A DNA stretch of 38,894 bases from Clostridia bacterium (GTDB taxonomy: Bacteria > Bacillota > Clostridia > Oscillospirales > CAG-272). Shown here one piece after another: positions 1 through 38,894 of the stretch. The stretch is from positions 1-38,894 of the forward strand of contig JAFULC010000021.1 in NCBI GenBank assembly GCA_017483305.1, in the 5' to 3' direction. Both the position numbers and the translations under genes were made by a program. Numbering within the stretch: position 1 is the first letter of the stretch; each line of letters starts with the position of its first letter. The notes under the pieces were generated by a model. It was not told where the DNA came from. It worked only from the letters and a program-made list of their open reading frames with translations, and did no database searches.

Positions 1-1
1 G

Positions 2-307
2 ACAGAGACAGAGACAGAGACCGAAACGAAAACCGAGACTGAAACCGAGACCGCGACTGAAACAGAGACTGCGACTGAAACAGAGAGCGAGGAAACCACT
101 GTGGGTGAGACCGAGGCGGAGACCGACGAGGAGACCGTGATCGACGAAACGACCGCTGTGCAGGAAACCACTGCTGACGAAGGTTCTACCGACAAGCCCT
201 CCGGAAGTGGATCGGGATGCTCGTCGAGTGTCTCCGGTGGATTTGCGATCGTGTCCGTCGCGGCTGTTGCGGCATTCGTTGCAATTCGTAAAAAGAGAGA
301 GCTTTGA
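2..307 (+). CDS. C-terminal end of a Thr/Glu-repeat surface protein (5' truncated)
   Basis: The frame is open from the first bases of the window, so this is the tail of a longer protein whose start lies outside. About the first 30 visible codons are a degenerate Thr-Glu repeat (TETETE, with TATE and TETK variants). An acidic Thr/Glu/Val stretch follows, then a Ser/Gly segment around SGSGSGCSSS, one hydrophobic helix of about 20 residues (GGFAIVSVAAVAAFVAI) and a basic tail RKKREL. This is the usual layout of a Gram-positive cell-surface protein: extracellular low-complexity stalk, anchor helix, cytoplasmic positive charge. There is no LPXTG motif. The Gly-Cys-Ser run before the helix is common in clostridial surface proteins as I remember them. 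The function of the missing ectodomain cannot be judged. The stop codon TGA lies at 305-307. Confidence 0.75.
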   Translation, partial: TETETETETKTETETETATETETATETESEETTVGETEAETDEETVIDETTAVQETTADEGSTDKPSGSGSGCSSSVSGGFAIVSVAAVAAFVAIRKKREL

Positions 308-333
308 TTTTCGCTTGATAAAAGATATATAAT
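304..333 (+). promoter_or_regulatory. Promoter for the SemiSWEET-like gene
   Basis: TTGATT at 304-309 and TATAAT at 328-333 are separated by 18 bases and sit 15 bases before the ATG at 349. The -35 box overlaps the stop codon of the preceding gene. The leader would be very short, roughly 8-10 bases. Confidence 0.45.
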
Positions 334-348
334 CCTTTGGAGAGAGCT

Positions 349-663
349 ATGGCGGAATTTTTAGAGATCGTTATGATCGTCAGCTTCGGAGTGTCCTGGC
401 CGATGAACGTGATCAAGTCCTACAAGGCGAGGACGACGAAGGGAAAGAGCCTTGCATTTATGCTACTGATCTTATTCGGATATGTTGCGGGTATTACCTC
501 GAAGTTCGTAAATGAGAGCTATATGGCGGATATCGGGCATAAATGGTACGTGTTATTCTTCTATATTCTGAACTTTATAATGGTCAGCGCGGATCTTTGC
601 CTTTATATTCGTAATTATAGACTCGACAAGCGAAGAGCTGCTGAAACTGAGGAGAACACTTAA
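349..663 (+). CDS. SemiSWEET/PQ-loop-like small membrane protein
   Basis: The protein has 104 residues and three predicted membrane helices (about residues 3-20, 36-53 and 68-88) with a basic C-terminal tail. The first helix ends in SWPMNVIKSYKARTTKGKSL, which matches the PQ-loop pattern (proline in helix 1, Tyr-Lys and a Thr/Ser-rich turn) of SemiSWEETs, although Met stands where Gln is usual. SemiSWEETs are half-size sugar transporters of about 90-100 residues that work as dimers; substrate and direction cannot be read from sequence. The ATG at 349 is chosen over the upstream in-frame TTG at 337 because GGAGAG at 339-344 is placed correctly for it. The product lies in the cytoplasmic membrane. 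Confidence 0.7.
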   Translation: MAEFLEIVMIVSFGVSWPMNVIKSYKARTTKGKSLAFMLLILFGYVAGITSKFVNESYMADIGHKWYVLFFYILNFIMVSADLCLYIRNYRLDKRRAAETEENT

Positions 664-726
664 TTTTCTCGCGAAAAATCATCGACAAATATTTGTGCCG
701 CGCACGGCGGCAGGATGGAGATCAAT
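661..726 (+). repeat. Dispersed 5'-leader element, copy E
   Basis: This degenerate copy stands immediately before the DUF4886 gene. It has AATTTTC...GAAAAATC in place of the first hairpin, the block ATCGACAAATATTTGTG, a GC-rich hairpin (GCCGC/GCGGC, about 697-712) and ATGGAGATC, which supplies the Shine-Dalgarno. It aligns with copies A, B, C and D at the linker, the hairpin and the GGAGA. Confidence 0.55.
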
Positions 727-1449
727 ATGAATATACTTGCCATTGGAAACAGCTTTTCGGAGGATGCGACGAGATATCTGCACGGTATCGCACGGGCAGA
801 CGGTGTTTATACCGAGGTGCTCGGTGCGGCGATCGGCGGTTGCTCGTTTGAGTGGCATTACCGCAATATGCTTGCTGACCGCAAGGATTATATGCTTTTC
901 TTTAACGGATCCTATACAGGATTCAAGATCACGCTCAAGGAGGCTTTGCTGTCGCGCGAGTGGGACGTTATAACCATTCAGCAGGTCAGCCATCTGAGCT
1001 TCAATAAGGACACTTATCAGCCGTATGCGACCGCGCTTGCTTCCTACATCAGACAGCTTGCTCCTAAGGCGAGGCTTTTGCTTCAGCAGACCTGGGCTTA
1101 TGAGGAGGGAACTGACCGTCTTCACAATATTGCGGGATATCGGACGGGCGAGACTATGCTTGCCGATATTAAACGCGCTTACAGTGAGATCTGTGAGGAG
1201 GTCGGCTTTGACGGTATTATTCCGTCGGGCGAGCTTTTCGGAAAGCTGCTTGAAAACGGCATTCCTCGTGTGCACAGAGATACTTTTCACGCGACGCTTG
1301 GTCTTGGCAGATATGCGCTTGGGCTTTTGTGGTATCGCATGTTGACCGGAAAGAGCGTGGCAGATAACAAATTCTGCGACTTTGACGAGCCTATCTCGGA
1401 CGAGGAGATCGCGATCGTTAAAAGATGCGTTGATTCGTTTGAGGTGTAA
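727..1449 (+). CDS. DUF4886 SGNH-type hydrolase
   Basis: The protein has 240 residues. Its N-terminus, ILAIGNSFSEDA, is the hallmark of the DUF4886 branch of SGNH/GDSL hydrolases, with Ser9 in GNSFS as the expected nucleophile. Near residue 190 the sequence RDTFHATLG supplies the Asp-x-x-His pair that completes the triad. QQVSHLS around residue 90 fits the block with the oxyanion-hole residue. Members are thought to be carbohydrate esterases; the substrate is unknown here. There is no signal peptide, so it is probably cytoplasmic. The ATG at 727 is preferred to the in-frame ATG at 715 because GGAG at 717-720 lies six bases before it, inside repeat copy E. Confidence 0.8.
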   Translation: MNILAIGNSFSEDATRYLHGIARADGVYTEVLGAAIGGCSFEWHYRNMLADRKDYMLFFNGSYTGFKITLKEALLSREWDVITIQQVSHLSFNKDTYQPYATALASYIRQLAPKARLLLQQTWAYEEGTDRLHNIAGYRTGETMLADIKRAYSEICEEVGFDGIIPSGELFGKLLENGIPRVHRDTFHATLGLGRYALGLLWYRMLTGKSVADNKFCDFDEPISDEEIAIVKRCVDSFEV

Positions 1450-1458
1450 CGTATATAT

Positions 1459-1492
1459 AAAAAGGACTGAGCATTTTTGCTCAGTCCTTTTT
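1459..1492. terminator. Bidirectional rho-independent terminator
   Basis: A perfect 15-base stem (AAAAAGGACTGAGCA with its complement) around a four-base T loop lies between two convergent genes. It has an A-tract on one side and a T-tract on the other, so it can end both transcripts. Confidence 0.9.
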
Positions 1493-1496
1493 GTAT

Positions 1497-2390
1497 TTAC
1501 ATATTGTATACGGGGTCGAGCTGCTTAAGCTCGTTGAAGGTGTCGATCTCGATGATGTCCGCAAACGTGCAGGGGCGCACACTTATTTTATAGTGATCGA
1601 TACAATGGTCTAATGCGACCTGATCCCAATAAAGCTGTTTGCCGCCGGGCAGGTTGTAGACCTTTTCAATGTCCTTTTCAAGACGGGCGCCGTTCTCGTC
1701 GTTCCAATAGGAGATTCCGAACATGTGGTAGCAGTTCGTGCCACCGAGCGCAAGGTTTTTGATGTATCCCGCACTGTTGACGTTGAAGCACCAGTCCTCT
1801 GTGAGATTGGTGGGAACTCCGAGGTAATTCGTGGAGTACTGATATTTCGTGATCAGCTTGGGATTGTAGAGCAGAAGGTCGGATTCAAAAACGTAGCTGT
1901 TTTTAAGCAGGTGGCGCGCGCAATACGCGGAGGAGATGTTGTTCGTTTCGTTGAAGACCTTATTTTCGATGAATTTGATGGTCGGGTATTTAAGTAAGAG
2001 CTGGTCGAACTGCTCGGAGAGGTAGCCGCGCACAAGATAGATCTCCTCAATGCCGATTGCCGTTACGGCATCAAGCAGAGAATCGATGATGCGCTTGCCC
2101 TTGACTCTTACTAAGGGCTTGGGAGTATTGAGGGTTATGGGCACGAGGCGCGAGCCGAAGCCTGCCGCCATAAAGACTGCGCGCTTTACGCGATAAGGCT
2201 CGAGGGCGTTGATTCCTGCCTCTGTGATCGCGCCGTTTTCGATGAGTCCGCTTGCGCTAAGCTCGGTCATAAGCTTATTTGTTGTGCCGAGAGAAATATC
2301 CGTATGCTCGGCTATCTCGCGCTGTGACAGGGCGGTGCGCTTGCTTTCCATATATACTAAAATATCAAATTGCTTTTTGGAGAGGGTCAT
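1497..2390 (-). CDS. Winged-helix / LicC-like CTP:phosphate nucleotidyltransferase fusion
   Basis: The protein has 297 residues. Residues 1-60 form a MarR-like winged helix (QREIAEHTDISLGTTNKLMTEL looks like the recognition-helix region). Residues 67-297 are a nucleotidyltransferase with the signature AAGFGSRLVP and NTPKPLV, a metal-site Asp in ESDLLL, and a late YWDQVALDH motif resembling LicC. The LicC family transfers CMP from CTP to phosphocholine; the related PntC uses 2-aminoethylphosphonate. Either substrate is possible. It is the last gene of the importer operon and its ATG overlaps the permease stop by four bases (ATGA), implying translational coupling. The product is cytoplasmic. 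Whether the winged helix binds DNA or senses the substrate is unknown. Confidence 0.8.
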   Translation of the reverse strand: MTLSKKQFDILVYMESKRTALSQREIAEHTDISLGTTNKLMTELSASGLIENGAITEAGINALEPYRVKRAVFMAAGFGSRLVPITLNTPKPLVRVKGKRIIDSLLDAVTAIGIEEIYLVRGYLSEQFDQLLLKYPTIKFIENKVFNETNNISSAYCARHLLKNSYVFESDLLLYNPKLITKYQYSTNYLGVPTNLTEDWCFNVNSAGYIKNLALGGTNCYHMFGISYWNDENGARLEKDIEKVYNLPGGKQLYWDQVALDHCIDHYKISVRPCTFADIIEIDTFNELKQLDPVYNM

Positions 2391-4006
2391 ATTCTTTCCT
2401 TTCTCGGTCTCTTTTTTGCGGTTATTGCCATGTTTACAAGGCTTAAAAGTCCCTTGAGCAAAATATTTGTTATAAGTATCATCAGAGATACTACTGCGGC
2501 GAGCTCCATGCCGCCCACGCTATCCTTGAACTGCGAGATCATAAGCGAGATCGGGCGGGTAGTGGTGGTTGCCAGGAACGACACCGCCGAGATGGTCATC
2601 ATACAGTTGACGAACAGATAAGAGAACATTTCGCTTATTGTCGAGACATTTTGCGGTATGAACACATCCTTGAGCATCCGCATACGGCTGATGCCGAGCG
2701 TTTGTCCTACCGATTCGAGATTTTCGTTCATCTTTCCGAACGAGTTGTACATCATAAGGTAGGGCGAGGACATAAAGTGCGCTACATTGACCATTATTAT
2801 GATGACTACCGTGCCGTAGACCACGGTTTCCTTGAAGGTCATAGCATAGGAGAGACCAAGGACAAGTCCCGGGATCGCCATAAAGGTCAGGACCATCAGG
2901 TGAATGAGCCGTGAGATCGACGAGCGCATTCTTGCCGTTAGATAGGCGGTAATATAAGAGAGCGCGGTGCCCACAAGCGCCGTTACGAGTGCGATTATAA
3001 GAGAATTGGTCAGATATTCGAGTCCGCGTTGGTCGATCATGTAGCTTATCTGATCGAGGGTGAAGGTCATATCTCTGGGATAGGAGACCACGAACGCCTG
3101 AATTGCAAATGAAATTATGGGGAGCGCGACTATGCAGGATACAAGGGTGCAAAAGGAGAATGCCACTATATTTGTTGCGAGAGTTGTTTTTTTCGTTTCT
3201 GCCTTTTTGACGAAGGCTGACGTGCCTTTTTCCTTGTTGAGAAGGTCGGTGACAAACGCGACGATTGCGGGAACTAACAAAAAGAGCGCATATACTATGC
3301 TTTTTCCAAAGCTTCCGCCCGATGCTGCCGCGACCTCGGTGAACATAAGCGAGGAGATCGTGTAGGTCTTTCCGCCGATTAGGACAGGGACACCGTAGTC
3401 GGTGACAATGAGGGAAAAGGTGCTGAAGATCGTTGCGATCAAAGGCTTTTTCAGATAGGGCAGGGAAATGTTCAAGAACTGACGCGCTTTGCTTATGCCG
3501 AGCACATCTGCCGCCTCGTAGACCGACAAATCCTCGTATTTGAGGACGTCTGCGAGCATAATGTAGGCAACGGGGAAGGCGTACATTACCGATCCTGCCA
3601 CGATGCCGACAGGACCGTAGATCGACGGAGTTCCGAAAAGGCGGGTCAGAATGCCGTTATTGCCGAAAAGCGTGGTAAGACCGATGCCGTGGGATATCGA
3701 GGGGATGAGCATCGGCACAGTCAGAAGAATACTGAAAAATCTTTTGCCTGCGATATTGGTGCGGACTGTACATAGCGCCAGCAGGTATGCCACTATCACA
3801 CTGATCGCGGTTGCGATGAGTGATAGGACAATTGAATTTTTCAGAGCATCTCCAAAGAGCGGAGAGGCGAAGACCGTTTCAAAGTCCGAGGCTCTGATTC
3901 CCGAAAACATACGGATGATCGGCAGGATCACGAGGATCAGAAGGATGAGAAGCACGGCAAGCTTTATGGGTAGCGAAAAGGTTGCGGTGCGATTTTTTCT
4001 TGTCAT
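2387..4006 (-). CDS. ABC importer permease, two fused BPD_transp_1 domains
   Basis: The protein has 539 residues and about twelve membrane helices, arranged as two tandem binding-protein-dependent permease domains. Each carries an EAA-type loop: YEAADVLGISKARQFLNISLPYLKKP in the first half and LESVGQTLGISRMRMLKDVFIPQNV in the second. Fused permeases of this kind belong to the iron(III)/thiamine/2-aminoethylphosphonate group (FbpB, ThiP, PhnU2-like). It forms the membrane channel for the ATPase and lipoprotein encoded upstream. The stop codon overlaps the next gene's start. The transported compound cannot be decided from the sequence. Confidence 0.88.
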   Translation of the reverse strand: MTRKNRTATFSLPIKLAVLLILLILVILPIIRMFSGIRASDFETVFASPLFGDALKNSIVLSLIATAISVIVAYLLALCTVRTNIAGKRFFSILLTVPMLIPSISHGIGLTTLFGNNGILTRLFGTPSIYGPVGIVAGSVMYAFPVAYIMLADVLKYEDLSVYEAADVLGISKARQFLNISLPYLKKPLIATIFSTFSLIVTDYGVPVLIGGKTYTISSLMFTEVAAASGGSFGKSIVYALFLLVPAIVAFVTDLLNKEKGTSAFVKKAETKKTTLATNIVAFSFCTLVSCIVALPIISFAIQAFVVSYPRDMTFTLDQISYMIDQRGLEYLTNSLIIALVTALVGTALSYITAYLTARMRSSISRLIHLMVLTFMAIPGLVLGLSYAMTFKETVVYGTVVIIIMVNVAHFMSSPYLMMYNSFGKMNENLESVGQTLGISRMRMLKDVFIPQNVSTISEMFSYLFVNCMMTISAVSFLATTTTRPISLMISQFKDSVGGMELAAVVSLMILITNILLKGLLSLVNMAITAKKRPRKERI

Positions 4007-4026
4007 AGGGTCAGATTCCTTTCCGA

Positions 4027-4824
4027 TCAGTCGTTTTGCGCGCCCGAGGCGGCATATTTGGAAAGCGAATCGATCTTTTTATAAAGATTGCCTACGACGA
4101 AGTCCTTGACGTATTCGTCGGCGGGGCTGCTGATGATCTCCTTCGGGGTGCCGATCTGCACGATGTGTGCCTTATCCATGACGATAATGCGGTCGGAGAG
4201 GGCAAACGCCTCCTCCTGATCGTGCGTGATGTAGATCATGGTTGTGCCGAAGTCCTTCTGTATCTGCTTGATTACGTCGCGGAGCTGAAGTCTGGTCGCT
4301 ACGTCGAGCGCCGACATAGGCTCGTCGAAGAGCATGATCGAGGGGTTATGGATGAGCGTTCTTGCGATCGCGACTCTTTGCTGCTGACCGCCCGAAAGCT
4401 CGCTTGGGTATTTGTCCTTCAGCTCCCGTATGCCGAGAAGCCCGAGCATTTCAAGGGCGCGGCTTGTAATCTCGGATTTGGTAGCGGTCTTTTCCTTTTT
4501 TGCTTTAAGATAAGCCGCGTAAACCACGTTGCCGAGCACGGTCATATTTTCAAAGAGCGCGTAATTCTGGAATACAATTCCCATTGAACGCGCGGCGGCG
4601 GGGGCTGTGGTTATGTCCTTGCCGTCGAGATATATATTGCCCTCTGTGGGCTCGAGGAGTCCGATCAGGATTCGGAGAAGGGTCGTTTTTCCGCAGCCCG
4701 AGGGGCCGAGGATCGAAACAAACTCTCCCTCGTAGATATCCGCACTTACGTTATCAAGTGCGGGATGCGAGGCGTTTTTGTCGTATTTTTTTGTGAGATT
4801 TTTAATTGAAAGCTTGATTTCCAT
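4027..4824 (-). CDS. ABC importer ATP-binding protein (Fe3+/spermidine/AEP type)
   Basis: The protein has 265 residues from the chosen start and is a full nucleotide-binding domain: Walker [11 protein letters not shown]-loop QNYALF, signature LSGGQQQR, Walker B IMLFDEP and switch His in THDQEE. It belongs to the PotA/FbpC/PhnT class but lacks the long C-terminal TOBE regulatory domain, ending soon after the catalytic core. The start at 4824 shares its A with the stop TGA of the lipoprotein gene (TGATG). An alternative in-frame ATG at 4839 adds five residues and would overlap the upstream gene. It energises uptake through the fused permease. Confidence 0.9.
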   Translation of the reverse strand: MEIKLSIKNLTKKYDKNASHPALDNVSADIYEGEFVSILGPSGCGKTTLLRILIGLLEPTEGNIYLDGKDITTAPAAARSMGIVFQNYALFENMTVLGNVVYAAYLKAKKEKTATKSEITSRALEMLGLLGIRELKDKYPSELSGGQQQRVAIARTLIHNPSIMLFDEPMSALDVATRLQLRDVIKQIQKDFGTTMIYITHDQEEAFALSDRIIVMDKAHIVQIGTPKEIISSPADEYVKDFVVGNLYKKIDSLSKYAASGAQND

Positions 4825-5822
4825 CAGCTGAGATTCCATTTGCTCAAAAGCTGAGCCTTCCTTTCGGGTGTGTTGTTTGTCATGTTGGAGTAGGTGACGC
4901 TTGCGGGGAAGTTCTCGATGGTGAAGTCCTTGTCCTTATAGAGCTTTTCGGGATAAAAGAGCTCGCACATTTCCTCGGTGATGTCATTGACGAGGAAATC
5001 AAAGACCTCCATAACTGCGGGGTCGGTCTCGTTGCCTGCAATGATTGCCTGTCCGTAAAGCGAGTAGGGAGCGCCCTCCTCAAAGAAAAGGATCTTAAGG
5101 TTTGCACCCTCGTTGATCTGCTGAACGGCGTGGGATATCATGCCGAATCCGATAGCGACCTCCTTTGTGATGAGCTTGTTTACGGGACCCGAGCCCGAGG
5201 ACTCGAACGCCAATATATTCTCGGAGAGCTTGTCGAAATAGTCGAGAGCCTCATCCTCGCCCCACTCGTTTACGAGCGAGAGAAGGAACATATAACCCGT
5301 GCCCGAGGTCTTGGGGTTGGACATAGAGATAAGACCCTGATACTGAGGGTCGAGCAGATCGGCATAGCAGGTAGGCTCGTCGAGCCCTCTTTCGTTTATA
5401 ACGTCCATATTAAGAATGATCGCGCCGCCGTTACGAAGCTCGGGGGCATAGTATTGGCTTACGGTGGTGTCCTCGACGAAATTGCTGAAATCTATCACAT
5501 TCGTGAGATCGGCAAAGATGCCGAGGCTTGCAAGATCTGCGGCGTTGCCGTATTCAAGGTCGTGGGTGATGTGACATTCAACACTTGTGCCCGCTGCCTT
5601 CATAAGAGACGCCTGGTCGCCACTCGATTTGTATTCTATTCTGACGTCGTAGTCAGGGAATTGCTCCTTCATGCGCTTATTCATATAGTCGATGCGGAAG
5701 CTTTCGGCGCTTGTGTAGATAATGATGGTTTTCTTTGAAGAGCAGCCGACAAAGGCGAGGCAGCTCAGGGCGATTATAAGTGCTATTGCAAGTGCCAGAG
5801 TTCTTTTCATCATAGTTTTCAT
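4824..5822 (-). CDS. Solute-binding lipoprotein of the importer (Fe3+/AEP-like)
   Basis: The protein has 332 residues. The signal peptide of about 26 residues ends in the lipobox AFVGC followed by SSKK, so the mature protein is a lipid-anchored receptor on the outer face of the membrane. The fold resembles class-II periplasmic binding proteins for iron(III) or 2-aminoethylphosphonate: IIIYTSAESF at the mature N-terminus, then AAGTSVECHITHDLEYG, SNPKTSGTGY and FESSGSGPVN, which look like small-anion loops. First gene of a four-gene operon. AAAGGAAA lies about eight bases before the ATG. The Ser/Thr/Gly-rich pocket loops favour a phosphate- or phosphonate-bearing ligand, but this is inference. 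Confidence 0.85.
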   Translation of the reverse strand: MKTMMKRTLALAIALIIALSCLAFVGCSSKKTIIIYTSAESFRIDYMNKRMKEQFPDYDVRIEYKSSGDQASLMKAAGTSVECHITHDLEYGNAADLASLGIFADLTNVIDFSNFVEDTTVSQYYAPELRNGGAIILNMDVINERGLDEPTCYADLLDPQYQGLISMSNPKTSGTGYMFLLSLVNEWGEDEALDYFDKLSENILAFESSGSGPVNKLITKEVAIGFGMISHAVQQINEGANLKILFFEEGAPYSLYGQAIIAGNETDPAVMEVFDFLVNDITEEMCELFYPEKLYKDKDFTIENFPASVTYSNMTNNTPERKAQLLSKWNLS

Positions 5823-5841
5823 GGTTGGTTTCCTTTCTTGT

Positions 5842-5957
5842 GTTCAATTTTTGATTGTGAACGGTTGAATTTGAACGGGGATGGCCCGAAAAAGAACGCA
5901 AAAACGGCAAATCTCGCCCTCTGTTCAATTCAGAGGGCAAAATTTGCTATTTTGAAC
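5842..5957. promoter_or_regulatory. Cluster of GTTCAA/TTGAAC sites before the importer operon
   Basis: Four copies of the six-base site lie in this 116-base stretch: GTTCAA at 5842-5847 and 5923-5928, TTGAAC at 5871-5876 and 5952-5957. They could form an operator, but no clear -35/-10 pair is visible between the small gene and the lipoprotein gene. The function is inferred. Confidence 0.25.
5907..5947 (-). terminator. Terminator after the small membrane protein gene
   Basis: A hairpin GCCCTCTG/CAGAGGGC (5916-5938, seven-base loop) is extended by GCAAAT/ATTTGC outside a three-base internal loop. Reading on the minus strand it is followed by a T-rich stretch (5891-5904). It would separate the 5975-6193 gene from the importer operon. 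Confidence 0.5.
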
Positions 5958-5974
5958 GAATCGTTGTTGCTTTG

Positions 5975-6193
5975 TCACTGAGAGTCGGACTCGGTGTTGA
6001 TTACCAGGTCTTCTTCTACCTCTTTATTGGCATTTTCGTCAATGTGGAGCACGTTTGCTACCTTTTTCTTTGCTTTTCTCCAGAAGATAACGGCGGCAGC
6101 GCCAACGGCAATCACGATGCCGCTTATAGACGTAATAATAACCGTCGTAGCTGCGGGATCGATGTACATTGCGGTCATAGGAAGTATCGTCAT
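5975..6193 (-). CDS. Small single-pass membrane protein
   Basis: The protein has 72 residues. One hydrophobic helix (about residues 17-38, VIITSISGIVIAVGAAAVIF) is followed by a basic patch WRKAKKK and an acidic tail. The N-terminus contains MYIDPAATT, which resembles the YIDPGTG motif I recall in short membrane proteins near envelope-polymer genes; this was not checked. AAGGAG lies eight bases before the ATG and a near-consensus promoter lies upstream, so the gene is real and separately transcribed. It directly follows the YidC-glycerophosphotransferase gene, which hints at a role in the same envelope machinery. No function is assigned. Confidence 0.7.
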   Translation of the reverse strand: MTILPMTAMYIDPAATTVIITSISGIVIAVGAAAVIFWRKAKKKVANVLHIDENANKEVEEDLVINTESDSQ

Positions 6194-6268
6194 GCTTATT
6201 CTCCTTATTATGTGGATATTATAGAATCTTCGCGTTCAGAAAACGCGTTTTTTTATCCGTACATGAGC

Positions 6269-6297
6269 ATTATAACACATCCTTGACCGTATGTCAA
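6269..6297 (-). promoter_or_regulatory. Strong sigma-A promoter for the small membrane protein
   Basis: On the minus strand, TTGACA (6297-6292) and TATAAT (6274-6269) are both consensus and separated by 17 bases. The -35 box overlaps the stop codon of the upstream YidC-fusion gene. The leader of about 70 bases contains a small CGCGTT/AACGCG hairpin. Confidence 0.8.
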
Positions 6298-8360
6298 GAC
6301 TTTTTGCGTTTTTCGACCAATGAGTTAAGCAGGTAATTGGCGCCAACCTGTCCTGCCTTGCCCTGATTGTAGATGTGGGATTCCAACACCTCGCCGATCT
6401 TGATTTCAAACTCGTCCGCGCGGGCGAAAAGATCCTCGGCAATATCACGGGCTTGCGAAAGCTTGTCCTTGTCTACCGAAACGCCTACAACGTCGCGCAG
6501 AGTGATCTCGGTGGGGATGCAGTTTATCTTTTCCCAGTTGGGATTCATACATTTGATCTTGGTGTTTACAAAGATTGCGGGGCGACGGGTCGCGAAGCAA
6601 TATTCGAGTGCGATGCCTGACCAGTCTGTGATCAGCAGGTCGGCGGAATATACCGATTTGTTTGCGGTGAAGTCGAGCTCGAAGGTCAGGCCCTCTCCGA
6701 CGAGGTGGTCATACTTTTCGGTTATGGCTTGCATTCTCGCGCTATAACGCTTGACGTACTCGGGGTGGGGGCGGACGGTGAGGTGATATTCGTCGCAGTA
6801 CAGATTTTCGATCAGTGCATCTATGCAGGAATCGAGGAGGTTGTCATCCTGCCACGAGGGAGCTATCAAGATCTCCTTGCGCGGTCCTGCGACGTGAGCT
6901 GCACGCTCCGCCTTGCCTGCCTCGATCAGCTTATCTGCCAAGGGATAGCCGAATTCAACAAGCTTTTTTGCCGGAAGCTTGTAGACCTCTTCGGTTGCGC
7001 GGATCTCGCGGATCGCGTGCGGTCCTACGCAGAATATCGTATCGAAGGCATCAAGCGCGCCCTCGCGGAAGCCCATGTGTATGCTCATCATATCGTGAGG
7101 GATATAGACGTATTCTATATCCTTTTTCATTATCGAGCGCTTGATGTAATATTTGTCAAGGTCGGGGGTGGTCATTACGATGATATCTGCCTCTGCCTTC
7201 ATCATCAGGGGAATCATTTTCTTGAGTCCGATATAGTAGGGCTTGATACGGGGCTGCTGCTCGGCAAGAGTAAAGATAGCATCGTTGGGATCGTTGGTGA
7301 TATAGTGGATTACGATGTTGGAGCGAGCAAGAAGCTCGTTGATAACTGCTTCGAAATACTTATAAAATCCGCTCTTTTCGGAATAGATGACGAGGTGCTT
7401 GTTGACTACGGAGAAGAATCTCTTGTAGTCCTTTTTCTCTCTTGCACGGTTTTCGCGGTAGTTCGGGTCCTTGCCCTTGCCGTGCTCGAGTGCCTCGATA
7501 TCCGCAAGTGCCTTACGGCTACGCTCAAGCGCGTCGTAATCAACGTATTTCTTGGGGTTGATCACCGCGTTGAGAATATACATCTGAATGATCGAGAAGA
7601 TATTGCTTGCAACCCAATACCACGCGATGCCTGCGGGCACGCCGATGCCGAGGTAGAGCGAGATTCCGACTGACAGGATCGTCATGCCGTGCTGATTGAG
7701 CTTGCTCTGCTCGTGCTGGAGCACGTTCGAGAGATTCTGTGTGAAGCACATCAGCCAGGAGGAAAGTCCCGCGATGATGGGCATAAGCACGTAGATACCC
7801 CAAACCTCAGAGGGAACTGTGGAGAGGTTGAAGCCAAGAAAATCTCCGTCGAAGGATTGGATCAGGGGGCTTACGGAGTTTTTTACTCCGTCAAGTGCGC
7901 CTCCTTTAATAGCTTCGATCAGCTCGAGCTGATAGGAGGAGCTCGCCGTGTCGATGCCGCAAAGCTCTGCAAGCTCTGCGACGTGGGCGGGGTCGATTGC
8001 AAAAAGATAATCCAGAGGATGATAGATGATCTGAACCACGCCGAGAAGAAGCACGATTTGCGCCACGAGCGGAATAAGCGAGAGCATCGGGCGATATTTG
8101 TGCTTTTTGAAGAGCTTGGACTGCTCCTCTGCGATAGTGTCCATATCGCCGTAGTGGTTTGCCTTAAGAAAGTTGATCTCGGGCTGGATTTTTACCATCT
8201 GGATTGAATTTTTGTGTATCCAGACCGAGAGGGGCAGCAGGACGAGCTTGGTTGCCAGAGTAAAGAGGATGATCGCCCAGCCGTAGTTGCCGACCAGCAT
8301 CCAGCACCACTTCATCAGATACCCGAGGGGGATGCAGATATAATATAAAATAAGATCCAT
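6294..8360 (-). CDS. YidC/Oxa1 insertase - CDP-glycerol glycerophosphotransferase fusion
   Basis: The protein has 688 residues. Residues 1-270 are a YidC/Oxa1 membrane-insertase domain: a first helix, the block TKLVLLPLSVWIHKNS, KIQPEINFLK, a cytoplasmic helical hairpin and three more helices. The groove arginine normal for the family appears to be Lys38. A charged linker (270-320) leads to a TagF-like domain (321-688) with PSWQDDN at 501-507, RPHPEY at 530-535 and DWSGIALEY at 579-587, the conserved glycerophosphotransferase motifs. TagF enzymes transfer glycerol phosphate from CDP-glycerol to a growing teichoic acid. The fusion would tether this enzyme to the membrane. GGAG before the ATG belongs to repeat copy A. 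Confidence 0.88.
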   Translation of the reverse strand: MDLILYYICIPLGYLMKWCWMLVGNYGWAIILFTLATKLVLLPLSVWIHKNSIQMVKIQPEINFLKANHYGDMDTIAEEQSKLFKKHKYRPMLSLIPLVAQIVLLLGVVQIIYHPLDYLFAIDPAHVAELAELCGIDTASSSYQLELIEAIKGGALDGVKNSVSPLIQSFDGDFLGFNLSTVPSEVWGIYVLMPIIAGLSSWLMCFTQNLSNVLQHEQSKLNQHGMTILSVGISLYLGIGVPAGIAWYWVASNIFSIIQMYILNAVINPKKYVDYDALERSRKALADIEALEHGKGKDPNYRENRAREKKDYKRFFSVVNKHLVIYSEKSGFYKYFEAVINELLARSNIVIHYITNDPNDAIFTLAEQQPRIKPYYIGLKKMIPLMMKAEADIIVMTTPDLDKYYIKRSIMKKDIEYVYIPHDMMSIHMGFREGALDAFDTIFCVGPHAIREIRATEEVYKLPAKKLVEFGYPLADKLIEAGKAERAAHVAGPRKEILIAPSWQDDNLLDSCIDALIENLYCDEYHLTVRPHPEYVKRYSARMQAITEKYDHLVGEGLTFELDFTANKSVYSADLLITDWSGIALEYCFATRRPAIFVNTKIKCMNPNWEKINCIPTEITLRDVVGVSVDKDKLSQARDIAEDLFARADEFEIKIGEVLESHIYNQGKAGQVGANYLLNSLVEKRKKS

Positions 8361-8535
8361 TTAAGTCTCCATTCCGCCGCAGACGGAAATTTCCAAAGCT
8401 CACTTAATTCGCTTCGGGGAACACCGTGGCGGCACAAACAGTAATCGATGAATTTTGCCGTCAAGGCAAAATTCGCGCGTGAAAAAGTATACCTTACTAT
8501 CAAATGGGAGCAACTTTCACGCAATGCTCCTTTTG
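8361..8535 (-). repeat. Dispersed 5'-leader element, copy A (longest copy)
   Basis: This fills the gap between the sulfatase gene and the YidC-fusion gene. In the minus sense it contains GCGTGAAAGT (8522-8513) and its partner TTTTTCACGC (about 8488-8478), a ten-base hairpin GAATTTTGCC/GGCAAAATTC (8450-8474) with a five-base loop, the linker CATCGATTACTGTTTGTG, GCCGCC, an insertion of about 45 bases absent from other copies, then GCGGCGGAATGGAGA just before the ATG. The insertion falls inside the loop of the last hairpin, leaving its arms intact. Confidence 0.8.
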
Positions 8536-10359
8536 TCAGTCGTAAATGTTCTTTTGCAGGTCGATTATGCGGAGCAGCTTCCAGTTTTCAAGCTCCAGAC
8601 CCGAGCCTGCGACCTCGTAGATGGCGTCCTTGTAGATTCCGTTGGGATAGTAGCCCTCAAGTATCTGGAAGTGATAGGGACGGGTGCGCTCCTCGTCCTC
8701 GGGAACGTCGAAGATGTTTATGCCGTAGTCCGAGGCTTTATCGGAGCCTGCGGCGGTGAGGACGGTTGCGAATATGTCTCCCGATCCTATCTGCGCCTTG
8801 GATTCCTTGATCTCGCCCTCGGACACTCCTGCGGGCTTTGCAAGCAGACCCGTGATATGAGGCTTATATGGTCCCTCGTGGTCCGAGCCGATGTCACAGT
8901 GGTCGCCGAGAATTATGATGGTTGAATCCTCGTACACGCCGAGTCTCTTCATTTCATTTATATATGCAGATATGATCTTGAAGCTTTGCTTCATACCGAC
9001 GTTGCTATCGCTCTTTTCTTCTGGCGTTGCGAGGTTAAAATCGGGGCCGTACTTGTTGGGTGTGTGGCATCCTGCAATATGGATGTATGACACGCCGTTT
9101 TTAGAATTGCGGAGCGTGAACGGACCGTTGGTAAGCTCGGTGTAAACATCCTTCATGTCGGTGCGGAAGAGCGCCGCGGGGGAGTCATAGTTTACGTATT
9201 TATCGTAGGTCGTTGTACTGATGTCGCCGAGAGTGTCTCTCATAAGGAAGGGCAGGTAACGGTAGAGCGAAACGCGTGCCATATCCCACGAAAGCGAGGA
9301 GCGGTTGATTATCTCGTAGCTTACGTTGCCTGAGGTGTTCGAGACGAAGTCTCTCATGTGCGTGGCGTTCACATAGCCGTAATAGGAGTCGGTGTAGACG
9401 TTGATGTCAAAGCCCAGCTCCTTGAGCTCTGCCAGGTAGGGAGAGCTGCTGTATGCGGTCTTAAAATATTCCTCTCGGGGCATCGAGAAGTCGGTTGCGA
9501 CGCCCGTTACGATATGCGGTACGCCGGGGTAGGTTCTCGGGTAGAGTGTTATATAGTCGCCGAAATGGGTGAAGCCGTCGAGGTCGTCAAAGATCTCGGG
9601 GCACTCTGCCATTGCCTTGTCGTAGTAGGTATAGTCGAAGCGGTCGACTATGAAGATGACGATGTTTTTGTCGGTGGCGAGGGTGTCGAGATTCTTTACG
9701 GTCAGCACCTCGTTGTCTATATCCGTGTCACCCATATATCCCGTTTTTTCATGGGAGTATACGTCCGTGGTCAGAGAAATGACGAGGAAGGAGATCAGGG
9801 TCATACCGACCAGCGCAACAACGCCGACGGTTGCGATCTGACGGATGAGATCCTTGAATTTATCGAGCAGGAGCATTGCGACTACACAGCCCGCGACCAC
9901 TAAAATCCAGATGATGATATTTACTATGGACTTGGTGGTTGAAATTGCCTCGCCAACGCCGTCGCCTGCAAGCGAGCCTGCGCCGAGACTGAGGTAGTTG
10001 CCCTGAAGAAAGAACATCAGCGACAGACCGAAGAAGAGTCCGAAGCATATATTGAAGGCTCTGCCGCGCAGAAGCATAAGGATACCGAAGACCACGCCTG
10101 CGAGTATCAGCGCCATCGCGCCGCACAAAAGCCAGAAATCCCAGAGGACGAATTTAAATTCGCTCATATTGTTTCCGTAGATCTCGAATGGACCGAAGAA
10201 AAAGAGGGTGATCGGTGCGAAAAGTGCGAGCAGTAGGCTCGGGAGCAGCTTTTCTTTAAAAGTGTAGCCATTGTAGGTCTTTTTCTGTGGCATGCTGTTG
10301 CTCGACTTTGCTTTGGCTGTTGATTTGCCGTAGCTTGACTTCTTTTTGGATTTGCTCAT
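8536..10359 (-). CDS. LTA-synthase-like membrane sulfatase-fold phosphotransferase
   Basis: The protein has 607 residues. A basic Lys/Ser-rich N-terminus (1-30) precedes about five membrane helices (roughly 37-58, 72-97, 101-120, 145-165, 172-198). The extracytoplasmic alkaline phosphatase/sulfatase-fold domain starts near 230: FIVDRFD (236-242), YPRTYPG with Thr276 as the likely nucleophile, GCHTP around His432 and LGDHCD with Asp486/His487 as metal ligands. This arrangement is that of lipoteichoic-acid synthase and phosphoethanolamine transferase relatives. It probably adds or polymerises a polyol-phosphate group on the outer face of the membrane. The gene precedes the YidC-glycerophosphotransferase fusion on the same strand. 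Confidence 0.82.
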   Translation of the reverse strand: MSKSKKKSSYGKSTAKAKSSNSMPQKKTYNGYTFKEKLLPSLLLALFAPITLFFFGPFEIYGNNMSEFKFVLWDFWLLCGAMALILAGVVFGILMLLRGRAFNICFGLFFGLSLMFFLQGNYLSLGAGSLAGDGVGEAISTTKSIVNIIIWILVVAGCVVAMLLLDKFKDLIRQIATVGVVALVGMTLISFLVISLTTDVYSHEKTGYMGDTDIDNEVLTVKNLDTLATDKNIVIFIVDRFDYTYYDKAMAECPEIFDDLDGFTHFGDYITLYPRTYPGVPHIVTGVATDFSMPREEYFKTAYSSSPYLAELKELGFDINVYTDSYYGYVNATHMRDFVSNTSGNVSYEIINRSSLSWDMARVSLYRYLPFLMRDTLGDISTTTYDKYVNYDSPAALFRTDMKDVYTELTNGPFTLRNSKNGVSYIHIAGCHTPNKYGPDFNLATPEEKSDSNVGMKQSFKIISAYINEMKRLGVYEDSTIIILGDHCDIGSDHEGPYKPHITGLLAKPAGVSEGEIKESKAQIGSGDIFATVLTAAGSDKASDYGINIFDVPEDEERTRPYHFQILEGYYPNGIYKDAIYEVAGSGLELENWKLLRIIDLQKNIYD

Positions 10360-10410
10360 AATATATCTCCGTTTTGAATAATAAGTAAGTTTATTTTTAA
10401 TATATTCTAT

Positions 10411-10439
10411 ATTCTAACACACTTTTATACGTTTTTCAA
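10411..10439 (-). promoter_or_regulatory. Promoter of the sulfatase gene
   Basis: On the minus strand, TTGAAA (10439-10434), a 17-base spacer and TAGAAT (10416-10411) lie about 50 bases before the ATG, which has CGGAG at a normal distance. Confidence 0.65.
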
Positions 10440-10490
10440 GGGAATTGTGTAAAACAATTGCTCTTTTATTCTTTTTGTTTGATTTTATCA

Positions 10491-10519
10491 TTGATTTTGT
10501 ATGGATGAGGTGGTATAAT
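10491..10519 (+). promoter_or_regulatory. Promoter of the 10558 gene
   Basis: TTGATT at 10491-10496, a 17-base spacer and consensus TATAAT at 10514-10519 precede the ATG at 10558 by 38 bases. With the sulfatase promoter it forms a divergent promoter region. Confidence 0.75.
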
Positions 10520-10557
10520 TAACTCGGACAGGTGTTTTTTTAGCGCGGAGGTAGAAT

Positions 10558-11457
10558 ATGGACGAGAGAATTGCGGCGGCACTTGATGAGGCGTTTGCTT
10601 CTAACGAAAGGGGAGAAATCAGAAATCTGCTCTTTACGGGCGCAAGTCTTGAATTTCGGTTTGGGGCGCGCTTTTCGGTGCGAGAATGGGCGCAGAGCCA
10701 TAATTTTAACCTTGTTGAGATAGATGAGAGGCGGGAATTTTGGATCCAGAAGATTCAGAACAGGGAGCTTTTTGATCGCCTGAGTCAGCCGAACACGGTG
10801 CTTGTTGTTAAAAATTACGCCTCGGTGAAGTGGGTGGGCGAGAATACGCCGCGAGAATTTATCCGCGAGCTTGCACTGAAGCGTCACTACGGCTGCGGAA
10901 ACGATTTCGTGCCGTCGGATGAGCTGCCCAATCTCAAGCTTGTGGTTGCGATAAACGATCGGTTCGATATGCATTGGGGCAGGTATGAAAGCGACACATT
11001 TGCGGTCGTATACGAGGACGAGAGCAGAAAGATCTGGGTTGATACGACGCGGAGGTCAAAGGTGGCGGGATTTCATCCTGTGTTGTCGGCTATGAACCGG
11101 GGACTTTTTTCGGTCTCTGCCGACAGGCGTACTATTATTGTGCCGTTTGCTTATATTATCAAAAGGCATGCACTTTTTGATCCTTCGCAGGTCGAGCTTG
11201 CCGCCGAGGTCGTGCACAGGCATTTTGAGGAAAACATCCCCGAGTTTTGCGAGGAGGTCGAGTGCTTGATCTTCAAGCCGTCGAAGCGGTGGAAGGAGAG
11301 CCTTGTTGTGCTTGATGCGAGGCGATTGCAGGCGGTGTTTCCTAATTTGAAGACGGTTTGGCATCCGGAGAATTTTGAGGTGAGCGGCGCAGATTCGGAG
11401 ATTTGTGTCAAGAGCTTTTGTGAGCTCGAGGAGCTTGAGCTTGCATCTGTTTTTTGA
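10558..11457 (+). CDS. Unrecognised protein with weak AAA-ATPase-like outline
   Basis: The protein has 299 residues and is soluble, with no signal peptide. I do not recognise a family with confidence. The order of elements recalls an AAA module: LLFTGASLEFRFGARFSVREWA where a P-loop would stand, VLVVKNYAS where Walker B would stand, and LKLVVAINDRFDMHW like the sensor-1 strand (compare VVAATN). However, the GxxGxGKT motif and acidic Walker B residue are absent, so ATP hydrolysis is unlikely if the relationship is real. The C-terminal 120 residues are mixed alpha/beta with no known motif. GGAGG lies about eight bases before the ATG and the gene has its own promoter. The neighbouring repeat begins one base after its stop codon. 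Confidence 0.6.
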   Translation: MDERIAAALDEAFASNERGEIRNLLFTGASLEFRFGARFSVREWAQSHNFNLVEIDERREFWIQKIQNRELFDRLSQPNTVLVVKNYASVKWVGENTPREFIRELALKRHYGCGNDFVPSDELPNLKLVVAINDRFDMHWGRYESDTFAVVYEDESRKIWVDTTRRSKVAGFHPVLSAMNRGLFSVSADRRTIIVPFAYIIKRHALFDPSQVELAAEVVHRHFEENIPEFCEEVECLIFKPSKRWKESLVVLDARRLQAVFPNLKTVWHPENFEVSGADSEICVKSFCELEELELASVF

Positions 11458-11816
11458 TGGCGACCCATCCGGCGAAGATTCGCGCAGCGAAGCTCGATTA
11501 GTGAGAGAAGCGAATGCAGGAATCTAAACGATCAATTCAAATCCACAAGCGGATTTGAATTGTTGGGGTTCGCTTCGGCCTGATAAGTAAGCAATAAAAA
11601 ACAGGAGCAACCAAAGCTGCTCCTGTTATTTATTGGTGACCCATCCGGCGACGTTTTGCGGAGCAAAACTCGATCAGTGAGCTGCCATGGCGGCGAACGT
11701 ATGAATCTGAACGTTCAATTCAAATCCACAAGCGGATTTGAATTGTTGGGGTTCGCCTCGGCCTGATAAGTAAGCAATAAAAAACAGGAGCAACCAAAGT
11801 TGCTCCTGTTATTTAT
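11458..11816. repeat. Two tandem copies of a structured unit carrying the 3' end of tRNA-Glu
   Basis: The units are 176 bases (11458-11633) and 183 bases (11634-11816), and the intact tRNA follows. Each starts with TGGYGACCCATCCGG, identical or nearly so to the 3' end of the tRNA gene (complement). Each then has a short hairpin that keeps pairing although its bases differ (TTCGC/GCGAA in unit 1, TTTTGC/GCAAAA in unit 2), a perfect 12-base palindrome CAATTCAAATCC/GGATTTGAATTG (11533-11562 and 11716-11745), and an AACAGGAGCA/TGCTCCTGTT terminator-like hairpin (11600-11627 and 11783-11810). The region has no plausible coding frame. Confidence 0.85.
11777..11810 (-). terminator. Terminator of tRNA-Glu
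   Basis: On the minus strand, a 12-base perfect stem AACAGGAGCAAC/GTTGCTCCTGTT with a four-base loop is followed by a T-rich run. It lies six bases after the CCA end of the tRNA. A copy with one loop-side change is present in the neighbouring repeat unit at 11600-11627. Confidence 0.85.
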
Positions 11817-11891
11817 TGGTGACCCATCCGGGAATCGAACCCGAGTTTCCAGCGTGAGAGGCTAGCGTCTTAACCGCTTGACCAATGGGCC
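11817..11891 (-). tRNA. tRNA-Glu (anticodon CTC)
   Basis: The 75-base gene folds into a full cloverleaf on the minus strand: acceptor GGCCCAT paired with ATGGGTC, D-arm with AAGCGGTTAA, anticodon stem CTAGC/GCTGG with loop CTCTCAC (anticodon CTC, reads GAG), T-arm TCGGG-TTCGATT-CCCGG and encoded CCA. The first bases, GGCCCATTGGTCAAGCGGTT, are typical of bacterial tRNA-Glu. It is flanked by its own promoter and terminator. Confidence 0.95.
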
Positions 11892-11910
11892 GTATCTTGA
11901 CGACTTGACT

Positions 11911-11939
11911 ATTATAGCACACTTTTTAAAAAAAAGCAA
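11911..11939 (-). promoter_or_regulatory. Promoter of tRNA-Glu
   Basis: On the minus strand, TTGCTT (11939-11934), a 17-base spacer and consensus TATAAT (11916-11911) lie about 20 bases before the mature tRNA 5' end. The -35 box lies within the downstream arm of the phosphopantetheinyl transferase terminator. Confidence 0.7.
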
Positions 11940-12006
11940 GAGGTTTTTGAAAAAAAGTTTAAAAATTTTTTTATTTGGTCGCAATTTGCGAAAAAACCTC
12001 TTGCTT
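11934..12006 (-). terminator. Wide-loop terminator after the PPTase gene
   Basis: A perfect 15-base inverted repeat, AAGCAAGAGGTTTTT at 11934-11948 and its complement at 11992-12006, encloses an A/T-rich 43-base loop. On the minus strand the second arm runs into a T-tract (11926-11935). The first arm begins at the stop codon of the phosphopantetheinyl transferase gene. Confidence 0.65.
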
Positions 12007-12662
12007 CAGGCTTGGCAATCGAAGAAAATTGTCGAAAAATCCCTTGATGTACAAAGGGTTACGGGGACATTGGCGAATTTGAAGCGGTGGACTGTTGTAT
12101 TCTTCTCGAATTCAACGCTTTTGCCGTCTTGACCCGAATTTCGCTTGTTTTTGAGAAATGCAGACAGATTTTCGCCGAAAAATTTTGCTTCGGCTTCGTT
12201 TTCGCTCCAGATCCAAGCGAAGCTTTGTGGATCGTTTTCTACGGATTGGATATCATTCTGCGAGAAAAAGCGTTCGGCGATCTTTTTTGCGCGGTCCCTG
12301 TCGGGCAGGGCTGCCTCGATATCTACTCCGACCTCCTCTAAGTCCGAAAGTGCGCAGGCAACCATGCCTTGCGAGTGCGCGATGTTGAATTTCAGATTTG
12401 AGTCGACGAAATACGGCTTTCCGCATTCGCCGCGAGCAAGCACGAGCGTTGAGGGGTCGATTTTTACGGGCAATTGTGCTATCATATCACACAGAATACT
12501 CAAGGCATAGAGACTCTCGCGCGCCGAGAGCGGATTTGTTTTGCTCTCAAGCGCGCTGATATAGCCGTTATTCGCATTGTTTGGTAGCTTGGCTCTGACG
12601 AGTCTTGCAAGGCTATCCTTGTCTGCTTCGTCGGGCAGCCTCGCGCAACGGAGCAGTATCAT
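12006..12662 (-). CDS. Sfp-type 4'-phosphopantetheinyl transferase
   Basis: The protein has 218 residues. Core motifs of the Sfp/AcpS superfamily are present in order: GKPYF (about 86-90), FNIAHSQGMVACAL, GVDIE with the Mg-binding Asp and Glu, and WSENEAEAKFFG near 155, the equivalent of the usual W-x-x-KE-A-x-x-K with Asn replacing the Lys before the key Glu. It would move phosphopantetheine from CoA to a Ser of an acyl or peptidyl carrier protein. No carrier-protein gene is visible here, so the target may be the housekeeping ACP. The ATG overlaps the hprK stop by four bases (ATGA). The product is cytoplasmic. Confidence 0.82.
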   Translation of the reverse strand: MILLRCARLPDEADKDSLARLVRAKLPNNANNGYISALESKTNPLSARESLYALSILCDMIAQLPVKIDPSTLVLARGECGKPYFVDSNLKFNIAHSQGMVACALSDLEEVGVDIEAALPDRDRAKKIAERFFSQNDIQSVENDPQSFAWIWSENEAEAKFFGENLSAFLKNKRNSGQDGKSVEFEKNTTVHRFKFANVPVTLCTSRDFSTIFFDCQA

Positions 12663-13594
12663 CCGAATACTCCCATCTGCTCCATAAGTCTCTTGTTGAA
12701 TTCCTCGGCGGTATTATATCCCATGCGCTTCTGGCGGTTGTTCATCGCCGCGATCTCAAGGATGATGGCAAGGTTTCGACCGGGCTGTACGGGGATGGTC
12801 AGCGAGGAGACCTGATTGCCAAGTATGTCTATCTTCTCGTCATCAAGTCCGAGTCTGTCGTACATCTTACCCTTTACCCAAGGCTCGAGGTTGATAACAA
12901 GGTCGATCTTCTCGGTCTCCTTGACCGCGCCCATACCGAAAAGACGGCAGACGTCGACGATGCCGATGCCGCGAAGCTCGATATAGTGGCGGATGATCTC
13001 GGGCGCAGAGCCTACAAGGGTTTTGTGCGATACTCGTTTGATCTCGACCGCGTCGTCCGCGATAAGTCTGTGACCGCGCTTGACAAGCTCGATCGCCGTC
13101 TCGCTTTTTCCGACTCCGCTATCGCCGAGGATGAGCAGACCCTCGCCGTAGACCTCGACTAAAACTCCGTGACGTGTGACACGGGGGGCGAGGTGGGTAT
13201 TCAGCGAGCTGATCAGCGCCGCCATAAAGGGGCTGGTGGTCTCCTTGGTTCTGAGCACGGGGGTGCCGTTTTTCTGCGCACAATCCTTGAGCTCGTCAAA
13301 CACCTCGAGCTCTGAGGTGAAGATGACTGCTTTGGGTGTTGCATCGATATAGTCGCTTATTTTTTTGGCTCTCTCCTCGGGATCGAGGCGTTGGAGATAG
13401 CGGTGCTCGGCGTATCCGATAATGCTGAGTCTGTTCTTGTCAAATATTTCGTAAAAGCCCGAAAGGGCAAGGCCCGGGCGGTTGACCTCGGGGGTGTCTA
13501 TCAATATTTCGTCAAAGTTTTCGGGTGTTATGACCTTTTCAAGACTGAATTCGGTTACAAGCTTGGAAAGGGGAATAGTGTATTCGGCGCTCAT
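12659..13594 (-). CDS. hprK: HPr kinase/phosphorylase
   Basis: The protein has 311 residues, the normal length for HprK. An N-terminal regulatory domain (1-130) is followed by the catalytic domain with RHGVLVEVYG, the P-loop GDSGVGKS at 157-164, and the family signature ELRGIGIVDVCRLFG. HprK phosphorylates and dephosphorylates Ser46 of HPr to control carbon catabolite repression in Bacillota. GGAGG sits seven bases before the ATG. It is coupled to the downstream phosphopantetheinyl transferase gene by an ATGA overlap; in many Bacillota the usual partner is lgt instead. Confidence 0.95.
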   Translation of the reverse strand: MSAEYTIPLSKLVTEFSLEKVITPENFDEILIDTPEVNRPGLALSGFYEIFDKNRLSIIGYAEHRYLQRLDPEERAKKISDYIDATPKAVIFTSELEVFDELKDCAQKNGTPVLRTKETTSPFMAALISSLNTHLAPRVTRHGVLVEVYGEGLLILGDSGVGKSETAIELVKRGHRLIADDAVEIKRVSHKTLVGSAPEIIRHYIELRGIGIVDVCRLFGMGAVKETEKIDLVINLEPWVKGKMYDRLGLDDEKIDILGNQVSSLTIPVQPGRNLAIILEIAAMNNRQKRMGYNTAEEFNKRLMEQMGVFG

Positions 13595-13795
13595 TTCGGG
13601 ACCTCCATTTTATAAACTACAAGATAAGTATAACACAAAAATCCGATTTTGGAAAGTCTTTTTTTGAAATATCATCAAAAAAAGTCAAGCAATTCATAAA
13701 ACATTCACAATGATATTGTATAATAAAGTATTATAATGGGTTATTGTACCGTTCTTTGACCTGATTTGAAGATTTTATCGATTTCGGAGATTTTT

Positions 13796-14965
13796 ATGGC
13801 TAAAAATATCAAGGGCTTGAAAGAAGCCGAGGCTAATGGAAAAAAGACTGAAAAGTGGAGCAAAAAGAAAAAGCTCGCGGCTGGAATAATTATTGCGGGC
13901 GTTGCTTGTACTCTCATATTTGCGATTCTGATGACTGTATCGTATTTCAACTCGGTCCGCCCTATAAAGAGCACCGAGGAGGAGTCCAGAGTTGTTGGCG
14001 TGTGCGGTGGCTTTGAGGTCAGGTACGAGGAGCTACGCTACGTTACGTTGCTTTACAAGCAGTCGCTTGACGTCAAGCTCGGCAAATATGACACGCTTGA
14101 CGAGGCAGGCAAGACTGAGTACGAAAAGCAACTCGAGCAGCTTGTGCTTGACGATCTTAAGAGCAACTATATAATTCTTTCTCTTTGCGATGAGTACGGG
14201 ATCAAGACAAATTCGCGCGGCGCGAAGAACTACGTAAACAACGAGATGAAGAAATTTGTCCGAGGGGCGTTTGACGGTGATATGGACAAGTATAAGGCGT
14301 GGCTTGCGGAAAACAATCTGACCGACAGCTTTGTCAGACTTATGTACCGCGTCGACTACCTTGAGTCGCAGCTTCTTGATCATTTCATCAAGAATTCCGT
14401 AAATATCGAATACGACGAGAACACTCTGGGCGCTTTTGCCGATCACATCATGGCGAGCGACGAGTGGGCGAAGGCGATATACGCTTACTACCCCAAGAGC
14501 TCTGTTACCACCGTGCACGACGGACAAAGCTACGTGGTATGGGATGCCGAAAAGAGTCTTCCCACTGCCACTGCTGCCGCCGAGGCACTTTCCGCCATTG
14601 AAAGCGACAGCGAAAGATTTAACTATATGACCAAGACCGTTATCGGAAAGGCTCCTATGGTTCAGGGCTATACGATCACGGGAACAGGAGTTTATTTTAC
14701 GGTCGGTCAGATGGGTGAGGAATTTGAATCTGCCGCATTTGAGCTCGAGCTTTACGGCACGAGTGATGTTATCGAGCTTGACACGGGCTACTACGTTATT
14801 ATGAGGCTTCCGCTTGAGGAGGACGAGGTTAACAAGTCTGCCGCGGAGCTTCTGACACATTATCAGTATGGCGCTTTGAAGAAGTGCGAGGATGCCAAGG
14901 AGGCAGAGATAAGCTTTGTGGGCAACGAGTACTTTGATAGCCTTTCGCTTATTGATATTGAATAA
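13796..14965 (+). CDS. PrsA/SurA-like membrane-anchored foldase
   Basis: The protein has 389 residues from the ATG at 13796, chosen over the in-frame TTG at 13766 because CGGAG lies eight bases before it. A highly basic N-terminus (KKTEKWSKKKK) precedes one signal-anchor helix (about residues 28-50). The extracellular part resembles SurA/PrsA chaperones: an N-terminal helical region with a VCGGFEVRYEELRY start, a long helical middle, and near 300-345 a parvulin-like end (TVGQMGEEFESAAFELELYGTSDVIELDTGYYVIMRL). The catalytic parvulin histidines are not evident, so it may act only as a chaperone. It precedes the 15007 gene by 41 bases and is probably cotranscribed. Confidence 0.7.
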   Translation: MAKNIKGLKEAEANGKKTEKWSKKKKLAAGIIIAGVACTLIFAILMTVSYFNSVRPIKSTEEESRVVGVCGGFEVRYEELRYVTLLYKQSLDVKLGKYDTLDEAGKTEYEKQLEQLVLDDLKSNYIILSLCDEYGIKTNSRGAKNYVNNEMKKFVRGAFDGDMDKYKAWLAENNLTDSFVRLMYRVDYLESQLLDHFIKNSVNIEYDENTLGAFADHIMASDEWAKAIYAYYPKSSVTTVHDGQSYVVWDAEKSLPTATAAAEALSAIESDSERFNYMTKTVIGKAPMVQGYTITGTGVYFTVGQMGEEFESAAFELELYGTSDVIELDTGYYVIMRLPLEEDEVNKSAAELLTHYQYGALKKCEDAKEAEISFVGNEYFDSLSLIDIE

Positions 14966-15006
14966 TCTGAAAAACTAAACGAATTTGTGCAAGGGAGGGC
15001 GAACGT

Positions 15007-15936
15007 ATGACGCGCAGGCGGAGAAGAAGCAAATATTCTCGCAGGACTCTGCTCAACCGTGACAGGTCACGCGTATGGGTATACATAATGGCGATAGCGG
15101 CGTTCGTCGCGCTTTGCCTGATAATATCGGTCGGCGTTGGGCTTTTGCTTGGCAAGAAGGCAGGGGAGCATTCGCCGAGGTATGATTTCAATTCTAAAAC
15201 CTACTACTCGGGCGACAAGCTTGTCAAGCCCGTGGACGCGCATCCCTACACGTTTGGGGACTACGCGGGCTTGTTAACCGGGGTTGGTATTACCGATTTT
15301 TCGGTCTGTCTGCGCTCGCCCGACGGTGCTATCACTTATGATACCGAATACGACGTCAGCTTTGGTGAAGAGATTGCAGAGGGAGTCAGTCCGCTCTCGA
15401 AATATACGACCTATATTCACGAAAGCGGCGGATACGTTTGCGCGTATTTTCACGCGATCTCGTTTACTGTTGAGGACGAGCATCTCAGGGAGATATACAA
15501 GGCGCACGAGCTGGCGCTTCTTTCAGAAGCGGCTCGCAGCGGCGCTGACGAGATCATGCTGGTGGGGCTGGATATTAGCGAGGAGAACATCGACGAGATT
15601 GAAAGATTCGTCAGCGACGCTGCATCTGCCGCGGGGACCGCGGTGCTCGGTGCGCTCATCGCTCCCGAGGTCTTCAAGCTTACCGAGGAGGGAATATACC
15701 ACGCGGCAAGACTGAGAGCGGTTTCGGATTTCGTGGCGCTCGACCTGAGAGACCTTCCCGACAATGCGGACTCTGTTAAGGTCGGAGAGATAAGTCTGCT
15801 TGAGCAGGTGCTTGACGAGATGGAATATTACGTATCCTCTTATTCGATGAGAGTCGTGCTTTCGGAGGATAATTCGACACTTTACGACGCTATGCGCGAG
15901 CTTGGTGTCGCAAATATACAGATTATTGGCGACTGA
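15007..15936 (+). CDS. Membrane-anchored GHL/DUF4015-like protein
   Basis: The protein has 309 residues. A very basic N-terminus (MTRRRRRSKYSRR) and one anchor helix (about 25-48) place the rest outside the cell. The ectodomain resembles putative glycosyl-hydrolase TIM barrels of the DUF4015 group: FSVCLRSPDGAITYDTEYDV, then YTTYIHESGGYVCAYFHAISF, then ADEIMLVGLDI, SDFVALDLRDL and MRVVLSEDNS as successive strands. Key acidic residues of a glycosidase cannot be placed with certainty. GGGAGGG lies eight bases before the ATG. The gene follows the foldase-like gene and may form a cell-wall unit with it. Confidence 0.55.
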   Translation: MTRRRRRSKYSRRTLLNRDRSRVWVYIMAIAAFVALCLIISVGVGLLLGKKAGEHSPRYDFNSKTYYSGDKLVKPVDAHPYTFGDYAGLLTGVGITDFSVCLRSPDGAITYDTEYDVSFGEEIAEGVSPLSKYTTYIHESGGYVCAYFHAISFTVEDEHLREIYKAHELALLSEAARSGADEIMLVGLDISEENIDEIERFVSDAASAAGTAVLGALIAPEVFKLTEEGIYHAARLRAVSDFVALDLRDLPDNADSVKVGEISLLEQVLDEMEYYVSSYSMRVVLSEDNSTLYDAMRELGVANIQIIGD

Positions 15937-16078
15937 TATTCGGTTATTGGCGAAATTTTAAAAAATTTTATTAAAAATCACGCAAAAAAAGATATTTTGT
16001 TTCTTTGGGCGTATATTAATATTGCGTAGGGAATTTCCCGGGCGATATTTTGCCGTAACGGGCGGAAAGGATCTGAAT

Positions 16079-17104
16079 ATGAAGCATAAGTTTGAAAAAA
16101 ATATGTCTGATATATTTACCGAGCGTGAGAAAAACACGCTTTCCGAGCACGCCTTTTTAACGGTCAACACCAAGGGAAGAGAGCGTCCCTACACTCCTTG
16201 CACCATTCGCACTGAGTTTCAGAGGGACAGAGATAAGATAATTCATTCGCAGTCCTTCAGAAGACTTATGAATAAAACGCAGGTGTTCTTAGCTCCTGCG
16301 GGAGATCATTACCGCACCAGACTTACGCATACTCTTGAGGTCACTCAGATCGCGAGAATTATTGCCCGCGCGCTTCGTCTTAACGAGGATCTTACCGAGG
16401 CGGCGGCGCTTGGTCACGATCTCGGTCACACTCCCTTCGGTCACGCGGGAGAGGCGGCGCTTCAGGAGTGCTACGACAAGGATTTCACGCATTACAGGCA
16501 GAGCTTGCGCGTTGTTGAGGTTCTCGAGAACAACGGCGAGGGTCTTAATCTGACCTGGGAGGTGCGCGACGGCATTGTCAACCACACGGGCAAGCACATG
16601 GCGTCAACGCTTGAGGGCGTCATAGTCAAATTTGCGGACAGAATTGCTTACATAAACCACGATATCGACGATGCTTGCCGCGCGGGAGTGCTCAAGCGCG
16701 AGGATATACCGAAGGAGATAACCGACGTGGTCGGTCAGGATCACAGCGAGAGGATCAACAATATGGTCACCTCTATCATCGAGACCAGCTACGACAAGCC
16801 GTTTATAATGATGAGCGAGGAGGTTGGGCAGGCAACGAACGCTCTGCGCGATTTTCTCTTTGAGAACGTGTATCTTAATCCCGTCGCCAAGAGCGAGGAT
16901 GCAAAGGCACGCGATATGCTCATCAAGCTATTTGAATATTACGTCAAGCATCCCGAAAAGATGCCTGTGTCCTACTGTAAGAATCTGGAGCGCGAGGGAA
17001 TTGAGCGTTGCGTTTGCGATTTCTTGTCGGGAATGACCGACAGATACGCAATCGAGACCTATAACGAGCTTTTCGTTCCTAAGGTCTGGAGGGGTCAGTC
17101 ATGA
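16079..17104 (+). CDS. dgt: dGTP triphosphohydrolase (dGTPase) family protein
   Basis: The protein has 341 residues and is an HD-domain dNTPase: RLTHTLEVTQIA gives the first His, GHDLGHTPFGHAGE gives the HD pair and the following His, and YINHDIDDA gives the last Asp. These enzymes hydrolyse dGTP or other dNTPs to the nucleoside and triphosphate. The ATG at 16079 has AAGGA seven to eight bases upstream; a second Met eight codons later is possible. The stop overlaps the dnaG start by four bases (ATGA). The dgt-dnaG-rpoD order is common in Clostridia and links nucleotide pool control with replication priming. Confidence 0.93.
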   Translation: MKHKFEKNMSDIFTEREKNTLSEHAFLTVNTKGRERPYTPCTIRTEFQRDRDKIIHSQSFRRLMNKTQVFLAPAGDHYRTRLTHTLEVTQIARIIARALRLNEDLTEAAALGHDLGHTPFGHAGEAALQECYDKDFTHYRQSLRVVEVLENNGEGLNLTWEVRDGIVNHTGKHMASTLEGVIVKFADRIAYINHDIDDACRAGVLKREDIPKEITDVVGQDHSERINNMVTSIIETSYDKPFIMMSEEVGQATNALRDFLFENVYLNPVAKSEDAKARDMLIKLFEYYVKHPEKMPVSYCKNLEREGIERCVCDFLSGMTDRYAIETYNELFVPKVWRGQS

Positions 17105-18864
17105 GATTCCCAAGAGAGCTTGTTGAGGAGATCCGCTCGAGAAATGACATAGTCGAGCTTATCGGCTCTTATGTCAATCTCAAGCGAGCAGGGGCGAATT
17201 ACAACGGACTTTGTCCGTACCACAGTGAGAAATCTCCCTCGTTTACGGTCTTTCCCGCGACTCAGTCCTTCTATTGCTTCGGCTGCGGAGCGGGCGGTGA
17301 CGCGGTCACGTTCATTATGCGATCGGAAAATCTTGATTATCCCGAGGCGGTCGAATTACTCGCCAAGAGAGCGGGAATAACAATAACGGCTGACGAATCC
17401 GAGCACGGTGGGATCAGCAAAAGAAGAATTTACGAGATGAATCTTGCGGCGGCAAAGTATTTCCGCGCGTGCCTGTTCGATCAGAAGCTCGGACGGGTCG
17501 GTATGGAGTATCTTGCCGGCAAGAGAGGGCTTTCGCCCGCGGTTATCAAGCATTTCGGACTTGGATTTGCGCCCGAGGGCTTCGGCGCGCTTACAGATCA
17601 CATGCATAAGCTTGGATTTTCTGACGAGGAGCTTATAGTCGGCTTCCTTTGCGGAAAGAGTCAGAAGACGGGAAGAGCTTACGATTATTTCAGAAATCGC
17701 GTTATTTTTCCTATTATTAATACGTCGGGCGATATTATTGCGTTTGGCGGTCGAGTTATGGACGATTCCAAGCCGAAATATCTGAACTCCTCGGATACGC
17801 CCGGATTCAAGAAGAGCCGCAATCTGTTTGCGCTCAATTACGCGAAAAATCACTGCTCGGAGAGGCTTATTCTCTGCGAGGGATATATGGACGTTATTGC
17901 GCTTCACGCGGCAGGCTTTGAAAACGCGGTCGCGACGCTTGGCACGGCACTGACGCAGGAGCAGGCGAGAATGATGGCGAAATACACCAAGGAGGTAGTC
18001 ATCTCCTACGATTCCGACGAGGCGGGTCAGGCGGCTACAAGAAAGGCGGTCAGGATGCTTTCGGAGGTCGGTCTTGACGTCAAGATACTTCGTATTGAGG
18101 GCGCGAAGGACCCCGACGAGTACATTAAAAAGTACGGCGCGGACAGCTTCCGCAGACTGATCGAGGCAAGCCGCACGGGATTTGAATTCAAGCTTGAGTC
18201 CACGCTCCAGAAATACAATCTTTCGGTTGCTCAGGACAAAATAAAGGCTTCTGCCGAAATGTGTGAGTATATTTCGGAGGAATGGTCGAGCGCGGCGAGA
18301 GACGTTTATATCGGCGCGACGGCGGCAAGGCTTTCGATCTCCCCTGAGGGCTTGAAGAATGACGTAGAGCTTCTCAGAAGAAAAAAGATCAAGAGCTTTA
18401 ACGAAAAGACCTCGCAGCAGGCAAGGCTTGGTGCGATGGGCGTTGGCGATAAGATAAACGCCGACGGCATAAAGAACATAAAGGCAAAGGCGGCGGAGGA
18501 GGCGGTCATCGGTCTTCTGCTTATTTACGACGAGTATCGCGATGCGATAATTCGCGGCAAGGCAGAGCTCTCGGCTGAGGATTTTGTGTCCGAGTTCCAC
18601 GCAAGAGTTTTTGATAAAATAATTTCACTTCAGAGAGAAAATCAGTTTGATTTCTCGCTTCTGGGCGAATTTTTTACGCCCGATGAAATGGGGCGGCTTC
18701 AGGGTCTCGAGCAAAAGAGAAGGGTATTGACCGAAAACGGAAATTCGGTATTTCTTCAGTGTGTTGAGACCGTGAAGGAAGAAAAAAGGTCGTCCACCGC
18801 TTCAGCGGACGGAATCGACGAGATAAAGCGGCTGCTTGAGCAGAAGCGCGGACAGAACAAATAA
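17101..18864 (+). CDS. dnaG: DNA primase
   Basis: The protein has 587 residues, the usual length. The N-terminal CHC2 zinc finger has Cys38, His41, Cys59 and Cys62 (CPYHSEKSPSF ... FYCFGCGAGGD). The catalytic core includes RVIFPIINTSGDIIAFGGRVM and the TOPRIM domain (LILCEGYMDVIAL ... VISYDSDEAGQAA ... KDPDEYI). The C-terminal region is the DnaB-helicase interaction domain. It synthesises RNA primers at the replication fork. It is translationally coupled to dgt, and rpoD follows after 25 bases, the classical macromolecular synthesis arrangement. Confidence 0.97.
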   Translation: MRFPRELVEEIRSRNDIVELIGSYVNLKRAGANYNGLCPYHSEKSPSFTVFPATQSFYCFGCGAGGDAVTFIMRSENLDYPEAVELLAKRAGITITADESEHGGISKRRIYEMNLAAAKYFRACLFDQKLGRVGMEYLAGKRGLSPAVIKHFGLGFAPEGFGALTDHMHKLGFSDEELIVGFLCGKSQKTGRAYDYFRNRVIFPIINTSGDIIAFGGRVMDDSKPKYLNSSDTPGFKKSRNLFALNYAKNHCSERLILCEGYMDVIALHAAGFENAVATLGTALTQEQARMMAKYTKEVVISYDSDEAGQAATRKAVRMLSEVGLDVKILRIEGAKDPDEYIKKYGADSFRRLIEASRTGFEFKLESTLQKYNLSVAQDKIKASAEMCEYISEEWSSAARDVYIGATAARLSISPEGLKNDVELLRRKKIKSFNEKTSQQARLGAMGVGDKINADGIKNIKAKAAEEAVIGLLLIYDEYRDAIIRGKAELSAEDFVSEFHARVFDKIISLQRENQFDFSLLGEFFTPDEMGRLQGLEQKRRVLTENGNSVFLQCVETVKEEKRSSTASADGIDEIKRLLEQKRGQNK

Positions 18865-18889
18865 GTATAATCAGAGAAAGGAAGTATAA

Positions 18890-20026
18890 ATGATGAGTGA
18901 TATGTTTTTTGAGGGCGTTGAAGCAGACGCAGTACCCGAGGAGAACGAATCCAAGAAGGTAGAGCATCTTATTGAGAAGAGCAAGAAGGCGGGTCTTTCC
19001 GAGGAGGATTTCGATCAGGCTCTTGAAGAGATGAATTATGACGTGGACGAGCTTGACAAGCTTTACGAGGCGCTTGAGGACAACGGTGTGTCTCTGCCCG
19101 GAACGCTTTCCAACGCAGAGCTTGAGGAAATTCAGAAGGAGGTTTCCAAGTTTGAAAACGGTGCGAGCATGGAGAAGATCCTCGAGCAAGAGGGACTTTC
19201 CATCGACGACCCCGTTCGTCAGTATCTTAAGGAGATCGGCCGTATTCCGCTGCTTGATTCCGAAGGTGAGAAGGAGCTTGCGGAGAGAATGCTCAACGGA
19301 GACGAGAATGCAAAGACCAAGCTCGTTGAGTCCAACCTCAGACTTGTTGTAAGTATCGCTAAGAAGTACCTTGGACGAGGTATGTACTTCCTTGATCTTA
19401 TTCAGGAGGGAAATCTCGGTCTGATGAAGGCGGTAGATAAATTTGACTACACCAAGGGATACAAATTCTCGACCTATGCTACCTGGTGGATCAGACAGGC
19501 GATCACAAGAGCTATTGCCGACCAGGCGAGGACCATTCGTATTCCCGTGCACATGGTTGAGACTATTCACAAGGTAACTAAATACTCCCGTCAGATGCTT
19601 CAGGAGCTTGGACGTGAGCCCACAGCCGACGAGATCGGTGAGAAGATCGGTATGAGCGCGGATAAGGTCAGAGAGATCCTCAAGATCGCGCAGGACCCCG
19701 TTTCGCTTGAAACTCCTATCGGCGAGGAGGAGGACAGCCATCTTGGTGACTTCATTCCTGATGACGACACACCCGCACCTGCTGATGCTGCCGCTTCGAC
19801 GATACTCCGCGAGGTCATCGAAAGAGAGCTTCACACTCTGACTCCCAGAGAGGAGCACGTTATCAAGCTTCGCTTTGGTCTTTACGACGGAAGAACCAGA
19901 ACGCTTGAGGAGGTCGGCAAGGAGTTCGACATTACCAGAGAGCGTATACGTCAGATCGAGGCTAAGGCACTCCGCAAGCTGCGTCATCCCAGCCGCGCGA
20001 GACATCTCAGAGGCTTCCTTGATTGA
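18890..20026 (+). CDS. rpoD: Primary sigma factor SigA/RpoD
   Basis: The protein has 378 residues. Region 1.2 is [17 protein letters not shown], region 2 contains [32 protein letters not shown] and [15 protein letters not shown], region 3 starts at HMVETIHKV, and region 4 has [11 protein letters not shown] with the helix-turn-helix [30 protein letters not shown]. The acidic N-terminal 90 residues correspond to a short region 1.1. Two adjacent ATG codons (18890 and 18893) are possible starts; AGAAAGGAAG precedes them. The promoters called in this window match its expected -35/-10 preferences. Confidence 0.97.
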
Positions 20027-20218
20027 TAAATTGTAAATATTTATTCTTTGGAGTTTACAAAATCAGTCCTTTAAAATGTGCACAATCCACAATCAGTTGT
20101 GCTTGGTGCACAAAAAGAAAGCGCGCTGATTGTGTACGTTGCATATCGGCCATTGTCGTTTTAAGTCATGTTGCAGTGTTCTATAGGATGGTATTTATAT
20201 TTATTAATAATTACTTAC
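20027..20218. other. Non-coding gap after rpoD with nested inverted repeats
   Basis: No credible gene is seen. The gap holds two direct copies of GTGCACAA (20078-20085 and 20106-20113), whose GTGCAC core is palindromic, and the inverted pair CACAATCAG (20088-20096) / CTGATTGTG (20126-20134). No T-tract follows, so a standard terminator is not evident. The structure could be a regulator site or an RNA processing signal. Confidence 0.4.
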
Positions 20219-20247
20219 TTGACAAAACGGCGCATTTAGTGTAAAAT
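20219..20247 (+). promoter_or_regulatory. Promoter of the large lipoprotein gene
   Basis: Consensus TTGACA at 20219-20224, a 17-base spacer and TAAAAT at 20242-20247. The resulting leader is about 110 bases and contains repeat copy F. Confidence 0.8.
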
Positions 20248-20300
20248 ATAGTTTAGCGTTGATTCCGAATCTCTACGGACGTCGGAATATTGGGCAAGGG

Positions 20301-20364
20301 GGCGAATTTTTTGCCTCAACGCCCGCAAAAACCTTGCCGCGCGAGGCAGAAATGGAGATTTAAC
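20301..20364 (+). repeat. Dispersed 5'-leader element, possible copy F
   Basis: This is the most divergent candidate copy. It contains GGCGAATTTTTTGCC, then CCCGCAAAAACC, a TGCC/GGCA hairpin and GAAATGGAGATTTAAC directly before the ATG at 20365. The ends match the other copies, while the ATCGATT linker is missing. It may be a decayed copy or a chance likeness. Confidence 0.35.
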
Positions 20365-22404
20365 ATGAAGAAGAGATTGCTTTGTCTGTTTATGGGCTTG
20401 ATTCTTATACTGTCGGTGCTTCTGACAGCCTGCTCGTCAGACGATGAAGAAAGTGACGATGAGAACAATATCAGTGCTCAGACCATAACCATGTGTGTTA
20501 TCACAGAGAGAAAGGTCTGCAATACTGAAGCTGAGCTCGCTAAGTATCTCGAGAAAGAGTGCGGTGGCGACAAGAACAGCGAAAAATATCTTGAGATGCT
20601 TAAGGTTATGGAGAACTACGAGGCTGTTGAAGAAGCCTTTACCAAGGTTACCAAGGAGTCTAAGATAAACGTTGACCTTCTTTTCTATACCATGGAGGAA
20701 TACGAGGGCACGCTGACCAAGACCATCGCGGATGCTGCTGAATATGCTCAGGAGGCTGCGCGTGCTGCAAGAGCACTCGAAAAGTACATAAGCGACTATC
20801 AGGCGGCTTATCCCGAGGAAAAGTTCCCCGTGTCAGCTCTGACAAAGTCCTTCTATTATCACTACCCCGAGTTTGAAAAGTACAAGGATTACGTGGAAAA
20901 CTCCTCAGACGAAGAGGAAGAGACCGGCAAGGTTGAGGATATCTACCAGGCAGGCGACCTCGGTGTTAAGGAGCTTGTATATCCAGAAACTCAGGAAAAT
21001 CAGCTTGATATCATTTACGTTTCCGGACTTGATATGTATAGAGAGTACATTGAGAATGAGTGGCTTGTTTCACTTGATTCCTATATCGCGGCAAGCGGCA
21101 AGAAGCTTACCGACTATATAACCAACGCGCTTATCGGAGGCGCACAGTACTCCGGAAGCACCTATGCTATTCCCAATAACGTTCAGATCGGCGAATACAA
21201 GTATATGCTTGTTGACAAGGTGCTCTTCGATGAATGGCGCTATAACAACGAGTCGGTAGCAAACGTTCTTGATCTCGAGCACTTCCTTGAGGACGTTGCG
21301 GCTTCCGAGCCCGACAGACTTCCCATTGATGCTACCTTTGAGGATTGCATCGGTCAGTTCGTATGGTACTGGAACATTGATTGGGAAGAGGATGAGTTTG
21401 GCGATAACGTGTACTCGATAGGCAACGGCAATCAGTTCTCGCTTCTCGGCGCACTCTACGGCGATCCCGCTAACGCATCCCGTGGAAAGATCTCTCTCGG
21501 ATTTAACTCCTTGTTTACGAGCCCCGAGTACCGCAATATTTACCTCGGTCTTAAGGAATATGAGTACAACGGCTATTTCGTAACCGAGAACGACACCAGA
21601 ACCGACGCGGCAGTTTCCTTTGTTGACGGCGATTACACCATCAAGGCTTCCATGGAAGCGAACGACGGCGTATACACAGACGAGAACGGCAAGGAATATT
21701 ACGCTTACGTTGTAAAGTATCCCGAGGTTGACGAGCAGTCGCTTTACGGCAACATGTTCGGAGTTTTCGCAAACTCCTCGCATATCAGCGCTTCGGTAAA
21801 GGTGCTTACGATGCTTAACACCGATCCCAAGCTCCGTAACATTCTTCAGTACGGTGTTGAGGGTGTTGATTATACGATCGATGAGGAGACCGGCGTTCTT
21901 CACAGAACCGCAGATACTCTCTATACAATGGATATAGAAAAGACCGGTAACTGCTTTATCGCTCATCCCGAGGAGGGACTTCCCGCTGATTACTGGGAGA
22001 ATTCCAAGAAGCAGAACAACGATGCTCTTGTCAACCCTCTGCTTGGATTTGATTTCAATGCGATCTTCGCAGAATACGATACAGATCTTGACTACAACCT
22101 TTGGTCGTATCTGATGCAGTACACCGCTCAGATCTCCAAGGAGATCGAGGGATGTGAGGATATCGACGAGCTGACTAATCTCGTTGCAAACGAGCAGACC
22201 GGATTGTGCGTAACTCTTGCAAGCGATCCTAAGATCACGGTTGAATACAAGGGTCAGATCTACACCGACTTCGTATTGCAGCTCTCGAAGCTTACAAACA
22301 AGAGCTTTGACGCTTCGGCAGACGAAAGATACGTTGGAGAATCTCCTTACGCTGTATATTACACCTGGATGAGCTCCTACGGATACGTTCCTGCAGGCGA
22401 ATAA
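20365..22404 (+). CDS. Large extracellular solute-binding lipoprotein (orphan)
   Basis: The protein has 679 residues. Its signal peptide MKKRLLCLFMGLILILSVLLTAC ends at a lipobox (LLTAC), so it is lipid-anchored outside the membrane. The following region fits a carbohydrate-type ABC solute-binding protein enlarged by an N-terminal helical insert (about 50-170, rich in Glu/Lys/Ala): QLDIIYVSGLDMYREYIENEWLVSLDSYI and STYAIPNNVQIGEYKYMLV are typical. No permease or ATPase gene is adjacent, so its partner transporter is elsewhere or it is a stand-alone receptor. The ATG at 20365 has GGAG seven bases upstream. Possible ligand: oligosaccharide, by family resemblance only. Confidence 0.75.
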   Translation: MKKRLLCLFMGLILILSVLLTACSSDDEESDDENNISAQTITMCVITERKVCNTEAELAKYLEKECGGDKNSEKYLEMLKVMENYEAVEEAFTKVTKESKINVDLLFYTMEEYEGTLTKTIADAAEYAQEAARAARALEKYISDYQAAYPEEKFPVSALTKSFYYHYPEFEKYKDYVENSSDEEEETGKVEDIYQAGDLGVKELVYPETQENQLDIIYVSGLDMYREYIENEWLVSLDSYIAASGKKLTDYITNALIGGAQYSGSTYAIPNNVQIGEYKYMLVDKVLFDEWRYNNESVANVLDLEHFLEDVAASEPDRLPIDATFEDCIGQFVWYWNIDWEEDEFGDNVYSIGNGNQFSLLGALYGDPANASRGKISLGFNSLFTSPEYRNIYLGLKEYEYNGYFVTENDTRTDAAVSFVDGDYTIKASMEANDGVYTDENGKEYYAYVVKYPEVDEQSLYGNMFGVFANSSHISASVKVLTMLNTDPKLRNILQYGVEGVDYTIDEETGVLHRTADTLYTMDIEKTGNCFIAHPEEGLPADYWENSKKQNNDALVNPLLGFDFNAIFAEYDTDLDYNLWSYLMQYTAQISKEIEGCEDIDELTNLVANEQTGLCVTLASDPKITVEYKGQIYTDFVLQLSKLTNKSFDASADERYVGESPYAVYYTWMSSYGYVPAGE

Positions 22405-22418
22405 GCGTAATTTATGAT

Positions 22419-22457
22419 AAAAGCCTCCGCGCGCGGTTGTGTGGCGGAGGCTTTTTT
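22419..22457 (+). terminator. Rho-independent terminator
   Basis: The stem AAAAGCCTCCGC pairs with GCGGAGGCTTTT (22419-22430 and 22444-22455), with a T-tract to 22457, 15 bases after the lipoprotein stop codon. Confidence 0.9.
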
Positions 22458-22486
22458 AACCGAATTTTCAATTTTTGGAGGCTGTT

Positions 22487-23122
22487 TTGAAATATACTCA
22501 TCTGTTCTGGGATTTTAACGGAACTATATTCTCGGATATGCAGGCGGGAATCGACGGCGTTAACAAGATGCTTTCCGAGCGCGGTTTGCCGATCATACCC
22601 GATATGGAGGCGTACAGAGAGATTTTTGATTTTCCCATAAAAGAATATTACAGAAAGCTTGGGTTTGATTTTGAAAAGGAGCCTTACGAGGTGTTGGCTC
22701 CTATCTGGGTCGAGCTTTATTTGCAAAACTGCTGCACTGCGGGGATCGTAGACGGAGTTGACACGGTAGTTAAGGCGGTGGCAAGGACCGAGATCAAGCA
22801 GGTCATCCTTTCCGCGTGTGAGAAGAATATGCTTTGCGATCAGCTCTCCGAGCTTGGAATTATTGAATATTTTGACGAGATCATCGGTCTTGACGATATT
22901 CACGCGGCGGGAAAGCTTCATTTGGCGCAGGCGTGGAGAGAAAAAAATCCCGAGGCGAAGATACTGTTCGTGGGCGACACAATCCACGACGCCGAGACCG
23001 CCGAGGTGCTTGGTGCGGATTGCTTGCTTTTCACGGGAGGTCATCAGTCGAAGGCAAGACTTTTGAGTACGGGCTGTGAGACGATAGACGGCATTGTTGA
23101 GATCCTCGATTATATTAAATAG
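22487..23122 (+). CDS. HAD-superfamily phosphatase, TTG start
   Basis: The protein has 211 residues. Motif I is FWDFNGTI (the DxNGT variant of DxDGT with nucleophile Asp), motif II lies in QVILSAC, and motif III/IV is KLHLAQAW ... ILFVGDTIHDAETAEVLGA. The helical cap between motifs I and II is of the C1 type seen in phosphoglycolate-phosphatase-like enzymes. The substrate is unknown. The start is TTG at 22487 because GGAGG (22477-22481) is five bases upstream and no ATG is available; an earlier in-frame TTG at 22475 would overlap the Shine-Dalgarno. It lies alone between two terminators. Confidence 0.82.
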   Translation: MKYTHLFWDFNGTIFSDMQAGIDGVNKMLSERGLPIIPDMEAYREIFDFPIKEYYRKLGFDFEKEPYEVLAPIWVELYLQNCCTAGIVDGVDTVVKAVARTEIKQVILSACEKNMLCDQLSELGIIEYFDEIIGLDDIHAAGKLHLAQAWREKNPEAKILFVGDTIHDAETAEVLGADCLLFTGGHQSKARLLSTGCETIDGIVEILDYIK

Positions 23123-23124
23123 GT

Positions 23125-23162
23125 AAAAACATCCCACCTGTTTTGTCGGGTGGGATGTTTTT
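23125..23162. terminator. Bidirectional terminator
   Basis: The stem AAAAACATCCCACC/GGTGGGATGTTTTT with a short loop lies three bases after the HAD gene stop and three bases from the stop of the convergent glycoside-hydrolase-like gene. Confidence 0.92.
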
Positions 23163-23164
23163 CA

Positions 23165-25267
23165 TCATTCGGTTATTATGAGCACCTCATAGCCGCCGAG
23201 GGTGAAATTGTAGCGTGTGCCTGCTTTGTCGGGGCAGGAGGTGAAGGGCTTGTTTTTGTTCTCAAGAGGGGAATAGAGCTTTGCATTGCCTGTTTCGCGC
23301 AGGGCGCAGTTGATCTGCTTTTCCTCGTTTGTCGAGTTGACGAACATATAGCGGTTCTTGCCGCCGATCTTTTTGCAAAGGCAGGCAACTCCCTCGTGGA
23401 GCGTATCGAGGTCGACCGCGAAGCCCTCCTCGTAGCGATCAAAGGAGGTCACAAGCGCGGAGGCGGTGGAGAATTTCTTGCCAAAGCCTGCGCTTCCGAG
23501 GTCGGAGAAGCAGGAGTCTCTCATAATACATATCTTGACTCCCTTGGACTCGAGGTGTGCAAAGACACCGCTCATTTCGGGTGTCAGCTCCATAGGCGGT
23601 AGGACGAGATATTTGTATATCTGTCCTTGCTTGCCGAGCAGCTTGCCGTCGCGGACGGGCAGGTTTTTGATGACCTCGAAATCGGCGAAGTCAAAATCGA
23701 CCTGAGCGTCGCAGAGCTCGTACATTATACTGTAAAGTCCGTCGCGGCAGGCGTTTTCCTCGTCTGTGAAGCTCAAAAAGCTGTTTTCGTCGGGGGTGAT
23801 ATGGTTCATCATAAAGGTCTCGATGGGGTAGCAGAGCAATACGTCTGCCTGGGGCGATCCACCTGCCATTATGTCTCCGAATTTTCCTATTGCGTGGTTA
23901 TATTTTTCGTAATTTTCTCTGTCGAAGAGCGTTTCGGGATAGTACGAGGTGAAGATGTCGACACCGAAGGCGTACTGAAGCGCGAGCGAGGCATACATCT
24001 GGTCTATTGTGACCTTGTTTCCTTGCGCGTGAGCCGATACCTCGCTCATAACGTGCGGACGGTCGTACGCGTGGGCGATCGAGGAGACAAGCTTGGGTGT
24101 GAACATATCTCTGCGTACCAGCTCGGGCAGGGAATGGAGCATATCTATGCCCGGGATGTGCATGTGGCGCAAGAAGGAGAACATATTGCCCTCGAATATT
24201 ACGTGATGGCGAATATCGTCCTCAAGGAGTACGTGACCTCCGAATCTTGTGCCTGCGTTGGCGCAATAATTCGATATTTGCGCGTAGAAGCTTTCCTCAA
24301 AGAGCTTTGAGGTGGTCTGATGGAAGAAATAGCGAACCCTTTTGGCGTGGTTGCTGTTTCCGCAGAATAGGAAGATCAGATTTTTTCTGAAGCTTAATCC
24401 CGAGAGAGATTCAAAGGTGTTTTCGACGTCTCTGCCGAAGTTCACGATGGGATAGAGCGGGATGGTGTCGTCGTAGGGGTCGCGTGTGCGAGGGGGATAG
24501 AGCCCCGCGTTGATGTAGCAGCCCATAAGCGAGGGCTCGTCGGTGAAGTATGCTTCGATGAGTCCTGTGCCGTTTGTGTAATGCTCGCCGACGTGGGCGG
24601 TGTATTTTTCGTAGGTGTTTTTGATGAACTCGCGCACGGCGTCCTTGTTCATAAGGTCGATATAGCGTTGAGCCATAAAGACGTTATGCTCGGCGTGCGA
24701 TCCCTCATAGAGATATTTTTCGGCAAAGGCACAAATGACGAGAGGCTGAGACGTAGTATTGGTGAATGTTACGCTCCTCTCTCCGTTACATATCTTTTCC
24801 TCAAGTGGAGCGGTGGGGTTTATTTTGCCGCTTTTTGTTTTTGGATAGGTTGCCGCGTAAAGAAAACGAAGGTGTCCGTGGGGCAGTTCGACGGTCTTGG
24901 TCTCTCCGACGGCAAGCTCCTCGGTTATCTTTGCAACCGCGCGGCACTCGTATTCGGGGTGAGCTACAAGGGTCTGACCGCTTGCGCCTCCGCTGGGATA
25001 TCCGTGCTCGTCGTATATCCACGCGCGCATACCGAGGCGGTCCGCCTCGTCGAGAGCGAATTTGAGCAGAGCCCAGTCCTCCTCGTTGTTAAGGTAGTCA
25101 TCACCCCAATGCACGTTGGTTACCACGCCGCCGAAGCCAAGCGAGGCGAGATTTTTGAGTCCTTTAGTGATCTCTGCGCATTTTTCTTCAAATGTGGACT
25201 CCCCTGGCTTTTTGATCTCGTGAATTATCTTCAATGGAAGATGGTTTTTTGTTAAGATATCCTTCAT
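23165..25267 (-). CDS. Putative cytoplasmic glycoside hydrolase (TIM-barrel, GH106-like)
   Basis: The protein has 700 residues from the ATG at 25267, whose GGAG belongs to repeat copy B. No signal peptide is present. The first 100 residues contain FGGVVTNVHWGDDYLNNEEDW and ADRLGMRAWIYDEHGYPSGGA, the early barrel strands of a glycosidase family I associate with GH106-like enzymes. TGLIEAYFTDEPSLMG near 250 could hold a catalytic Glu, followed by RFGGHVLLEDDIRHH and the end of the barrel. The C-terminal 200 residues look like the usual beta-sandwich and end domain. Substrate unknown, possibly a rhamnose- or uronate-containing oligosaccharide imported into the cell. The family name is uncertain; the hydrolase assignment is moderately secure. 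Confidence 0.6.
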   Translation of the reverse strand: MKDILTKNHLPLKIIHEIKKPGESTFEEKCAEITKGLKNLASLGFGGVVTNVHWGDDYLNNEEDWALLKFALDEADRLGMRAWIYDEHGYPSGGASGQTLVAHPEYECRAVAKITEELAVGETKTVELPHGHLRFLYAATYPKTKSGKINPTAPLEEKICNGERSVTFTNTTSQPLVICAFAEKYLYEGSHAEHNVFMAQRYIDLMNKDAVREFIKNTYEKYTAHVGEHYTNGTGLIEAYFTDEPSLMGCYINAGLYPPRTRDPYDDTIPLYPIVNFGRDVENTFESLSGLSFRKNLIFLFCGNSNHAKRVRYFFHQTTSKLFEESFYAQISNYCANAGTRFGGHVLLEDDIRHHVIFEGNMFSFLRHMHIPGIDMLHSLPELVRRDMFTPKLVSSIAHAYDRPHVMSEVSAHAQGNKVTIDQMYASLALQYAFGVDIFTSYYPETLFDRENYEKYNHAIGKFGDIMAGGSPQADVLLCYPIETFMMNHITPDENSFLSFTDEENACRDGLYSIMYELCDAQVDFDFADFEVIKNLPVRDGKLLGKQGQIYKYLVLPPMELTPEMSGVFAHLESKGVKICIMRDSCFSDLGSAGFGKKFSTASALVTSFDRYEEGFAVDLDTLHEGVACLCKKIGGKNRYMFVNSTNEEKQINCALRETGNAKLYSPLENKNKPFTSCPDKAGTRYNFTLGGYEVLIITE

Positions 25268-25330
25268 AACAATCTCCGTTCCGCCGCCGACAGCGGCGCA
25301 AATAATAATCGGTGAATTTTGCAAAAATAT
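25268..25330 (-). repeat. Dispersed 5'-leader element, copy B (truncated)
   Basis: In the minus sense it retains GCAAAATTCACCGATTATTATTTGCG, the hairpin CGCCGC/GCGGCG (25298-25282, five-base loop) and GGAACGGAGATTGTT directly before the ATG at 25267. The left arm of the first hairpin is lost upstream of about 25322. Confidence 0.7.
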
Positions 25331-25392
25331 AGAGTATATGTGGTAATGAGCATCCGACAGAGGCGGATCTTATACTAACTTTATCTGGATAT

Positions 25393-25602
25393 TTATTCTT
25401 GCTCGGTATACTTGGAGAGGTCTATTGCGGCGAGCTTTGCCGCATCGATCTTGCCCTTCGTGCGCTCAAAATACTGAATGTTGTTGCGCAGCATAAATAT
25501 GAACTGATTGTTGGGCGTTCTGCCCTCAGCCTCAGAGATATAGATGAGCTTGCGGATAAGCTCGTCGGAAAGTCTTACCTTGATCTCGTTCTGATTTTTC
25601 AT
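25393..25602 (-). CDS. Ribbon-helix-helix (Arc-like) DNA-binding protein
   Basis: The protein has 69 residues. The beta-strand NEIKVRLSDELIRKL is followed by two helices (about 14-24 and 30-45, NNQFIFMLRNNIQYFE), the plan of Arc/MetJ-type dimeric DNA-binding domains; the phrase EAEGRTPNNQF is typical of Arc-like proteins. It has no toxin partner beside it, so it is more likely a stand-alone regulator. AAGGAA precedes the ATG. It is the second gene after the 26167 membrane protein and its start is one base beyond that gene's stop, so the pair is cotranscribed. Its target could be the operon itself or the downstream hydrolase gene. Confidence 0.7.
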   Translation of the reverse strand: MKNQNEIKVRLSDELIRKLIYISEAEGRTPNNQFIFMLRNNIQYFERTKGKIDAAKLAAIDLSKYTEQE

Positions 25603-25603
25603 T

Positions 25604-26167
25604 TTAATTTCCTTTCGATTGATTGTTTATGCGTTTCGCAGATGCTCTGAACGCCGCCGCGTTATATTTCTTTAAAAGCTCGACGGCGCGCGCGGGCGCG
25701 TCGAAATATACGATACCTCTTTCGTCCGCTTCCTCGAAAATCGCGTAATAGACCTCGGGGGCGGATAGGGAGGAGAGGCAAACGTGATCCTTTTGCAGAG
25801 AAAGCTTGCTGATCTCCTCGTACGCCTTGTCGTCGTATTCTCCTATTTCGGAGAGCGAGGAGATGGGGGATGAGAAGATCATTTTTCTCGAGCCCTTTCC
25901 GTAAAGCCTTGTGATGACTATGTCGCCGTTTGAGATCACGATCTCGTATTCAATGCAAAGGAAACGCCACGTTATGAACACAAGCAGTGCGGTCAGGCAA
26001 CAGATCAGCAGCAGAGCGGGGACAAAGAGCGATGGGATGACTGCGAGGGTAAATGCGGTCAACAAAAAGAAAAAGAGCACGTATCCGACGACTGCTGCTA
26101 TTCTTTTGACGAGCAGGTCGCCCTCGGCCTTCTTTTTGATTATATATTCGTATGAATTGTCAAACAT
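25604..26167 (-). CDS. Membrane protein with two helices and a cytoplasmic beta domain
   Basis: The protein has 187 residues from the ATG at 26167, which has GGAGGG five bases upstream; an earlier in-frame start at 26209 lacks a site. Two adjacent membrane helices (about 23-68) are followed by EYEIVISNGDIVITRLYGKGSRKMIFSSPISSLSEIG, a pattern like a bacterial PH domain, then a helical tail. I do not know its function. Such small YEYIIKK-starting proteins are common in Clostridia as far as I recall. It has its own promoter and is transcribed with the ribbon-helix-helix gene. Confidence 0.65.
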   Translation of the reverse strand: MFDNSYEYIIKKKAEGDLLVKRIAAVVGYVLFFFLLTAFTLAVIPSLFVPALLLICCLTALLVFITWRFLCIEYEIVISNGDIVITRLYGKGSRKMIFSSPISSLSEIGEYDDKAYEEISKLSLQKDHVCLSSLSAPEVYYAIFEEADERGIVYFDAPARAVELLKKYNAAAFRASAKRINNQSKGN

Positions 26168-26197
26168 TTTTCCCTCCAAGCTATTGTTATCACCTTC

Positions 26198-26226
26198 AGT
26201 ATAGCACAAATTCCCTGTTTTTTCAA
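26198..26226 (-). promoter_or_regulatory. Promoter of the 26167 gene pair
   Basis: On the minus strand, TTGAAA (26226-26221), a 17-base spacer and TATACT (26203-26198). It is divergent from the ACT-domain promoter at 26277-26305. Confidence 0.7.
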
Positions 26227-26276
26227 CGAAATTGAAAAAATAAGAACAAAATTATTTATTTGTGCGAAAATTTTTG

Positions 26277-26305
26277 TTGAAATATTCATAATTATGTAGT
26301 ATAAT
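26277..26305 (+). promoter_or_regulatory. Promoter of the ACT/UPF0210 operon
   Basis: TTGAAA at 26277-26282, a 17-base spacer and consensus TATAAT at 26300-26305, 35 bases before the ATG at 26340. Confidence 0.78.
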
Positions 26306-26339
26306 TACAGTAGGATACTATTCGTACGGAGGTTACGTA

Positions 26340-26609
26340 ATGAAAGCAGTTATAACGGTTACGGGAAAAGACTCGGTCGGTATCATCGCAAATCTTGCTT
26401 CCGAGTGTGCAAAATACGATGCCAATATAGTAGATATTTCCCAGAGCGTTCTTTCCGAATACTTTGCTATGATAATGCTTGCCGATATTGACAGGCTTTC
26501 TGTTCCTTTCTCGGAATTCGTCGATATTCTCGCGGATACCGGGCGTGAGAAGGGACTTGCCGTCCAGGTTATGCACGAGGACATTTTTAACAGCATGCAT
26601 CACATCTGA
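26340..26609 (+). CDS. ACT-domain protein (UPF0237)
   Basis: The protein has 89 residues and is a single ACT domain: [37 protein letters not shown] is the strand-turn-helix with the ligand-binding Gly loop (KDSVGI), followed by [11 protein letters not shown] domains bind amino acids or other small ligands as dimers. The UPF0237 family is regularly found just before UPF0210 genes, as here (11 bases apart), so the two are probably partners, the small one acting as regulatory subunit. ACGGAGG lies before the ATG. Confidence 0.88.
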
Positions 26610-26620
26610 TCGGAGCGGCT

Positions 26621-27979
26621 ATGGTTAACGTTAAGGATATTCTTGAAACAATAAATATGATCCGCGAGGAAAATCTGGACATCCGAACCATTACGATGGG
26701 TATTTCGCTTTACGATTGTGTGAGCGAGGATGAAAACAGACTTTGCGAGAAAATATACGATAAGATAACTAAAAGCGCGGAGAATCTCGTCTCTACCGGT
26801 CAGGATATCGAGAAAAAATACGGTATTCCGATCGTTAATAAGAGAGTTTCGGTCACACCGATCTCACTTGTCGGAGGCGCGTGCTCTCCCGAGGGATATT
26901 TCAAAATAGCGCAGACGCTTGACAGAGCGGCAAAGACGCTTGGTATCAACTTCATCGGCGGTTTTTCGGCTCTTGTTCAAAAGGGTATGACGAAGGGTGC
27001 TGAAAATATGATTTCGATCATTCCCGAGGCGCTTGCCGAGACCGACTTCGTTTGCTCGTCGGTAAACGTTGCTTCTACCAAGGCGGGCATCAATATGGAT
27101 GCTATCAAGCTTATGGGAAGTACTGTCAAAAGGGCGGCTTTTCTGACCAAGGATCGCGATTCTATCGGATGCGCGAAGCTGGTCGTGTTTGCTAACGTGC
27201 CCGAGGACAATCCCTTTATGGCGGGCGCTTTTCACGGAATTGGAGAGCCCGAGAACGTCATAAACGTCGGTGTTTCGGGTCCCGGAGTCGTAAGCTCGGC
27301 TATTGCGCGCGCAGGCGACTGCGATCTTAGCGAGCTTGCAGATATTATAAAGAAGACGGCGTTCAAGATCACCCGTGTCGGTCAGCTCGTTGCGGGCGAG
27401 GCGGCAAAGGCGTTGAACGTACCCTTCGGAATCGTCGATCTTTCACTGGCACCCACTCCTGCAGTTGGAGATTCGGTTGCTCACATACTTGAAAATATGG
27501 GACTTGAGTCCTGCGGTGCTCACGGCACGACCGCTACTCTTGCGATGCTTAACGACGCGGTCAAAAAGGGCGGTGTTATGGCTTCGAGTCACGTTGGCGG
27601 TCTTTCGGGCGCGTTTATCCCCGTTTCCGAGGATGCAGGAATGATCGCGGCGGTCGAGCGAGGCGCGCTGACGCTTGAAAAGCTTGAGGCGATGACGGCG
27701 GTCTGCTCGGTCGGTCTTGATATGATAGCTATTCCCGGTGACGTTGACGAGGCGGTAATCTGCGGAATTATTGCAGACGAGATCTCGATAGGTGTGGTCA
27801 ACACCAAGACGACGGCGGTGCGCGTTATTCCCGCATACAATAAGGGAGTTGGCGATTACATAGACTACGGCGGCTTGCTTGGACGCGCGCCGATCATGGA
27901 GGTCAATCGCTATTCGCCTGCGAAATTTATCAACCGTGGCGGTCGTATTCCCGCGCCGATCCACAGCCTTAAGAACTAA
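26621..27979 (+). CDS. PFL-like UPF0210 family protein
   Basis: The protein has 452 residues, the standard length for UPF0210. Recognisable blocks are [14 protein letters not shown], the [34 protein letters not shown] stretch, [29 protein letters not shown], and near the end [12 protein letters not shown] and [14 protein letters not shown]. The family is structurally related to pyruvate formate-lyase-type proteins, but the glycyl-radical function is not established and no activase gene is adjacent. Biochemical role unknown; the pairing with an ACT-domain gene suggests ligand-controlled activity. CGGAG lies ahead of the ATG. The product is cytoplasmic. Confidence 0.88.
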
Positions 27980-28025
27980 CGTAAACAAATGCGAGAGCAT
28001 TAAAATAAATAAGGAGGAACACAAA

Positions 28026-28319
28026 ATGGTAGACAATCACGACGTTCAGGAGCTCATCGTTGAGCAGAAGAAGAACCGTACACTTCTCTTCGTTCTTATC
28101 GGAGTAGGCGTGGCTATCGTTGCGGCTATCGCTGCAGCTGCTGTATATCTTTCTTCCAAGAATGAAGAAGGACAGAGACGCGGCCAGGTTCTCATTGAGA
28201 AGATCAAGAGTAAGCTCCCTGCAAAGAAGGTTGCCGAGGTTGAGGAGACCGAGGAGCTCGTTGAGGAAGCTTGCGAGTGCGAGTGTGCATGCGAGATCGC
28301 AGCTGAAGACGCTGAATAA
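28026..28319 (+). CDS. Small single-pass membrane protein with Cys-Glu cluster
   Basis: The protein has 97 residues. The ATG at 28026 follows AAGGAGG at a normal distance. A single helix (about 20-42, LLFVLIGVGVAIVAAIAAAAVYL) separates a polar N-terminus from a basic segment (RRGQVLIEKIKSKLPAKK) and a strongly acidic tail that ends in EEACECECACE. The four cysteines spaced by single residues (CxCxCxC) could bind a metal or form disulfides. By the positive-inside rule the basic segment is probably cytoplasmic. I do not recognise the family. It sits 46 bases downstream of the UPF0210 gene and before a strong terminator, so it could be expressed with that operon. Confidence 0.7.
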   Translation: MVDNHDVQELIVEQKKNRTLLFVLIGVGVAIVAAIAAAAVYLSSKNEEGQRRGQVLIEKIKSKLPAKKVAEVEETEELVEEACECECACEIAAEDAE

Positions 28320-28339
28320 TTCTGACTTTTGAGCTTTCA

Positions 28340-28383
28340 GGGGAGTGTCGGCATTTATTGCGGCGCTCCCCTCATTCTTTTTT
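28340..28383 (+). terminator. Rho-independent terminator
   Basis: GGGGAGTGTCG (28340-28350) pairs with CGGCGCTCCCC (28361-28371), two positions being G-T wobbles, followed by a T-rich run to 28383. Confidence 0.8.
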
Positions 28384-28391
28384 GTTATCTA

Positions 28392-28420
28392 TTGACTCTT
28401 TGCCGAGAATGATGTATAAT
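28392..28420 (+). promoter_or_regulatory. Promoter of the 28456 gene
   Basis: TTGACT at 28392-28397, a 17-base spacer and consensus TATAAT at 28415-28420, directly after the preceding terminator. Confidence 0.8.
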
Positions 28421-28455
28421 TAAACAAGTATAATACGTTTTTTATATGAGGTAGT

Positions 28456-29073
28456 ATGAAAAAATATAGGATACCGAGCAAAAACGCCGACGTGCGAGGC
28501 TATGCGGCGTGGAAAAATCTTAAATATCTTGTTTTTTACATAGCGCTCGTTGTTATAATGAACCTTGCCTTTTGGTCGTATCTTGGCAGGAGACCGGTAG
28601 GGCTCGAGCCGCTGAAGTGGTGGGTATATCCGCTTTTTGAGGCGATCACGGTTGTCGGAGGTTGGTTCGTTTGCTGTATGTCGCGTTTTGTTTCTGACCG
28701 ATATGCTTGCGGTCGGATAAGGTCTATGAGGATGGTCCGCAGCTACGGCAGAGCGCTCTCAAGGCAGGCAAAGCTTACAGTTGGATTTTACAATTACGTG
28801 AAGGTTGACCTTGCTTGTGAGAGCGGTCCGAAAAGCGTTAATATTCAGATTTTCGAGGATGGCTACGACGGTTATTATCGCGAGGGGGGCACTCTTGTGA
28901 AATTTCGTGGGCTTAACTATCCGCTTTGCCTTGAATCCGAGGCGGAGGGCGCACACGTTTGCACGGTCTGTGGCGTCAGGAGCTATGATAAGGATGCAGA
29001 GAGGATCGACGGGATGCTTGTATGTCGCTCGTGCGGCCGCTCGATGATAGACGTTGAGGATTTGGAGAGTTAA
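28456..29073 (+). CDS. Two-helix membrane protein with C-terminal zinc ribbon
   Basis: The protein has 205 residues. Two membrane helices (about 24-43 and 57-77) precede a cytoplasmic part, and the C-terminus carries a zinc-ribbon-like motif: CTVCG (173-177) and CRSCG (195-199) separated by 17 residues. The middle (about 110-155) contains a beta-rich segment ANIQIFEDGYDGYYREGG-like in character. No family is recognised. Cysteine pairs of this type usually bind zinc for structural purposes. The gene is alone between a promoter and a terminator. AGGTAGT is a weak ribosome site. Confidence 0.6.
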   Translation: MKKYRIPSKNADVRGYAAWKNLKYLVFYIALVVIMNLAFWSYLGRRPVGLEPLKWWVYPLFEAITVVGGWFVCCMSRFVSDRYACGRIRSMRMVRSYGRALSRQAKLTVGFYNYVKVDLACESGPKSVNIQIFEDGYDGYYREGGTLVKFRGLNYPLCLESEAEGAHVCTVCGVRSYDKDAERIDGMLVCRSCGRSMIDVEDLES

Positions 29074-29105
29074 AAAAGAGACTTCTAAAAAGAAGTCTCT
29101 TTTTG
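29073..29105. terminator. Bidirectional terminator
   Basis: AAAAAGAGACTTCT pairs with AGAAGTCTCTTTTT around a four-base A loop. It separates the convergent genes at 29073 and 29108. Confidence 0.92.
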
Positions 29106-29107
29106 TT

Positions 29108-30583
29108 TTACAGCTTAATCACAAACGCGGGGCAAGGGAGATTCGAGCCGTTGCGCAGGGTGATATCGTCGGGGGTGATGTTGGTCGACATTGCGTAGCC
29201 GACGTGGGTAGGCTCGACGCCCTCGGGGACATCTACCTTTACGGTGTAGCGCGTGGTGATGGTGGCGCGCGCCTTCTGTCTGCAATCGTATGCACCGACA
29301 TAGAATCCGTTGACCTCCATATCGATGCTTTCGGCAGGGGCGTGTCCCGATGCGATAAGACCCGTGTGGATATGCTCGAAGGCTATCTCGATAGACTTGC
29401 CGTCATTTTCCAATCTTGCATACATAGGCATAGGTGAGTTTGCCTCGGATTCGTTGCCAATGCCGTACTCTCTTGCAAGCGCGAGGCTTGCTACTCGCTC
29501 GGCAAGCTCGAGCTTTCGGGGGCTGTGCGCCCAGTCCTCGTGGTCGATGGGCGAGCCGAGATCCATATCTACGGTCAGGGTCGAGTTGGGGATGAGCTTG
29601 AGCGCGTCGAACTGCTGTGTTCTCACTATGTCGTGGAAGGGGAAGAACTGTGCGCCCTCGGAGCGATAGTCGGAAAGCTGAATGTTGTAGAAGGGGAAGC
29701 TGAAGCCGAAGCGCTCACGCTCGTCTGCAACCAGCACGGCAAGATCATGGGCGTATCTTTCGGCAAAGCGGCGCTCGATGCCCTCGCTTTCTCCCTGAAA
29801 GTATATCATCGCTTTGAAGGGAAGCTTCAGGAAGGGATTGACGAGGGTGTTGAAGTATCCCGCCTCCTTGACGTTCGCGCCGAACGTATATCCCTCCGAG
29901 TGCGCGAGCTCTTCGGGGAGATATTCGCGGATGCAAGCGCCGCCTGCGGCGAGCACGATAAGTCCGAGGGGGATATCGGTCATACTTGTGATCTTCTTCG
30001 CAAAGTACCAGCCGAGAGCCGAGAACTCGCGCGATGCCGCTTCGTCGGGGCGCTTCCAGCACCACTCGGGGCGGATGACGTCGCGCTGGGGCTCGTTGCA
30101 AAGCTCCTGATTTTCATAAACTATATGCTGAAACTGCGTGAATACGCGGAAATTGTCATTCTCGGAGAAGTCGACGCTTGGAGTCAAAGCGAGGCAGGGC
30201 GCTAAGGGAAGTGCCGCGTTGGACTGACCGTGTATCATCCAGACGTCGCCGATGAGGATGTCGTCAAAGGTGACCGTATGTCCGCGGTCGTCGTTTATTG
30301 TCATTGTCTGACCCTCCCACTCGTATCTGCGGGGAGAGAAGCGAAGCGTCCAATTATTATCGTCATCTACCGTTGCTTTGGCGTATTCGCCCATAAAGCT
30401 TGCACTGACGGTGCTTCCGGGGGTGTCAGAAAAGCCCCATACGACGATCTCCTTGTCTCTCTGGAGAACCATATGAGAGGAGAATGCGCCCGAGACCTTG
30501 AATTCGGGGCATTTCCACGTGCTTTTTGATATATTTTCAACCACTTTCTTTTCTTTTGTGGGTAGTGCAACTGTTGTTTCCAT
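29108..30583 (-). CDS. Sialate O-acetylesterase-like SGNH hydrolase
   Basis: The protein has 491 residues. FSSHMVLQRDKEIVVWGFSDTPGSTVSASF is the start of a beta-sandwich typical of the family, followed by the SGNH core: MIHGQSNA (nucleophile Ser), AAGGACIREYLP (Gly block), YFQGESEG (Asn/Gln block) and near 350 IDHEDWAHSPRK with the catalytic Asp/His pair. These enzymes remove O-acetyl groups from sialic acid or other sugars. There is no signal peptide, so it would act on imported sugar. No other sialic-acid gene is visible. GGAGG lies well placed before the ATG, and a promoter lies upstream. Confidence 0.82.
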   Translation of the reverse strand: METTVALPTKEKKVVENISKSTWKCPEFKVSGAFSSHMVLQRDKEIVVWGFSDTPGSTVSASFMGEYAKATVDDDNNWTLRFSPRRYEWEGQTMTINDDRGHTVTFDDILIGDVWMIHGQSNAALPLAPCLALTPSVDFSENDNFRVFTQFQHIVYENQELCNEPQRDVIRPEWCWKRPDEAASREFSALGWYFAKKITSMTDIPLGLIVLAAGGACIREYLPEELAHSEGYTFGANVKEAGYFNTLVNPFLKLPFKAMIYFQGESEGIERRFAERYAHDLAVLVADERERFGFSFPFYNIQLSDYRSEGAQFFPFHDIVRTQQFDALKLIPNSTLTVDMDLGSPIDHEDWAHSPRKLELAERVASLALAREYGIGNESEANSPMPMYARLENDGKSIEIAFEHIHTGLIASGHAPAESIDMEVNGFYVGAYDCRQKARATITTRYTVKVDVPEGVEPTHVGYAMSTNITPDDITLRNGSNLPCPAFVIKL

Positions 30584-30670
30584 ACAAAACCTCCGTGTGT
30601 CTTTGCTAAGGCGCGCCCGAGGGCACGAATGCGGTCAAGGCCTGCCTTTTTGGGCTTGTTTTCAACTATT

Positions 30671-30699
30671 ATTTTAGCACGGGCGCGGCTTTTTGTCAA
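30671..30699 (-). promoter_or_regulatory. Promoter of the esterase gene
   Basis: On the minus strand, consensus TTGACA (30699-30694), a 17-base spacer and TAAAAT (30676-30671). It is back to back with the promoter at 30717-30745. Confidence 0.75.
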
Positions 30700-30716
30700 T
30701 AATTTTCGCCAAACTA

Positions 30717-30745
30717 TTGAAAAGGCGGAGGTTTTGTATTATAAT
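30717..30745 (+). promoter_or_regulatory. Promoter of the AlaX-like gene
   Basis: TTGAAA at 30717-30722, a 17-base spacer and consensus TATAAT at 30740-30745. Transcription would start near 30752, placing repeat copy D wholly inside the 5' untranslated leader. Confidence 0.78.
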
Positions 30746-30789
30746 TTATCTATAAGACGTAAAGAGGTCAACTATAGGGAATTGAACCG

Positions 30790-30866
30790 CTTCACGCGCA
30801 ATTTGCCGATGGCAAAATTCAACTATTACTATTTGTGACGCCGCAAGCGGCGAAATGGGGTTTTTT
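30790..30866 (+). repeat. Dispersed 5'-leader element, copy D
   Basis: It contains TTCACGCGC, the first hairpin AATTTGCC/GGCAAAATT (30800-30819, three-base loop), the linker CAACTATTACTATTTGTG, the second hairpin CGCCGC/GCGGCG (30839-30852, two-base loop) and GAAATGGGG just before the ATG at 30867. The second hairpin has changed its loop and arms relative to copies B and C while staying paired. Confidence 0.8.
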
Positions 30867-32024
30867 ATGGATAAAACTGTGAGATTGTTTGATATACTTC
30901 CGTCCGAGAGCGAGTTTGAGGCAAGAGTGCTTTCCTGCCTTCCCGACGGACAGGGAAAATATACCGTTGTGCTCGACAAAACCCTCTTTTTCCCCGAGGA
31001 GGGCGGTCAGACGTGTGACACGGGTGTTATTGGCGGCGTGGAGGTCTTTCACGTTTGTGAGAAGGAGAGGGTCATTTATCACACGGTAGCCGAGCCGCTG
31101 GCTGAGGGCAGTGCTGTGAGCGGCAAGATCGACTTCTGCGAGCGCTTTCGCAAAATGCAGAATCACACAGGCGAGCACATCGTCTCGGGGCTTATATTCA
31201 AAAATTTCGGCTTTAGCAACGTCGGGTTTCATCTCGGCAAGGATATAATGACCGCAGATTTTGACGGAGTGCTGGACGGCGAGCAGCTTTTGCTGATAGA
31301 AACGCTTGCTAACCGCGCGGTGTTTGAATGTCACTCTATTCGCGGCTATTATCCGTCGCCCGAGGAGCTTGAGACTCTTGAGTACAGAAGCAAGCTTGAG
31401 CTTACCGAGGACGTGAGAATAGTTGAGATAGAGGGCGTTGACAAATGCGCTTGCTGTGCGCCGCACGTTTCAAATACCGGTCAGGTCGGACTTATCAAGA
31501 TACTTGAATGTGAAAAATACAAGGGCGGCATACGGCTTTATATGAAGTGCGGCTTTGACGCGCTTGACGGCTATCGCGCCGAATACGAGCAGAGCCGTCG
31601 CATCTCGGTCGCTATATCGGCAAGGCACGATGAGGTCGCACACGGAGTTGATCGCTTGCTCGAGGATATTTCGTCGCTAAATGGTGAGATCGCCGCGCTC
31701 AAGCGCTCATTGATGGCGTACAAGATTGAGAAGATCGAGGCGACCGACGGAAATATTTGCATTTTTGAGGACGCGGGACTTGATGCGGTCTCTCTTCGCA
31801 ATATGGTCAATGAGATCAAGAAGCGTTGCGGCGGCATTTGCGCCGTGTTTGCAGGAGACGACGAGGGCGGCTACAAATACATAATTGCCAGCACTTCAGT
31901 CGATCTGCGCGACCGTGCGAAGGAGATAAACGCTGCTATCTCGGGTCGCGGCGGCGGCTCGTCTGAAATGATACAGGGAAGCTGCACGGCGAAGCGTGCG
32001 GAGATTGAAGAATATTTCGCTTGA
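30867..32024 (+). CDS. alaX: AlaX-type alanyl-tRNA editing hydrolase with DHHA1-like tail
   Basis: The protein has 385 residues. It matches the editing half of alanyl-tRNA synthetase: FFPEEGGQTCDTG near 40, QNHTGEHIVSG (HxxxH zinc/catalytic motif) near 97 and CACCAPHVSNTG (Cys plus His zinc ligands) near 195. The C-terminal third (coiled coil around 240-285 and GRGGGSSEMIQGS near 365) is a DHHA1/C-Ala domain. It hydrolyses mischarged Ser- or Gly-tRNA-Ala. The long form with the DHHA1 tail suggests AlaX-L type. An in-frame ATG at 30855 lies inside the ribosome site and is rejected. Confidence 0.88.
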   Translation: MDKTVRLFDILPSESEFEARVLSCLPDGQGKYTVVLDKTLFFPEEGGQTCDTGVIGGVEVFHVCEKERVIYHTVAEPLAEGSAVSGKIDFCERFRKMQNHTGEHIVSGLIFKNFGFSNVGFHLGKDIMTADFDGVLDGEQLLLIETLANRAVFECHSIRGYYPSPEELETLEYRSKLELTEDVRIVEIEGVDKCACCAPHVSNTGQVGLIKILECEKYKGGIRLYMKCGFDALDGYRAEYEQSRRISVAISARHDEVAHGVDRLLEDISSLNGEIAALKRSLMAYKIEKIEATDGNICIFEDAGLDAVSLRNMVNEIKKRCGGICAVFAGDDEGGYKYIIASTSVDLRDRAKEINAAISGRGGGSSEMIQGSCTAKRAEIEEYFA

Positions 32025-32058
32025 GATTTGTAATAATTTTTGGTGGGAGGTTTTGCTT

Positions 32059-32496
32059 ATGTTGAACACACCTTTTGGAACTATTAAGATTTGTGTAGAC
32101 GGAGTTTGTACGGATTACGAGGCTGTGGCAATTAATTTTACACGCCCGCCATGTGATAAAAAACCGATAGCCGCATGCTACCGTATAGAAATACCTGCAA
32201 AAAATTGCGACTCGATTGCCTGCAAATTGGAGCCCGTGGACATCGATATTATCAACACGGGAGATTCGGGCGAAAGCTATTTGAATGCTCAATTTATAAA
32301 GGATAAATGCATTTTGACTATTGGAATGGAGGACGACAATCCCGCCTTTGAGTCACTTTGCTTGCCGTTTGGGTTGCAGTATAATTTAATTTGCCCGATT
32401 GACAAGGTAGTTTTCGGCATTGCTTGGGCAACCGATTATGAATGTGATGGCGACGTTCGCACTTGGTTTGCCGCAGACCCGACGATTTCATCATAA
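32059..32496 (+). CDS. Unrecognised small soluble protein
   Basis: The protein has 145 residues. The ATG at 32059 follows GGGAGG at a normal distance. It lacks membrane segments and is unusually rich in Cys (CVDGVC, CDKK, ACYR, NCDSIACK, KCIL, LCLPFG, LICP, YEC). The sequence reads like a small beta-sandwich or jelly roll: repeated short strands with Asp/Asn turns. I find no family. Codon use is plainer and richer in A/T than the neighbours, perhaps indicating a recently acquired gene. It follows alaX after 34 bases and could be cotranscribed. Confidence 0.55.
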   Translation: MLNTPFGTIKICVDGVCTDYEAVAINFTRPPCDKKPIAACYRIEIPAKNCDSIACKLEPVDIDIINTGDSGESYLNAQFIKDKCILTIGMEDDNPAFESLCLPFGLQYNLICPIDKVVFGIAWATDYECDGDVRTWFAADPTISS

Positions 32497-32500
32497 AAAC

Positions 32501-32526
32501 ACCCCCGACAGAGCTTCTGTCGGGGT
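32501..32526 (+). terminator. Hairpin after the 32059 gene
   Basis: ACCCCCGACAGA pairs with TCTGTCGGGGT around a three-base loop, with a weakly T-rich end. It overlaps almost directly the stop codon of the preceding gene. Confidence 0.6.
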
Positions 32527-32562
32527 ATCCTTTCATTTGTGGAAGTTTTTGCCGGAGGGGAG

Positions 32563-32608
32563 TGCAGAGGGGAACCTGCTTTTTTCAAAAAGCGGGTTCC
32601 CCTCTGCA
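32563..32608. terminator. Very long bidirectional hairpin
   Basis: Two 22-base arms, beginning TGCAGAGGGGAACC, pair fully except for one G-T wobble, with only two unpaired bases between them. Runs of T and A near the tip come from the arm ends. It lies between the convergent 32059 gene and potD. The stem is longer than most terminators in the window. Confidence 0.75.
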
Positions 32609-32615
32609 TTTATTC

Positions 32616-33878
32616 TTAATAACTGTTTCTCTTACGCTTTCTGATGCCGAAGAAGGTGACGAAGCCGACGAGCGAGCCGACGATCGCTATACAGATGATA
32701 TAGATCGTGGGGCTTACGTCGATATCCGATTTCAGCTCCTCCCAGAGTTCATTGATAAGGGCGAGCTTTTCGGGAGTGAGGTTTTCGTAATAGGTTGCTT
32801 CAACGCGGTCAAGGGCGTACATTTTTTCAAAGGCGTCGTCCTTGATCTCGTTCATATAGTCACGGTACTCTTCGCTCTCAACGACCTTTGCGTTGGGAGA
32901 GGCGTAATAGGTGTATTCGGCGTTCGCTATTGCGGGAGCGCCGTATTTTTCGTCTACGCTGAGCATAAAGTTGATGTATCGCTCTGCCACCGTTTTATTT
33001 GTCGATGTCTTGGGGATACACATAGCGTCGACGTAGAGGTTCGTACCCTCGGAGGGGTAGAAGAAGTCGAGGCTCTCGTTGTTTTCGTACATAGTCAGGA
33101 AGTCGCCTGCATAGTATGCCGCGATCGCAGCACTTCCGCCCTCCATCTTATTGAAGATCTCGTCCATGACATAGCCCTGAACGATATTCTTTTGCGCTTT
33201 GAGCTCCTCGAGCGCGCGTCTCCACTCGGCTTCGTTGTCGGTGTTGACGTCGATTCCAAGCTTATACTGCGCGGTGCCGAGTGCGTCGCGGGAGTTGTTG
33301 AATTGCAGGATGTTGCCCTTGTACTTTTCGTTCCACATAATATCCCACGAGCCGATGTCCTCCTCGTCTACCATCTCGGTATTATAGATGATGCCGATCA
33401 TTCCGTAGAAATAGGGGACGGAGTATACGCTGCCCTCGTCGTAGTAGTCGTATTTTGCGTTCTCGCCGAAGAATTCGGAGTCGAGATTTTCCTTTGCCAA
33501 GGGGATGTTATCGTAGTTGAGCGGAGCGAGCTTGTCCTCCTTGATGAGTCGCTCGATCATATAGTCCGAGGGGACTATGACGTCGTAGCTGACCGCGCCG
33601 CCCGAGAGCTTGGCGTACATATCCTCGTTGGAGGAGTAGGTCGAATAGCTGACCTTAACTCTTTCGCCGAAGGTGTCGAAGTACCATTTTTCAAACTGCT
33701 CGTTGGAGTCTACCGAATCCTCGCTTCCGTCGGAGATATATTCTCCCCAGTTGTAGACGTAGAGCGTAGTCACGTTGCCGCTATCACCCGAGCTATCGCA
33801 ACAGATGAGGCAACAGCAGGATGCGGCAAGGAGGGAAAGGAGGAGCAGAGCGGAGATGATCTTTTTGATATTTTTCAT
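32616..33878 (-). CDS. potD: Polyamine-binding lipoprotein PotD with extra C-terminal helix
   Basis: The protein has 420 residues. The signal peptide ends in a Cys-rich lipobox region (AASCCCLICCDSSGD), leaving several candidate lipidated cysteines. The mature protein starts TLYVYNWGEYIS, the PotD/PotF signature, with SYDVIVPSDYMIERL, PYFYGMIGIIYN and CIPKTSTNK as ligand-site blocks. Unusually, a membrane helix (about 390-410, TIYIICIAIVGSLVGFVTFF) and basic tail IRKRKRNSY follow the binding domain. It captures spermidine or putrescine outside the cell for PotABC. Last gene of the operon; its ATG abuts the potC stop with no gap. Confidence 0.92.
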   Translation of the reverse strand: MKNIKKIISALLLLSLLAASCCCLICCDSSGDSGNVTTLYVYNWGEYISDGSEDSVDSNEQFEKWYFDTFGERVKVSYSTYSSNEDMYAKLSGGAVSYDVIVPSDYMIERLIKEDKLAPLNYDNIPLAKENLDSEFFGENAKYDYYDEGSVYSVPYFYGMIGIIYNTEMVDEEDIGSWDIMWNEKYKGNILQFNNSRDALGTAQYKLGIDVNTDNEAEWRRALEELKAQKNIVQGYVMDEIFNKMEGGSAAIAAYYAGDFLTMYENNESLDFFYPSEGTNLYVDAMCIPKTSTNKTVAERYINFMLSVDEKYGAPAIANAEYTYYASPNAKVVESEEYRDYMNEIKDDAFEKMYALDRVEATYYENLTPEKLALINELWEELKSDIDVSPTIYIICIAIVGSLVGFVTFFGIRKRKRNSY

Positions 33879-34688
33879 TTACGCCACCCCTTTTCTCTTT
33901 TTCTTCTTGTTGACCGAGCCCGTAAAGTTGACTGCGAGCAGGATCGCAAGAATGATCGCTACGATAAGGGCGCAGAGCGCGTACATACTGAACTTGACGT
34001 TGTGTACGGTCTGGTTATAAACGTAGAGGGGAAGTGTCTGGAAGTTCGGCGAGCTTACGAAATGGCTGATGACGAAGTCGTCGAGCGAGAGCGTGAAGCT
34101 CATCATAAGCGCCGATACGATGCCGGGCACTATTTCGGGGAGCTCAACCGAGAAGAATGCGCGGGAGGGAGTGCATCCCAGATCCTGAGCAGCCTCGGAG
34201 AGCGATTTATCGAGCTGGTTGAATCTCGGCATGATTGAGAGCAGAGCATAGGGCAGGTTGAAGGTCGTGTGCGCTATGAGCATTGTTCCGAAGCCGAAGA
34301 ATTGCTTTGCGCCAATGAAATTGGCTACCGCCACGAAGAGCAGCATCATGGATACGCCCGTGACGATATCGGGGTTCATCATAGGTATGTTGGTGATTGA
34401 TTTCACCGCGCCCTTGACATATCTGTTTCTCATGTGGTGAAGTCCAAGCGCGGCAAAGGTTGCTATGCTTGTTGCTATCACCGAGGAGCTGACCGCGAGG
34501 ATGAGGGAGTTCTTCAGTGCGGTCAAAGCCTCTTCGTCGCGGAAGAGCTCGCCGTACCATTTTAGAGATATGCCCGTGAATTCGCTGAGCGAGCCGCCGT
34601 CGTTAAACGAGAAGACGATGAGCACCACGATTGGCGCATAGAGCAGGGCGAATATAATGAACATATAGAATTTGGACAGAAATTTCAT
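33879..34688 (-). CDS. potC: Spermidine/putrescine ABC permease PotC
   Basis: The protein has 269 residues and about six membrane helices, with the permease EAA loop SLSEAAQDLGCTPSRAFFSVELPEIVPG. It matches PotC in length and in the end SLDDFVISHFVSSPNFQTLPLYVY. The ATG at 34688 shares its A with the potB stop TAA (TAATG) and has GGAGG about 11 bases upstream; an earlier in-frame start at 34736 would overlap potB more. With PotB it forms the membrane channel. Confidence 0.93.
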   Translation of the reverse strand: MKFLSKFYMFIIFALLYAPIVVLIVFSFNDGGSLSEFTGISLKWYGELFRDEEALTALKNSLILAVSSSVIATSIATFAALGLHHMRNRYVKGAVKSITNIPMMNPDIVTGVSMMLLFVAVANFIGAKQFFGFGTMLIAHTTFNLPYALLSIMPRFNQLDKSLSEAAQDLGCTPSRAFFSVELPEIVPGIVSALMMSFTLSLDDFVISHFVSSPNFQTLPLYVYNQTVHNVKFSMYALCALIVAIILAILLAVNFTGSVNKKKKRKGVA

Positions 34689-35509
34689 TATATGATCACA
34701 CCTCCTTCGTCGTCGGAGAACTTGTTCATGATCCATACCGAAATGAGAATGAGTATCATCATAACGAGGGAAATGACCGCGCCGACGTTATAGGTGCTGG
34801 TGTTCTGGAAAAGTCGCTCGATAGTGTCGCCGATCAGGTCGATCTTACCTGCACCGAGCTTCTGAGAGATGTAGAAGGTGCTGATAGAGGGAACAAAGAC
34901 CATAGTCACGCCCGAGACGATACCCGATGCGGTGAGGGGAAGGACGACCTTTGTCATAGTCTGGATATTGTTACAGCCGAGGTCGTGCGCCGCCTCGATA
35001 TAGCGGTTGTCGAGCTTTGTGATCGACGTGAAGATCGGCAGCACCATATAGGGCAGGAAGTCGTAGACCATACCGAGAATAACGCCGAAGTCCGAGCCGA
35101 CGATGTGGAGTTTGTCCAGTCCAATGCTCTCAAGGAAGGAGTTGAGCAATCCGCCGTTGTCGAGCAGAGCCATAAGCGCATAGGTGCGGATAAGCAGGTT
35201 ACACCACATAGGGAGCATTATAAGCACCATAAGCAGCTTCTGCGTTTTCGGCTTGCTTCTCGCCATAAAGTACGCGAGGGGGTAGCCGATAAGCAGGCAG
35301 ACTACGGTTGCTATCAATGCAAACGCGATCGACAGGACGAACACGTTGCCGTACTGCGAGAGCGTTGAGATGTTTGAAAGGGAAAAATGTCCGTCTGCAT
35401 CGGTAAACGCGAAGTAGAGGACGAACAGCATCGGCGCCACGATGAATAAAACCATCCAGACAATGTGGGGAGCCGCCGCCATTTTCTGAAAGAGCGAGCC
35501 TTTTTTCAT
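34688..35509 (-). CDS. potB: Spermidine/putrescine ABC permease PotB
   Basis: The protein has 273 residues and about six helices. The EAA loop is [27 protein letters not shown], and the N-terminal half includes the PotB-like [35 protein letters not shown]. The ATG overlaps the potA stop by four bases (ATGA). Partner of PotC. Confidence 0.94.
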
Positions 35510-36639
35510 TCCTCTCCCTCCTCTTCGGGCTCGGTGGGATCGGCAAGCTGGTCAAGCTCGTCCGAGAATGAGGAATAGTCGCCGAACATACCCGAGAATT
35601 CGGACTTGTTCATAATATGTATTGCTTCGGGCTCAATGAAAAGACCGATATGCTCGCCTTCGGCGACGAAATCGGTGGTCTGTATCATCCACTTGAAGCC
35701 GTTGATGTCAACGATGATCTCCCAGTGAACGCCCTTGAAGGTGACCGAGGTAACAGTGCCCTGAAGCATACCCTTGTCGGATGAAACTACGTCAACGTCC
35801 TCGGGGCGTACTACTACGTCGACCTTCTGATTCTTTTCAAATCCGGCGTCGACACACTCGAAGGTGTGTCCCGAGAAGCGAACCTTATAGTCCTCAAGCA
35901 TAATGCCGTCGACGATGTTACTCTCGCCGATGAAGTCTGCTACAAAGGCATTTTCGGGCTCGTTGTATATATCAGTGGGGGAGCCTATCTGCTGTATCTG
36001 TCCGTTTGCCATAACGACTACGGTGTCTGACATGGAGAGCGCCTCCTCCTGATCGTGAGTGACGTATATAAATGTGATACCCGTTGCCTTCTGGATCTTT
36101 TTAAGCTCGTTCTGCATATCCTTGCGGAGCTTGAGGTCGAGCGCACCGAGTGGCTCGTCGAGAAGCAGCACCTCGGGCTCATTGATAAGAGCTCTCGCGA
36201 TCGCAACTCTCTGCTGCTGACCGCCCGAAAGGGTGCTTACGCGACGGCGCTCAAAGCCCTTGAGGTTGACGAGGGATAGCATTTCCTTGACCTTTGTGCG
36301 AATCGTTTCCTCGGGCGTCTTTTTAAGACGCAGACCGAAGGCTACGTTTTCAAACACGTTCAGGTGAGGGAAGAGTGCGTATTTCTGAAAGACCGTATTT
36401 ACGGGTCTTTGATGAGGGGGGACGTTTTTGACGCTTTTGCCGTCGAATTTTACGTCGCCCGTATCTGCGGTCTCAAAGCCGCCGATTATACGAAGGGTCG
36501 TGGTCTTGCCGCAGCCCGAGGGGCCGAGCAGAGTCACGAATTCTTTGTCGTGGATCTTGAGGTTGATGTGATCGAGAACGATCTCGCCATCAAAGGATTT
36601 TGACACATCAGTCAGGTCGATGATTACTTCTTTTTCCAT
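35506..36639 (-). CDS. potA: Spermidine/putrescine ABC transporter ATPase PotA
   Basis: The protein has 377 residues. Walker [12 protein letters not shown]-loop QKYALF, signature LSGGQQQR, Walker B LLLDEP and switch THDQEE are all present. The C-terminal third contains the TOBE-like regulatory beta domain (about 240-350, [26 protein letters not shown]) typical of PotA. An acidic tail ends the protein ([10 protein letters not shown]). First gene of the potABCD operon. The Shine-Dalgarno AAGGAG is 12 bases from its ATG, longer than usual, because a second ATG lies between them. Confidence 0.94.
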
Positions 36640-36646
36640 TACACAT
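36608..36646 (-). CDS. Possible 12-codon upstream ORF overlapping potA
   Basis: An ATG at 36646 is five bases from the Shine-Dalgarno AAGGAG (36657-36652), an ideal distance, whereas the potA ATG is 12 bases from it. This frame encodes [12 protein letters not shown] and stops at 36608, within potA in another frame. It could influence potA translation by re-initiation. No conservation was tested, so it may be coincidence. Confidence 0.3.
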
Positions 36647-36815
36647 AAAAACTCCTTTTAAAATCTGAGATTAGCGTTCCCCTGGGGTCAGGGTCTCGCC
36701 GAAATTTTTGATGCGTTTTCCGACAATGTGTGGCGCGCAGGTCTTGCCTTGCCGTTTCCGTCTTGAACGACAGCTACCGTCCTTGACTTTATAAGGACAG
36801 TAATTAACAGCATAC
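36640..36815 (-). promoter_or_regulatory. Long leader of the potABCD operon
   Basis: The transcript would carry about 170 bases before potA. It holds the hairpin GTCCTT/AAGGAC near the 5' end, and further down GCG-AGA-CCCTG-ACCC-CAGGG-GAA-CGC, a hairpin whose AGA/GAA internal loop could form tandem sheared G-A pairs, then AATC-TCA-GATT with a short T-run. No known riboswitch was recognised. It is an RNA-control candidate. Confidence 0.35.
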
Positions 36816-36844
36816 ATTGTATCATAAATTTACACTAATTGCAA
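36816..36844 (-). promoter_or_regulatory. Promoter of the potABCD operon
   Basis: On the minus strand, TTGCAA (36844-36839), a 17-base spacer and TACAAT (36821-36816). No other promoter is visible in the 400-base gap. Confidence 0.65.
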
Positions 36845-36912
36845 TAGGTTTTAAGAAATTTCCCCAAAAATCACGATTTTTTGTGAAAAACCCAAAAAAA
36901 TCGGCATCGGCT

Positions 36913-36958
36913 TGCGAGTTTTGGAGATTATTTTGAGAAAATCTCCAAAATTCTCGCA
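36913..36958 (-). terminator. Hairpin between cysteine desulfurase and pot operon
   Basis: TGCGAGTTTTGGAGATT (36913-36929) pairs with its complement at 36940-36958 apart from a two-base bulge. On the minus strand a T-rich run follows (36892-36902), so it could end the cysteine desulfurase transcript. The rest of the 36845-37047 gap is A/T-rich with further short TCTCGC/GCGAGA repeats and no gene. Confidence 0.55.
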
Positions 36959-37047
36959 AAATCTCGTTTATTCTCGCGAATTTGCAAAAAATCTCCATCT
37001 GAAAAGTGCATATTGCGTGAATATTCATTTTTACATTCATACGTCGG

Positions 37048-38211
37048 TCACGCGCGGTAGCGATCGGCTATATTACGGATCGAGGTGCAGAGGCTATCGA
37101 CCTCCCCTTCGGTGTTGAATATGCCGAATCCGATGCGGACCGCGCCGCCGTCGGCAGTGCCGAGCGCGTTGTGGGCGAGGGGGGAGCAATGGTAGCCTGT
37201 GCGCAGGCAAAAGCCTCGGTCGGAGAGTAATGCGCCAAGGTTGTCGGCAGGGAGGTCGTTTATATTGAAAAGCAGGACGCTACCCTCGGTGTCGTCGTAG
37301 ATAGTCACGTTTTCGATGGAGGAGAGCTGATCATAGGTTCTTCGCCAGAGCTTGCGCTCGTGGCTTGCGATCGTGTCGAGACCGAAGCTATTGAGAAACT
37401 CTATTCCCGAAACAAGTCCCGCAATGGCAGGTGTACAGAGCGTGCCGCTCTCGTATCTCTCGGGGCTTTCGTTGCCCATTGAGAGCTCGAGCGAGTTGAC
37501 TCCGTTTCCGCCCTCGGTGAGAGTTGCGAGCTTTTGAAGCCCCTTTCGCATTATCATTATGCCGCAGCCCTGCGGAGAGTAAAGACCTTTGTGCGCGGGG
37601 AGACAGAGGATGTCGATGCAGTCCTTTTCCATATTGATCGGCAAATGACCTGCGGATTGGGCGGCGTCAACGCAGAAAAGTATGCCGTGACGGCGGCATA
37701 GCTGCCCGATCTCGCGAATCGGGAGGGAATAGGAGCAGATATTTGAGGAGTGGATGCAGGTCAGCATTTTCGTGTCCTTGCGGAGCTTGGAGATCACGTC
37801 TGCGAGGATATCCTTTGCAGTCAGGGGCTTGGATCTGTCATAAGCCTTGAAGATATCGTAGCGCAGGACGTTGTCTCTTGCCATTCTTGCCGCAGGGCGA
37901 AGGGTGGAATTGTGCTCCATATTGCTGATGAGCATGTGTCCGCCGCCGCTCATCACTCCCTTTATCGCCATATTGAGCGCGTAGGTGGTGTTGAGCGTAA
38001 AGACGACGTTTTCGGGAGTGCTGCCGAAGAAATCGGCGAGGGCTACTCGCGCTTCAAAGACCTTTTCGGCGCTCATCATTGCGATCGGGTGAGAGCCGCG
38101 CCCCGCGTTGCCGCAGTAATCGCTCATACATTCATAGGCGGCGTTAAGCACGCTCTGAGGTTTGGGAAACGTAGTGGCGGCGTTGTCAAAATATATGATG
38201 TTTTGTTGCAT
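37048..38211 (-). CDS. Cysteine desulfurase / class V aminotransferase (SufS-like)
   Basis: The protein has 387 residues. It opens with YFDNAATTFPKP, the class V signature. The pyridoxal-phosphate Lys lies in PAHKGLYSPQGCG (about 209-221), the His for cofactor stacking in NMEHNS, and the persulfide Cys in RTGYHCSPLAHNALG near 343. It would take sulfur from cysteine (or selenium from selenocysteine) to a carrier, giving alanine. It follows the DUF3343 gene on the same strand, a partnership common in Clostridia. GGAG precedes the ATG. Confidence 0.9.
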   Translation of the reverse strand: MQQNIIYFDNAATTFPKPQSVLNAAYECMSDYCGNAGRGSHPIAMMSAEKVFEARVALADFFGSTPENVVFTLNTTYALNMAIKGVMSGGGHMLISNMEHNSTLRPAARMARDNVLRYDIFKAYDRSKPLTAKDILADVISKLRKDTKMLTCIHSSNICSYSLPIREIGQLCRRHGILFCVDAAQSAGHLPINMEKDCIDILCLPAHKGLYSPQGCGIMIMRKGLQKLATLTEGGNGVNSLELSMGNESPERYESGTLCTPAIAGLVSGIEFLNSFGLDTIASHERKLWRRTYDQLSSIENVTIYDDTEGSVLLFNINDLPADNLGALLSDRGFCLRTGYHCSPLAHNALGTADGGAVRIGFGIFNTEGEVDSLCTSIRNIADRYRA

Positions 38212-38241
38212 TTGTGGATCTCCTCTCGTGATGTATATTGT

Positions 38242-38276
38242 AAAAAACGCCCCTCACCGATGCTTTGGGAGGGGCG
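38242..38276 (-). terminator. Terminator between DUF3343 and cysteine desulfurase genes
   Basis: On the minus strand, CGCCCCTC/GAGGGGCG (38276-38248) with a 13-base loop is followed by six T residues (38247-38242). It lies only five bases after the DUF3343 stop and 30 bases before the cysteine desulfurase start. Confidence 0.82.
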
Positions 38277-38280
38277 GCGA

Positions 38281-38526
38281 TCATCGCAGATATTCTTTTA
38301 CGTCCACGCCTGCCGTTGAGAGTGTTGAGCGGACGCTGCCGAGGGAGGCGCAGTCAAATTCCACGCCGTATATGCAGCCCTTGCTTTTGCTTCCCACTCC
38401 GACCTTGACCACCTTGGCACGCAAGGCTGATTTGCCGAGCGCTCTTTGCGCGGTCATTGCAGACGTCATTGAACCCGTCACGGCGGTACATACCGCCTGC
38501 GGTCGGTATGATATATCGTTTCTCAT
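38281..38526 (-). CDS. DUF3343-like putative Se/S carrier protein
   Basis: The protein has 81 residues from the ATG at 38526, whose GGAG belongs to repeat copy C. It matches DUF3343 in length and pattern: TGSMTSAMTAQRALGKSALRAKVVKV, the GCIYGVEFD segment with a single conserved-looking Cys (KGC), and an alpha-helical end. DUF3343 is described as a putative selenium/sulfur carrier and is usually beside a cysteine desulfurase, as here. The Cys in KGC is the likely carrier residue. The assignment rests on resemblance and neighbour. Confidence 0.75.
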   Translation of the reverse strand: MRNDISYRPQAVCTAVTGSMTSAMTAQRALGKSALRAKVVKVGVGSKSKGCIYGVEFDCASLGSVRSTLSTAGVDVKEYLR

Positions 38527-38655
38527 TTTTATCTCCATTTCGCCGCCTGAGGCGGCACAAATAACAATCGATGAATTTTGCCGCAGAGGCAAAATTCGCG
38601 CGTGAAAAAGCAGATTTCATTATTAGAAGAAAGTGACTTTCACGCTAAGCTCCTT
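38527..38655 (-). repeat. Dispersed 5'-leader element, copy C (best preserved)
   Basis: In the minus sense: AAGGAGC, GCGTGAAAGT (38645-38636), about 30 variable bases, TTTTTCACGCGC, the hairpin GAATTTTGCC/GGCAAAATTC (38597-38573, loop of five), the linker ATCGATTGTTATTTGT, the hairpin GCCGCC-TCA-GGCGGC (38556-38542) and GAAATGGAGATAAAA before the ATG at 38526. The first and last arms can also pair (GCGTGAAA with TTTCACGC). Confidence 0.85.
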
Positions 38656-38696
38656 GTTTCTGCCGTTTGGTTGTGAGGATTTTCGTCCTCGATAGC

Positions 38697-38725
38697 ATTA
38701 TATGCGTGGGGAAGAAATTTGACAG
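38697..38725 (-). promoter_or_regulatory. Promoter of the DUF3343 gene
   Basis: On the minus strand, CTGTCA (38725-38720), a 17-base spacer and consensus TATAAT (38702-38697). The leader of about 165 bases is mostly repeat copy C. Confidence 0.6.
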
Positions 38726-38770
38726 CTTTTGTCGGGGAAATGATAATTGAGGTCATTTTTTGCAAAGCAC

Positions 38771-38799
38771 TTGATTTTTTTGTTGAGATATAGTATAAT
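38771..38799 (+). promoter_or_regulatory. Promoter of the last gene
   Basis: TTGATT at 38771-38776, a 17-base spacer and consensus TATAAT at 38794-38799. The leader then carries a TTCGGC/GCCGAA hairpin (38824-38838) before AGGAGATTGTT. Confidence 0.75.
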
Positions 38800-38862
38800 T
38801 AAATAAATATACGCTAAATTTGATTCGGCACTGCCGAAAATCAATATAAGTAGGAGATTGTT

Positions 38863-38894
38863 ATGAGCAACGAGAGAGTTTCCAAGCACAATTA
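38863..38894 (+). CDS. Start of an unidentified gene (3' truncated)
   Basis: An ATG follows TAGGAG by eight bases, and a promoter lies 64 bases upstream. Only the first ten codons, MSNERVSKHN, are inside the window, so no function can be given. Confidence 0.6.
   Translation, partial: MSNERVSKHN

What the first reader, a model, noticed from the sequence alone, without database searches (positions are those of the whole stretch)
8361..38655. Dispersed, structured leader element that carries its own Shine-Dalgarno (five or six copies)
Seen: copies at 661-726 (E), 8361-8535 (A), 20301-20364 (F, doubtful), 25268-25330 (B), 30790-30866 (D), 38527-38655 (C). All are on the sense strand of the next gene, end 4-12 bases before its ATG, and share a 10-base hairpin GAATTTTGCC/GGCAAAATTC, a T/A linker ending TATTTGTG, a GC hairpin and GAAATGGAGA. 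C and D lie downstream of visible promoters, so they are leaders. Inference: a mobile REP-like unit that donates a ribosome site, or a leader RNA with a common ligand or protein. The genes served (SGNH hydrolase, YidC fusion, lipoprotein, glycosidase, AlaX, DUF3343) share no pathway, which favours a mobile or general translation-control unit.
Basis: partly seen in the sequence, partly recalled or inferred. Interest (0 to 1): 0.85.

Follow-up and report, generated by a model that had tools for sequence, protein, structure and literature searches.

The report
Mobile ribosome-site cassettes at gene starts
A family of small jumping DNA units in gut Clostridia inserts itself between a gene's ribosome-binding site and its start codon, bringing a mini-gene, hairpins and a replacement ribosome-binding site, and its ends match those of a larger transposon of a kind known to find its targets with a guide RNA.

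Summary
In detail: a covariance model recovers five of the six listed copies (A-E), not F. The unit is a ~117-nt cassette: mini-ORF start (AGC-GTG-AAA), hairpin 1 holding the mini-ORF's stop, hairpin 2, linker, GC hairpin 3, new Shine-Dalgarno (SD). The genome has 46 hits (E<0.01). In stretches of three species, 83 of 91 hits sit just before a start codon; 8 are 5' members of head-to-tail arrays. It is mobile: of 33 sites with orthologues in three close species, 22 are empty in at least one, host SD directly before ATG. In 7 clean comparisons insertion fell 3-7 nt before the ATG.

Other Clostridia, mainly Lachnospiraceae, carry ~1.66-kb IS110-family transposons with the same two ends in the same place, including a 99.8% identical pair at two genes. 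Their noncoding region, where IS110 bridge RNAs are encoded, holds an SD-like stretch and a stretch antisense to spacer plus start codon that follows the junction's own variants. Best reading: the window's units are non-autonomous relatives of an IS110 lineage aimed at translation-initiation sites. No such transposase was found in the ~43% of this genome that I held.

The parts
38531..38647 (-). Copy C, full-length unit before the 81-aa Se/S-carrier-like (PF11823) gene at 38526; G009 and G011 have the empty site AAGGAGACCCAC/AAGGAGACCCAA-ATG
   Evidence: R1 130.5 bits; empty orthologues; Pfam at its cut-off
38650..38655 (-). Host SD (AAGGAG) displaced by copy C
   Evidence: the same flank directly precedes the ATG in G011 and G009
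38623..38643 (-). Mini-ORF of copy C: GTG AAA GTC ACT TTC TTC TAA
   Evidence: read from the sequence
38533..38536 (-). New SD (GGAG) supplied by copy C
   Evidence: sequence; spacing of new SD to start is 6 nt in 61 of 81 copies
8365..8524 (-). Copy A, full-length unit with an insertion in the hairpin-3 loop, before the YidC-glycerophosphotransferase fusion gene at 8360
   Evidence: R1 117.7 bits although not in the model; Pfam
8500..8520 (-). Mini-ORF of copy A: GTG AAA GTT GCT CCC ATT TGA
   Evidence: read from the sequence
30790..30866 (+). Copy D, left half of hairpin 1 degenerate, before an alanyl-tRNA editing-like gene at 30867; G004, G009 and G011 have GAGAGGTTTTTT-ATG with no unit
   Evidence: R1 56.8 bits over 30755-30862; empty orthologues; Pfam
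25272..25330 (-). Copy B, right half (hairpin 2 remnant, linker, hairpin 3, SD), before a gene at 25267 with a weak, below-cut-off glycosidase match
   Evidence: R1 49.8 bits over 25272-25377; Pfam
661..726 (+). Copy E, right half, before a DUF4886 gene at 727; G004, G009 and G011 have the host SD before ATG and no unit
   Evidence: R1 43.2 bits over 628-722; empty orthologues; Pfam
20301..20364 (+).
   Evidence: no R1 hit at E<=1

Best explanation
The unit is a mobile translation-initiation cassette. It inserts a few nucleotides before a start codon, in one orientation. The gene's own SD is left on its left side, where it now faces a GTG mini-ORF (mostly 6-10 codons) whose start lies in hairpin 1 and whose stop lies in the hairpin-1 loop. 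The right end supplies hairpin 3 and a new SD at normal spacing, so the gene can still be translated. SHOWN: the anatomy, the position, the presence/absence differences between close species, the head-to-tail arrays, the retained stop, and the shared ends with IS110-family elements of other Clostridia. INFERRED: the units are non-autonomous relatives of such IS110 elements, moved in trans by their transposase and bridge RNA; target choice comes from guides that match the SD and the spacer/start codon; the mini-ORF absorbs ribosomes started by the old SD so that insertion is tolerated.
For: Position: 81 of 91 hits in stretches of three species are followed within 8 nt by an ORF start (80 ATG, 1 GTG), 2 more by an ATG that the model end overshoots, 8 are array members; 67 of 76 copies have an SD-like motif within 14 nt on their left against 7 of 76 in a control window. 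Mobility: 22 of 33 sites empty in at least one close species, 21 if the paralogue case L098 is dropped; insertion point 3 nt before ATG in 4 of 7 clean flank comparisons, 4, 5 and 7 nt in the others. Structure: 11 of 24 pairs with changes on both sides against 3.9 shuffled, 0 of 500. Mini-ORF: 40 of 40 non-redundant ungapped copies keep a frame-0 stop inside hairpin 1 against 33.9 (sd 1.8) when columns are permuted, 1 of 2000 as high. IS110 link: PF01548 and PF02371 in the L287 protein; 7 loci have both unit ends around the transposase with total lengths 1639-1667 bp, with a host SD on the left in the 6 whose left flank is in hand; two copies 99.8% identical over 1683 nt at two genes of one genome; a 95.7% copy over the whole query on a Roseburia plasmid. 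Guides: in 12 of 12 regions an SD-like stretch; a stretch antisense to the right junction matches 10/10 in 8, 9/10 in 3, 8/10 in 1. Four copies were found without fixing that junction: L347 10/10 (common form), L348 10/10 (both read CATGTTAATC), L369 10/10 (both read CATAATAATC), L345 9/10, so the stretch follows the junction's variants twice. The donor-guide-like ACACTA goes with left end TAGTGTG in 8 of 8 and ACGCTA with TAGCGTG in 1 of 1.
Against: No IS110 transposase like these was found in about 869 kb held of this 2.01-Mb genome, nor in the G009/G011 stretches and relatives' hit loci held, so the genus's mobiliser is not seen. IS110 could instead have inserted into pre-existing units. 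One element with both ends, L283, is only 1316 bp with an interrupted transposase match. Ten of the 12 guide regions come from loci whose search pattern fixed the right junction, and some are near-identical to each other (L282, L304). The SD-like stretch does not sit at a constant offset from the junction in the hosts (by eye), and bridge-RNA structure was not shown. Copies at different sites are ~72% identical on average, and copy C, absent from G009 and G011, has no relative above 84% among 81 copies, so no source copy is visible. Sites before lon and deoB are patchy across species although the filled copies are mutual best matches. Two of 20 same-gene pairs (L102 with L117 and L136) are not each other's best matches. 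The mini-ORF start is not GTG in 7 of 76 copies, and 6 of 76 lack a stop before the main start. In other genomes 20 of 22 best hits looked at precede an ORF; two weak ones (L083, L084) do not.
Confidence: 0.72

Rival explanations
1. The units are an independent small mobile family, moved by an unidentified enzyme that recognises SD/start regions; IS110 elements of other Clostridia use such units as a target or captured their ends, as IS621 uses REP sequences.
For: Distant units have different interiors and no transposase; no IS110 in about 43% of this genome; IS110 elements are known to hit repeats (PMC11208160, passages).
Against: Two IS110 copies at two genes are 99.8% identical through the unit ends; 7 of 8 loci with both ends in hand have total length 1639-1667 bp, the eighth (L283) 1316 bp; internal stretches match the unit's ends and junctions and follow their variants.
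Confidence: 0.17
2. A conserved cis-regulatory leader RNA (ligand, protein or temperature sensor) controlling a regulon.
For: Conserved hairpins with covariation; promoter-like sites upstream of C and D; orthologous copies kept between species at many sites.
Against: Genes are unrelated (for example groEL, recA, lon, rnc, cysS, names recalled from the protein starts); 22 of 33 sites absent in a sister species; the new SD is not hidden (mean unpaired probability 0.39 against 0.29 with shuffled leaders); no Rfam match.
Confidence: 0.05
3. The units insert anywhere and only those at start codons survive, because they carry an SD or give an expression benefit there.
For: The new SD and the retained mini-ORF stop suggest selection on function after insertion.
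Against: 0 of 91 hits in the stretches lies away from a start codon or array, although neutral intergenic places on both strands exist; 8 hits in a further set of stretches, some of them chosen because they held known hits, are likewise at start codons or in an array.
Confidence: 0.06

Closest known systems
IS110-family insertion sequences with bridge RNA/seekRNA (IS621, ISEc21)
   Same: Relatives in other Clostridia with the same ends encode a DEDD_Tnp_IS110 + Transposase_20 protein behind a ~300-nt noncoding region; in the window's genus insertion adds no target duplication and orientation is fixed; a mini-IS with short ISEc21 ends was moved (PMC11187229, passages).
   Different: The target is the translation-initiation region of unrelated genes rather than one fixed sequence or REP; one end supplies an SD and the other a mini-ORF start; the window's units have no transposase.
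MITE-like small repeats: BOX, RUP, SPRITE, ERIC, Correia elements
   Same: Short, multi-copy, can affect neighbouring gene expression (PMC3049150, passages).
   Different: No SD/start-codon placement was mentioned in the passages seen; ORFs made by BOX were noted to lack good SDs. Here the copies lie between SD and start codon and bring their own SD.
REP/BIME elements
   Same: Short palindromic repeats in many copies that IS110 elements can target.
   Different: REPs occur in both orientations outside genes (recalled); not so here.
Bicistronic-design translation leaders (synthetic; recalled, from no call)
   Same: A first SD drives a short leader ORF before a second SD that starts the gene.
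   Different: Natural, mobile, with hairpins between; in copy C the mini-ORF stop lies 96 nt before the gene's start.

Membership tests
IS110 family (elements of other Clostridia with the same ends) | DEDD transposase with Transposase_20 domain | tested here: met
   PF01548 E 6.6e-22, PF02371 E 9.5e-20 in the L287 protein, the only one scanned
IS110 family (elements of other Clostridia with the same ends) | Long noncoding region 5' of the transposase encoding a bridge RNA whose loops match target and donor | tested here: inconclusive
   ~300-nt region in 12 loci; SD-like stretch, start-codon antisense stretch that follows junction variants, donor-like stretch; loop structure, pairing geometry and transcription not shown
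IS110 family (elements of other Clostridia with the same ends) | Circular intermediate | not testable with these tools
   needs junction PCR or reads
Non-autonomous IS110 derivative (window units) | Both ends shared with an autonomous element | tested here: met
   left (T/C)AG(C/T)GTGAAA and right TTACTATTTGTGCCGCC..GGCGGCGGAATGGAGATT shared in consensus
Non-autonomous IS110 derivative (window units) | Autonomous partner in the same genome | tested here: inconclusive
   none in about 869 kb of 2,013,555 bases
Non-autonomous mobile element | Presence/absence of the same site in close relatives | tested here: met
   22 of 33 sites
REP/BIME with RAYT | Extragenic, both orientations | tested here: not met
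   0 of 91 hits away from a start codon or array
REP/BIME with RAYT | RAYT transposase in the genome | not tested
   no search made
Rfam riboswitch or leader family, group II intron | Match to a curated covariance model | tested here: not met
   no unit matched at gathering threshold or E<=5 in the window nor at gathering threshold in 16 relatives' loci
RNA thermometer / SD-sequestering switch | SD paired in the ground state | tested here: not met
   mean unpaired probability of new SD 0.39 in 65 copies, 0.29 in 100 shuffled leaders

The most novel reading that the evidence does not exclude
A lineage of IS110-family transposons in Clostridia has a bridge RNA whose guides are the ribosome-binding site itself (an SD-like stretch and the antisense of spacer plus start codon), so it can insert at translation starts across the genome; its ends have evolved into a translation-preserving cassette (decoy mini-ORF on the left, new SD behind a hairpin on the right), and it has seeded genomes with dozens of ~117-nt non-autonomous cassettes that now form the translation leaders of core genes such as groEL, recA and lon.
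Probability: 0.55. Interest if true: 0.95.

Novelty: new variant of a known kind. Interest (0 to 1): 0.88.

Why it matters
If right, it is an RNA-guided transposon lineage that solves the target problem by aiming at the most general signal of bacterial genes, and avoids harming its host by replacing the very signal it breaks. It would explain a large family of unannotated leaders in gut Clostridia, bear on gene-start annotation there, and offer a natural, testable case of guide-RNA evolution and of translation leaders that work in front of many genes.

Tried and rejected
Regulatory leader with ligand: rejected on unrelated genes, site polymorphism, no Rfam match. SD sequestration or thermometer: the fold of some copies pairs linker and SD, but across 65 copies the SD is not hidden. 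REP, DDE-type MITE and IS200/IS605-type insertion behind a fixed tetranucleotide: set aside because orientation and place are fixed, the spacing of SD to unit varies, and no terminal inverted repeats or target duplications were seen in the window's units; no search for RAYT or Y1 transposases was made. Group II intron (5' GTG, 3' AT): no Rfam support. Within-population polymorphism at groEL of G004 (a contig begins exactly at the unit's right end): the filled allele was not found in that genome, so it is not claimed. Viral contigs: no exact match of one pattern; phages: one 63-nt match to the right end, in MT836273.1. A longer autonomous unit in the held stretches of this genus: none. The uORF shuffle test (67 of 76 against 36.6) ignores common descent; the column-permutation test is better but does not model the tree. 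Literature searches listed no paper that by title or abstract describes such units; I saw only passages of PMC3049150, PMC2882425, PMC11208160 and PMC11187229, so novelty is only as good as those searches.
Full report
1. The observation. The copies were read at the stated coordinates. The window is one contig (C10) of a 2.01-Mb, 63-contig genome. A 129-nt probe of copy C gave 43 matches at E<=1 in that genome. Twenty-five full-length copies were extracted, 24 aligned, and a covariance model R1 of 117 positions built. R1 finds 57 places at E<=1 and 46 at E<0.01 in the genome, among them A, B, C, D and E of the window but not F. No Rfam family matches a unit.

2. Anatomy. From 5' to 3': (T/C)AGC-GTG-AAA; hairpin 1 (GCGTGAAA..TTTCACGC) with a ~30-nt loop; hairpin 2 (GAATTTTGCC..GGCAAAATTC); linker ATCGATTACTATTTGTG; hairpin 3 (GCCGCC..GGCGGC), in some copies with a further sequence inserted in its loop; GGAATGGAGAT; usually four more bases; start codon. 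On 58 sequences from this genus the three hairpins have 94% of cells paired, 11 of 24 pairs with changes on both sides (3.9 in shuffles), and 0 of 500 shuffles as high on any of the five measures. That control does not allow for relatedness; sliding the partners by 1-3 columns gives at most 6 such pairs.

3. Position. In 1.12 Mb of stretches chosen around hits in three species (G000, G009, G011), R1 gives 91 hits. Of these 81 are followed within 8 nt by the start of an ORF of at least 60 aa (80 ATG, 1 GTG; 63 at exactly 4 nt), two more lie just before an ATG that the model end overshoots, and 8 are 5' members of head-to-tail arrays in which another unit follows where the start codon would be. 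A later search of 467 kb more (457 kb of it from G000) gave 8 hits, all already listed and at start codons or in an array. Among 22 loci of best hits in other genomes, 20 precede an ORF; two weak hits (30.5 and 28.7 bits) do not. Immediately left of the unit stands a second SD: 67 of 76 copies within 14 nt, against 7 of 76 in the window before it; its distance to the GTG is most often 6 nt, as is that of the new SD to the real start.

4. Mobility. The gene starts behind 36 own-genome copies were used to find orthologues in G004, G009, G011 and G008; the 72 matches without a unit in the (capped) list were fetched with their upstream DNA and scored with R1. For 33 sites an orthologue exists in G004, G009 or G011; at 22 at least one of these lacks the unit (21 if the paralogue case L098 is set aside; at L058 the empty sites end in AATGGAGATT and might be remnants). 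Many empty sites are plain host SD, spacer, ATG: lon ACGAGGTCCATAA-ATG in G004 and G011 against ACGAGGTC-unit-TAAA-ATG; a transketolase-like gene GGACATTGAT-ATG in G009 against GGACATT-unit-TAAT-ATG; and the window's own sites C, D and E. In the 7 comparisons with a left flank matching at 17 or more of 22 positions, the unit begins 3 nt before the ATG position in 4, and 4, 5 and 7 nt in the others. At the exact sites the unit's GTG stands where the ATG stood relative to the old SD. Twenty same-gene pairs of filled copies are 82-99% identical (mean 92%); copies at different sites 72%. Two of the 20 pairs are not best matches of each other (L102 with L117 and L136). Two sites are patchy: deoB is filled in G000 and G011 and empty in G004 and G009; lon is filled in G000 and G009 and empty in G004 and G011, which single gains on one tree do not explain.

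5. Mini-ORF. The GTG frame closes within 12 codons in 67 of 76 copies (peptides such as VKVTSI or VKVAFI, V being read as the start). The consensus has three in-frame stops in a row; individual copies lose one or two. In 40 of 40 non-redundant ungapped copies at least one frame-0 stop remains inside hairpin 1, against 33.9 (sd 1.8) when alignment columns are permuted, with 1 of 2000 permutations as high (copies with indels there were left out). Seven of 76 copies have lost the GTG, three of them to GCG, and 6 of 76 have no stop before the main start, so the mini-ORF is not indispensable. The GTG itself is buried (mean unpaired probability 0.18), the new SD is not (0.39 against 0.29 with shuffled leaders).

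6. Distribution. R1 hits 18 of 59 genomes examined: 10 of 12 of the genus (own included), 7 of 24 others of the family, 1 of 23 others of the order. Distant copies keep the ends and change hairpin 2. An exact pattern for the right end plus ATTAATATG finds 42 stretches in GTDB species genomes, many named Lachnospiraceae. A looser exact pattern finds 7 of 391 genomes of the class, own included, with 0 reversed-pattern controls; in the window's genome that pattern sees only 3 places, so this is a floor.

7. The IS110 link. Nine of the 42 stretches hold a match to one IS110-type transposase, which the window's genus does not show in the DNA held. Where both ends are in hand, the stretch begins after a host SD with TAGTGTGAAAG (TAGCGTGAAAA in L277), encodes the transposase on the other strand (PF01548, PF02371 in L287), and ends with the same right end and the gene's ATG. 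Seven loci have lengths 1639-1667 bp (L282's left flank is outside the locus), an eighth, L283, is 1316 bp with an interrupted transposase match. Clostridium sp. AT4 (Clostridiaceae in the NCBI taxonomy) has two such elements 99.8% identical over 1683 nt before two different genes; Roseburia sp. 831b carries one on a plasmid, annotated as IS110 family transposase; the search reports 4 places in that record, of which I looked at the best one. The ends of the window's units are, in consensus, those of these elements: TTACTATTTGTGCCGCC and GGCGGCGGAATGGAGATT on either side of the hairpin-3 loop, and AG(C/T)GTGAAA at the left.

8. Guide hypothesis. IS110 bridge RNAs are encoded in the noncoding end; [quoted passage not shown] The ~300-nt region 5' of the transposase in 12 loci contains, in order, an SD-like stretch (GGAGGAGGAG, GGGAGGTGAG, GTGAGGTGAG or GTAGGAGGAG), then CATATTAATC or a variant, then CCGTACACTAAG or a variant. 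CATATTAATC equals the antisense of the right junction GATTAATATG: the internal match is 10/10 in 8 loci, 9/10 in 3, 8/10 in 1; shuffles reach it in 0-1 of 1000 for the 10/10 cases, 9-13 for the 9/10 cases and 199 for L305. Ten of these 12 were found with a pattern that fixed that junction. Four copies were not: L347 has the common form on both sides, L348 CATGTTAATC on both, L369 CATAATAATC on both, L345 CATATGAATC at the junction and CATATTAATC inside. The donor-like ACACTA goes with left end TAGTGTG in 8 of 8 and ACGCTA with TAGCGTG in L277. This is a specific, suggestive layout, not proof: the order of the two target stretches, the offset of the SD-like one and the RNA's fold are unsettled.

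9. Verdict. Position and mobility are shown; retention of the mini-ORF stop is statistically supported; a tie to IS110 elements is supported by shared ends and inferred for the window's units; RNA-guided targeting of the SD/start region is a specific, untested hypothesis. Gene names such as groEL, recA, lon, deoB, rnc, cysS and transketolase are recalled from protein starts, not from a family search; only the window genes were scanned.

Noticed in passing
window 11510-11648 and 11693-11831: Two direct repeats of 139 nt, 95% identical, next to and overlapping a tRNA gene (11820-11891, minus strand).
   Followed up: no
window 32562-32609: Near-perfect 20-pair inverted repeat followed by a T-rich stretch, terminator-like on the plus strand.
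   Followed up: no
window 6294-8360: Fusion of a YidC/60KD inner-membrane insertase domain with a CDP-glycerol glycerophosphotransferase domain.
   Followed up: partly
window 8365-8524 (copy A), L016, L017, L025, L035, L011: Extra sequence, in several copies a GGGGTTCCCCGAAG-like hairpin repeat, is inserted inside the hairpin-3 loop of units.
   Followed up: no
L349 around 4595 (G009:C26:24595-24643): A differently built unit (GCGTGAAAG hairpin plus another hairpin) lies between two AACAAGGAGAT copies before an AbrB/SpoVT-like gene; R1 does not see it.
   Followed up: partly
L364 (G000:C55:11490-11689): Two partial units in tandem, the second directly before an ATG.
   Followed up: no
NC_017963.1 216589-216718 and two other Enterococcus faecium plasmids: A 127-nt part of the IS110 noncoding region matches plasmid DNA without a listed gene at 77%.
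   Followed up: no
MT836273.1 1776-1838: A phage-like record from human faeces carries 63 nt of the right end at 96.8% identity.
   Followed up: no
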